From: Bacteroidales bacterium
GTDB taxonomy: Bacteria; Bacteroidota; Bacteroidia; Bacteroidales; UBA932
DNA: 44,607 nt
NCBI GenBank assembly: GCA_017615065.1
Contig: JAGAAY010000041.1
Span: forward strand, 1 to 44,607
Direction: 5' to 3'
Below the pieces are notes generated by a model. That model did no database searches and was not told the origin of the DNA. It saw only the letters and a list, made by a program, of their open reading frames with translations. This document shows positions 1 through 44,607 of this stretch, piece by piece. A program made the translations under genes and the position numbers. Each line of letters opens with the position of its first letter. Within the stretch, counting starts at the first letter, position 1.

Positions 1-37
1 AAAACAGTCTGACATTTTAGCAACACTGTGAGGTAGT

Positions 38-65
38 TGTCATTTCGAGCGAAGTCGAGAAATCT
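38..65 (+). repeat. Single arm of a palindromic interspersed repeat, just upstream of groEL
   Basis: This 28-nt stretch (starts TGTCATTTCGAGCG, ends GAGAAATCT) is the exact reverse complement of the left arm of the palindromic element at 31493-31560. Only one arm is present here. It ends 16 nt before the groEL start codon, so it lies in the groEL leader or in a groES-groEL spacer; groES itself is not in the window. Repeats with a GTCATTTCGA...GAGAAATCT core are scattered through many Bacteroidota genomes; that last point is recalled family knowledge, not shown here. Confidence 0.75.
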
Positions 66-78
66 AAAACCTATTTGA

Positions 79-1704
<1,626 letters not shown>

Positions 1705-1732
1705 CCTCGGCTGGCGGCTAAACCGCTAAAAT

Positions 1733-1821
1733 ACAACGAGTTCATTGTTTCCCGGTGCAAAATTTTTTGCACCGGGAAACTGTTATTTCACTGATACACA
1801 ATATGTTGGCCGCCAGGAAAA
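1733..1821 (+). repeat. 89-nt direct repeat, copy 1 (hairpin plus conserved 3' flank)
   Basis: This segment matches 24269-24357 with about 7 mismatches in 89 positions and no gaps by hand alignment. It consists of a short conserved lead-in, a 34-nt near-perfect palindrome (1747-1780), and a conserved flank reading TGTTATTTC then CTGATACACAA and CCGCCAGGAAAA. It separates groEL from the first sigma factor gene, whose ATG lies 46 nt beyond the repeat. The second copy sits in the same position relative to the second sigma gene. Confidence 0.85.
1747..1780 (+). terminator. Strong palindromic hairpin after groEL, likely terminator
   Basis: The arms GTTTCCCGGTGCAAAA and TTTTGCACCGGGAAAC are perfectly complementary around a two-base centre. 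The hairpin lies 42 nt after the groEL stop. The U-rich run is inside the upper stem, not after it, so this is not a textbook intrinsic terminator. The A/T-rich upper stem over a GC-rich base would nevertheless work in both directions. An identical hairpin follows the histidine phosphatase gene at 24283-24316. Confidence 0.65.
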
Positions 1822-1840
1822 CAAATTGACAAAAAATAAC

Positions 1841-1848
1841 TATATTTG
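1841..1848 (+). promoter_or_regulatory. -7 box (TATATTTG) of the first sigma gene
   Basis: TATATTTG matches the Bacteroidetes -7 consensus TAnnTTTG exactly and lies 19 nt before the sigma-factor ATG at 1868. That predicts a short leader of about 15 nt. No convincing -33 TTTG is present at the normal 19-21 nt distance; the stretch there is A-rich. The box could be a weak or activated housekeeping promoter. Confidence 0.55.
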
Positions 1849-1867
1849 TAGTGCTAAGACTGGTAAC

Positions 1868-2404
1868 ATGAAATCACGATCCGACAGCGAACTGGTTTCT
1901 GCAGTGAAGCTTGGCGATACACGCGCTTTTGACGAACTGTTCATGCGCTGGTATCCCCAGGTGAGGCGGTTCATACTGTCGCTGGTAAAGGACCAGGCGA
2001 TGTCGGACGATCTTGCACAGAATGTATTTCTGAAGGTGTGGAATGCACGGGCGGCGCTGATGCCGGACCAGTCGTTCAGGAATTATCTCTTTGTCCTGTC
2101 CAGGAATGCGGTGCTGGATGTGCTGCGTTCCAAGGGGTACCGGCTCAGGAAGGATGTTCAGGAGCCGCCGGCGGAGGTGGCTTCTTCCGAGCAGTCGTTC
2201 CACCAGGCGGAGTTCAGGGAAACCTACAGCAGGGTCCTGCGGATTGTTTCGGAAATGCCGCCGCAGCGGCAGCAGGTTTTCAAGATGAGCCGGTTCCAGT
2301 CCAAATCGGCACAGGAGATTGCCGATACGATGGGGCTCTCCGTGAGGACGGTGGAAAAGCACCTTGAGCTGGCGCTGAAAGATTTAAGGCAGTCGCTCAA
2401 CTGA
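1868..2404 (+). CDS. ECF-type RNA polymerase sigma factor (FecI-like)
   Basis: The 178-residue protein is a Bacteroidetes-type sigma-70 family (ECF) factor that directs RNA polymerase to a small set of promoters. Sigma region 2 spans about residues 22-88 (DELFMRWYPQVRRF, then DDLAQNVFLKVW and NYLFVLSRNAVLDVLRS). Region 4 spans about 120-175, with the helix-turn-helix SAQEIADTMGLSVRTVEKHL. An upstream in-frame TTG at 1745 would put the start inside the palindrome, so the ATG at 1868 (MKSRSDSELV) downstream of a -7 box is chosen. The next gene is a FecR anti-sigma and then a SusC with an STN domain, the classic arrangement for trans-envelope control of a nutrient-uptake operon. The likely target is the 3485-24242 operon. 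Confidence 0.93.
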   Translation: MKSRSDSELVSAVKLGDTRAFDELFMRWYPQVRRFILSLVKDQAMSDDLAQNVFLKVWNARAALMPDQSFRNYLFVLSRNAVLDVLRSKGYRLRKDVQEPPAEVASSEQSFHQAEFRETYSRVLRIVSEMPPQRQQVFKMSRFQSKSAQEIADTMGLSVRTVEKHLELALKDLRQSLN

Positions 2405-2412
2405 AAAAAATG

Positions 2413-2443
2413 CCGGAAGCATTACGCAATGCCTCCGGTTTTT
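2413..2443 (+). terminator. Intrinsic terminator between sigma and anti-sigma genes
   Basis: CCGGA-A-GCATT pairs with AATGC-C-TCCGG around an ACGC loop, with one internal mismatch, and is followed directly by five T. It begins 9 nt after the sigma-factor stop. It would end or attenuate the sigma transcript before fecR, giving different dosage of sigma and anti-sigma. Confidence 0.8.
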
Positions 2444-2477
2444 CCGTTCTATATAGGTAACACTAAGACCAATCTAT

Positions 2478-3446
2478 ATGGCAATCAATCAAAAATTGCT
2501 GCAGGACTATTTCGACGGGGCATTGTCCGGAGAGGACAATCTCCGTGTGCAACAGTTCCTGGCGGAGAATTGGGACAATCCGGAACTCGTAACTCTTATG
2601 GATTCACAGTTCGATGCCTGCCGTATCGAGCCGTCCGCCCATGACAGGAAAATGCTGAGGGAAGTCCGGAAAAATATCCAAAATTCCAGTCCCCGTTACC
2701 GCGTGTGGATGGCCGCCGCCGCAATAATAGCATTCCTTCTTGCCATTCCCGCAACTATGCAGCTGGGTTATCGCATGCACAGGGAGGCCGCGCCGGTTGA
2801 GTGGCAGGAACTGACGGTATCCAATACGGAAACCGCGGCGCTGGACCTGCCGGACGGAACGCACCTCGTGCTGAATGCCGGTTCCCGCATCACCTGGCCG
2901 AGCCGTTTCACGGGGGACTCCCGTGAAGTGTTTCTGGAAGGGGAAGTCCTTGCACAGGTGGCCAAAGACCCGGAACATCCGTTCATCATCCATTCCGGTG
3001 ATGTAAATGTGAAGGTATACGGCACCACCTTCGAATTCAAATCGTTCCGTAACGAGACCCAGGTGCAGCTAACCTTGATGGAAGGAGCCGTCTCGCTTGA
3101 CGTGCCGTCTTCGGAAGGTAACAGGGAAATAAGCCTGTCGCCCGGCGACATGGCCCTGTACGACCGCGAGGCGGGTGACGTATCCCTTACCAAAGTCTCT
3201 GTAAAACGATTCCCCGATGTGAGGTCGTTCAGTTTCTACAATACGCCCCTGCGCGATATCGTGGCAGAACTGGAGCGCAATTTCGGCCGTCGCATAGTAA
3301 TCGGCGATGCAAAAATTGCCGACAAGCGCTTCCTTGCATTCTTCACGAACGGCGAATCCCTGGACGAAATCCTTTCCCTCCTTGCAAAGAACGGAAAACT
3401 GCGGATTTCCCCGTCGGAGGAAGGCTATTATATATATGGTAGATAA
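2478..3446 (+). CDS. FecR-family anti-sigma factor
   Basis: The 322-residue single-pass inner-membrane protein should hold the adjacent ECF sigma factor in check and receive a signal from the outer-membrane transporter. The N-terminal cytoplasmic part (about 1-70, beginning LLQDYFDGALSGED) resembles anti-sigma domains. A membrane helix lies at about 76-93. The periplasmic FecR domain covers about 115-225 (LDLPDGTHLVLNAGSRITWP; FEVFLEGEV-like segment; HSGDVNVKVYGTTFEF; LMEGAVSL). A C-terminal DUF4974-like STN-interacting domain covers about 250-322 (FSFYNTPLRDIVAELERNFG). Length and order are normal for Bacteroidetes FecR proteins. It sits 38 nt before an STN-bearing SusC, the expected partner. 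The terminator upstream suggests independent or read-through transcription. Confidence 0.95.
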   Translation: MAINQKLLQDYFDGALSGEDNLRVQQFLAENWDNPELVTLMDSQFDACRIEPSAHDRKMLREVRKNIQNSSPRYRVWMAAAAIIAFLLAIPATMQLGYRMHREAAPVEWQELTVSNTETAALDLPDGTHLVLNAGSRITWPSRFTGDSREVFLEGEVLAQVAKDPEHPFIIHSGDVNVKVYGTTFEFKSFRNETQVQLTLMEGAVSLDVPSSEGNREISLSPGDMALYDREAGDVSLTKVSVKRFPDVRSFSFYNTPLRDIVAELERNFGRRIVIGDAKIADKRFLAFFTNGESLDEILSLLAKNGKLRISPSEEGYYIYGR

Positions 3447-3484
3447 CAAACAACTATAAAACACTAAAACCAATTGAAAAAACA

Positions 3485-6400
3485 ATGAGAATCACAGACT
3501 GCCGGCGCCTTCTGCGCGCCATGGTGCTTTCATTGTCCCTGCTGCTCCCGCTGAGCCTCAATGCACAGCGTGTGAGTCTGGAGCTCAAGAACGCCACCGT
3601 CCAGGAGGCGGTAACGGCGCTCCAGAGCCAGGGCAATTACACCATCGTCATCAATTCCGACGAGGTAGACCTGGGTCGGCGGATTTCCGTATCGGCCAAG
3701 GACGCCCCGCTGTCCGAGGTGATCGCCCAGATTTTCGCGGGCCAGAACCTCGATTTTGAAATCAGCGGAAACACCGTTTCCGTTTCCCGCCACAAGGCTT
3801 CAGCCTCCGGCCCCGTGAAGGGGAATCTCAAAGGCACGGTGGCCGATGCCGAGGGAGAAACGCTCATCGGCGCATATGTGATGGTCAAGGGAACCTCCCT
3901 TTATGCCATCACAGACGACAAGGGCGCTTTCAGCATCGACAATATCACATGGCCTGCGGTCCTGTCGGTTTCCTGCATCGGCTACGATGACATGGAAATC
4001 ACGCTGTCCGGCCGCGAGCGCCAGCCCTACACCATCGTCATGCTCAATGAATCCAAGGTTCTTGACGAAGTGGTTGTGGTGGGTTACGGTACCCAGAAAA
4101 AGGTGAACCTCACCGGCGCCGTATCCGTCATCTCCGGAAAGGAGCTCAACGCCCGTCCGGTAACCAACACCGCCATGGCCATCCAGGGTGCCGATCCTTC
4201 CCTGGTTCTCACCACTTCCAGCGGTTCCATCGACGGTGCAAACTACAGCGTCAACATCCGCGGTAAGCTGTCGCTGAACAGCGGTTCCCCGCTTGTGCTG
4301 GTGGACGGTGTGGAAAGCTCGCTTAACCAGGTGAACCCCAACGATATCGAGAACATCTCCATCCTGAAGGACGCTTCGGCCTGCGCCATTTACGGTGCAA
4401 AGGCCTCCGCCGGTGTGATTCTCATCACCACCAAGAGCGGCAGCGCAGGAGAAGCGAAAATCACCTACAACGGCCGTTTCAGCATTTCGGCGAATACCAC
4501 CTCCACGGACTTCATGACCTGCGGTTACGATTATGTGACGCTCTGTAACGACTTCTATAAAACGTATAAAGGATATGGGGCATGGACCTATTCCGACGAA
4601 CAGCTCCAGATGCTCCAGGACCGCCGCAACGACGTAACCGAGAATCCTGCCCGTCCCTGGGTGATTCCGGATGCAACCGGAACATATACATATGTTTATC
4701 TGGGCAACTTCGACTGGTACGGCTATATCTTCAACCGCACCCGTCCGGAAACGGAGCACAATATCACGGTGCGCGGCGGAACCGACAAGGCCCGCTATTA
4801 TGCATCGGCCCGTTATCTGTACCGTGAAGGTCTGTTCGCAGGCGCGGCCCAGGATACTTACAACGGCGTGTCGCTGCGCGCCAAAGTTGATGCCAACATC
4901 ACTCCCTGGCTGAATTATGCCACCAACGTGAGCCTGGAGCGCACCCAGTACGACTGGGGCGGATTCTGGGAGATGGATGGTTCCACCGGCTATGTGAGCC
5001 AGGGTATCATGTGGAACCTCACCCAGAATGTGGGCCCGAACTATGTTCCTTACAACCCTGACGGTACTATCGCGATGGTTCCCGGCTTCATGGCCGATGC
5101 CACGTCCCCGATCTTCTCCGGACGAGGCGGCGTGTTCATGGACGGCCGCAACCACAATGTCAACCTTAATAATTACTGGACCTGGACGAACAGGCTTACC
5201 GCCAACATCGCCAAGGGCCTGAAGTTCATTGCCGATTATACCTACCGCCGCAGGGACCGCAGGGCCAATTTCCGCAGTCTTCCCACAGCTAACAGCTACG
5301 ATAATATCAACAAGAGGCTGTATGTGGGCAACGGACTCACAGGCGGTCTGTTCACAAACGGTTCAGTGTATGACTTTACCCGTGAATACCGCTACTTCCA
5401 GGACGGTAACGTTGTGAACGCCTATTTCTCCTACGACAACACCTTCGGCAAAGACCACCACGTGGCCGCAACCCTGGGTGCCAACTTCGACGACTACCAT
5501 TCATCGAGCATCACCATCCAGCAGAAAGGCTCCCTCAGCGAAACCCTTTCCTATATCAATATGGCAAACGGTGAAATCGAGAAGGCATCCCAGAGCAACT
5601 CCGCCTACAGGACTCTAGGTTTCTTCGGCAGGGCCAATTACGACTATAAGGGACGCTACCTGGTAGAGCTGAGCGGCCGCTATGACGGTTCTTCCCGTTT
5701 CCCCAAGAATCATCGCTGGGGTCTCTTCCCCTCGGCTTCCGCGGGATGGCGAATCAGCGAGGAACCGTTCTGGGCACCAATCAAGCCGTATGTATCGAAC
5801 GCAAAGATCCGCGTGAGCTACGGTACTCTGGGCAACCAGCAGGTGGACAACTACTATTACTGGGAAGAACTCAAGACCGGCCTTCTGAGCGGTTATACCT
5901 TTGACGGTACTTCCAATGCCGGTTATGCATACGTGGATGCACCTGTTTCCAGCAACCTCACTTGGGAAACCGTGATATCCAAGAATATCGGCGTAGACCT
6001 TGGATTCTTCCAGGGCCGGCTTAACCTGAATGCCGATTTCTTCATCCGCGACACCAAGAACATGCTCACCGCCGGAATGGCTCTTCCTTTTGTCTACGGC
6101 GAAGCGGCGCCCAAGGAGAATGCCGCCGACCTCAGGACCAAGGGTTATGAGCTCGCCCTCAGCTGGAAAGACAACATCGTGGTGGCCGGAAAGCCGATGT
6201 ATTATGGCATTACCGCCACCCTGGGCGATTTCGAAACCCGGATCACCCGTTTCGACAACGAGAAGAAACTCCTCAGCCAGAACTATGTGGGCAAGCGCCT
6301 TGGCGATATCTGGGGATATGTGACCGACGGTGTTTTCGCCACCGACGAGGAGGCCGCAGCCTACGAGGCCGAAATCCAGTCCTTCGACACCGTTAACAAG

Positions 6401-7060
6401 GGTATCAAAGGCCAGGTGGCTCCCTGGAACCACCTCTTGGAAGGTGATGTCAAGTACGTGGACCTCAACGGCGACGGAAAGATCAACACCGGTGACAACA
6501 CTCTGGACAACCCCGGCGACCGCAAGGTCATCGGCAATTCCCTCCCGCGTTACAACTATGCCCTTAAGGGAGACCTGAGCTGGTTCGGCTTCGACCTCAG
6601 CATATTCTTCCAGGGCGTCGGAAAACTGGACTGGATGCCTAACGGCAACTGCATCTATTTCTGGGGACCTTATTCCTATCACCGTCCCACCTTCGTGCCC
6701 ACCGACTTCAGGGAGAAGTGCTGGTCGGCCGAAGAGGGTGCCGATAACAGCAATATCATCTACCCGCGCCAGAGAGGCCGTATCGCCACAACCAGTAATC
6801 TTGTGACATCGGACTTCTACCTCCAGAACGCCGCATACCTGCGTCTTAAGAACCTCACATTCGGATATACGATTCCTCTCAAGACCAAGGTCATAGAGAA
6901 AGCCCGCGTCTATTTCTCGGGCGAGAACCTCTTCTATCTGTCGCCTCTCACAAAGGCCACTAAATACATCGACCCGGAAGTTGCAACCACATCCATCAGC
7001 GAAGACTGCACCTATCCGTATTCCAAGACATTCTCTTTCGGCGTTGACATAACATTCTGA
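3485..7060 (+). CDS. SusC/RagA-family TonB-dependent transporter with N-terminal STN signalling domain
   Basis: This 1191-residue outer-membrane beta-barrel would import the substrate with TonB energy and pair with the SusD lid encoded next. After a signal peptide (about 1-28, ending LNAQ) comes an STN domain (about 30-100), the part that touches FecR in signalling transporters. A carboxypeptidase-regulatory-like domain follows (about 113-190, GTVADAEGETLIGAYV), then the TonB-box/SusC signature LDEVVVVGYGTQKK (193-206), plug and barrel ending in F. The STN extension is absent from the second SusC of this window, which marks this one as the FecR-linked transducer. It starts the long operon; downstream spacings are 15 nt or less or overlapping. 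Substrate cannot be read from SusC itself. Confidence 0.96.
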   Translation: MRITDCRRLLRAMVLSLSLLLPLSLNAQRVSLELKNATVQEAVTALQSQGNYTIVINSDEVDLGRRISVSAKDAPLSEVIAQIFAGQNLDFEISGNTVSVSRHKASASGPVKGNLKGTVADAEGETLIGAYVMVKGTSLYAITDDKGAFSIDNITWPAVLSVSCIGYDDMEITLSGRERQPYTIVMLNESKVLDEVVVVGYGTQKKVNLTGAVSVISGKELNARPVTNTAMAIQGADPSLVLTTSSGSIDGANYSVNIRGKLSLNSGSPLVLVDGVESSLNQVNPNDIENISILKDASACAIYGAKASAGVILITTKSGSAGEAKITYNGRFSISANTTSTDFMTCGYDYVTLCNDFYKTYKGYGAWTYSDEQLQMLQDRRNDVTENPARPWVIPDATGTYTYVYLGNFDWYGYIFNRTRPETEHNITVRGGTDKARYYASARYLYREGLFAGAAQDTYNGVSLRAKVDANITPWLNYATNVSLERTQYDWGGFWEMDGSTGYVSQGIMWNLTQNVGPNYVPYNPDGTIAMVPGFMADATSPIFSGRGGVFMDGRNHNVNLNNYWTWTNRLTANIAKGLKFIADYTYRRRDRRANFRSLPTANSYDNINKRLYVGNGLTGGLFTNGSVYDFTREYRYFQDGNVVNAYFSYDNTFGKDHHVAATLGANFDDYHSSSITIQQKGSLSETLSYINMANGEIEKASQSNSAYRTLGFFGRANYDYKGRYLVELSGRYDGSSRFPKNHRWGLFPSASAGWRISEEPFWAPIKPYVSNAKIRVSYGTLGNQQVDNYYYWEELKTGLLSGYTFDGTSNAGYAYVDAPVSSNLTWETVISKNIGVDLGFFQGRLNLNADFFIRDTKNMLTAGMALPFVYGEAAPKENAADLRTKGYELALSWKDNIVVAGKPMYYGITATLGDFETRITRFDNEKKLLSQNYVGKRLGDIWGYVTDGVFATDEEAAAYEAEIQSFDTVNKGIKGQVAPWNHLLEGDVKYVDLNGDGKINTGDNTLDNPGDRKVIGNSLPRYNYALKGDLSWFGFDLSIFFQGVGKLDWMPNGNCIYFWGPYSYHRPTFVPTDFREKCWSAEEGADNSNIIYPRQRGRIATTSNLVTSDFYLQNAAYLRLKNLTFGYTIPLKTKVIEKARVYFSGENLFYLSPLTKATKYIDPEVATTSISEDCTYPYSKTFSFGVDITF

Positions 7061-7065
7061 CGATT

Positions 7066-8922
7066 ATGAAAAAGATTATCATACCGATTGCGATAATGAC
7101 AGCCGCCCTGGCCCTGTCTTCATGCGAGGACTTCCTGACCAAGGCGCCCGAGACCACCCTGTCGCCGGGGACCTATTTCTCTTCCGAGCCCGAACTGGAC
7201 CTGTGGGTGAACAAACTCTACAACGACATCCTTCCCACTCCGGGAACCCTGGCAGAACTGCAGGCCGATGACAACGGCTCGTCCAGCTCGCTTTCCGCCA
7301 TCCAGAAGGGAACGCGTACTCCGTCGTCCACGTCCTGGAGTGCCGATACATGGAAGCCGCTCAGGAATATCAACTATCTCCTGGAGAACAACAAGTGCGC
7401 AGATGCCAATGTGAAGGCCCGTTATGACGGCGCCGCCTATTTCTTCCGCGCATGGTTCTATTTCGATATGCTCCGCCAGTACGGCGACATTCCCTGGTAC
7501 GACCACGTCATCGGCTCCACCGATACCGAAGATCTGAACAAGCCCCGCGATCCCCGCGGATATGTGGCCCTGATGATTCTCCAGGACCTGGACAAGGCAT
7601 ATGAACTGCTGCCGGCCAAGTGGCCTTCGAACCCGGTATATCATGTGTCCAGAGATGCCGCCCTGGCTCTCAAGTCCCGCGTGGCGCTGTTTGAGGGAAC
7701 ATTCCGGAAGTATCATGCCGGGACCGCTTTCGTCCCCGTGGACGAGCAGACTTTCGGCGAAGTGACCATTTCTTCCGATTATTTCCTCCGTCAGGCTGCC
7801 GATGCGGCCGGCCGGCTTCTTGGCACCCGCAAGCTTTACACCGGAAATGTCCGCGGCTTCTCAACGAATGCAGCAGAGGCCTCATACCGCGAGTATTTCA
7901 TCCTTGAGGACGCCGAAACCGACGAGACCATCTTCTCTCGCCGCTACAGTGTGGACGTGCTGGTGCGTCACGGCATCCAGTTCGACTTCAAGAACCATCG
8001 GCAGAGCGCAAGCGCCCGCCTGGTGAACCACTATCTCCAGAGCGACGGCACCCCTATCCAGGAGCGTGCAGGCTGGGAGTCCCTGAGCTACTACGATGTG
8101 TTCCAGAACCGTGATCCCCGCATGGCCCAGACCCTTCATGGCCCGGGATTCCTGAAGGCCGATATCGACGATGTTACCAAACTCCATGAAAAGGAGCAGC
8201 TCTCCTGGGAGCGCACCTTCAATGGCTACCGTATAATCAAATACATTTCCGACACCAGTCACGAAACCGCCACTACATCCACAACCGACTACCCGCTGAT
8301 CCGTTATGCGGAAGTCCTTCTCAACTATGCAGAGGCTAAGGCTGAACTGGGTGAACTCACGGCCGAAGACCTTGCCGCCACGGTGAATGTCATCCGTGCC
8401 CGTGTGGGAATGCCGGGACTCACCGCTGTTCCTACAACTCCAGACGCTCTTATGACACAGTATTATCCCCACGCAAAAGGCGCCCAGAAGGCTGCAATCC
8501 TTGAAATCCGCCGCGAACGTGCAGTGGAACTCATCTGCGAAGGCTTCCGCCAGTGGGATCTGCTCCGTTGGGGCGAGGGCGCACTCCTCACACCCAAGGC
8601 AACAGCCGGTTTCCAGGGCATATACATTGCCGAGAATGAAGTTGGTACCGATATCGACCTGGACAGGGACGGCACCATGGACCTGTATGTATACTCGGGT
8701 GCCAAGGGAACCACTGCGGCTCCTTCCACCAACCAGATACAGCTGGGCAGCGGCTACACGCTTTCCAACGGAACATATGGCTACCTCACTTATTGGGCTG
8801 CCGAAGATTATGTTTGGGATGAAGGCCGAGATTATCTCTGGCCCATCCCTGCCGATCAGCGTAAGCTTACGGATTTTGCACTTACTCAGAATCCGGGCTG
8901 GGATGACGGTCTAAGCCAATAA
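7066..8922 (+). CDS. SusD/RagB-family substrate-binding lipoprotein
   Basis: The 618-residue surface lipoprotein forms the lid of the SusC channel and captures substrate. The lipobox LALSSC places the lipidated cysteine at residue 20, followed by acidic EDF, a common surface-export context. Typical SusD features are visible: EDFLTKAPETTLSPGTYFSS at the N-terminus, the TPR-like helices (YFFRAWFYFDMLRQYGDIPW, ALALKSRVALFEGTFRK), and the C-terminal signature IRRERAVELICEGFRQWDLLRWGEG. It starts 5 nt after the SusC stop, so the pair is co-transcribed. Confidence 0.96.
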   Translation: MKKIIIPIAIMTAALALSSCEDFLTKAPETTLSPGTYFSSEPELDLWVNKLYNDILPTPGTLAELQADDNGSSSSLSAIQKGTRTPSSTSWSADTWKPLRNINYLLENNKCADANVKARYDGAAYFFRAWFYFDMLRQYGDIPWYDHVIGSTDTEDLNKPRDPRGYVALMILQDLDKAYELLPAKWPSNPVYHVSRDAALALKSRVALFEGTFRKYHAGTAFVPVDEQTFGEVTISSDYFLRQAADAAGRLLGTRKLYTGNVRGFSTNAAEASYREYFILEDAETDETIFSRRYSVDVLVRHGIQFDFKNHRQSASARLVNHYLQSDGTPIQERAGWESLSYYDVFQNRDPRMAQTLHGPGFLKADIDDVTKLHEKEQLSWERTFNGYRIIKYISDTSHETATTSTTDYPLIRYAEVLLNYAEAKAELGELTAEDLAATVNVIRARVGMPGLTAVPTTPDALMTQYYPHAKGAQKAAILEIRRERAVELICEGFRQWDLLRWGEGALLTPKATAGFQGIYIAENEVGTDIDLDRDGTMDLYVYSGAKGTTAAPSTNQIQLGSGYTLSNGTYGYLTYWAAEDYVWDEGRDYLWPIPADQRKLTDFALTQNPGWDDGLSQ

Positions 8923-8925
8923 AAT

Positions 8926-11361
8926 ATGGAAAAGCATTTCAAAATGATTCTGTTTCTCACTCTTCTCATGCTTCTTACGGGAAGCTGTGGAGAAAGGCAG
9001 CCTTCTGATAACGGAGTGCCGCTCACGGTTTCTCCGAATTCGGCCACATTCGTCGGCCTGGGTGAGCAGAAAACGTTTTCCGTTACTTCAGCCACGGACT
9101 GGCTTGCGCGCAGCAACCAGTCCTGGCTGAAGCTGGTCACGGCATCGGGCAAGGGCGGTACGGCTGCAACCCAGATGGTTGTAATGGCCGATGAGAACAA
9201 GACCGATGCGGAAAGGTCGGCACAGCTCACGGTCTCCAACCTGGGCAAAGAAAGCGTTGTGCTGGAGATTAAGCAGGAAGCCGGTGTGCAGGGTGGCGTA
9301 GTAGACCAGAAGGGTATTGCCACTGCGGAAGACCTTCTTGCTTTCGCCCGGGCGGCCAACGGAGACGGCTCCATGACCCCTTTCCTTGTGGACGGCGTAG
9401 TGAAGATTCTCAACGACATCGACTGCTCCTCCATCAAGGACTGGATTCCCGCCGGCAGCGAGACCGTGCCTTTGACATACAGCATCAACGGCAACGGAAA
9501 ATCCCTGAAGAACGTTAACTGGAAGGTCGACCTGTCCAAATACCCGCATGCCGGACTTATCGGCTATGCCAGGAATATCACCGTCTCCAAGCTCACTTTC
9601 GGTGCCGATGGTGACAAGGTGACGTTCAACGGCGGCAGCGGAAAAGCCCGCATCGGCGGAATTGTCGGTTACGGCGTGGGCCTCAACATGAACAAGGTGA
9701 CCAACAATGTCGATCTTGTGGTGAGCGGAACGTCCCTCACGGGTAACAACCTGATTATCGGCGGCCTTGTCGGCTATCAGGATTCGGCATCGGCCTTGGG
9801 CGGAGATCTCCAGACAACGCATGGATGCGTGAACAAGGGCGATGTGACAGTTTCCGTCGTAGCCCTGGCGGGCGGTCTGGCCGGTTACAATTCCGGTGTA
9901 ATTACCAATTGTACAAACTACGGAACCATCACTGCACAAAGCAACAGTTCTTACGGCCCCGGCTGGCTCAGTTCTTACAATGCGAACAAGGCCAACGCCA
10001 CCTCAAATTACGGCTATGGCTTCGTGGGCAAGACTCCCGCGATGCTCACCAATGCCGTATTCAACGGTGTGGAGGGCTTCGACCTGGAGAACAACACCGT
10101 AGACTGGACCCTGGACGCATACTACGACTGGGAGGAGCTGGAAACCCGCCAGCTGCATTCCGGCGTTGTGTACCACCACTATTCCTGCACAAATGTGCCC
10201 CGTCACATCTTCGTGCTGGAAGTAGACCTGAAGGATCCCGGAATCGAGATCACATCGGCATTCGCCAATGATATCGTTCCCAATCCTAACGGCAATTCCA
10301 ACAGCAACAACGGCTTCAACAAGCGCGAACTCCTGTCGCAGCTCTGTGCCCGCAAACGCTCCGAGGGACAGAAGATCCTGGGCGGAATCAACTGCTCGTT
10401 CTTCGATTCCAACGACGGTTTCCCGCGCGGCCATCACGTGGAGGACGGGCAGCCGGTGTACATCAACAATCCGGCTGTAGTAAATGCCCTGACAAATCAT
10501 AAGTGGGGCTTTACGGTGTTTACGGATGCCACCGCATCCTGCGGAGTGAAGAAGTTTACGGGCAAAATGCGCGCAGCAGGCAAGGAGTACAGCTACTATT
10601 CCGTAAATGACACTATCCTGCGCCATACGTCAAAGGCATATCAGGCAAATCTGTTTACTTCCAGATATGTCCGCCAGCCGTATTCCGCGTATCCGAAGAT
10701 CCTGAACGAACTGGCCGCAGACGCGCTTTATGTCGTATGCGAGTATACCGGCAGTCCGATGACGGTGAATACCGGATATGCCTCCGCCAGGGTTGTTGAT
10801 ATCAGGGACGGCCGCTTCACTCCGCTGACAGACCTTCCTTACCAGACGAAGAGCAACAGGGTGGTGGTTGCAATGTCAGGCGACATGGCTTCCCTCTGGA
10901 GCAGTAGCGTCAAGGTAGGGGATACGGTGGAATTCCGCTGTGACATTTCCATCGACGGAGATGCTTCCAAGCCGATACTCACGCTGGATTCCACCATGTA
11001 CCAGGTGATGACCAACGGCAATGACGCGTCCGAAACCCCCGGCACAAATTCCAATCTGTACCTCAAGTTCGATCCCAAGACATTCCCTGTCGTCAGTGCC
11101 GACCGCAGCAAAGTGTGGCTCGTGGAAGTGGACGGCAGGCAGATTTCCCCGTCCTGGTATTCCCTGGGCGTGAAGGGATACGAGATGTACCGTATCGGCA
11201 AGAAACTCGGCGGTGCCTGGGTAACCGGTATGGACGGAGGCGGATCATCGGCCATGTGGGTGTGGAATCCCTCCAAGGGAAGCGGAGCCCTGGTCACGCG
11301 TCCCTGCGACAGCAAAGGCGAACGCAGCTGCATGACTTATGTACTTGTGAGAGAAAAATAA
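8926..11361 (+). CDS. BACON/GLUG lipoprotein with C-terminal phosphodiester glycosidase (NAGPA/DUF2233) domain
   Basis: This 811-residue lipoprotein (lipid cysteine near 21, TGSC) appears to be a surface enzyme. A BACON-type beta-sandwich spans about 33-118, then a short beta-helix region with GLUG-like repeats (about 125-345, e.g. GGIVGYG and GGLAGYNSGVITNCTNYG). The C-terminal half (about 400-811) resembles the NAGPA/DUF2233 family, which cleaves N-acetylglucosamine or a similar sugar from a phosphodiester. Family hallmarks seen are GGINCSFFD near 486-494, FPRGHHVEDG, and the motif MDGGGSSAM near 769-777 ahead of the C-terminus. In the family these segments line the active site. The gene starts 3 nt after susD. 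Combining a glycan-binding-like front end with a phosphodiesterase makes it the most informative clue to the operon's substrate. Catalysis on a specific substrate is inferred only. Confidence 0.85.
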   Translation: MEKHFKMILFLTLLMLLTGSCGERQPSDNGVPLTVSPNSATFVGLGEQKTFSVTSATDWLARSNQSWLKLVTASGKGGTAATQMVVMADENKTDAERSAQLTVSNLGKESVVLEIKQEAGVQGGVVDQKGIATAEDLLAFARAANGDGSMTPFLVDGVVKILNDIDCSSIKDWIPAGSETVPLTYSINGNGKSLKNVNWKVDLSKYPHAGLIGYARNITVSKLTFGADGDKVTFNGGSGKARIGGIVGYGVGLNMNKVTNNVDLVVSGTSLTGNNLIIGGLVGYQDSASALGGDLQTTHGCVNKGDVTVSVVALAGGLAGYNSGVITNCTNYGTITAQSNSSYGPGWLSSYNANKANATSNYGYGFVGKTPAMLTNAVFNGVEGFDLENNTVDWTLDAYYDWEELETRQLHSGVVYHHYSCTNVPRHIFVLEVDLKDPGIEITSAFANDIVPNPNGNSNSNNGFNKRELLSQLCARKRSEGQKILGGINCSFFDSNDGFPRGHHVEDGQPVYINNPAVVNALTNHKWGFTVFTDATASCGVKKFTGKMRAAGKEYSYYSVNDTILRHTSKAYQANLFTSRYVRQPYSAYPKILNELAADALYVVCEYTGSPMTVNTGYASARVVDIRDGRFTPLTDLPYQTKSNRVVVAMSGDMASLWSSSVKVGDTVEFRCDISIDGDASKPILTLDSTMYQVMTNGNDASETPGTNSNLYLKFDPKTFPVVSADRSKVWLVEVDGRQISPSWYSLGVKGYEMYRIGKKLGGAWVTGMDGGGSSAMWVWNPSKGSGALVTRPCDSKGERSCMTYVLVREK

Positions 11362-11376
11362 TTAACCTTATATAAT

Positions 11377-13056
11377 ATGAAAGCACTGAAACTTATTTCG
11401 GCGGCAATGCTCATCGGAGCGGTGGTTGCTGTTTCCTGTAAGAAGCAGGAGAAGGAATACACCCTCACTGTCGACCGGACGGCCATCGCAGACGTGGCCG
11501 CAAACAACCCCGGAGTGGAAACGCTGGTGATTACCACCGACGCTCCCTCATGGATCCTCACTGCACCCGACTGGGTTACACCTTCGGCCAGCTTCGGCGA
11601 GGGTAGCCCCAACGGCTCAATCGTAACGTTCACGATTGCTTCCAACTACAAGAACGAGGCAACAGAAACCAAGCCCCGCAGCGGTGAAATCAAGATTTCG
11701 GGCGGAAAGAAGTCAGTCACCGTTCCCATCAACCAGCTGGGGCACAAGGCCGTCATCGACCCGAATGCCAGCATCGGCGGTATCACCGACATGAAGGAAT
11801 TCATGGACTTCATCGCGGCTGTGAACGACGGTGAAGCCCCTATCCGCTGGATGAACGAAAAGATGGAGGTTGAACTGAAGACCGACATCGACCTTTCGGG
11901 CTTGACCGAATGGACGCCTATCGGCAATGTGGAATCCTCCGGAAACGGCAACAACGCTTCCAACGCCAAGGGCAATCCTTTTGCCTTCGTATTCGACGGC
12001 GGCGGACACACCATCAGGAACTTCAACGTAACCACGACTGTGGGCGACGGAAAGACCTGGGGTCTGTTCGGTTATCTCTCGCACGCTACCGTGAAGAACC
12101 TCAATGTTGAGGCCGACCTGAACATTGCTGCAAACGGTGCTGCCGATGCCGGCGTGGTGGTTGGAACAGCGTACTGCTCCACCATAGAGAACGTCAAGGT
12201 CAACGCTAAGATTACTTCTGCCGGTGCTGCTACCGGAGCGCGCTTTGCAATTGGCGGTATCGCAGGCTTTTTGTTCTCTTCATACAATACCGACGAGGTT
12301 GTGGCATATGACAGTTACATCAAGAACTGCGAAGTGACGGCTGTAGTGAATATTGACTGCGGAGCCAATACCGCGAACGGCGCCGGTTGCGTGATGTACG
12401 GCGGTATCGCCGGATTCTCCACCAACGTTAAGGACGAATCCCGCAACCATATCGAGAACTGCGTGAACAACGGTACGATGACCGTGAATATCGGCCGTTG
12501 CAGCGGTATTTGCCCTACGGCCAACTATGGTACATATATGGAGCACTGCACCAACAATGCATCACAGGTGAACACGATCGTCAATGGCCGAGTGGGCCAG
12601 ATCTGCTGCAACCTGAGCGTGAATTCCCACATTATCGACTGCGTGAACAACGGTGACCTGACCACAACAGATTCGCAGACCACGACTGCTGCAATCGTCG
12701 CCCTTCTCGGTGATGACAGCGTCTATGTCGAAGGCGGAGAACGTACCGTCAATACCGGTACGATTATCGGCGGCAACACGAAGTACCTGAGCCTCCTGAA
12801 CGCGAACAACAACAAGTTTGACCACGTTTCCAACTGTGTCCTGAGCGGAAAACTCGGAGTATACAAGGCCGACGGCAACCATGAAATGTATGCCGTGAAT
12901 TCTTCAAATATCATGGAGAATATCGGCTACATCAATGCCTCTTATGCAACAAAGGTTACCAACATTACCTACGTGAGTGCCACGGGTGAGGACGATACTC
13001 CTACCGCCGGAGGCGGCATTACCGATCTGGACCCCGTTGATGATACATGGAATTAA
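11377..13056 (+). CDS. BACON-domain lipoprotein with one type-A beta-helix module
   Basis: The 559-residue lipoprotein has a lipobox ending VAVSC (cysteine near 21), a BACON-like domain at about 30-125 (ITTDAPSWILTAPDWVTPS is characteristic), and then one module of about 410 residues rich in GLUG-like turns. Typical turns are GGIAGFS, NHIENCVNNGTMTV, NIGRCSGI and DCVNNGDL. Each module opens with a helix of the type MKEFMDFIAAVNDG, then DIDLSGLTEWTPIGN and FDGGGHTIRNF. The regular Asn/Cys-rich turns suggest a right-handed beta-helix. No catalytic motif is seen, so a surface binding or scaffold role is inferred. It lies 15 nt after the previous gene and 12 nt before the next, inside the operon. 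Confidence 0.85.
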   Translation: MKALKLISAAMLIGAVVAVSCKKQEKEYTLTVDRTAIADVAANNPGVETLVITTDAPSWILTAPDWVTPSASFGEGSPNGSIVTFTIASNYKNEATETKPRSGEIKISGGKKSVTVPINQLGHKAVIDPNASIGGITDMKEFMDFIAAVNDGEAPIRWMNEKMEVELKTDIDLSGLTEWTPIGNVESSGNGNNASNAKGNPFAFVFDGGGHTIRNFNVTTTVGDGKTWGLFGYLSHATVKNLNVEADLNIAANGAADAGVVVGTAYCSTIENVKVNAKITSAGAATGARFAIGGIAGFLFSSYNTDEVVAYDSYIKNCEVTAVVNIDCGANTANGAGCVMYGGIAGFSTNVKDESRNHIENCVNNGTMTVNIGRCSGICPTANYGTYMEHCTNNASQVNTIVNGRVGQICCNLSVNSHIIDCVNNGDLTTTDSQTTTAAIVALLGDDSVYVEGGERTVNTGTIIGGNTKYLSLLNANNNKFDHVSNCVLSGKLGVYKADGNHEMYAVNSSNIMENIGYINASYATKVTNITYVSATGEDDTPTAGGGITDLDPVDDTWN

Positions 13057-13068
13057 GAATCTGTAGCT

Positions 13069-15069
13069 ATGAAAAAGTATATGATATTTGCCGCCATCGC
13101 GGCAGCGGTTCTGGCCGCAGGTTGTAACAAGGAACAGACTCTCCAGGAGCCGAAGACTGTGCTTACTGCCGATCTTGGTTCCCTTACCAAGACATCTATT
13201 GACGGTGTGAAGGTGAGCTGGACAGCCGGGGACGCCATCAATGTCAACGGTATGGCTTCGAGTGCCATTACCGAGGATGCGGCCCAGGCCACGTTCGAAT
13301 TCAGGAGTTTCCTGAAAGCCCCTTACAAGGCTCTGTATCCCACTTCTATCTATAAGGATGCATCAACCGTTACCCTTCCCGCTATCTGGGATATGGAAAA
13401 GTTCAAGATCTCGCTGGGCGGTTATACCGAAAGCGGAGACAACATTTCTTTCAAGGCCCTCACGGCCCTGTTGAAGATTTCCGTTACCGGTGAAAACACC
13501 ACTCTGAAGGATATCACCCTGAAGGGCCTTGGCGATGAGCAGCTCTGCGGTGATTTCACCATCGACTTCACCACTCTTTCGCTTGTCGGAGCTTCCACCG
13601 CGGAGGCCGACAAGGTGATCAAGATCAATGTGAACAAGGAACTTTCCTCCACTCCGCTGGTGGTTTACATTCCGATTCCCGCCGGAACCTATGCTTCCGG
13701 TTATCAGGTCGACCTGCTCAACAGCGAAGGCAAAATCATGCGCCAGGCAGTGACGGCACGTACCGTAAAGGCCGGCGAGCTTCGCGAAATGCCTGTGCTT
13801 GCGTACGCTCCCAATGTGTCCGACGATCCCAACATCGGCGGTATTCCGGATGCTGCTGAACTGCTTGCCTTTGCCGCTGCGGTAAACGACGGCCGTTCCA
13901 TCAGCCGCTGGATCAACAATTCCACCGGCGCGGTTGAACTGCTTGCCGATATCGACCTTGGCGGGCAGGAGTGGACTCCCATCGGACAGAGTACCATGTC
14001 TGCCTGGACTCATGTGAATCTTACTACAGACGGTGTGGAATTCGTTGGAACATTCGACGGAAAGGGACACACCATTAAGAATCTTGCCATGTCGTTTGAA
14101 AATTCCGGAAGCTGGAAAACATTCGGATTCTTCGGCTGTATCGGTAATGGTTCCGTGGTTAAGAACATCACCTTTGATGCCAGTTGCTCCATGAACATTT
14201 CTGCTTCATTTGGTGGTGCATTCGGAGTATTGGCCGGTCTTGTCAAGGGCGCTACCATCGACAATATTACCAACTATGCTCACATTACCGGTGGCGGTAC
14301 AACGTCTCTGGTCAACGGGGCGAACGGCAGGATGGCAGTTGGCGGAATTATCGGCGAAGCTCATCCCGACAATGTGGAGGCAATCCTGTCCAACCTGCAT
14401 AATTATGGACAGATTGGATCTTCAGGGGCTATTTTCGATGCGAAAAATAATGTGCAGACTGGTGCCAACACTGTGCACGTAGGCGGTATTGCCGGATTTA
14501 CCACCAATACGAACAATACTACCAATGTGACAGTAACCGACTGTATCAATGACGGTGATATTTATACCAACGTCGGACGAGCTTCAGGCATTGTGGCAGC
14601 AGCCAACAGGTATACCAAACTGAAGAACTGTACCAATAACGGTAATCAGTCCAATTCATTCAGCGGAAACGCCCGTCTTGCCAATATAACATGTATTGCC
14701 GGTATTGGCTCGGTTCTGGAGGATGTTTGCAACAAGGGCAATCTCATTGCACCGGCAGCTGCTTCTGCCGCTGGAGTCCTCTGCCTTGTTAATGACGATA
14801 CGTTGGAGATTACCCGTTGCAGCAGCATTGGTGCTACCATTGTATGTACCGGTTTTGACATTGAACACAATAAAGTCACATATGCCGGCGTTCTTTATGG
14901 CCAATGCAACAAGGCTGCTGTCTTCTCCGGTTGTTCCGTGAGCGGTAAAGTTGGAAAAACGGTCGATGCTCTGCTGACGCTGACGGCCGAGAATTATTTC
15001 CCCTTCGTCGGTCAGGCGAATGCCGGAAATACAACTATATCAACGGAGAACATCAAGTTTGCTGAATGA
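13069..15069 (+). CDS. Fimbrillin-like lipoprotein with one type-B beta-helix module
   Basis: The 666-residue lipoprotein (LAAGC, cysteine at 19) begins with a fimbrillin-like beta-sandwich region of about 30-250. Signs of this are KTSIDGVKVSWTAGDAINVNG, LYPTSIY and a hydrophobic LLKISV strand, as in Mfa-like/FimA-related proteins. From about 258 to the end runs a type-B beta-helix module: AELLAFAAAVNDG, DIDLGGQEWTPIGQ, FDGKGHTIKNLAMSF, GFFGCIGNGSVVKNITFDASC, ITGGGTTSL, and the tail LTLTAENYFPFVGQANAG. The same tail closes the 16025 and 19662 gene products. No enzyme motif is seen. The stop overlaps the next start by 4 nt (ATGA), implying translational coupling to the phosphatase gene. Confidence 0.83.
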   Translation: MKKYMIFAAIAAAVLAAGCNKEQTLQEPKTVLTADLGSLTKTSIDGVKVSWTAGDAINVNGMASSAITEDAAQATFEFRSFLKAPYKALYPTSIYKDASTVTLPAIWDMEKFKISLGGYTESGDNISFKALTALLKISVTGENTTLKDITLKGLGDEQLCGDFTIDFTTLSLVGASTAEADKVIKINVNKELSSTPLVVYIPIPAGTYASGYQVDLLNSEGKIMRQAVTARTVKAGELREMPVLAYAPNVSDDPNIGGIPDAAELLAFAAAVNDGRSISRWINNSTGAVELLADIDLGGQEWTPIGQSTMSAWTHVNLTTDGVEFVGTFDGKGHTIKNLAMSFENSGSWKTFGFFGCIGNGSVVKNITFDASCSMNISASFGGAFGVLAGLVKGATIDNITNYAHITGGGTTSLVNGANGRMAVGGIIGEAHPDNVEAILSNLHNYGQIGSSGAIFDAKNNVQTGANTVHVGGIAGFTTNTNNTTNVTVTDCINDGDIYTNVGRASGIVAAANRYTKLKNCTNNGNQSNSFSGNARLANITCIAGIGSVLEDVCNKGNLIAPAAASAAGVLCLVNDDTLEITRCSSIGATIVCTGFDIEHNKVTYAGVLYGQCNKAAVFSGCSVSGKVGKTVDALLTLTAENYFPFVGQANAGNTTISTENIKFAE

Positions 15070-16028
15070 AACGTTTTCTGATAGTAAGTTTCCTGCTTCT
15101 TTCCCTTTCCTGCCTCGCTTGCGGGAAAGGGAAGGAGGTGAGGATCCTGTACTGGAACATCCAGAACGGGATGTGGCACGACCAGGGCAACAACTACGAT
15201 AATTTCGTGAACTTTGTCAAGGAAGTGGATCCGGATATCTGCGTCTGGTGCGAAGCCGAGTCGCGTTACGTTACCGACACCTGCACAAAGATGAAGATTC
15301 CCGAGGACCAGTATCTTCCATGGAACTGGGACGTGCTTGCGGCCCGGTACGGGCACAAGTATGTGCTCATTTCCGGTAAACGGGATACGTTCCCTCAGGT
15401 GATAACATCCAAGTATCCGCTGAGGATCGTCAAACGCATTACCGGCAATGGGGACGACATTATCGTAGCCCACGGGGCCGGCTGGGCCAAGGTCGACCTG
15501 GGAAAGGGACAGGAACTGAACCTGGTAACAGTTCATACCTGGCCGCAGAAATATGCATATAAGGCCGAAGACCGGGATGCATCGGCAGCGGAGCATGGCG
15601 GGGATCTTTTCCGCGCCACGGAAATCCGCTATATCTGCGAAGAGACCATCGGCACAGTTCCAGGGGCGCAGAATCAGTTCTGGCTGATGTGCGGCGATTT
15701 CAACTCCATTTCCTCCGTGGACAACGCCGAGTATAAGAAGGATCTTTCCGACAAGGCGTTCCTGGTGCATGACTATGTCCGTGGCAATACTCCTTATATC
15801 GACGTTATCGAGAGGATGTATCCCGGGCAGTTTTTCAAGAGCACTTTCTCCGGAAGGCGCATCGATATGGTGTATGTTACACCTGCGCTTTACGATAAAA
15901 TTACTTTCGCAACGCATCTGTATGACGGCTTTGCGGAGGCATCGAGGGATCCGCGCGGAAAGGCGGTGAACAATTTCTGCCATCCGTCCGACCATTATCC
16001 GATTTTGGTAAAATTTAAAGTAAAATGA
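15066..16028 (+). CDS. Endonuclease/exonuclease/phosphatase (EEP)-fold lipoprotein
   Basis: The 320-residue product belongs to the metal-dependent EEP superfamily, which includes inositol-polyphosphate 5-phosphatases, sphingomyelinases and DNase I. A lipobox (SCLAC, cysteine near 19) predicts membrane anchoring outside the cytoplasm. Conserved EEP positions are present in order: Asn in YWNIQNG (31), Glu in VWCEAES (63), His in VHTWPQ, Asp/Asn in CGDFNS, Asp in RRIDMVYV, and the terminal HPSDHYP (Asp309/His310). All catalytic elements look intact. It overlaps both neighbours by 4 nt (ATGA), so it is embedded in the operon and translated with it. Between a phosphodiester glycosidase and a histidine phosphatase, a phosphoester-cleaving role on the imported substrate is more attractive than nucleic-acid degradation, but a surface nuclease is not excluded. 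Confidence 0.88.
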   Translation: MKRFLIVSFLLLSLSCLACGKGKEVRILYWNIQNGMWHDQGNNYDNFVNFVKEVDPDICVWCEAESRYVTDTCTKMKIPEDQYLPWNWDVLAARYGHKYVLISGKRDTFPQVITSKYPLRIVKRITGNGDDIIVAHGAGWAKVDLGKGQELNLVTVHTWPQKYAYKAEDRDASAAEHGGDLFRATEIRYICEETIGTVPGAQNQFWLMCGDFNSISSVDNAEYKKDLSDKAFLVHDYVRGNTPYIDVIERMYPGQFFKSTFSGRRIDMVYVTPALYDKITFATHLYDGFAEASRDPRGKAVNNFCHPSDHYPILVKFKVK

Positions 16029-19000
16029 AGAATATTTTCCTGACATTAGCAGCCGTTTGTTCAATTCTTCTCACCGGTTGCAAGAAGGAACCCCCCGTGG
16101 AGCCGGATCCCGATAACGGCCAGGGGCAGGAACAGGAACAGCCCGATACTCCGCCGGTTCCGGAGGGCAAGGGCATCCGCAATGCAGAGGAATTCATCGC
16201 CTTTGCCACCGCGGTCAATGCGGGAGAATCCACCGCAGAGTGGGAAAATGAGGAAGGCTGGATCAACCTCCTTGCCGATATCGACTTCAGCGGTGTAACT
16301 TCCTGGACGCCGGTCGGCAATGCCGTGGCTCCATGGGCCGATTATAACCCGGTGGTAACCAGCGGGCACGCCTTTACCGGCAAATTCGACGGCAATGCGC
16401 ATCATATCAAGAACCTGGTCCTTGTTGATGATGTCAAGGCGGCGGGCGCACATTTCGGTATTTTCGGTTATCTGGGGAAGGACGCCATCGTCCAGAACTT
16501 TGTAATCGACGCCACCTGCTCACTCACCGTTACTTCTTCGGTGTCGCACAGCGCCGGCATGATTGCGGGCGTGCTGTATGATGCCACCGTGCGTGACGTT
16601 ACCAGCTATGCGCCCATGACCTATAAGGGCGGCGCCACCGGTTATTTCCACATGGCCCTCATCGGCGGCCTGTATGCCAATGAAACCGGCTGCACCGTGG
16701 ACAGCGTGCACAACAGGGGAGACATCCTTGCCGAAAACACCGCCAACCTGAACGCCGGCGCCACTGGCCTGCATGTCGCAGGTATCGTGGGATTCTCAAA
16801 CGCCGGAACCGCCAACAACATCATTTCCGCCTGTAACAACTACGGCGCAATGACATCGCAGGCAGGACGTACCGCAGGTATCCTGGGCGCAGCGAACAAG
16901 AACACTACGATTACCCAGTGCGAGAATCGCGGCAATCAGATCAACACCATGCCCAAAACCGACGGCGGACGTCTGGGCAACATCTGCTGCTATGTAAACA
17001 GCGGCTCCTCCATGTCTTACTGCAAGAACTACGGAAATCTCATTTCCACTACTTCGGGACGTGTGGGCGGCCTTGTTTCGCTTCCCAATGAAGGAAACTA
17101 TTCCAATAATGAAAATTACGGAGAGGTAATCTCCGACAGCGATTATCGCGGCGTATTCTTCGGTTATGTAACCCAGGCTGCCGCATTCAGCGGTGGCAAG
17201 GCCTCCGGCCGCGTGGGAAAATACAACAACGGAGAGTATGTCTACGACCTTTACAGCGAGAGCAGTAAGGTCCGCTATCTTGGCAAGGACGGCTCCAGCG
17301 GCAAAGCCACGTTTACGGATGTGGTAATCGACATCGCCACGGGAACTACTCCCATCGATCCGGATCCGGACATCAATGTACAGGCCGCTTTCCGCATCTT
17401 TTTCATCGGCAATTCATTTACCAAGGATGCCGTGGAGCATTTGCCCGGCATTGTGCATGCGGCTGGACTCAACGATATCCAGATGGTACATATGTACTAC
17501 GGCGGCCGCACGATTCCCGAGTACAACGACGGTTGGGAAACATCCACCGACTATCATTGCTATGTGTGCAATCCCGGCCAGACATCATGGACCGATATCA
17601 GCGGCAAGTCGCTTGCTGTGATTGCTTCAACGGGCAAATGGGATGTGGTCACCATCCAGGAGCATACCGGCCGTGAGCTGGCATGGGGCTGGACGGCGGC
17701 CGAGAAATCGGCAGTCCAGGGCCTTGTGGGCAAGGTAATGGATGCCCAGGAAGCCGCAGGCGGCAATCCCAAGCTCTATTATATCCTTTCGCAGGCCTAT
17801 CACAACCTTGGCAAGGCCCAGAATGTGACCAAGCCATTCACCAATACCGATGAGATGTGGACGGTTATCGCCGCACAGGGTAAGAGTGCGGTTGAGGAAT
17901 GCGGCTTCGACGGGGTTATCTCCACGGGAGCCATGCTGCAGAACCTGCGCACATCCGGGCTGAACAACGAAATGGGACTTACCCGTGACGGATATCATAT
18001 GGATTATGGAATTGCCCGTTACGGCGCTTCCTGCACCGTTTTTGAGACCGTCATCGGCCCGTTTAACGGGGATGTCAAACTGGACAATAACACTTATCGC
18101 ACCAGCGGAGATTCGCCAGTGGACGGCAGCTGGACTACGGCTATCACCGACAAGCGCGCGCCTATTGCGTTGAAGGCGGCCCGTTATGCCATCGCCAAGC
18201 CTTATGAGGTGACCGACATGGAGGGAGAAGGCGGCGAAGGCGGCGGTGAAGAGCCTCCGGTTGTGGAAGGGGAAAATATTTCCATTTCCTCTGCTGCCGA
18301 TCTCGTGGCTTTTGCCACCCGGGTAAACAGCGGCGATGAAGCGGCAATCAAGGCAACGGTTACTGTTACTGCCGATATAGACTGCGCTTCCATTACCTCC
18401 TGGACGCCTATCGGCAACTGCACACTGACCACCTGGGCCCACAACAACGCAGTGGTAACCGGCAACCTGTTTGCCGGCAAGTTCGACGGCGGGAATCACT
18501 CGATCAGGAACCTCAAGATGAGTTTCTCTCCTTCGGATGAAAACGCCGCATGGGGATTTTTCGGCGGCATCGGCTCGGGCGCCGAGGTGAAAAACATCGT
18601 CTTTGATGCATCGTGTTCGCTGCATATAGAGACTGGCAAAGCCGGCGTATTCGGCATGCTGGCGGGGCTTGTCCTGGATGCCGATGTGGACAATGTGAAG
18701 AATTACGGCCCTATAACCGGAGGCGGGACATCGGCTCTGGCAAACAACAATGCCGCCGGCCGTGTAGCAGTGGGCGGCATCATCGGCTGGGTGCATGCGG
18801 CAACGAGAGACCTCACCGTGAGCAATCTTTACAATGCGGGCCCCATCGGCACTTCTACTGCCATTTTCTCGCGTGGCGGAAACGCCGGTAATGGTGCCAA
18901 CGGCGTAATGCTCGGCGGCCTGGTGGGATTCTCATCCAACACGAACAACACCAAGGTCCAGACGCTGTCCAATCTTGTGAATGATGCCGATATCTATACC

Positions 19001-19513
19001 GATACCGGCCGCGTTTCCGGCATCGTTTCATCGGCAAACCGCTATACGCACGTCAAAAATGCCGTGAATAATGGCGACGTCCACTATAGCGGGAACGGCA
19101 CTTTCCGTCCGGCCAACATCACCTGTATCGCCGGCGAAGGTACCGAACTTGAGGACTGCGTGAACAAGGGCGACCTGATCGCTCCGGACTGCGCATCGGC
19201 CGCGGGTGTGGTTTGCCTTATCAGCGCCGCCTCGATTAAGATTACCCGCTGCAGCAGCATCGGCGCAAGCATAGTTTGCAAGGGATTCGATACTGCGAAC
19301 AGCAAGTCGACATATGCAGGTGCCCTGTACGGCAGCGTGGCTTCGGCCGCCACCGCTACCGCCGCCTTCAGCGGCTGCTCCGTGAGCGGAAAGGTGGGAA
19401 ACAGCGTAGACGCCCTGCTAACCCTTACTGCGGAGAATTACTTCCCCTTCGTTGGTGCCGCAAACGCAAACTGTTCGAGTTTGAATACAACCAATATAAC
19501 ATTTGCTGAATAA
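16025..19513 (+). CDS. Giant lipoprotein: type-A beta-helix, SGNH hydrolase (DUF4886), type-B beta-helix
   Basis: The 1162-residue lipoprotein (LLTGC, cysteine at 19) has a Pro/Asp/Glu-rich linker (about 24-48), a type-A module (about 50-440), an SGNH-hydrolase-like DUF4886 domain (about 450-735), an acidic Gly-rich linker (MEGEGGEGGGEEPP) and a type-B module (about 757-1162). The SGNH domain has the nucleophile block FFIGNSFT (Ser464), YYGG (block II), IQEHTGRE, and RDGYHMD, giving Asp655 and His658 for the DxxH motif. It is therefore probably an active esterase or deacylase/deacetylase. A separate DUF4886 protein is encoded at 25837-26673. The gene overlaps the EEP gene by 4 nt. An enzyme set between two beta-helices suggests that the helices bind or position a polymer for it. 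The function is inferred from family folds only. Confidence 0.85.
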   Translation: MKNIFLTLAAVCSILLTGCKKEPPVEPDPDNGQGQEQEQPDTPPVPEGKGIRNAEEFIAFATAVNAGESTAEWENEEGWINLLADIDFSGVTSWTPVGNAVAPWADYNPVVTSGHAFTGKFDGNAHHIKNLVLVDDVKAAGAHFGIFGYLGKDAIVQNFVIDATCSLTVTSSVSHSAGMIAGVLYDATVRDVTSYAPMTYKGGATGYFHMALIGGLYANETGCTVDSVHNRGDILAENTANLNAGATGLHVAGIVGFSNAGTANNIISACNNYGAMTSQAGRTAGILGAANKNTTITQCENRGNQINTMPKTDGGRLGNICCYVNSGSSMSYCKNYGNLISTTSGRVGGLVSLPNEGNYSNNENYGEVISDSDYRGVFFGYVTQAAAFSGGKASGRVGKYNNGEYVYDLYSESSKVRYLGKDGSSGKATFTDVVIDIATGTTPIDPDPDINVQAAFRIFFIGNSFTKDAVEHLPGIVHAAGLNDIQMVHMYYGGRTIPEYNDGWETSTDYHCYVCNPGQTSWTDISGKSLAVIASTGKWDVVTIQEHTGRELAWGWTAAEKSAVQGLVGKVMDAQEAAGGNPKLYYILSQAYHNLGKAQNVTKPFTNTDEMWTVIAAQGKSAVEECGFDGVISTGAMLQNLRTSGLNNEMGLTRDGYHMDYGIARYGASCTVFETVIGPFNGDVKLDNNTYRTSGDSPVDGSWTTAITDKRAPIALKAARYAIAKPYEVTDMEGEGGEGGGEEPPVVEGENISISSAADLVAFATRVNSGDEAAIKATVTVTADIDCASITSWTPIGNCTLTTWAHNNAVVTGNLFAGKFDGGNHSIRNLKMSFSPSDENAAWGFFGGIGSGAEVKNIVFDASCSLHIETGKAGVFGMLAGLVLDADVDNVKNYGPITGGGTSALANNNAAGRVAVGGIIGWVHAATRDLTVSNLYNAGPIGTSTAIFSRGGNAGNGANGVMLGGLVGFSSNTNNTKVQTLSNLVNDADIYTDTGRVSGIVSSANRYTHVKNAVNNGDVHYSGNGTFRPANITCIAGEGTELEDCVNKGDLIAPDCASAAGVVCLISAASIKITRCSSIGASIVCKGFDTANSKSTYAGALYGSVASAATATAAFSGCSVSGKVGNSVDALLTLTAENYFPFVGAANANCSSLNTTNITFAE

Positions 19514-19525
19514 CCTGATTTATTT

Positions 19526-19660
19526 ATGAAGAAAGATTATCTAACACCACTGCTCGAAGCGGTGAAAATTGATTCTGAAAGTGTCTTTCTGTATTCGGGA
19601 CTGAAAGACATGAACAACGTCATTATTTTTCCCGAGGATGATTTGGATGATGATGTTTAA
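19526..19660 (+). CDS. 44-residue small protein with acidic tail, inside the operon
   Basis: An ATG at 19526 opens 44 codons ending in TAA at 19660, one base before the next gene's ATG (19662). The start MKKDYLTPLLEAVKIDSES resembles short Bacteroidales proteins of the type MKK-x-Y-x-x-P-x-(I/L)-E-x-(V/I) that are often found beside secreted-protein genes (recalled pattern, not searched). The C-terminus is strongly acidic (FPEDDLDDDV). No signal peptide or membrane segment is seen. It starts 12 nt after the preceding stop, and its end abuts the following start, so translational coupling is plausible. The function is unknown; a peptide-like or regulatory product is possible. Confidence 0.6.
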   Translation: MKKDYLTPLLEAVKIDSESVFLYSGLKDMNNVIIFPEDDLDDDV

Positions 19661-19661
19661 A

Positions 19662-22600
19662 ATGAAGACAGCCATGAAGACAAGAATTACACTCATCACC
19701 CTGGCCATAGCGGCCCTCGCGGTTTCCTGCATGAAGGAATCCAATCCTGAAGTAACACCTGCGGCAAATAAAATAACGGTTCGCGTTACCATTCCTGAAG
19801 ACACCAAGGTTTCCATGACCGAGGCTTCCGACCATAAGTCCATGGGCCTTGCCTGGGAATCTACCGATAAAATCTCCATCAACGGAGAGGAATTTACCAT
19901 TGACAGCGGCTTCACCGCCCATGAGGCAGAATTCACTGGTACGGCGCCCTCTAGTAGCTCTCCTTATACCATCATTTATCCCGGAAAGTATACCGATGCC
20001 GCCGCTTTCAACGCACGTTCTTATGCGGGCCAGGAGCAGACAGAGAATAAGTCTACTGCTCATTTGGAGTACAACGCGATGCTCTCCGGCGTTTCCGAGT
20101 ATGAAGCACCGAAGTTCGATCCGGATTGGGCTGCCGCCAAAGGCGGTTCGCTCGTTCAGAACGCCGTGGTCCAGATGAGGCTGCAACTCCCCGACGGGGC
20201 TTCCAACCCCACGTCCGTGAGCCTTGTTGCCACCAATGACATTTTCCCCACCACAAACGCAGGCACGCCTCTCACGAATGAGATGACACTTTCCCTCAAG
20301 AACGTGACTCTTCCCACGAACCGTATTCTTGAAGCCTACATGATGGTTTCCGCAGCAGGCGTAACCATTGCGGATGGTGAAGTCCTCACCGTTGCCGTGG
20401 TAACTCCGGACGCGACCTATGTTCGCGAACTCACGCTTTCCGCCCAGACCTGGACCGGCGGCGGCCAGTACACCCTGCAGCTAAAGAACTTCAACGTTCA
20501 CAACTTCGATATCAATAATGTGGCCGATCTGGAGATGTTCTGCGACGGCGTAAACAGCGGCGACATCCTCTGGCAAACCGTCCACGCGAACCTGATGGCC
20601 GACCTCGACTGCTCCGGCATTATCTCATGGACGCCTATTGGAAACGGTACGTTCACTGGAAGCAATTACTCTGGAAATGCATTCAAGGGAGTATTTGATG
20701 GAGGAGGACATACGCTAAGAAATTTCTCACTGGTAGGAACTACACCTGCCGATCAGGGCGTATTCGGATTCTTCGGAATACTGGTAAACGCTACTGTAAA
20801 GGATTTGACCTTTGGCGCTGAGTCTAGCGACACGGGAAAATTCACTGTATCTATGACCGGTGGCACCGGAGATGCTGGTGTTGTGGCTGGCGCGGCCATT
20901 GGATCGACGCTTGAGAATATTACCAATTACCTTCCTATGACTTGTAACGGTAGTGATACCAATAGCAAGAGGGCGACCTGTGCGATGGTTGGTTATGTCT
21001 ATGGGAACAAGACCTTCGGCATGTCTACAATCAGTGGCCTTGTCAACCGCGGAACAATGACGCATCATTGGGGATCCAATACGACCGTAGGAGCCAATGG
21101 AGTCCATGGAGCAGGTATTGTTGGATATGTAAATGGCTCCGGCACCAGCACGCTTCGCAATCATATCCTAAACTGCAAGAACTATGGCGATATGACATCC
21201 GAAATCGGCCGTACAGCCGGTATCGCAGGTGCCATTTATGCCTATACCATTATCGAGGGGTGCGAGAATCTGGGACATCAGGAGAACTCCTGTGACAACG
21301 GACGCCTCGGTGGTATCACAAGTATCGTTCAGGGTATGTACTCCGAGATGAAGGATTGCATCAATCGCGGCGATATCATTGCCTCCGGAAGCACAAATAC
21401 ACAACTTGGCGGTCTGGCATGTATGCTGAGCAAGGGGTCTGCCGACACAGAGGATGGCTTTGTCAAAGTTAGTGGAGGCGGTAACTACGGTAAGATCATC
21501 GGAGACCGGGTGAATAATTATCACGGAACACTGATTGGCAATTTCTCAAGTTTTGCAAGTGTAAACGATGTCACAGCTGGTGGAGCTTATGGCACCTATA
21601 ACGGAGGTGATTACCAATACACTGTTCTTACCGCGGAAAACTATATGAGTTATATCGGGACAAGAGCGGCTGCCAACGAATCAAAAATTACCAATATACA
21701 CTTTGATGCCTGGGACGGCTATCCGGCGGCCAACGAGACGCTCATTTCCAGTGCTGCCGAACTTGTTGCTTTTGCAGCCGAGGTAAACGCTGGCCACTTC
21801 GCGGCTACCGATGTCGCCAAGCTTACAGCCGACATCGACTGCTCGTCCATCACTGACTGGACACCGATTGGTAACGGCTCGATGTCCAGCTGGAGTGCGA
21901 CAGCTCTGACGTTCACCGACCCCGAGAAACTCTTTGTTGGCACCTTTGATGGCCAGAATCATTCTATCAAGAACCTGGCGATGAACTTCTCATCTTCAGG
22001 TAGTTATGATGCTTACGGATTCTTCGGAGGAATTGGTGATGGCGCTGTTGTTAAGAATCTTTCTTTTGATTCCTCTTGTTCTATGACGGTATCGGCTTCT
22101 TACGGTTCAGCATTTGGAATGCTGGCGGGTATCGTCACGGGTGCGGCGATTGACAATGTCAAAAATTACGCCCCCATTACCGGTGGAGGTACATCCTCGC
22201 TTGGCAACAACAATGCTGCCGGACGTACTATGGTTGGGGGAATAATTGGTGAGGTTCATCCTGGTTCCGTACAGGCTAACATAAGCAACCTCCATAATTA
22301 TGCTGATATTGGTTCATCCGGAACAATTTTCTCTCGGGGTAATAATGCAGGTAACGGTGCAAACGGTTTTGAAGTTGGTGGTATTGCCGGTTTCTCGACA
22401 ACGTCAACCACAAGCCTTCTTGCAAACTTCTCATCATGTGTCAATGATGGCAACATTTACACCGATGCAGGCCGCAGTTCGGGCATTGTGGCTGGATGTA
22501 ACCGCTATACAAAACTCTTGGACTGCACAAATAATGGTGATGTCGTTTCTTCAGTCAGCGGCACATTCCGTTTGGGGAACATTACCTGTATTGCCGGTGA

Positions 22601-22970
22601 AGGATCCATACTTGATGGTTGTGTCAATACCGGAGATTTGACGGCTCTCAACTGCGTTTCAGTGGCCGGTGTTGTTTGCCTTGTTAACCACGAATCAGTC
22701 CAGATTAAGAGCTGTGCCAGCCTTGGCGCTACGATACTGGGCAAGAGCGTGAATATCAGTGGCAACCAGACTTACAATGGCGTTCTGTTTGGCTATTGCA
22801 ATAATGCTGCTACATTCAACGATTGCTCGGTTAGCGGTAAGATTGGTACCAGTACCAGTAGTGAGGATCAGGTTACTCTTACGGCCGAGAACTATTTCCA
22901 GTATGTAGGTCAGATTGGCGCTAATGCAACTAATATCAACGCCACCTGCATCACTTTCGCTTCAGAATAA
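19662..22970 (+). CDS. Fimbrillin-like giant lipoprotein with type-A and type-B beta-helix modules
   Basis: The start at 19662 (MKTAMKTRITLITL) gives 1102 residues and follows the small gene by one base; an in-frame ATG at 19638 would overlap that gene and spoil the signal peptide, so it is not used. The lipobox ends LAVSC (cysteine near 23). A fimbrillin-like region (about 35-280; GLAWESTDKISINGEEF, SPYTIIYPG) precedes a type-A module (about 286-680) and a type-B module (about 690-1102, ending ENYFQYVGQIGAN). No catalytic motif is seen. Codon choice in the two modules (from about 20640 and again from about 21950) is more A/T-rich than in the fimbrillin part and in the neighbouring genes, suggesting a mosaic origin. 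The stop abuts the next start directly (zero spacing). Confidence 0.82.
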   Translation: MKTAMKTRITLITLAIAALAVSCMKESNPEVTPAANKITVRVTIPEDTKVSMTEASDHKSMGLAWESTDKISINGEEFTIDSGFTAHEAEFTGTAPSSSSPYTIIYPGKYTDAAAFNARSYAGQEQTENKSTAHLEYNAMLSGVSEYEAPKFDPDWAAAKGGSLVQNAVVQMRLQLPDGASNPTSVSLVATNDIFPTTNAGTPLTNEMTLSLKNVTLPTNRILEAYMMVSAAGVTIADGEVLTVAVVTPDATYVRELTLSAQTWTGGGQYTLQLKNFNVHNFDINNVADLEMFCDGVNSGDILWQTVHANLMADLDCSGIISWTPIGNGTFTGSNYSGNAFKGVFDGGGHTLRNFSLVGTTPADQGVFGFFGILVNATVKDLTFGAESSDTGKFTVSMTGGTGDAGVVAGAAIGSTLENITNYLPMTCNGSDTNSKRATCAMVGYVYGNKTFGMSTISGLVNRGTMTHHWGSNTTVGANGVHGAGIVGYVNGSGTSTLRNHILNCKNYGDMTSEIGRTAGIAGAIYAYTIIEGCENLGHQENSCDNGRLGGITSIVQGMYSEMKDCINRGDIIASGSTNTQLGGLACMLSKGSADTEDGFVKVSGGGNYGKIIGDRVNNYHGTLIGNFSSFASVNDVTAGGAYGTYNGGDYQYTVLTAENYMSYIGTRAAANESKITNIHFDAWDGYPAANETLISSAAELVAFAAEVNAGHFAATDVAKLTADIDCSSITDWTPIGNGSMSSWSATALTFTDPEKLFVGTFDGQNHSIKNLAMNFSSSGSYDAYGFFGGIGDGAVVKNLSFDSSCSMTVSASYGSAFGMLAGIVTGAAIDNVKNYAPITGGGTSSLGNNNAAGRTMVGGIIGEVHPGSVQANISNLHNYADIGSSGTIFSRGNNAGNGANGFEVGGIAGFSTTSTTSLLANFSSCVNDGNIYTDAGRSSGIVAGCNRYTKLLDCTNNGDVVSSVSGTFRLGNITCIAGEGSILDGCVNTGDLTALNCVSVAGVVCLVNHESVQIKSCASLGATILGKSVNISGNQTYNGVLFGYCNNAATFNDCSVSGKIGTSTSSEDQVTLTAENYFQYVGQIGANATNINATCITFASE

Positions 22971-24242
22971 ATGAAACGGATCATTTCCATACTCTTTTTG
23001 CTTCTTGGTGCTCTGGCGCTTTATGGCCAGAGTGCCAGGGAGCTTATTCGGGAGGATCCTAACAAGGCGGGGGGAGTGTACTACATGTACCCTTTCCACG
23101 AGCATCACGTGACGCCGCCTCCGAGGGGGTACAAGCCGGTTTATCTGAGCCATTATGGCCGTCACGGGGCTCGTTATCTGCTCAACGATACCCAGTATGA
23201 GCGGAGCATGAATGTGCTCCGCGATGCCCATGAGGCGGGCGTGCTCACCGATGTGGGGGAGAGAATCTGGCAGGAGGCATCGGCCTATTTTGAAGAGACC
23301 TGCAAGTACCGCTCCGGCGATCTCACGCCGCTGGGCTGGGACCAGCATTACCGCATCGCCCAGGAGATTTACAACGACAACAGGGCCCTGTTCCGCCGTC
23401 ATCCTTCCGTTGAGGCCGGCGCAACGCAGATTCCGCGCTGTATAGTGTCGATGACGGCCTTCCTCCAGGGGCTGGCCGCCAAGGACCGTAAGCTGGAAGT
23501 ATATGCCAATGCCTCCAAGGCCGATCTGGACGAGATCTGCCCGCATTCAAGCGACAATCCCCGCCGGGAGAATGTACAGATGGAGGGTGGCCGATACGCG
23601 AGAATCAACCCCTGGGGTGGCAAGCTGGGCGAGTTTATCGACGCCCGGGTGGACTACAGGGCCATTGCCGCGCGCATCTTCACCGATCCGGATTTCGCGA
23701 AGCCTTACCGCGGCGTCCGTGCCTTCGTTACCGACTTCTACGACCTGGTGTTCAATATGCAGTGCACCCCCACGGACCGCAGCCTGATGTGGTTCTTCAC
23801 CCCGGAAGAGTGCTATTCCCTCTGGGAGGTGAACAACTATATACATTATATGGAGTCTGCGCCCCCGGCAACCACCCGCGACCTTCCTGCCCTATGGAAT
23901 CTTGTGGCCGATGCCGACAGTGCCCTGGCCTCGGGAAAACCCGCCGTGCGCCTGCGTTTCGGCCACGACACGGTGTTCCTGGGCCTGATGTCCATGGTGG
24001 GTGCCGATGGCTTTGACATAGTGCCCACATCGGCCGACGGCATCTCGGACACCTGGCTGAACTTCCGCGCCCCCATGGCCGCCACGCTCTATTTCCTGTT
24101 CTGCGTCAACAAACAGGGACGCGTTCTGGTGAAAATGGTGGTCAACGGCGACGAGGCCGCCCTGCCCCTCACCCCCGTCACCGGCCCCTGGTACGACTGG
24201 GAGGATCTCAAGGCGCTGATAAACACTCGTTTTCCTCAATAA
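22971..24242 (+). CDS. Histidine-type phosphatase, MINPP/phytase-like
   Basis: The 423-residue product resembles branch-2 histidine acid phosphatases (multiple inositol-polyphosphate phosphatase/phytase group), which remove phosphate through a phosphohistidine intermediate. A cleavable signal peptide (about 1-20, ALALYGQS) without a lipobox suggests the periplasm. The nucleophile motif HYGRHGARYL places His65 in RHGxR. The proton-donor motif appears as FGHDTVF (His332/Asp333). Length matches bacterial MINPP-like enzymes. It is the last gene of the operon, starting exactly at the preceding stop, and is followed by a strong hairpin. Periplasmic removal of phosphate from an imported phosphorylated fragment would fit the locus. 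Other phosphomonoesters remain possible substrates. Confidence 0.9.
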   Translation: MKRIISILFLLLGALALYGQSARELIREDPNKAGGVYYMYPFHEHHVTPPPRGYKPVYLSHYGRHGARYLLNDTQYERSMNVLRDAHEAGVLTDVGERIWQEASAYFEETCKYRSGDLTPLGWDQHYRIAQEIYNDNRALFRRHPSVEAGATQIPRCIVSMTAFLQGLAAKDRKLEVYANASKADLDEICPHSSDNPRRENVQMEGGRYARINPWGGKLGEFIDARVDYRAIAARIFTDPDFAKPYRGVRAFVTDFYDLVFNMQCTPTDRSLMWFFTPEECYSLWEVNNYIHYMESAPPATTRDLPALWNLVADADSALASGKPAVRLRFGHDTVFLGLMSMVGADGFDIVPTSADGISDTWLNFRAPMAATLYFLFCVNKQGRVLVKMVVNGDEAALPLTPVTGPWYDWEDLKALINTRFPQ

Positions 24243-24268
24243 TGTTCTGGCGCTTAAGTGTCTGTGAC

Positions 24269-24357
24269 ACAATGAGTTTATTGTTTCCCGGTGCAAAATT
24301 TTTTGCACCGGGAAACTGTTATTTCGCTGATACACAACGTGTTATCCGCCAGGAAAA
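24269..24357 (+). repeat. 89-nt direct repeat, copy 2
   Basis: This is the second copy of the element at 1733-1821, about 92% identical by hand alignment and in the same orientation. It starts 27 nt after the phosphatase stop and ends 54 nt before the second sigma-factor ATG. Conservation continues some 40 nt past the hairpin, which would not be needed for termination alone. Confidence 0.85.
24283..24316 (+). terminator. Palindromic hairpin ending the long operon
   Basis: The 34 bases are identical to 1747-1780: GTTTCCCGGTGCAAAA, a two-base centre, and TTTTGCACCGGGAAAC. It lies 41 nt after the last gene of the operon, nearly the same distance as the groEL copy from its gene. A terminator role is likely; it may also be a regulatory structure for the sigma gene that follows. 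Confidence 0.65.
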
Positions 24358-24411
24358 ATTCGGCAAAATTTTTGTTAACAATTCTGCGGCTTGTGCGTCA
24401 TATTATCGGCA

Positions 24412-24885
24412 ATGAGCGAAAAAGAGTTCCATAATCAATATCTGCCGCTGGCGGGAATGCTCTACAGGATAGCGTTTTGCATCCTGGAGGACAAGGCTGC
24501 CGCGGAGGATGCCGTGCAGGAGGCTTACCTCCGGCTGTGGGACTCGCGTGAGTCACTGGACAATGTGTTAAGCCCCAAGTCATACTGCGCCACCATGGTC
24601 AAGAACATATGCATGGACCGTATCCGCAGGGCGCAGAGGCTGGAGTTCCCGGAACAGTTGCCCGAACCGGAGCCGCAACCGCAGGACGATATCGACAATA
24701 AGCAGCGGCTTGCAATGGCTCTGGATGCCATCAAATCCCTGCCCGACAGGCAGCGGGAAGTGCTCCTGCTCCGCACCGTGGAAGGCTTCAGCTATGAGGA
24801 GATATCGGCCCGGACAGGACTTGGCACGGCGAGTCTACGCGTCATAATCACGAGGGCGCGAAACACATTAAAACAAAAAGTATGA
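24412..24885 (+). CDS. ECF-type RNA polymerase sigma factor
   Basis: The 157-residue protein has sigma region 2 at about 5-75 (LAGMLYRIAFCILEDKAAAEDAVQEAYLRLWDS, ATMVKNICMDRIRR). It has region 4 at about 95-155 (AIKSLPDRQREVLLLRTVEGFSYEEISARTGLGTASLRVIITRAR). A Pro/Glu-rich linker (PEQLPEPEPQPQDD-like) joins them. The ATG at 24412 (MSEKEF) is chosen over an in-frame TTG at 24391 because it gives the normal N-terminus. It overlaps the next gene by 4 nt (ATGA) and forms an operon with a small membrane protein and a DUF4252 protein, a set often seen in Bacteroidetes. It lacks a FecR partner, unlike the first sigma gene. Confidence 0.93.
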   Translation: MSEKEFHNQYLPLAGMLYRIAFCILEDKAAAEDAVQEAYLRLWDSRESLDNVLSPKSYCATMVKNICMDRIRRAQRLEFPEQLPEPEPQPQDDIDNKQRLAMALDAIKSLPDRQREVLLLRTVEGFSYEEISARTGLGTASLRVIITRARNTLKQKV

Positions 24886-25280
24886 AACGGATAGAAGACA
24901 TAATAAACAAGGACTACGAGGAATTGGAGGAGGCTTCGCGTGAGGTCGATGTGCCCGAAGGGCTGCAGCAGCGGCTCATGGAGGCAATCGCGGCGCACGA
25001 AGCAACCAGGGTGGAACCGAAGATCGCAGACCGGAGGCTCATCCGCTGGCTGCCGTACAGCGCAGCTGCGGCTGCCGCAGTGGCGGCGGTTTTCATCGGC
25101 CTGAATCTCACCGGCCGTCCCAAGGATACCTTCGACGATCCCTACCTCGCATACGCACAGGTGGAAGCTGCATTCCGCACTATATCGGACAAGATGTCCG
25201 TGGGCGTGGAATATGCGGTAGAGGCCCGTGAACTGTCAGAAAAGCCGGCAAGTATAATGAATAAAATCCAAGGAAAATGA
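24882..25280 (+). CDS. Small single-pass membrane protein, putative anti-sigma factor
   Basis: The 132-residue product has a charged N-terminal helix region (1-55, e.g. INKDYEELEEASREVDVPEG), one Ala-rich membrane helix at about 57-75 and a short periplasmic tail. No zinc-binding or FecR motif is seen. Position directly after an ECF sigma gene with a 4-nt overlap, the single membrane span, and the N-in topology expected from the Arg/Lys-rich segment before the helix all suggest an anti-sigma role. That is inference from context; the family itself is not recognised. Its stop overlaps the next start by 4 nt. Confidence 0.75.
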   Translation: MKRIEDIINKDYEELEEASREVDVPEGLQQRLMEAIAAHEATRVEPKIADRRLIRWLPYSAAAAAAVAAVFIGLNLTGRPKDTFDDPYLAYAQVEAAFRTISDKMSVGVEYAVEARELSEKPASIMNKIQGK

Positions 25281-25768
25281 AACGCACAGTCATAATTGCA
25301 GCATTGCTGCTCACAAGTATCAGCCTTTTTGCCCAGAGCGGCAGATCTTTCTACCAGAAGTATTCCGATGAACCCGGCGTTACCGCCGTGTACATTTCCC
25401 CGGCCATGTTCCGCATGATCGGCAGTATTCCCGACATCAGCACCGGCGACGGCGAAGTGAACCTGGCGCCCATCATCAGCAGCCTGAACGGAATGTACAT
25501 TCTCAGCAGCGAGAACCCCTCACTGAGCGATAAGATTTACAAAGATGTCTCGAAAGCTCTTAACACTGGTAATTACGAGCTCTTGATGGAGGCAAAGGAA
25601 GAAGGGGAGAAAGTGCAGATTTTCACCGCGGGCGATGCCGCTACCGTCACAAGCTTTATCATGGTGGCCAATGAAGGCGCCGAACTTACCTTTATCTGGA
25701 TCGACGGCAAGATGGAGCGCAATCAGCTGGAGAACCTGCTTTCCGACAAGATCGTAATCGATAACTAG
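25277..25768 (+). CDS. DUF4252-domain secreted protein
   Basis: The 163-residue protein has a signal peptide (about 1-20, SLFAQ) and the pattern of DUF4252 proteins: FYQKYSDEPGVTAVYISPAMFRMIG, then LSSLNGMYILSSE-like and DKIYKDVSKAL segments, and AELTFIWIDGKM near the end. The molecular function of the family is unknown. It commonly travels with an ECF sigma factor and a small membrane protein, exactly as here, with a 4-nt overlap to the upstream gene. It is likely periplasmic and part of the same stress or envelope-sensing unit. Confidence 0.85.
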   Translation: MKRTVIIAALLLTSISLFAQSGRSFYQKYSDEPGVTAVYISPAMFRMIGSIPDISTGDGEVNLAPIISSLNGMYILSSENPSLSDKIYKDVSKALNTGNYELLMEAKEEGEKVQIFTAGDAATVTSFIMVANEGAELTFIWIDGKMERNQLENLLSDKIVIDN

Positions 25769-25805
25769 CCGGTCGCCCTGGCCTCGCTGAAGAAAGAATA
25801 AAGTT

Positions 25806-25837
25806 AGAGCACCTGCGGTCTGCAGGTGCTCTTTTTT
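25806..25837 (+). terminator. Intrinsic terminator of the second sigma operon
   Basis: A perfect 11-bp stem, AGAGCACCTGC with GCAGGTGCTCT, closes a 5-nt loop and runs into six T. It lies 37 nt after the DUF4252 stop and reaches the stop of the convergent DUF4886 gene, so it may serve both strands. Confidence 0.92.
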
Positions 25838-26673
25838 CAGTGAATGTGTTTCACCTTATAGGGCCGTCGGCAGGCCGCGTGGGCTGCTTTTTGGCAGATT
25901 GCCGCGGTTTCCGGCGTGATTGTGTCCGGGTGGTAGGAGTTGCCCACGACGCTTTGGCCGGAGATGGCTTCAAACCAGGTGCATGCGGCGGTATATCGGC
26001 CGAAGGTCTTTTCCAGATGATAGCCGTCGCGGTTGAAAACGTCGCCCATGGAGCTGGTGCGCGCATTCTGAATGGCCGTTCCCGAGGGGATAATTATGGG
26101 GAAGCCGTGGGCTTTCATTGCCTGGCGGGATGCCTGTACAATGGCTTTGTACATGCGCATCTGGTCGCTCCCGTAGCGGGGGAATTCGCGGTGGGTGGCA
26201 TCGGCCGAATATGACCAGGTCTGATGCCACATGAATTTTGCCGATGCCGGAACGCGTCTGCGAACAAACGCCACAAGGGCCCCGAGGTACGGCTCGAACG
26301 TCTCGAATTCCCCGGATACGCCGCTGGCCTGCTGAAAGCTCACGAAATCCCAGGGTTCATCGGCAAGGGCATATTCCAGCTGAGTTTCCTTGCGGTTGGT
26401 CCTGACCCCGTTCACAATCTTGCGGTAGGCATAATCGGCCTTTCCCGTGACGGTGTTCTGGAAATGCCTCTCCAGAGTGCACCCGCCGATATACATGTTG
26501 CCGATGATCACTGGAACTCCGGCTGCATCGAACAGCTCCCACAGGTACTGCTCAACGGCGTCCTGGGAAAAACTGTTACCGATGGCAAGTATTCTCAGGG
26601 TATCGGTCTGCTGCGCCCCGGCCGCTCCGGCAAGGACGAAAACAGACAGCATCAGGGTGAGTATCCGCCTCAT
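25837..26673 (-). CDS. Stand-alone SGNH-hydrolase-like DUF4886 protein
   Basis: The 278-residue secreted protein (signal peptide about 1-20, AGAAGAQ) is a single DUF4886 domain of the SGNH/GDSL hydrolase superfamily. The nucleophile block is AIGNSFSQ (Ser34), a YIGG segment follows near 61-64, then FQQ near 113-115, and the C-terminal NRDGYHLE supplies Asp216 and His219. It probably acts as a periplasmic esterase or deacetylase on a carbohydrate; the substrate is unknown. The same domain is inserted in the large lipoprotein at 16025-19513. It starts 5 nt after the outer-membrane protein gene on the same strand and is probably transcribed with it from the promoter at 27503-27534. Confidence 0.9.
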   Translation of the reverse strand: MRRILTLMLSVFVLAGAAGAQQTDTLRILAIGNSFSQDAVEQYLWELFDAAGVPVIIGNMYIGGCTLERHFQNTVTGKADYAYRKIVNGVRTNRKETQLEYALADEPWDFVSFQQASGVSGEFETFEPYLGALVAFVRRRVPASAKFMWHQTWSYSADATHREFPRYGSDQMRMYKAIVQASRQAMKAHGFPIIIPSGTAIQNARTSSMGDVFNRDGYHLEKTFGRYTAACTWFEAISGQSVVGNSYHPDTITPETAAICQKAAHAACRRPYKVKHIH

Positions 26674-26678
26674 GGGGC

Positions 26679-27476
26679 TTAGAATAACCTGTAGAAGAAG
26701 CCGAATTTAATCACGGGGAGAAGAGGGAAGCCGGATAATGCGTCGATAAGGCCGCGGTCCTGCTGGACACCTTCTTCATCCACGGTGGCTGCGCTGGTAA
26801 CCGCGTAGGGCACTTTGCTGCCGCTGCTGAAGTCGTATGTCCGGATCTTCAGGCCTCCGGTGAAGGCGATTCCGGCGTCAAAGGTGAAGCTGAAACGCTT
26901 GTCCTCCAATTTCACCGCCCTGCCGGTGCCGATTCCCACATACGGAAGGACCTTCCAGGAGAAGGCGTCGCCATATCCATAGCCTTCGGGGTCGGTTGAG
27001 AACTTGACATCACCTGTAGTCATAGTGGTTGCATAATCTTCAGGGGCCATCGATTCGCGCATATCGGCCTTCAGGGAGAGGAAATTTCCGTTGCCGGCAA
27101 ACATGCCTGCCGTAACACGGAAACCGCTGTTTTTAAAGCTGCCGATGCTTCCGGGGAAAAAGTCCACGAAGAGTTCCCCAAGGCCGCCTTTGTACGACTG
27201 GGCTTCAATGGGCATGTTGTCGAGATTTGCGGTGTGACCATTATCCATTTTGTGTGAGCCGAAACTTCCCGTGCCCGTGACGGAAGCGTTAATTGCATAT
27301 CCTGCGCGAACCTGCAGGTAAGGCATTACCGGGGCGGCCACCTGGATGCCCAAGCCGTCGACGCCCAGCGTTGCGCCTGCCGCGAAATGGTTGAACAACT
27401 GATTGTCTTCCTGTGCGTTTGCACTGACTGCGCCGGTGAGCGCAATAATCGCTGCGATGATAATAGTACGTTTCAT
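26679..27476 (-). CDS. Putative outer-membrane beta-barrel protein
   Basis: The 265-residue product has a signal peptide (about 1-20, AVSANAQ), alternating amphipathic segments rich in Gly and aromatic residues (VRAGYAINASV, FRVTAGMFAG, VLPYVGIGTGRA) and a C-terminal Phe after alternating hydrophobics (IKFGFFYRLF), the usual beta-barrel assembly signal. No named family is recognised. The start at 27476 (MKRTIIIAAIIAL) is preferred over an upstream in-frame ATG at 27533, because only the shorter form begins with a clean signal peptide and the promoter lies between the two. It is the first gene of a two-gene unit with the DUF4886 hydrolase. Confidence 0.75.
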   Translation of the reverse strand: MKRTIIIAAIIALTGAVSANAQEDNQLFNHFAAGATLGVDGLGIQVAAPVMPYLQVRAGYAINASVTGTGSFGSHKMDNGHTANLDNMPIEAQSYKGGLGELFVDFFPGSIGSFKNSGFRVTAGMFAGNGNFLSLKADMRESMAPEDYATTMTTGDVKFSTDPEGYGYGDAFSWKVLPYVGIGTGRAVKLEDKRFSFTFDAGIAFTGGLKIRTYDFSSGSKVPYAVTSAATVDEEGVQQDRGLIDALSGFPLLPVIKFGFFYRLF

Positions 27477-27502
27477 TGTTTTCCAGACTGTGGTTTGCTT
27501 CT

Positions 27503-27534
27503 CAAAGATATCGCTTTTCCCCGAATCATCCAAA
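27503..27534 (-). promoter_or_regulatory. Promoter of the outer-membrane protein/DUF4886 unit
   Basis: Read on the minus strand, TTTG (27534-27531), a 20-nt spacer, and TATCTTTG (27510-27503) match the Bacteroidetes -33/-7 consensus exactly. The predicted start of transcription lies about 20-25 nt before the ATG at 27476. Confidence 0.85.
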
Positions 27535-27537
27535 TAA

Positions 27538-27569
27538 AACAGGCACCTATGTTGCCATAAGTGCCTGTT
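27538..27569 (-). terminator. Terminator of tRNA-Val
   Basis: On the minus strand AACAGGCAC pairs with GTGCCTGTT in a 9-bp stem with a 14-nt loop, followed by TTTATT. It begins 10 nt past the tRNA 3' end and overlaps the upstream edge of the next minus-strand promoter. Confidence 0.75.
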
Positions 27570-27578
27570 CTTCAGTTG

Positions 27579-27653
27579 TGGGCGGTACTGGATTCGAACC
27601 AGTGACCCCCTGCTTGTAAGGCAGGTGCTCTAAACCAGCTGAGCTAACCGCCC
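27579..27653 (-). tRNA. tRNA-Val (anticodon TAC)
   Basis: The minus strand folds as a standard cloverleaf. The 7-bp acceptor stem pairs GGGCGGT with ACCGCCC plus discriminator A. The D arm contains AGCTCAGCTGGTTTAGAGC, the anticodon stem CCTGC/GCAGG holds loop CTTACAA with anticodon TAC (at 27616-27618), and the T arm contains GGTTCGAATCC. CCA is not encoded. It reads GUN valine codons, chiefly GUA and GUG. A consensus promoter lies upstream and a terminator downstream, so it is a single-gene unit. Confidence 0.97.
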
Positions 27654-27667
27654 GGAATTTGGGACTG

Positions 27668-27698
27668 CAAAGATAGACCGATTTTTCGAAATAGCAAA
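27668..27698 (-). promoter_or_regulatory. Promoter of tRNA-Val
   Basis: On the minus strand TTTG (27698-27695), a 19-nt spacer and TATCTTTG (27675-27668) give a perfect Bacteroidetes promoter. Transcription would begin about 10 nt before the mature tRNA 5' end. Confidence 0.87.
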
Positions 27699-27737
27699 AT
27701 AATTCTTAACTTCGCGTACTTTTAAAGACGTTTTAAT

Positions 27738-28418
27738 ATGAAAAAGTTTCTCGCACTGATTGTTTTACCCCTTTTGATCGCTTCCTGCACCATCAATTTC
27801 AAGGATGGAAAAACCGTAAAATGCACAGGCCCTGTGGAGACTCGGGCAATGGAGATTGCCGGTGATTTCCAGGCAATTGAAATCAATGGGGGATTTGATA
27901 TGAAAATGGTCTACGGCCCATGTGCGGTGGAAGTGACCGCCAACAACGACGCCTTTGATTATCTGAGTGTTTTCACCAGGAAAGACGGCACGATTGTCAT
28001 CGAAACAAAAGATCATGTCAACATTGCCGCAGAGGAATGCGTTTTTACAGTTTCTTCACCCAAGATCAACAGTATCAAGGTGAACGGTGCGGTTGACTTA
28101 GATTACACATTCACCTCTGAGTATTCCGAACCCCTCGCAATTGTTGTGAACGGCGCCGGAGATATGGAACTGAACAAGTTCGCCGGTCCCTCCATGACGG
28201 TAGAGATCAACGGTGCGGCCGACCTTGACATCAACGATATCAAGACTCAGAGCCTGAGCATTGAAATCAACGGCGCAGGCGATGTTGCAGTATCGGGAGA
28301 GTCCGATGATGCTTCATTTGAAGTGAATGGCGCCGGAAGAATCAACGCCACAGGGCTAGTTACAAAGAACAAGCCCAGGGTTTCCACCTCGGGGCTGGCA
28401 TCAGTCAAACTGAACTAA
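27738..28418 (+). CDS. DUF2807 (GIN-domain) lipoprotein
   Basis: The 226-residue lipoprotein (LLIASC, cysteine near 17) has the repeating pattern of DUF2807, a right-handed parallel beta-helix-like 'head' domain. It opens EIAGDFQAIEINGGFDMKMVYG, followed by strands such as SIKVNGAVDLDYTF, IVVNGAGDMELNKF, VEINGAADLDINDI and IEINGAGDVAVSG at about 20-residue steps. The GIN-type N-G-A turns recur regularly. Function is unknown in this family; surface or periplasmic adhesion has been suggested. It faces a degenerate promoter (TTTC, 19 nt, TAACTTCG, 27684-27714). Its stop codon overlaps the convergent MalY stop by 3-4 nt. Confidence 0.9.
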   Translation: MKKFLALIVLPLLIASCTINFKDGKTVKCTGPVETRAMEIAGDFQAIEINGGFDMKMVYGPCAVEVTANNDAFDYLSVFTRKDGTIVIETKDHVNIAAEECVFTVSSPKINSIKVNGAVDLDYTFTSEYSEPLAIVVNGAGDMELNKFAGPSMTVEINGAADLDINDIKTQSLSIEINGAGDVAVSGESDDASFEVNGAGRINATGLVTKNKPRVSTSGLASVKLN

Positions 28419-29593
28419 TAGGAGTCAATCCCGTTTTTGAGCCTCCGCAGGCCTTCCATGAGGGTTTCGCGGGGGCATGCTATATTCAGGCGCTCGAAAC
28501 CTTCTCCCTCCGGGCCGTAAATTGTGCCGGTGGACAGTGCCAGGCCGTTGCTGCGCAGATGGGCCGATAAGCGCTCGCTGAAACCTGCCTCAGGTTCATC
28601 GGCATGGCGCACTTTCCGGCAGTCCAGCCACATCAGGTATGTGCCTTCCAGCGGCGGGGCGGTGACTTGCGGGAGTTCTTTTTGCAGGAATGCCAGAACC
28701 GTTTTGTTGTTCTCATGCAGGTATGCCCGAAGCTCGTCCAGCCATTTTTCGCCCTTGTTGTACGCTGCCTTGAGAGCAGCCACGCCGAACACATTCACAT
28801 CGCAGCACTCGTTGTCGTTGATGGCGCGGTCCATCTTTTTGAGGATTTCCGGGTCTTTGGCGTATATGTTCGCGATCTGTATTCCTGCGATGTTGAATGC
28901 CTTGGTAGGGGATAGGCAGGAAACCGAGTTGCTTACGAGTTCCTGCGGCAGAGTTGCGAAGGGCGTGTAGTCGTGCCCGGGATATGTGAGCTCGCAGTGG
29001 ATTTCATCGGCAATTACAAATACGCCGTGTTTGAGGCATATTGTGCCGATGCGTTCCAGTTCGTCGCGGCTCCACACGCGCCCGGCGGGGTTATGAGGGT
29101 TGCACAGCAGCATGGCCGTGGCCCGCGGATCGGCCGCCTTGGCTTCCAGATCGGCCCAGTCGATGGTGAACCGGCCATTCTCGTATTTCAGGGGGTTGTG
29201 CAGCTCCTCGCATTTGTTGTTGCGGATGGCGGGGAAGAACGCGTTGTAGCAGGGCGTCTGCACGATTACCTTGTCGCCGGGTTTGGTCATCGCCTTGATG
29301 GCGGCGCTGTATGCGGGAATTACCCCTGTGGTTGGAACGATGTGCTCCTTGCCGATGCCCGCCCAGCCGTGCCTGCGCGCGAACCATCGGCCTATGGCCT
29401 CGTAGTAATCGTCCGGCACAAGCTCGTAGCCGAACACACCGTGGCGTAGCCGCTTCTGCAATGCCTCCAGCACCTCCGGCGCAGTTTTGAAATCCATATC
29501 CGCCACCCACATTGGCAGCACATCTGGGCCATAGAGATCGTATTTCACGCTCTCCGTCCCGTAACGGTTTACTGTTTCGTCAAAGTTGTACAT
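28415..29593 (-). CDS. MalY/PatB-type PLP-dependent C-S lyase/aminotransferase
   Basis: The 392-residue cytoplasmic enzyme is a fold-type I pyridoxal-phosphate protein of the MalY/PatB group, which splits cystathionine or cysteine conjugates to thiol, pyruvate and ammonia. The opening YNFDETVNRYGTESVKYD and PMWVADMDF are diagnostic for the group. Cofactor residues appear as CNPHNPAG (Asn165), VIADEIH (Asp196) and the lysine in SPTKAFN (Lys231). Length is standard. It shares one base with the stop of the upstream DUF3737 gene (TAATG), so the two are translated together. The physiological substrate is not evident from the context. Confidence 0.94.
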   Translation of the reverse strand: MYNFDETVNRYGTESVKYDLYGPDVLPMWVADMDFKTAPEVLEALQKRLRHGVFGYELVPDDYYEAIGRWFARRHGWAGIGKEHIVPTTGVIPAYSAAIKAMTKPGDKVIVQTPCYNAFFPAIRNNKCEELHNPLKYENGRFTIDWADLEAKAADPRATAMLLCNPHNPAGRVWSRDELERIGTICLKHGVFVIADEIHCELTYPGHDYTPFATLPQELVSNSVSCLSPTKAFNIAGIQIANIYAKDPEILKKMDRAINDNECCDVNVFGVAALKAAYNKGEKWLDELRAYLHENNKTVLAFLQKELPQVTAPPLEGTYLMWLDCRKVRHADEPEAGFSERLSAHLRSNGLALSTGTIYGPEGEGFERLNIACPRETLMEGLRRLKNGIDSY

Positions 29594-30438
29594 TATGCTC
29601 TTTGGAGAATTTCGCAGTCCGCGGGGGACTTGCAGTTGTCGTCCAGGATGATTTCGCCGATGGTATCGGCAGTGATGCGGCCGGAGGTGGGGTTCTTCAC
29701 CGAGGGGATGTGGCCGATGACATCGGCATGAACGGTGCTGTACTCGAAGGCAAGGTCGGCATCCGGAAGGAATCGGCAGTTCTCCAGGACAAGGCCTTCG
29801 CAGTAGCAGAGGGGCTGGCTGCCGCCGATTTCGCAGTTCACCAGGCGAAGGTTTTTAGAATACCACCCGAGGTACTCTCCGTCGATGCGGGAGTTGTACA
29901 CCGTCACGTTCTCGCTCTCCCAGAATGCGTCCTTCGTGTCCAGCACGGCATTGCGGATGACCACGTTGCGGGCATACTGGAACGAGTAATTGCCCTGCTG
30001 ACGGTAGTTGTCGATGTCGATATCCGCTGTGTGCATGAAGATGTAATCCGCCTTGGCGGTTTCTACATTGCGCAGCACTACGTGATCACAGTCCCAGAAG
30101 GTTTCCAGGGCGTTGGGGAGTTGCACGTTTTCCAGATACACATCGCTTATGCGGCGGAACATCTTGGGCGCCTCCACCAGGGAGTCGTACATCTTGCAGC
30201 CTTTTGAGTACCACAAAGCCGCCCGGGCCCCTTCACGGAATACGCAGTTCTTTACGGTGAACCCTTTGCACTCCCAGAACGGATACTTCCCGCGGAACTC
30301 GCACTCCACCGCCTCGATATCACTCCCTTCCTTGACTGCAGACTCCCCGGGGCCGATGGTTACGTGCTCCATCCGCAGCCCGTGCTTTGCATACAACGGC
30401 CGCTCTCCCTCAAGATACATGTCTTTGACTAATTCCAT
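29593..30438 (-). CDS. DUF3737-family beta-helix protein
   Basis: The 281-residue protein consists of short strand repeats with Cys/Asn/Trp (e.g. FTVKNCVFREGARAALWYSKGCKMYDS, VYLENVQLPNALETFWDCDHVVLRN, VTVYNSRIDGEYLGWYSKNLRLVNCEIGG), the DUF3737 pattern of a pectate-lyase-like right-handed helix. No signal peptide is seen, so it is probably cytoplasmic. Function is unknown. The start MELVKDMYLEGERPLY at 30438 is chosen: a consensus promoter ends only a few bases upstream, and the 97 extra residues of the open frame upstream look non-coding. Genes of this family are often next to MalY-like lyases (recalled), and here the two overlap by one base. Confidence 0.88.
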   Translation of the reverse strand: MELVKDMYLEGERPLYAKHGLRMEHVTIGPGESAVKEGSDIEAVECEFRGKYPFWECKGFTVKNCVFREGARAALWYSKGCKMYDSLVEAPKMFRRISDVYLENVQLPNALETFWDCDHVVLRNVETAKADYIFMHTADIDIDNYRQQGNYSFQYARNVVIRNAVLDTKDAFWESENVTVYNSRIDGEYLGWYSKNLRLVNCEIGGSQPLCYCEGLVLENCRFLPDADLAFEYSTVHADVIGHIPSVKNPTSGRITADTIGEIILDDNCKSPADCEILQRA

Positions 30439-30443
30439 AGTTC

Positions 30444-30475
30444 CAAATGTAGTGAAAAAGCGGAAGATTTGCAAA
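30444..30475 (-). promoter_or_regulatory. Promoter of the DUF3737-malY unit; nearly leaderless
   Basis: On the minus strand TTTG (30475-30472), a 20-nt spacer and TACATTTG (30451-30444) match consensus exactly. Only 5 nt separate the -7 box from the ATG at 30438, so the transcript would begin at or within about 3 nt of the start codon. Confidence 0.82.
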
Positions 30476-30571
30476 CATGCCCCCTCCCGGCCCGTTTTGG
30501 TGGTGAATTGAGCCTGAACCCCGAAACGTGCGTGAAATGCAAATTGCTGATAGTCAGCGCATTGTTGATTT

Positions 30572-30596
30572 CTAGTCCGGCTGGCAACCGGACTAG
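30572..30596. other. Perfect 9-bp inverted repeat
   Basis: CTAGTCCGG and CCGGACTAG flank a 7-nt spacer. No T-run follows on the plus strand. It could be a transcript end for an unannotated RNA or a protein-binding site; nothing more can be said from sequence. Confidence 0.6.
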
Positions 30597-30883
30597 CTTT
30601 GCGTAAGTGACTCATACACAACCATTTCCATTTCACGCGGTTTTTGTGTGCGGCCCTGTGTAGGGTTGCCCCTGCCATGGAGATGGAGTTTTGGAGAAGA
30701 TGTGATTTTATGAGGGTGACCTTCTCCAAAACCCTGTACCGGATGGCACATTCTGGAGAAGATCCCGCCCACGAAATCCCATCTTCTCCACTCCCGGCTC
30801 GCGGAGGCCGTTTTTCTGGCCAGCCCCCCGCCTATTACACTCCACACATAGCATGTGTAGAAGCGGATGTGTGGTTTTTTTGT

Positions 30884-30891
30884 TATCTTTG
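30884..30891 (+). promoter_or_regulatory. -7 box (TATCTTTG) of the msrA-fRMsr gene
   Basis: TATCTTTG matches TAnnTTTG exactly and ends 5 nt before the ATG at 30897, again predicting an almost leaderless mRNA. There is no good -33 TTTG at 19-21 nt, so the promoter may be weak or activator-dependent. Confidence 0.65.
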
Positions 30892-30896
30892 CAGGG

Positions 30897-31844
30897 ATGA
30901 AAGAGATTTATTTTGCAGGGGGGTGCTTCTGGGGTGTGGAGCACTTTTTCAAGGGAGTGGACGGTGTGGTGAGGACCACGCCGGGGTATGCGAATGGAAA
31001 GACGGAGAATCCCACCTATGAGCAGGTGTACACCGATACTACCGGTTTCGCGGAAACCGTGAAGGTGGAGTATGACCCGGCAAAAGTATCTCTGCAGCAG
31101 CTTGTGAGGCTGTTTTTTGCCATTATCGATCCGGAATCTCTGAACCGGCAGGGCAACGATGAAGGCACCAGGTACCGCACGGGAATATATTATACCGATG
31201 AGGCGGAAAAGCCGGCGATCGACGAAATATTCAGCCGCATCCCCGGCAAGGTGGTCACGGAACTGGAGCCGCTGCGCAACTTCTATCCGGCAGAGGAGTA
31301 TCATGCCGATTATCTGGACAAGAATCCGCAGGGGTATTGTCATCTGAGCCTCAAGACTTTCCGGTACCTGAGACTGTATCAGGACCTGAAACTGGTTCTG
31401 GCCGATGAGGGCGACGAAATCGCAAAGATGGCGCAGATTGCGGCGTATGTGCAGGAGCGGATGGGGTTTTTCTGGACGGGGTTCTATCGGGTAGATTTCT
31501 CGACTTCGCTCGAAATGACAATGCTGTCATCTCGACCAGGCGAAGCGCGTGGAGAGATCTTAATTCTCGGGCCGTTCCAAGGGCCGCCGGCGTGCATGCG
31601 AATCAAATTCGGCAGGGGAGTGTGCGGAACGGCGTGGAAGGAAAAACGGACATTGGCGGTTGCCGATGTGGAGGAGTTCCCCGGGCATATCGCATGCAGT
31701 GCGGAATCGCGTTCAGAGATAGTCGTGCCGGTAATCAGGAACGGGGAAGTAACAGCCGTGCTGGACATCGACAGTAAGGAAACAGGCACATTCGACCGCA
31801 CCGATGCCGCGTTCCTGGAAATGATAGTGGAGGACTGCCTGTAA
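30897..31844 (+). CDS. msrA: Fusion of MsrA and free-methionine-(R)-sulfoxide reductase (fRMsr, GAF fold)
   Basis: The 315-residue cytoplasmic enzyme appears to join two methionine-sulfoxide repair activities. Residues about 1-160 are MsrA, with catalytic Cys10 in AGGCFWGVEH, and the downstream EEYHADYL and NPQGYCHL. Residues about 165-315 match fRMsr: FWTGFYRV, LGPFQGPPAC, GRGVCGTAW, DVEEFPGHIACSAESRSEIVVP and LDIDS. The three cysteines (233, 243, 267) keep the 10- and 24-residue spacing of the E. coli fRMsr cysteines 84, 94 and 118. Between FYRVD and ILILGPFQG about 20 extra residues (200-221) are encoded by the palindromic repeat 31493-31560. The start at 30897 is used because an upstream in-frame start at 30867 lies before the -7 box. 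The CotH-like gene overlaps the stop by one base. Confidence 0.92.
   Translation: MKEIYFAGGCFWGVEHFFKGVDGVVRTTPGYANGKTENPTYEQVYTDTTGFAETVKVEYDPAKVSLQQLVRLFFAIIDPESLNRQGNDEGTRYRTGIYYTDEAEKPAIDEIFSRIPGKVVTELEPLRNFYPAEEYHADYLDKNPQGYCHLSLKTFRYLRLYQDLKLVLADEGDEIAKMAQIAAYVQERMGFFWTGFYRVDFSTSLEMTMLSSRPGEARGEILILGPFQGPPACMRIKFGRGVCGTAWKEKRTLAVADVEEFPGHIACSAESRSEIVVPVIRNGEVTAVLDIDSKETGTFDRTDAAFLEMIVEDCL
31493..31560 (+). repeat. 68-nt palindromic repeat element inserted in-frame in the fRMsr domain
   Basis: The left arm (31493-31520, 28 nt) is the exact reverse complement of 38-65. A 4-nt centre (ATGC) separates it from an imperfect right arm (31525-31560) that begins TGTCATCTCGACC and ends GGAGAGATCT. 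The element encodes about 20 residues ([20 protein letters not shown]) at a turn where E. coli fRMsr has only a few. The frame stays open and all downstream motifs are intact. Confidence 0.85.
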
Positions 31845-33235
31845 TGAAACGCCTTACCGTCATACTTGCAGCCATCATGGCATTCGCATCCTGTATCCAC
31901 GATGATATCATCTGGGAAGGGAACGGCGACAAAACACCTCCTGCTGGCAATGACGACCCGGACGAAGTGAACTGGGCAAAGGCCGTGGCCTATGCGTTTG
32001 ACGAAAGCGTAATCCCGGAAATACACCTCACAATCACGCAGGACGAGTGGGACCAGCTCCTCAAGTATTACGACAAAAACAGCAATACCCAGGAATACAT
32101 TCACTGCAATGTGAAGTATGTCAAGGGCAAGGAAACCACAACAATTACGGACGCCGGCCTAAGGCTCAAGGGCAACACGTCGCGCCGCCGTCCCCAGAAA
32201 GGCGACAAGTTCCGCCACGTGCACTTCGGCCTCAATTTCCATCATTACAACGAAGATCCCAAGCACACCCTCAAAGGCCTTCGCAAAGTGGACCTCAAGT
32301 GGTTCAAGGACGATCCGGCCTACGTGCGGGAAGTGTACTGCTATGACCTTTTCCGCCGCGAAGGCGTATGGACAGCTGTAAGAGACGTCTACTGCCGGCT
32401 TTGGCTCAAGGTGGGCGACGGCGACGAGATGTATTACGGCGTTTACGGCATGCTCGAGCACATCGACAAAAACTATCTCCGCATCCGCGAAAAAGAGTTC
32501 GGATCGCATGAGGGCAACCTCTGGAAATGCCACTGGAATTCCACGCTCAAGGATGCCAACGCCAGCATGGGGGCCGATAACAACAGCACCGATTATATCT
32601 ACGAGCTGAAGACCAACAAGGAAACCGGAGAGGCCGCGGCAAAGGGCCAGCTCCGCAATTTCATCAAGAATCTGAACAACCTCAGCGGCAGTGAGTTCGA
32701 CTCCTGGATAAGCAGCCATATGGACGTGGACCTGTTCCTGAAAACCTTGGCCGTGAACGTGGCGGTAGGCATGTGGGACGACTACTGGAACAATTCCAAT
32801 AACTACTACCTGTACTTCAACACCACAGACAAGGAGAACTACAAAGTGTGGTTCATCCCGTACGACTATGACAACACCCTCGGCACCATGAAATCCCTTG
32901 GTGTCCAGTCCGATGCCGGCCGCCAGAATCCGCTTAAGTGGGGCGACAGCAGCTATCCTCTCACGAACAAGATACTGCAGAACACAACCTGGAAGAGCAC
33001 CTACATCCAGTACCTCAAGGAAATGTGTGCCGGAAACTTCAGCGTATCGGCAAGCAAAAAGCGCATCCAGCAGTGGCAGGGCAGGATAAGCCAGTACATT
33101 TCCAACGACACCGGAGAGGATATGACGATGGAAGACCGGCCCGCCTCGTGGAGCAATCACGGAGAGTACCGGCTGCTGGAAGAGGGCTCAAACAACTTCT
33201 TCGAAGTTAAGGCAAAAGTGGTTAATTCGCTGTAA
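31844..33235 (+). CDS. CotH-kinase-like lipoprotein
   Basis: The 463-residue lipoprotein (AFASC, cysteine at 17, then IHDD, an acidic surface-export-like context) belongs to the CotH family of secreted atypical protein kinases known from spore coats and widespread in Bacteroidota. Seen are PEIHLTITQDEWDQLL, the GLRLKGNTSRR strand, LRKVDLKWFKDDPAYVREVYCYDLFRREGV, YYGVYGMLEHIDKNYL (regulatory/ATP-binding region), DLFLKTLAVNVAVGMWDDYWNNSNNYYLYF, and WFIPYDYDNTLG (metal-binding DxD-like). Family motifs seem intact. It follows the MsrA fusion with a one-base overlap (TAATG), though no functional tie between the two is evident. The substrate is unknown. Confidence 0.88.
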   Translation: MKRLTVILAAIMAFASCIHDDIIWEGNGDKTPPAGNDDPDEVNWAKAVAYAFDESVIPEIHLTITQDEWDQLLKYYDKNSNTQEYIHCNVKYVKGKETTTITDAGLRLKGNTSRRRPQKGDKFRHVHFGLNFHHYNEDPKHTLKGLRKVDLKWFKDDPAYVREVYCYDLFRREGVWTAVRDVYCRLWLKVGDGDEMYYGVYGMLEHIDKNYLRIREKEFGSHEGNLWKCHWNSTLKDANASMGADNNSTDYIYELKTNKETGEAAAKGQLRNFIKNLNNLSGSEFDSWISSHMDVDLFLKTLAVNVAVGMWDDYWNNSNNYYLYFNTTDKENYKVWFIPYDYDNTLGTMKSLGVQSDAGRQNPLKWGDSSYPLTNKILQNTTWKSTYIQYLKEMCAGNFSVSASKKRIQQWQGRISQYISNDTGEDMTMEDRPASWSNHGEYRLLEEGSNNFFEVKAKVVNSL

Positions 33236-33272
33236 AATGGTTTCGCCCTATTTCATTTCCGCGAAAAAACAC

Positions 33273-33280
33273 TATATTTG
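33273..33280 (+). promoter_or_regulatory. -7 box (TATATTTG) of the glucan PUL
   Basis: TATATTTG matches consensus and lies 17 nt before the first GH144 ATG at 33298. The -33 region near 33250-33254 reads ATTTC, a poor match. This is the only clear promoter before the six-gene cluster 33298-43912. Confidence 0.65.
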
Positions 33281-33297
33281 CTAAAAACCACAGTTTA

Positions 33298-34593
33298 ATG
33301 AAGTTATCAAGCACTTTACTGGTAACCGCACTTCTGGTGTGTTCATGCTCCTTCGGCGGCCGCAAGGCGGGCGAAATTTCCGATGAAGCCCTGCTGGACA
33401 CCGTCCAAAAGTACACAACCCGCTATTTTACCGATTTTGCCGATCCCGGAACCGGCCTGGCCCGCGAACGCAATAACGACCGGAACGGAAATATCGTCAC
33501 CATCGGCGGTTCGGGCTTCGGAATGATGGCAGTCATCGCCGGCGCGGAACGTGAGTATTATCCGATGGAGGATGGCGTAGGCCTCATCGGCAAGATGGTA
33601 TCGGCCCTGGAAAAACTGGAACGCTTCCACGGCGCCTGGGCCCACTGGTACAATGCCGATACTATGCAGCCCTTCAGCTTCAGCGAGTTCGATGACGGGG
33701 GAGACCTCGTGGAAACCGCCTTCATGGTTCAGGGCCTGCTCACCGCACGCCAGTGGCTCCTGGACAAGGACGAAGCGCTGGCGCAAAGGTGCGACCGCCT
33801 CTGGAAAGACGTGGAATGGGACTGGTACACCCGCGGAACGGATTCCCTGTACTGGCACTGGTCCAAGAACTGGGAGTGGAAGATGAACCACCGCATCAGC
33901 GGATACGACGAAACGCTCATCACCTACATCCTTGCCGGCTCTTCTCCCACGCATCCCATCAGCCGCGAATGCTATGAAGCTTCGTATAAGACATCGACCT
34001 ATTACTACAACGGAAAAGAGTACTACGGAATCACGCTGCCCCTCGGAATGGATAATTTCGGAGGGCCGCTGTTTTTCTGCCACTACTCCTACCTGGGCCT
34101 GGATCCCCGCGGCCTGAAGGACGACAAGACCGATTATTTCGAGCGCAACCGCGCCCACACGCTCATCCACAGGGCATACGCCATCGACAATCCAAAGAAG
34201 CATCCTGGCCTGGGCGAAGACCTCTGGGGATTCACGTCATCGGACGATCCGGACGTTGGCTACAGCTCCCATCATCCCGGAACTGCCGATGAAAACGGTA
34301 CCGTAAGCCCTACGGCGGCCATTTCTTCCATCGTGTATACGCCGGAGGAGTCAATGCAGGTAATACGCAAACTCTGGAGCATAGAGGGGATGTTCGGCCC
34401 TTATGGCTTCTATGACGCATATAATCCCGGACGCACTCCTGCGGTGGTGGACCATTATCTCGCCATCGACCAGGGTCCTGAGGCCGTGATGATAGAGAAC
34501 TATCGCAGCGGCCTGCTATGGGATCTTTTCATGAGCAGCCCTGAAATAATTCCCGGACTTGAAAAACTAGGATTCCATTACGAAAACCATTAA
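33298..34593 (+). CDS. GH144-type glucanase (glycoamylase domain), lipoprotein
   Basis: The 431-residue lipoprotein (LLVCSC, cysteine near 15-17) is a single (alpha/alpha)6-barrel glycoamylase domain (PF10091 type), the family that includes GH144 endo-beta-1,2-glucanases. Characteristic segments are QKYTTRYFTDFADPGTGLARERNN, TIGGSGFGMMAVIAGAE, DLVETAFMVQGLLTARQWL, EWDWYTRG-x-DSLYWHWS, YDETLITYILAGSSPTHPI, LFFCHYSYLGLDPRGLKD and IDQGPEAVMIENYRSGLLWDLFMSSPEI. It starts the second PUL and is followed 4 nt later by a SusC. It is a paralogue of the 40013 gene but lacks its N-terminal Ig-like domain. Endo-cleavage of beta-1,2-glucan is likely but inferred from family and neighbours. Confidence 0.88.
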   Translation: MKLSSTLLVTALLVCSCSFGGRKAGEISDEALLDTVQKYTTRYFTDFADPGTGLARERNNDRNGNIVTIGGSGFGMMAVIAGAEREYYPMEDGVGLIGKMVSALEKLERFHGAWAHWYNADTMQPFSFSEFDDGGDLVETAFMVQGLLTARQWLLDKDEALAQRCDRLWKDVEWDWYTRGTDSLYWHWSKNWEWKMNHRISGYDETLITYILAGSSPTHPISRECYEASYKTSTYYYNGKEYYGITLPLGMDNFGGPLFFCHYSYLGLDPRGLKDDKTDYFERNRAHTLIHRAYAIDNPKKHPGLGEDLWGFTSSDDPDVGYSSHHPGTADENGTVSPTAAISSIVYTPEESMQVIRKLWSIEGMFGPYGFYDAYNPGRTPAVVDHYLAIDQGPEAVMIENYRSGLLWDLFMSSPEIIPGLEKLGFHYENH

Positions 34594-34597
34594 CCGT

Positions 34598-37594
34598 ATG
34601 AAAAAACTGATAACCTTAACGATTGCCTTGACGGCAGCCCTCGCAGCATATGCACAGGGCTATCTGATTCAGGGTACAATCTCCGACGAGGTGGGTCCCG
34701 TCATCGGCGCCACCGTAGTCGAATCGGGAACAAGCAACGGTGCCACTACCGACCTGGACGGTCATTTCACCCTCCGCGTTTCATCCGCGGATTCCCAGGT
34801 TGAGGTAATCTGCATCGGCTACGCCACCCAGACCTTCAAGGCCTCGGAGGTCCCCGCCAGCATCCTCCTGTCCGACGACTCCACATTCCTGGACGAAGTG
34901 GTGGTGGTGGGTTACGGCACGCAGAAAGCCAAGGACCTCACCGCCCCTATCGTGAACGTCAAGGGAGATGAACTTGCAAAACAGGTTGCCGCCAACCCCA
35001 TGAGTGCCCTCCAGGGTATGGTGAGCGGCGTGCAGATCACCCAGAGCGGTGCTCCCGGCGCCGGCCCTTCCGTGAAAATCCGCGGCGTGGGCTCCATCGG
35101 CGACTATGCGAACCCCCTGTATGTGGTTGACGGCGCATTCATGGACAACATCGACTTCCTGTCATCCAACGATATCGAGTCCCTGACGGTTCTCAAAGAT
35201 GCATCGGCCGCTGCCATTTACGGTGTGCGCGCGGCAAACGGCGTTATCCTTGTCACAACAAAGAAGGGTTCGTCCGGCAAGGTAAGGGTGGCCTATGACG
35301 GCTATGTGGGCGTACAGATTCCCACCAATATCATGAAGCTCGCGAATACGGAGCAGTATGTGGAGATGTACAATCTGGCATATCCGGATTCCACCCCCAA
35401 GAATGTTGCCGATTACAATGGCGTGAGCACTGACTGGTACAGCGAACTGGTCCGTCCGGCGGCAACCCACAGCCATTCCCTGGATCTGTCGGGCGGCACC
35501 GATAAGACAAACTATTCGGTGGGCCTGAGCTACTATTACCAGGACGGTATCATGAACTACTGCACGAACGACTATAACCGTTTCAACCTGCGCGCCCGCT
35601 TGGACCAGACAATGACCTCCTGGCTTAAGATGGGTGTCAACACGGTTGTGTCGCGTTACGACAGGAACAATCCCAATTCTGGTGTTTACTATCAGGCGTT
35701 TGTCAATCCGCCTGTGTACGGAGTCTACAGCGATGCCAACACAGATGCATATCCCGAGCCTTTTGATTCGCCTCAGCGTTACGGCTATCCCAACTCCTAC
35801 GGCAATCCGGCGGCATCGGCCTACTACAGCCACAGCACGGACAACGGGCTCAAGACCGTGTTCTCCATCTATGCCGAGGCAACCATCACTCCCAAGCTGA
35901 AGTTCAAGACCTCCTATAATCTGGACTTCAATTTTGCCGATCAGCAGAGCTATACCCCCGAACATTTCGTTGGCGGTTCCCAGGGAACTTCGGTGTCCAG
36001 CTTCACCAAAACTTACTCCTACGGTACTTATCAGATATTCGACAATACCCTAACATATTCCGACCAGATTGGGGCTCATTCCTTCACTGCCATGCTGGGT
36101 CAGTCCACACGCATGCAGTACAATGCATGGCTCACAGGATCGGCAAGCAATGTTCCCAACTTTGACGATGCATCCCGCTATCTGGTTAACGGCTCATACC
36201 GCAACCAGACTGCCACCGACGGTGCCGGCCGATACAACGGCATCTCATTCTTCGCCAGGGGAACCTACAGCTACAAGGACAAATACCTGGCAACGGTGAC
36301 TTTCCGTGAAGACGGAAGCTCCAAGTATCAGGACAAGTGGGGTTTCTTCCCCTCCATCGGCCTGGGCTGGAACATTTCCGACGAGCCGTTCATGAAGAAC
36401 ACTCCGTTCAATTACCTGAAACTCCGCGCCAGCTGGGGTATGCTTGGTAACGACAACGTGCCCGCCAACGACATCAACATCGCCGGTACCTCCGGCGTGG
36501 ATTCATCGGCAGTGTTCGGAGATACACTTGTGGATGGAATGGGCGCCCAGACGGTATATCAGAATTACCTCAAGTGGGAGGTGGTTACCGAAACCAATAT
36601 CGGTGCCGACTTCGCCTTCCTGAACAACCGTCTCTCCGGAGACATCGACTTCTACCACAGGGTTACCGACAGGGTGGTTTTCCACGCTCCCATCGCAACC
36701 GGTGGCGGTGTGGCTTCATTGCTGGCGAACAACGGTAAAGTGCTGAATACCGGTGTCGAGTTCTCTGTAAAGTGGGCCGATACCGTTGGCGAGCTCAGCT
36801 ACAATGTGGGCATGAACGCCACGATCAACCATAACGAAGTGCTTGCACTTGAAGGTCGCGATAACATCCCCGGCGCTCTTACAAACGGCGCTTATGCAAC
36901 GATGACCCAGGTGGGATATCCCATCGGCGCATTCTGGGGCTACAAGGTGGACGGCATTTTCCAGAGCGAGTATGACGCCCAGATGGCCGATGTAACCCAG
37001 CTCTCCACGGGAGCGGGTTACTTCCAGTACCATGACTATGCCGGCAACGCCGACGGAACGCCCGATGGCAAGATTACCGAAGCAGACCGCGTTTATCTCG
37101 GTTCCCCTCTTCCCTGGTTGATGATGGGCTTCAATCTTGGCCTCAACTGGAAGAACTGGGACTTCTCCATGGTAATGAATGCCAACATCGGCAATAAGAT
37201 TTTCAATGCCAAGCGAATCAACAAGCAGGTATTCTCAGACGGCAACTACGACTACGACTTCTACAAGAATGCATGGAGAAAGGACAGCCCCTCCAAAACA
37301 TATCCTACTCCCAGGGTGCTTACGGAGCAACTGATGGCCCAGAGCAACAGCTTCTTCGTGGAGGACGGCTCCATGTTCCGCATCCAGAACATTCAGGTTG
37401 GCTACACCTTCAAGAATGTCTTCGGCAACGGAAGCGTAAGGGCGTATCTGTCGGCCCAGCGTCCCCTGTCTCTGTTCCGCTACAACGGTTTCACCACCGA
37501 AATCGGCGGTTCTCCCATTGCCAACGGCATAGACGGCTCCTCCGTTTATCCCATGCAGTCTATCTATTCCTTCGGTGTAAATATGAATTTCTAG
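34598..37594 (+). CDS. SusC-family TonB-dependent transporter (no STN domain)
   Basis: The 998-residue outer-membrane protein has a signal peptide (about 1-20, AYAQ), a carboxypeptidase-regulatory-like domain (about 22-92, IQGTISDEVGPVIGATVVESG), the signature LDEVVVVGYGTQKA (99-112), plug (VAANPMSALQGMVSGVQITQSG; LYVVDGAFMDNIDFLSSNDIESLTVLKDASAAAIYG) and barrel. It would import glucan oligosaccharides with the SusD encoded 4 nt downstream. Without the STN extension it is not expected to signal through a FecR, unlike the 3485 SusC. Confidence 0.96.
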   Translation: MKKLITLTIALTAALAAYAQGYLIQGTISDEVGPVIGATVVESGTSNGATTDLDGHFTLRVSSADSQVEVICIGYATQTFKASEVPASILLSDDSTFLDEVVVVGYGTQKAKDLTAPIVNVKGDELAKQVAANPMSALQGMVSGVQITQSGAPGAGPSVKIRGVGSIGDYANPLYVVDGAFMDNIDFLSSNDIESLTVLKDASAAAIYGVRAANGVILVTTKKGSSGKVRVAYDGYVGVQIPTNIMKLANTEQYVEMYNLAYPDSTPKNVADYNGVSTDWYSELVRPAATHSHSLDLSGGTDKTNYSVGLSYYYQDGIMNYCTNDYNRFNLRARLDQTMTSWLKMGVNTVVSRYDRNNPNSGVYYQAFVNPPVYGVYSDANTDAYPEPFDSPQRYGYPNSYGNPAASAYYSHSTDNGLKTVFSIYAEATITPKLKFKTSYNLDFNFADQQSYTPEHFVGGSQGTSVSSFTKTYSYGTYQIFDNTLTYSDQIGAHSFTAMLGQSTRMQYNAWLTGSASNVPNFDDASRYLVNGSYRNQTATDGAGRYNGISFFARGTYSYKDKYLATVTFREDGSSKYQDKWGFFPSIGLGWNISDEPFMKNTPFNYLKLRASWGMLGNDNVPANDINIAGTSGVDSSAVFGDTLVDGMGAQTVYQNYLKWEVVTETNIGADFAFLNNRLSGDIDFYHRVTDRVVFHAPIATGGGVASLLANNGKVLNTGVEFSVKWADTVGELSYNVGMNATINHNEVLALEGRDNIPGALTNGAYATMTQVGYPIGAFWGYKVDGIFQSEYDAQMADVTQLSTGAGYFQYHDYAGNADGTPDGKITEADRVYLGSPLPWLMMGFNLGLNWKNWDFSMVMNANIGNKIFNAKRINKQVFSDGNYDYDFYKNAWRKDSPSKTYPTPRVLTEQLMAQSNSFFVEDGSMFRIQNIQVGYTFKNVFGNGSVRAYLSAQRPLSLFRYNGFTTEIGGSPIANGIDGSSVYPMQSIYSFGVNMNF

Positions 37595-37598
37595 GACT

Positions 37599-39074
37599 AT
37601 GAAAGCAAGACTCATACTTATAATCGCTGCAATCGCAGCCGTTTCATGCTCCGATTTCCTGGATATCCGCCAGGAGGCTACAATGCCCTCCGCCGGTCTG
37701 GATTACACCAAGACGGACAATATATTCCTTCCTGTAAGCGCCGCTTATGCCAGCATGCGTCTCAGCGAGGGGCGCGCCCAGAGCTACGTGGCCGTCCTTT
37801 CGGTCCCTTGTGACGATGCCGACAAAGGCTCCACCGAAGCCGACGGTCCTACAGTAAAGGAACTGGACAACTTTACATATGGTCCGGACAACGGCCATGT
37901 AGAGGCTATGTGGAATTTCTTCTACGACATATCCTCCGCGGCCAATTACGCCATCGAGAGCATGGACCTTTTCAAGGAGGCCATCACCTCGGAAACCGGC
38001 CTGCAGACTGTTGAAGAATGCCGTGGCGAAGCCAAGATTATCCGAGCATACGCTTACTTCAATCTTGTGCGTCTGTTCGGCAGCGTTCCCATCATCGACA
38101 GAACCATGTCGTCGTCGGAACTGGCATCCATGAACGTCTCCACCCCGGAACAGGTTTATACCTTCATCTACAAGGATCTTGACGATGCGATTGCCATTGT
38201 GCCAGAGCATCATACTGATTTCAAGGGCAGGTATAACAAGTATACTGCAATGGCCCTCAAGGCAAAGGTGGCCCTTTACAGGAAGGACTGGAACGAGGCT
38301 GCACGACTTACGGATCTGATTATCGCAAGCGGAAGGTATTCGCTGATGAGCCGTTTCAAGGACGCATTCAACGTTGAAAACGAGAACGGCGCGGAATCCC
38401 TCATGGAAATCGAAAGCTCCGACCTTGGCCAGACCACTGGCGGCATGCCGCTCTGCTACTATGCCTTCATCCAGGGCCCCCGCGGAAACAAAGAACCGTT
38501 CCAGGGATGGGGCTTCAAGGTGCCCAACCAGAACCTGGCCGATTTCTTCGACTCCCGCGGCGATGACATCCGCAAGAGCGTAACCCTGCTCGTGCGCGGT
38601 ACCACTACTCCTGAAGGCGACGAAATCTCCGATATCTGTTCCAATCAGTATTACAACGGCAAGGTATATGTGCCCACAAGCTACAATACCCGTTCGTACA
38701 ACGCTTATGGGCTTGACCACAACATGAGGATTATCCGTTATGCCGATGTACTCCTCATGTTCGCGGAGGCTGTGGCAAACGGTGCAACCACAACGCTCAC
38801 TTCCGGCTATACTGCCGACAAGGCCCTCAATGAGGTTCGTAAACGCGCAGGACTTGCCGAAACCACGGCAACGCTCCAGAATATATATGATGAGCGCCAC
38901 GCTGAACTTGCGATGGAGGAGAACCGTTTCTTCGATCTTGTCCGCTGGGGCAAGGCCGTCGAGGTGCTCGGCCCGCTGGGCTTTACTGTCAACAAGAACG
39001 AGGTGTTCCCCATCCCTTCGGCCCAGAGGCAGCTTAACACCAATCTTCCCGCAACACCCGGATACACGTACTAA
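37599..39074 (+). CDS. SusD-family substrate-binding lipoprotein
   Basis: The 491-residue lipoprotein (AAVSC, cysteine at 17, SDFLDIRQEATMP) is a compact SusD. Helical repeats (AKIIRAYAYFNLVRLFGSVPIIDR; TAMALKAKVALYRKDWNEAARLTD) and the C-terminal signature (IYDERHAELAMEENRFFDLVRWGKA; FPIPSAQRQLNTNLPATPGY) are clear. It pairs with the preceding SusC. A 35-nt A/T-rich gap separates it from the LamG gene. Confidence 0.96.
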   Translation: MKARLILIIAAIAAVSCSDFLDIRQEATMPSAGLDYTKTDNIFLPVSAAYASMRLSEGRAQSYVAVLSVPCDDADKGSTEADGPTVKELDNFTYGPDNGHVEAMWNFFYDISSAANYAIESMDLFKEAITSETGLQTVEECRGEAKIIRAYAYFNLVRLFGSVPIIDRTMSSSELASMNVSTPEQVYTFIYKDLDDAIAIVPEHHTDFKGRYNKYTAMALKAKVALYRKDWNEAARLTDLIIASGRYSLMSRFKDAFNVENENGAESLMEIESSDLGQTTGGMPLCYYAFIQGPRGNKEPFQGWGFKVPNQNLADFFDSRGDDIRKSVTLLVRGTTTPEGDEISDICSNQYYNGKVYVPTSYNTRSYNAYGLDHNMRIIRYADVLLMFAEAVANGATTTLTSGYTADKALNEVRKRAGLAETTATLQNIYDERHAELAMEENRFFDLVRWGKAVEVLGPLGFTVNKNEVFPIPSAQRQLNTNLPATPGYTY

Positions 39075-39109
39075 ACCATATTTATAACACTTTTTAACAA
39101 CAAAAAACA

Positions 39110-39964
39110 ATGAAAAAATTCTTTTTGATTGCTGCAGCTGCAGTATTCGCACTTGTCGCTTGCGACAACAAAAACAACGGCGAGAATGGCAAGACCAACA
39201 CTCCCGAGGTTAAGACCTGCGCCGAGAACCTGGTTCTCCACCTTGGCTTCGAGCCCGGTGAGAAACTTGCTACCGGTGTAACATTCAAAGAATCCAAGGG
39301 CTCCGCTTCACTGGACGGCGAAGGCTACATCGGCAAGGGCTGGACCAACACCACCGGCAACAACATGCAGCAGGCTTACACCAAGTATGATCTTGCAGCC
39401 AAGAATCCTTTCTCAGGCCTCAAGGACATGACTTTCACCGCATGGGTAAAGCTCAGCGACAGTTGCCCCAAGGGCGCTATCCTTTCCGTTAACGGTTCCG
39501 GTATCGACTGGCCTGCATTCATCGCATACTTCGACAATACCCGCGAAACCGATGGCGTTAAAGAGCAGCAGGTAAACGGCCGCGTTGTCCTTCATGATGC
39601 AGAAGGAGCAGAGCAGAACATCTGGCTCGATACCTACGCCAAGGAATTTGCAACTTACAACAAGTGGTTCCAGTTCGCATTCACCTACACGGCTGCAACC
39701 GGTGTATGGGCACTCTATGTAGACGGCGTGAAGGTAAAGGATGCGGAGTTCGGCCCCAAGCTTGACATCGGCGGCTTCCTCACAAGCACATCCAACGCAA
39801 TGTATGTGGGCGGATGGGCCTCCTTCATCGAGGGTGCTTCAACTCAGGACTGGCAGTCTTACTTTGCCGGTTCCATCGACGAGATCCGTATCTACAACAA
39901 GGCTCTCTCCGAGCAGGAACTTTCCGCTCTCCGCAAGGAGGAAGTTGCAATCGCACTTTCCTAA
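39110..39964 (+). CDS. LamG/concanavalin-fold surface glycan-binding lipoprotein
   Basis: The 284-residue lipoprotein (LVACDNKNNGEN, cysteine near 18) carries a LamG-like jelly-roll domain of about 40-270. Signs are LVLHLGFEPGE, MTFTAWVKLSDSCPKGAILSV, WFQFAFTYTAATGVWALYVDGVKV and the typical ending SIDEIRIYNKALSEQELSAL. No catalytic residues of LamG-fold enzymes are recognised, so it is most likely the surface glycan-binding protein that normally follows SusD in a PUL. A GC-rich hairpin (39979-40004) follows it and may lower expression of the downstream enzymes relative to this binder. Confidence 0.88.
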   Translation: MKKFFLIAAAAVFALVACDNKNNGENGKTNTPEVKTCAENLVLHLGFEPGEKLATGVTFKESKGSASLDGEGYIGKGWTNTTGNNMQQAYTKYDLAAKNPFSGLKDMTFTAWVKLSDSCPKGAILSVNGSGIDWPAFIAYFDNTRETDGVKEQQVNGRVVLHDAEGAEQNIWLDTYAKEFATYNKWFQFAFTYTAATGVWALYVDGVKVKDAEFGPKLDIGGFLTSTSNAMYVGGWASFIEGASTQDWQSYFAGSIDEIRIYNKALSEQELSALRKEEVAIALS

Positions 39965-39978
39965 TTGCATTTTTACGG

Positions 39979-40004
39979 CGGCAGGGGGAGGGATCTCCCT
40001 GCCG
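39979..40004 (+). terminator. Hairpin between LamG and second GH144 gene (attenuator-like)
   Basis: CGGCAGGG pairs with CCCTGCCG, extendable by two pairs including one wobble. There is no T-run behind it, and it ends 9 nt before the next start codon. It may stabilise the upstream mRNA 3' end or limit read-through; full termination is unlikely. Confidence 0.5.
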
Positions 40005-40012
40005 TTGCCATT

Positions 40013-41596
40013 ATGAAACGTCTTATCCTTATTGCTGTCGCCCTTCTGGCGCTTTTTTCCTGCGGCAAGAATAGTCCATCAGAGGATTTGCCCAGAGCAA
40101 TGGTTGTGTCTGTGAAAGTGGACGGGGTGCCTGTAATCAACGGCTCATCCGTATCCGATGTCTCCCTTACCCCTACGATAGTGATGGAGTTTTCCCGGGA
40201 AATCAGCTACTCTGCGGTATCTGTCGCATGCCTGATGTTCAGCGGCGGTGATTTGGAGGCAAGTGTCGATGGCGCATTCCTTACTCTTAAGCCTGTGCGG
40301 AAACTGGTATCTTCTACCACATACCGCATGGGTATTTGGGCAGGAGACAATTTCGGCGTAGATCTGGTGGAGGAGTTTACCTTTTCGTTCACAACCTCTT
40401 ACGACACCTCCGACAAGTTCCCCCGCATAAGCGATGAGGAACTGCTGGATAAGGTTCAGAAGCAGACTTTCAAGTATTTCTGGGATTACGCCCACCCGGT
40501 GAGCGGGCTGGCCAGGGAACGCTACGGCTCCGACGAAACCGTGACGACCGGCGGCTCCGGATTCGGCATAATGTGCATACCGGTTGGCGTTGAGAGGGGA
40601 TTTATAACAAGGGCCGATGCCGTCGCGCGCATGCGCAAAATCCTTGATTTCCTGGAGAACAAGGCGGAGCGCTTCCACGGAGCGTACTCCCACTGGCTGA
40701 ACGGCACCAGCGGCAAAGCCATAGCCTTCAGTACCAACGACAACGGAGGAGACCTTGTGGAAACCGCCTTCCTCATCGAGGGCCTTCTCTCGGCATCGCA
40801 TTATTTCACGGAGGCCGATGAGGCCGATATCCGTGAGGCCATCGACCGCATATGGCGCGGCGTGGAATGGGACTGGTATACCCGCGGTGGTCAGAACGTG
40901 CTGTACTGGCACTGGTCGCCGGACAAAGGCTGGGCGATGAATATGAAGATTCAGGGTTGGAACGAGGCCCTTATGGTATATGTGCTGGCAGCATCGTCCC
41001 CCACACATCCCGTCAATGCCGATGTCTATCATAAAGGCTGGGCCCGCGACCGGTCGATGAAGCCTTCGCAGAACGGGCCTCTCTTCTTTGCACACTACTC
41101 CTTCATGGGCTTGAATCCCCATGGCCTGAAGGATACGTACTGCTCGTCTTACTGGGACCAGAATGTGGCCCACGCTCAGTACAATTACGATTATTGCGTG
41201 CGCAATCCCGGCAATCACGCCGGTTATTCAGCCACCTGCTGGGGGCTCACGGCCAGCGACATCCCCAACGGATATACGGCATCGGCCCCTACAAATGACA
41301 AGGGCGTGATTGCTCCCACGGCCGCTCTTGCCTCAATGCCGTACCTGCCTGAAAAGTGCATGGCGGCGCTCCATACCTTTTATTATATATATGGCGACAA
41401 GCTATGGGGCCAATACGGCTTCTACGATGCGTTCTGCCTGGACAAGAACTGGTTTGCCTCATCGTACATCGCCATCGACCAGGGACCAATCGTGGTTATG
41501 ATAGAGAATTACCGCAGCGGCCTCCTGTGGAATTGTTTTATGGCCGATGCCGATGTGCAGGCCGGCCTCACCAAACTCGGATTTACTGTTGAATAA
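40013..41596 (+). CDS. GH144-type glucanase with N-terminal Ig-like domain, lipoprotein
   Basis: The ATG at 40013 gives 527 residues with lipobox ALFSC (cysteine near 17); an upstream in-frame TTG at 39965 would run through the hairpin and is rejected. An Ig-like/Big_5 domain spans about 25-135 (VDGVPVINGSSVSDVSLTPTIVMEFS, ending TFSFTTSYD). The catalytic glycoamylase/GH144 domain follows (about 145-527): FKYFWDYAHPVSGLARERYG, TTGGSGFGIMCIPVGVERG, DLVETAFLIEGLLSASHYF, VEWDWYTRGGQNVLYWHWS, HYSFMGLNPHGLKD and IDQGPIVVMIENYRSGLLWN. Motif order is the same as in the 33298 paralogue. The extra Ig-like domain may hold the enzyme off the surface. It lies 3 nt before the GH3 gene. Confidence 0.88.
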   Translation: MKRLILIAVALLALFSCGKNSPSEDLPRAMVVSVKVDGVPVINGSSVSDVSLTPTIVMEFSREISYSAVSVACLMFSGGDLEASVDGAFLTLKPVRKLVSSTTYRMGIWAGDNFGVDLVEEFTFSFTTSYDTSDKFPRISDEELLDKVQKQTFKYFWDYAHPVSGLARERYGSDETVTTGGSGFGIMCIPVGVERGFITRADAVARMRKILDFLENKAERFHGAYSHWLNGTSGKAIAFSTNDNGGDLVETAFLIEGLLSASHYFTEADEADIREAIDRIWRGVEWDWYTRGGQNVLYWHWSPDKGWAMNMKIQGWNEALMVYVLAASSPTHPVNADVYHKGWARDRSMKPSQNGPLFFAHYSFMGLNPHGLKDTYCSSYWDQNVAHAQYNYDYCVRNPGNHAGYSATCWGLTASDIPNGYTASAPTNDKGVIAPTAALASMPYLPEKCMAALHTFYYIYGDKLWGQYGFYDAFCLDKNWFASSYIAIDQGPIVVMIENYRSGLLWNCFMADADVQAGLTKLGFTVE

Positions 41597-41599
41597 TAT

Positions 41600-43912
41600 A
41601 TGAAAAGAACACTTACCCTCGCACTCCTGGCTCTGCTTGCTTTAGGATGCTCCACCAGGAATGCGTCCAACAGGGAGATGGACCGCTTCATCTCCAACCT
41701 GATGTCCAAAATGACTGTCGATGAGAAAATCGGCCAGCTGAACCTTCCGGTGGCCGGCTCCATCGTCACGGGTGAAGGCGCCAGCATCGGCGTGGAAGAC
41801 CGTATCGCAGGCGGCGAAGTGGGCGGCCTGTTCAACGTGAAGGGTGCTGCCGAGATCCGCAGGTATCAGGAAATCGCGGTGGAGAAATCCCGCCTGGGCA
41901 TTCCGCTGATTTTCGGCATGGATGTGATCCATGGCTATGAAACCACATTCCCTATTCCGCTGGGCCTGTCATGCTCCTGGGATATGGAGGCGGTGGAGGA
42001 ATCGGCACATATCGCTGCGGTTGAGGCATCGGCCGATGGTATTGCCTGGACTTTCAGTCCGATGGTGGACCTTGGCCGCGATCCCCGCTGGGGCCGCGTG
42101 AGTGAGGGAAGCGGTGAAGACCCGTACCTTAACGCCCGCATCGCAGAGGCGATGGTTTATGGCTATCAGGGCCGTCCGGGCGAACAGTTCGTCTCGAAAG
42201 ACCAGATCATGGCCTGCGTCAAGCACTTTGCCCTCTATGGCGGTGCGGAGGCCGGTCGCGACTACAACACCGTGGATATGTCGCACCAGCGCATGTTCAA
42301 CGACTATATGACCGGCTATAAGGCTGCGGCCGATGCCGGAGCGGGCAGTTTCATGGCATCGTTCAATGTGGTGGATGACGTGCCTGCATCGGTGAACAAG
42401 TGGCTGCTGACCGACGTTCTGCGCACCCAGTGGGGCTGGAACGGCTTTGTGGTGTCGGACTATACGGGCATCTCCGAGTGCATCATGCACGGAGTAGGGG
42501 ATTATCACGAAGTCGGCGTCCGCGCACTGAATGCCGGTATGGACATGGATATGGTGGCAGAGGCGCTACTTACCCAGACAAAGTCCGGTCTTGAGAAAGG
42601 AGAAGTGTCGATGAAGACACTGAACCAGGCCTGCCGCCGTGTGCTGGAGGCAAAGTACAAGCTGGGACTGTTTGAGGATCCTTACAAGTTCTGCCGCGAG
42701 CAGGAAGCCGCCAGCGTGGTGTACAGCGATGAGAACCGCGCCATTGCACGCCGTATTTCGGCCGATTCATATGTCCTTCTCAAGAACGATGAGTTCAAGG
42801 GCGGGAAGATCCTTCCTCTGGAGCGTAAGGGTACCATCGCCGTCATCGGCCCTCTTGCCAAAACGGGTGAAAATATGCCCGGAACCTGGTCTGTCGCTGC
42901 AAAGCACAGCCGCACAACAACTCTTCTGGATGGCATTACCGAGGTGGCCGGCCCTGATGTGAAAGTCCTCTATGCCAAGGGAAGCAACCTTTGCAAGGAT
43001 TATGACCTGGAAATGCGCTCTACCATGTTTGGCCGTGAACTTGGCCGCGACGGGCGTTCCGATGCCGATATGCTGTCGGAGGCGCTGGCGGTGGCAAGGC
43101 GTTCTGATGTGGTTATCGCCGCTCTTGGCGAATCCTCCGAAATGTCCGGTGAGAGCTCTTCACGCACATGCCTGGATATCCCGGATGTGCAGAAAGATCT
43201 CCTGAAGGCGTTGCTCGGCACAGGCAAGCCCGTGGTACTTGTGCTCTTCAATGGCCGTCCGCTCACAATCCAGTGGGAGAGCGAGAACGTTCCTGCCATC
43301 CTGGATGCGTGGTTCGGCGGTACCGAGGCGGCATTCTCCATTGCCGATGTGCTCTTCGGCGACGTGAACCCCTCCGGAAAGCTTACGATGACGTTCCCCA
43401 AGAACGTGGGACAGGTGCCTCTGTACTATGCTCACAGGAATACGGGCCGTCCGCTGGAAGGGCCGGATGGCAAGGGTGAGTGGTTCGTGAAGTTCCGTTC
43501 CAACTATCTGGATGTGGACAATGATCCCGTGTACCCGTTCGGCTACGGCTTGAGTTATACTACTTTTGAATATGGCCCTGTAGAGCTGTCCTCCTCCGAG
43601 ATCAAGGCAGGGGATAAACTCACAGCCACCGTTAAGGTTACCAATACCGGTGCTGTGGCAGGCAAGGAAGTGGTTCAGATGTACATAAAGGATGTTGTAG
43701 CGTCTTCTTCCAGGCCCGTCCGTGAGCTCAAGGGCTTCGAAAAGGTGTCTCTTGCCCCCGGAGAGAGCCGTGAGGTGAGCTTCGAAATCGGCATGGATGC
43801 GCTTTCCTTCTGGAACCAGGAAATGAAGTATGTTGCCGAACCCGGTGAGTTCCAGGTGTTCATCGGCGGAGATTCCACTACAAAGAACTCGGCTTCTTTC
43901 GAGTTGAAGTAG
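41600..43912 (+). CDS. GH3 beta-glucosidase, lipoprotein (BglX-like)
   Basis: The 770-residue enzyme has lipobox LLALGC (cysteine at 17), a GH3 N-terminal barrel (about 35-370; IPLIFGMDVIHGYETTFPIPLGLSCSWD, WTFSPMVDLGRDPRWGRVSEGSGEDPYL, MACVKHFALYGGAEAGRDYNTVDMS), the nucleophile Asp287 in GFVVSDYTG, a GH3 C-terminal domain (about 400-630; AVIGPLAKTGENMPGTWS) and a fibronectin-like domain at the end (YPFGYGLSYTTFEY onward). All are intact. It would release glucose from oligosaccharides made by the GH144 enzymes; related GH3 enzymes in Bacteroides act on sophoro-oligosaccharides. Its stop is followed by a hairpin terminator at 43938-43969. Confidence 0.95.
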   Translation: MKRTLTLALLALLALGCSTRNASNREMDRFISNLMSKMTVDEKIGQLNLPVAGSIVTGEGASIGVEDRIAGGEVGGLFNVKGAAEIRRYQEIAVEKSRLGIPLIFGMDVIHGYETTFPIPLGLSCSWDMEAVEESAHIAAVEASADGIAWTFSPMVDLGRDPRWGRVSEGSGEDPYLNARIAEAMVYGYQGRPGEQFVSKDQIMACVKHFALYGGAEAGRDYNTVDMSHQRMFNDYMTGYKAAADAGAGSFMASFNVVDDVPASVNKWLLTDVLRTQWGWNGFVVSDYTGISECIMHGVGDYHEVGVRALNAGMDMDMVAEALLTQTKSGLEKGEVSMKTLNQACRRVLEAKYKLGLFEDPYKFCREQEAASVVYSDENRAIARRISADSYVLLKNDEFKGGKILPLERKGTIAVIGPLAKTGENMPGTWSVAAKHSRTTTLLDGITEVAGPDVKVLYAKGSNLCKDYDLEMRSTMFGRELGRDGRSDADMLSEALAVARRSDVVIAALGESSEMSGESSSRTCLDIPDVQKDLLKALLGTGKPVVLVLFNGRPLTIQWESENVPAILDAWFGGTEAAFSIADVLFGDVNPSGKLTMTFPKNVGQVPLYYAHRNTGRPLEGPDGKGEWFVKFRSNYLDVDNDPVYPFGYGLSYTTFEYGPVELSSSEIKAGDKLTATVKVTNTGAVAGKEVVQMYIKDVVASSSRPVRELKGFEKVSLAPGESREVSFEIGMDALSFWNQEMKYVAEPGEFQVFIGGDSTTKNSASFELK

Positions 43913-43937
43913 AGGCCGATACCCTGAGATACAAACA

Positions 43938-43969
43938 AATCACCCGCCCGGGATTCCGGACGGGTGATT
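43938..43969 (+). terminator. Terminator hairpin after the glucan PUL
   Basis: AATCACCCG pairs with CGGGTGATT, with an inner CCGG/CCGG helix around a GATT loop. It lies between convergent genes and is followed by AAGTTT on one strand and TTTGTTTG on the other, so it could act in both directions. Confidence 0.75.
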
Positions 43970-43992
43970 AAGTTTAATCTTCCTGTAGGAGA

Positions 43993-44268
43993 TTACTTCT
44001 TGATAGCGTCTACAACAGCGTTGCCGGCCTCGGCTACACCCTCGGCAGCTTTCTCAACGACTGCGTTTGCAACACCTTCAGCGGCCTGCTGTGCAGCAGC
44101 CTCGAGGGGGTTGACTTCTTCAGCGGCCTCAGCAGCGGGTGCTTCTGCCTCTACAGCGGGTTCTTCGGCGGCGGGTTCTTCGGCGCCCTTCTTTGCGTTG
44201 TTGTTTCCGCAAGCGACTGCAGCAGCCATCATGGCTACGATTGCAGCAGACATAAATACTTTCTTCAT
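43993..44268 (-). CDS. Small Ala/Glu-rich lipoprotein
   Basis: The 91-residue product has a signal peptide with lipobox AAAVAC (cysteine near 20), a short NNNAKKG linker, an Ala/Glu/Pro-rich low-complexity stretch (about 28-52) and an amphipathic helical tail with a repeated AAEGVA motif (AAQQAAEGVANAVVEKAAEGVAEAGNAVV). No family is recognised. Such small, highly expressed lipoproteins are common in Bacteroidales. It is read from a consensus promoter (44316-44346) whose -7 box extends into the same GCGG as the rrn promoter, suggesting strong expression. Confidence 0.8.
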   Translation of the reverse strand: MKKVFMSAAIVAMMAAAVACGNNNAKKGAEEPAAEEPAVEAEAPAAEAAEEVNPLEAAAQQAAEGVANAVVEKAAEGVAEAGNAVVDAIKK

Positions 44269-44315
44269 AATTGTTTGATATTAACTAGTTAAAGCTTAAT
44301 TTTCTTTCCAAGCCG

Positions 44316-44346
44316 CAAAGGTAAAACATTATTTTAAATAAACAAA
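44316..44346 (-). promoter_or_regulatory. Promoter of the small lipoprotein gene
   Basis: On the minus strand TTTG (44346-44343), a 19-nt spacer and TACCTTTG (44323-44316) form a perfect Bacteroidetes promoter, giving a leader of about 45 nt. Confidence 0.88.
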
Positions 44347-44402
44347 CAGAAAATGCGTTTTTTTGCCTTTTTCAAAAAATTTAAAAAATAATTGTAAAAA
44401 AA

Positions 44403-44433
44403 TTTGCAGGTTCGGAAATTTGTAGTACCTTTG
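44403..44433 (+). promoter_or_regulatory. rRNA operon promoter
   Basis: TTTG (44403-44406), a 19-nt spacer and TACCTTTG (44426-44433) match the -33/-7 consensus exactly. A/T-rich tracts directly upstream could act like an UP element. The transcript would begin about 44437-44440, some 145 nt before 16S. Confidence 0.88.
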
Positions 44434-44584
44434 CGGTCCCTTTTCGGAGGGAGTTCATTGAAAAGACTGAAAGGAAAGTACAAGCAAGTACCGAATAGTG
44501 TAACACTATTAACAATAAACGAGCGTCTATTCCTTATATGATATAAGGTAAAGTCACGGAGCAAGCTTAGATTTATAATAATAT

Positions 44585-44607
44585 ACAATGAAGAGTTTGA
44601 TCCTGGC
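44585..44607 (+). rRNA. rrs: 16S rRNA gene, 5' end (truncated by the window)
   Basis: The last bases contain GAAGAGTTTGATCCTGGC, the universal 16S 5' region (the classic 27F primer site). Aligning to E. coli numbering puts the mature 5' end near 44585, with an uncertainty of a few bases. The rest lies beyond the window. Confidence 0.95.

What the first reader, a model, noticed from the sequence alone, without database searches (positions are those of the whole stretch)
1868..24242. Sus-like uptake operon that appears dedicated to a phosphorylated substrate
A FecI/FecR pair and an STN-SusC/SusD pair head an operon with spacings of 0-38 nt. It carries a phosphodiester-glycosidase domain (8926 gene), an EEP phosphatase/phosphodiesterase (15066), an embedded SGNH hydrolase (16025) and a MINPP/phytase-like histidine phosphatase (22971). 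No glycoside hydrolase or lyase is seen. These families together suggest sequential removal of sugar-1-phosphate caps, acyl groups and phosphates at the surface and in the periplasm. Candidate substrates are phosphoglycans, teichoic-acid-like polymers, inositol phosphates or GPI/phosphoinositide head groups. The enzyme families are established; the pathway is inference.
Basis: partly seen in the sequence, partly recalled or inferred. Interest (0 to 1): 0.8.

Follow-up and report, generated by a model that had tools for sequence, protein, structure and literature searches.

The report
Uptake operon for phosphate-linked wall polymers
A gut and rumen Bacteroidales bacterium carries a conserved sugar-uptake operon whose enzymes belong to families that cut phosphate links instead of ordinary sugar-sugar bonds, and its relatives suggest that the food is a phosphate-rich cell-wall polymer such as teichoic acid from Gram-positive bacteria.

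Summary
The operon is real (1868-24242): FecI, FecR, STN-SusC, SusD, then a BACON-GLUG-NAGPA lipoprotein, two GLUG lipoproteins, an EEP enzyme, a GLUG-SGNH-GLUG lipoprotein, a double-GLUG lipoprotein and a MINPP-like histidine phosphatase. Catalytic motifs are intact; predicted folds of the NAGPA and EEP proteins match their families. Pfam finds no glycoside hydrolase or lyase in it.

Relatives support dedication to a phosphorylated substrate. In 72 NAGPA loci against 36 hand-picked NAGPA-free SusC/D loci: EEP 35 v 1, SGNH 37 v 1, histidine phosphatase 13 v 0, GDPD 17 v 1 (related loci, not independent). NAGPA and MINPP share one ORF 15 times in 14 genomes.

New here: relatives add a glycerophosphodiesterase, an organophosphate-type antiporter (not significantly enriched) and a propeller remotely related to phage receptor-binding proteins, one of which needs teichoic-acid GlcNAc. 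That propeller occurs in 4 of 101 congeneric genomes, each time in such an operon, and in 1 of 393 genomes sampled over the order. I infer a teichoic-acid-like polymer, not phytate; the window lacks those three genes. The layout resembles Flavobacterium PusCD systems. No activity was tested.

The parts
1868..2404 (+). FecI-type ECF sigma factor
   Evidence: Pfam Sigma70_r2 8e-13, Sigma70_r4_2 1e-14 (run on the longer ORF from 1745); ATG at 1868
2478..3446 (+). FecR anti-sigma factor
   Evidence: Pfam FecR 6e-15, FecR_C 5e-12
3485..7060 (+). STN-domain SusC-like TonB-dependent transporter
   Evidence: Pfam STN, Plug, barrel; TIGR04056 835.9 bits, over cut-off
7066..8922 (+). SusD-like surface lipoprotein
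   Evidence: Pfam SusD_RagB 7e-44; lipobox LSSC
8926..11361 (+). Lipoprotein: BACON, GLUG-type segment (about residues 130-395), C-terminal NAGPA phosphodiester glycosidase domain
   Evidence: Pfam BACON and NAGPA over cut-off; AlphaFold model mean pLDDT 79; Foldseek best 5h3k and 6ozd, then 3ohg and vertebrate NAGPA 6pkg, 6pku; DGR and DGGG motifs invariant or nearly so
11377..13056 (+). BACON-like/GLUG lipoprotein (GLUGa)
   Evidence: BACON 22.9 bits, just under cut-off 25; lipobox; similar to other GLUG segments
13069..15069 (+). GLUG lipoprotein (GLUGb)
   Evidence: no Pfam hit; lipobox; C-terminal segment about 55% identical to those of the 16025 and 19638 genes
15066..16028 (+). EEP-superfamily phosphodiesterase/phosphatase, probably periplasmic
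   Evidence: PF03372 over cut-off; WN, E, GDFN, RID, SDH motifs; AlphaFold pLDDT 85.8, Foldseek to EEP enzymes; no lipobox in the window, but 3 of 4 relatives checked have one
16025..19513 (+). Lipoprotein GLUG - SGNH hydrolase (DUF4886, residues 457-694) - GLUG
   Evidence: PF16227 98.1 bits; GNSFT at 462 and DGYH at 655; lipobox
19526..19660 (+). 44-codon micro-ORF in the longest gap of the operon
   Evidence: translation; ORFs of 41 and 44 codons lie at the same place in G034 and G106
19638..22970 (+). Double-GLUG lipoprotein; likely start 19674
   Evidence: lipobox AVSC; two GLUG segments; no Pfam hit
22971..24242 (+). MINPP-like histidine phosphatase, branch 2, probably periplasmic
   Evidence: PF00328 over cut-off; RHGAR at 64 and HD at 332, no lipobox; PDB relatives 7r5y 4e-39, 4fdt 3e-28
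1747..1780 (.). hairpin of a dispersed repeat just before the operon
   Evidence: terminator-like stem; repeat has 51 matches in the genome, opposite-strand matches of the palindrome included
24283..24316 (.). hairpin of the same repeat just after the operon
   Evidence: 92% identical over 89 nt to the first copy

Best explanation
The operon takes up and dismantles a phosphodiester-rich glycoconjugate, most likely a teichoic-acid-like wall polymer of Gram-positive bacteria. Proposed order, all inferred from families and signal sequences: GLUG and BACON lipoproteins and SusD hold the polymer at the cell surface. The NAGPA lipoprotein hydrolyses sugar-1-phosphate diester links, for example the GlcNAc-1-phosphate link that joins wall teichoic acid to peptidoglycan. 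The SGNH domain removes acyl or aminoacyl esters. SusC imports the fragments. The EEP enzyme, probably periplasmic, cuts remaining phosphodiesters, and the MINPP-like phosphatase removes the exposed phosphomonoesters. FecI/FecR and the STN domain of SusC switch the operon on when substrate arrives. Some relatives carry a glycerophosphodiesterase for the diester step and an organophosphate-type antiporter that would import the product.
For: Intact families, motifs and folds. Synteny in G034 and, from SusC on, in G106. Against 36 NAGPA-free SusC/D loci of the genus: EEP 35 of 72 v 1, SGNH 37 v 1, histidine phosphatase 13 v 0, GDPD 17 v 1, phage-type propeller 9 v 0. 15 NAGPA-MINPP fusion ORFs in 14 genomes, both domain orders. 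A second class of loci (full-length SusC 41-43% identical) has NAGPA with a NAGPA-MINPP fusion and, in part, EEP, GDSL and an antiporter. L167 runs SusC-SusD-NAGPA-GLUGa-propeller-GDPD-antiporter-GDSL nearly without gaps. PF21311 propeller: 4 of 101 genomes of the genus, all four hits inside these operons; in G011:C77 it adjoins MINPP and EEP genes 72% and 77% identical to the window's. 1 of 393 genomes sampled over the order has it. Its only phage matches among 50,697 records are tail fibre proteins of three Bacillus subtilis phages; PHROGs hits are tail proteins. Phage phi11, whose receptor-binding protein has a five-bladed propeller, needs GlcNAc on wall teichoic acid (PMC4901313, passages). 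The antiporter scores better with GlpT than UhpT models.
Against: The window operon has no GDPD, antiporter or propeller; most loci that do are only about 39-63% identical in NAGPA, and the own genome was not searched for GDPD or antiporter. The propeller match is partial (about 70-150 of 255 positions) and remote: best PDB sequence E 6e-4, phage hits E 6e-4 over 25% of the protein. GlcNAc in the phi11 propeller is modelled, not solved. The antiporter is below all curated cut-offs and in one of three cases scores slightly better with the UhpC model. OPA (12 v 2) and S1/P1 (5 v 1) were not significantly enriched. The 72 loci share descent, the controls were picked by hand, and several profiles were seeded from the counted loci. 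MINPP relatives are common in the genus (86 of 101 genomes); MINPP-EEP proximity was not above a crude null (6 v mean 3.1, maximum 8). FecR and STN are both missing in 14 of 48 loci. No activity, induction or growth data.
Confidence: 0.5

Rival explanations
1. Same machinery, but the substrate is a eukaryotic phosphoglycan or lipid: yeast or fungal phosphomannan, protist phosphoglycans, GPI anchors or phosphoinositides from plant, fungal or ciliate cells in the gut.
For: NAGPA acts on sugar-1-phosphate diesters, which also occur in such glycans (recalled knowledge); MINPP and EEP superfamilies include inositol-phosphate enzymes (recalled); GDPD plus an organophosphate antiporter would also suit glycerophosphoinositol. 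Many named relatives come from ruminant stomachs and hindgut (record titles).
Against: No mannosidase or other glycosidase was found by Pfam in the operon. The propeller's phage relatives are tail proteins, the named ones of Bacillus subtilis phages. Inositol is not a glycoside, so NAGPA has no obvious role on phosphoinositides.
Confidence: 0.2
2. A general phosphate-scavenging system like the PusCD loci of Flavobacterium: the aim is phosphate, the organic part is incidental.
For: PusCD loci pair SusCD-like proteins with phosphomonoesterases and phosphodiesterases instead of CAZymes (PMC8115612, passages), the same layout as here. Some of their abundant lipoproteins have weak homology to polygalacturonases, loosely like the beta-rich GLUG proteins.
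Against: The window operon starts with FecI/FecR and an STN-SusC, a substrate-sensing type of switch, though 14 of 48 relatives lack it. SGNH is not phosphate-releasing and NAGPA only exposes a phosphate. Orthology to PusC/PusD was not tested.
Confidence: 0.17
3. A phytate or inositol-phosphate uptake locus.
For: The last gene is related over its length to BtMinpp, reported as an InsP6 phosphatase (PMC3969271, abstract start in listing).
Against: Phytate has no glycosidic or acyl bonds for NAGPA and SGNH to cut. Of the window's four enzymes MINPP is the one least often seen in the related loci, 13 of 72, although the 10 kb flanks cut off its place in the window's layout.
Confidence: 0.04
4. 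An ordinary glycan locus whose depolymerase is a cryptic enzyme in the GLUG proteins; phosphodiester and phosphate groups are only decorations.
For: GLUG segments dominate the coding sequence and the one modelled is beta-rich, a class of fold that some lyases and hydrolases share (recalled).
Against: GLUG segments are also fused to NAGPA and SGNH enzymes, as binding modules would be; no lyase or hydrolase family matches.
Confidence: 0.09

Closest known systems
Phosphate utilisation systems (PusCD) of Flavobacterium johnsoniae (PMC8115612, passages)
   Same: SusCD-like pair beside phosphomonoesterases and phosphodiesterases, no CAZymes, extra lipoproteins
   Different: Here FecI/FecR and STN-SusC, NAGPA and SGNH are present, MINPP and EEP stand in for PhoA-type enzymes; low-phosphate induction unknown; PusD orthology not tested
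Polysaccharide utilisation loci with ECF sigma/anti-sigma control
   Same: FecI-FecR-SusC-SusD head, accessory lipoproteins, enzymes downstream
   Different: No glycoside hydrolase or polysaccharide lyase by Pfam
Wall teichoic acid hydrolases GlpQ and PhoD of Bacillus subtilis (named in passages of PMC11488536; otherwise recalled)
   Same: GDPD-type enzyme in relatives is of the GlpQ kind; a calcineurin-like phosphoesterase, the PhoD kind, occurs in L159
   Different: The window operon has EEP and NAGPA instead and is coupled to SusCD
Vertebrate NAGPA (uncovering enzyme) and Bacteroides ovatus 3ohg
   Same: Same fold of the C-terminal domain
   Different: 11-13% identity in the Foldseek alignments; fused to BACON and GLUG segments; activity unknown
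BtMinpp of Bacteroides thetaiotaomicron (4fdt) and 7r5y
   Same: Homology over the length; RHG and HD motifs in the window protein
   Different: Sits in a SusCD operon; relatives in the genus are fused to NAGPA

Membership tests
Polysaccharide utilisation locus (PUL) | adjacent SusC and SusD genes | tested here: met
Polysaccharide utilisation locus (PUL) | carbohydrate-active glycoside hydrolase or lyase in the operon | tested here: not met
   Pfam on the 11 large genes of the operon; dbCAN not available
Phosphate utilisation system (PusCD type) | SusCD-like pair with phosphomonoesterase and phosphodiesterase families | tested here: met
Phosphate utilisation system (PusCD type) | induction by phosphate depletion | not testable with these tools
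   no expression data
Phosphate utilisation system (PusCD type) | orthology to known PusC/PusD proteins | not tested
   PusD sequences were not fetched
NAGPA phosphodiester glycosidase | PF09992 domain and fold | tested here: met
   41.3 bits v cut-off 25; Foldseek to 3ohg, 6pkg, 6pku
NAGPA phosphodiester glycosidase | sugar-1-phosphate diester hydrolysis | not testable with these tools
   needs assay
EEP superfamily | fold and catalytic motifs | tested here: met
MINPP / branch-2 histidine phosphatase | RHGxR and HD motifs, homology to BtMinpp | tested here: met
MINPP / branch-2 histidine phosphatase | phytate hydrolysis | not testable with these tools
   needs assay
Teichoic-acid-degrading system | glycerophosphodiesterase (GlpQ-like) in the operon | tested here: not met
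   absent from the window operon by Pfam; present in 17 of 72 related loci
Teichoic-acid-degrading system | teichoic-acid-type propeller in the operon | tested here: not met
   absent from the window operon; no PF21311 match in the window's incomplete genome; present in 9 of 72 related loci
Teichoic-acid-degrading system | activity on teichoic acid | not testable with these tools
   needs assay

The most novel reading that the evidence does not exclude
These operons are dedicated teichoic-acid utilisation loci: rumen and gut Bacteroidales eat the anionic wall polymers of Gram-positive neighbours, using NAGPA enzymes to cut the GlcNAc-1-phosphate bond that anchors wall teichoic acid to peptidoglycan, and in some a propeller related to that of teichoic-acid-binding phages to hold it. 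It would be a class of SusCD system for phosphate-linked glycopolymers with no glycoside hydrolase in the operon.
Probability: 0.35. Interest if true: 0.82.

Novelty: new variant of a known kind. Interest (0 to 1): 0.62.

Why it matters
Teichoic acids are a large share of Gram-positive cell walls (recalled), and how a gut community recycles them is little described as far as I know. In the listings of the searches made here (open-licence papers only, no preprints) I saw no paper on a Bacteroidales SusCD locus for teichoic acid or with NAGPA. If right, these loci would be a source of enzymes for phosphodiester-linked glycans, suggest a function for NAGPA proteins in Bacteroidales, and extend SusCD uptake to phosphate-linked polymers in the gut. 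Even if the polymer is another one, the NAGPA-MINPP fusions tie two enzyme families into one degradative step.

Tried and rejected
Phytate as the main substrate: rejected because NAGPA and SGNH would have nothing to cut. Chance clustering: rejected through synteny and the control loci. Degenerate active sites: rejected by motif for EEP, MINPP and SGNH and by fold for NAGPA and EEP; the exact NAGPA catalytic residues were not mapped.

Led nowhere: searches for reports of NAGPA in Bacteroides loci and of uncovering-enzyme catalytic residues; Rfam (only a tRNA); VIA-align 2 (library absent); plasmid search with the NAGPA protein (one weak hit, to a dockerin protein, over residues 131-336); G462:C21, the single PF21311 hit in the order sample, has none of my 10 families in the 20 kb around it, not even my own propeller profile.

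Weaknesses of the counts. In one search I entered 150 NAGPA and 150 MINPP rows, both from lists cut by the tool, and 90 of 108 EEP rows (18 short or weak rows at the end were left out); its null is crude (uniform placement in 1.8 Mb). Two more fusions seen later (L121; one search shows a matching one in G084) are not in the 15. One search covered 50 of 72 loci and was used only to tie loci to genomes. The 40 control regions were picked by hand from 119 SusD rows of six genomes, mostly high-scoring ones; 4 held NAGPA and were set apart. The GDPD, OPA, propeller and S1/P1 profiles were seeded mostly from the counted loci. Flanks of 10 kb cut off the place of MINPP, so 13 of 72 is a lower bound. 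ORFs in fetched loci came from my own codon-usage script, which missed an EEP gene in G069 that one search shows. Lipoboxes were found by a simple pattern.
Full report
What is there. The window is contig C102 of a 1.70 Mb, 68% complete draft genome of a Bacteroidales genus with more than 100 species genomes held. Between 1868 and 24242, on one strand, lie FecI, FecR, STN-SusC, SusD, a BACON-GLUG-NAGPA protein, two GLUG proteins, an EEP enzyme, a GLUG-SGNH(DUF4886)-GLUG protein, a double-GLUG protein and a branch-2 histidine phosphatase. Junctions run from a 4 nt overlap to 38 nt, except 73 nt between FecI and FecR and 124 nt before 19638; the latter gap holds a 44-codon micro-ORF. GLUG-type segments occur seven times in five proteins; the C-terminal ones of the 13069, 16025 and 19638 genes are about 55% identical to each other, so they look like duplicates within the operon. 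The GLUG name rests on the Pfam Glug motif in related proteins of the same genome; the window proteins do not hit that model.

Enzymes look active. EEP keeps the WN, E, GDFN, RID and SDH motifs, invariant or nearly so in 22 sequences; its model (pLDDT 85.8) matches EEP enzymes. The NAGPA protein's model (pLDDT 79) matches 5h3k, 6ozd, B. ovatus 3ohg and vertebrate NAGPA structures. The phosphatase has RHGAR and HD and aligns over its length with 7r5y and BtMinpp. The SGNH domain has GNSFT and DGYH. In the window SusD, NAGPA, GLUG and SGNH proteins have lipoboxes, EEP and the phosphatase do not; three of four EEP relatives checked do have a lipobox-like match, so the site of EEP is open. Surface capture and first cuts, then periplasmic dephosphorylation, is inference.

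Relatives in the genus. A search with the NAGPA domain found window-type relatives in 6 of 61 genomes, own genome included. G034:C34 repeats the order, with FecI 67%, FecR 59%, SusC 84%, SusD 81%, NAGPA 74%, GLUGa 70%, GLUGb 75%, EEP 78%, GLUG-SGNH 75% and phosphatase 72% identity; its counterpart of the 19638 gene is only 28% identical, and it has an extra EEP-domain gene before SusC. G106:C1 keeps SusC to phosphatase, also with an extra EEP-domain gene, but shows no FecI, FecR or STN. G005, G062 and G069 lack the phosphatase in the stretch seen. In 101 genomes of the genus NAGPA occurs in 73, MINPP relatives in 86 and EEP relatives in 47. Among the rows entered, 15 NAGPA-MINPP pairs share one ORF, in 14 genomes: 12 with MINPP first, 3 with NAGPA first; one is on C41 of the window's own genome. 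Within 15 kb of a NAGPA row lay 19 of 150 MINPP rows (null mean 5.5, maximum 16) and 9 of 90 EEP rows (null mean 3.0, maximum 8); EEP rows near a MINPP row were 6 of 90 (null mean 3.1, maximum 8), not above chance.

Other classes. Loci with a full-length SusC 41-43% identical to the window's (fragments up to 53%) combine SusC-SusD, GLUG or BT_3987-type lipoproteins, NAGPA and a NAGPA-MINPP fusion; some add EEP (L109, L110, L118), GDSL, a further histidine phosphatase (L109, L110) or an antiporter (L118). On C85 of the own genome a third kind, SusC 26% identical, pairs NAGPA with EEP and GDSL. So the enzymes recur beside different SusC/D lineages.

Named relatives and control. A scan of species genomes gave 72 loci, by their titles from Bacteroidales or Bacteroidia without a genus name, many from ruminant samples. 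With profiles built here they were compared with 40 SusD-centred regions picked by hand from 119 SusD rows of six genomes of the genus; 4 held NAGPA and were set apart. Present in 72 NAGPA loci against 36 controls: EEP 35 v 1, SGNH4886 37 v 1, histidine phosphatase 13 v 0, GDPD 17 v 1, propeller 9 v 0, antiporter 12 v 2, S1/P1 nuclease 5 v 1; the last two are not significant. Of 40 loci with at least 6 kb before and 7 kb after NAGPA, 34 have one or more of EEP, GDPD, histidine phosphatase or S1/P1. Of the six without (L137, L158, L159, L188, L191, L194), L159 has a calcineurin-like phosphoesterase right after the propeller; the unassigned genes scanned in L137 and L188 gave none. FecR is found in 33 and an STN-like start in 34 of 48 loci with a full SusC and 2 kb before it; 14 have neither. 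Shared ancestry, hand-picked controls and seeded profiles mean that the p-values are not to be taken literally.

The clue to the substrate. Unassigned genes of the relatives fall into families: GDPD with DUF4996; an MFS transporter nearest the organophosphate antiporters (TIGR00881, 1e-65 to 2e-70; GlpT model better than UhpT in three of three, UhpC slightly better than GlpT in one of three; all below curated cut-offs); S1/P1 nuclease; and a protein with PF21311, the five-bladed propeller platform of phage receptor-binding proteins, over the cut-off in four of four scanned with Pfam (L156, L158, L162, L179). In L167 they follow directly: SusC, SusD, NAGPA, GLUGa (931 aa), propeller, GDPD, antiporter, GDSL. 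PF21311 is found in 4 of 101 genomes of the genus, and by coordinates all four hits lie in these operons: G095:C9, G071:C83 and G119:C18 are L161, L158 and L188, and G011:C77 carries it beside MINPP and EEP genes 72% and 77% identical to the window's. Of 393 genomes sampled over the order, three of them of the genus, 1 has it. The closest PDB sequence is a Gp17 at E 6e-4, its organism not shown; the only phage records, 3 of 50,697, are Bacillus subtilis phages, at E 6e-4 over a quarter of the protein; PHROGs hits are mainly tail proteins. Phage phi11, whose receptor-binding protein has a five-bladed propeller, needs GlcNAc on wall teichoic acid; the GlcNAc site is modelled, not solved (PMC4901313, passages). 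A propeller lectin of Streptomyces umbrella toxins, not shown to be of the same family, binds a teichuronic-acid-like polymer attached to wall teichoic acid (PMC13274773, passages). Together, a sugar-1-phosphate diester glycosidase, acyl esterases, a glycerophosphodiesterase, an organophosphate-type antiporter and this propeller point to teichoic-acid-like polymers. That wall teichoic acid hangs on peptidoglycan through GlcNAc-1-phosphate on MurNAc C6 is recalled; it is chemically the bond type for which NAGPA is named. The window lacks GDPD, antiporter and propeller, so for the window itself the claim is by kinship.

Comparison with the known. The best precedent is PusCD in Flavobacterium: SusCD-like pairs with phosphatases and diesterases, without CAZymes, induced by low phosphate (PMC8115612, passages). 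Whether the present operon responds to phosphate need or to substrate is open; its FecI/FecR-STN head speaks for substrate, but not all relatives have that head. I file it as PUL-like and PUS-like, a new variant, not as a proven member of either.

Verdict.

Noticed in passing
window 31844-43912: A second, separate SusC/D locus: CotH, GH144 (PF10091), SusC, SusD, laminin-G protein, GH144 and GH3, probably for beta-1,2-glucan (substrate and GH144 name recalled). Its SusD has relatives in 14 of 101 genomes of the genus, own included.
   Followed up: partly
window 1725-1835 and 24269-24357; other contigs of G000: A dispersed repeat of about 90 bp with a near-perfect hairpin flanks the operon on both sides; 51 matches in the genome, opposite-strand matches of the palindrome included, also on both sides of the NAGPA-MINPP fusion gene on C41.
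   Followed up: partly
window 19526-19660 and gaps in G034, G106, G005, G011: Short ORFs of 39-52 codons, four of seven with Y-x-T-P near the start, sit in operon gaps before GLUG or EEP-fusion genes. Function unknown.
   Followed up: partly
G000:C41, G016, G028, G095, G097 and others: NAGPA and MINPP fused in one protein in both domain orders, 15 ORFs in 14 genomes among the rows entered.
   Followed up: partly
window 24391-25768: A second ECF sigma factor gene, a small gene without Pfam hit and a DUF4252 gene directly after the operon.
   Followed up: no
window 25837-26673: A stand-alone DUF4886 SGNH gene on the minus strand close to the operon end.
   Followed up: no
L018:5135-7516, L022:10438-13686: Large proteins (793 and 1082 aa) with a C-terminal EEP domain and an N-terminal part without Pfam family, encoded in the related operons.
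   Followed up: partly
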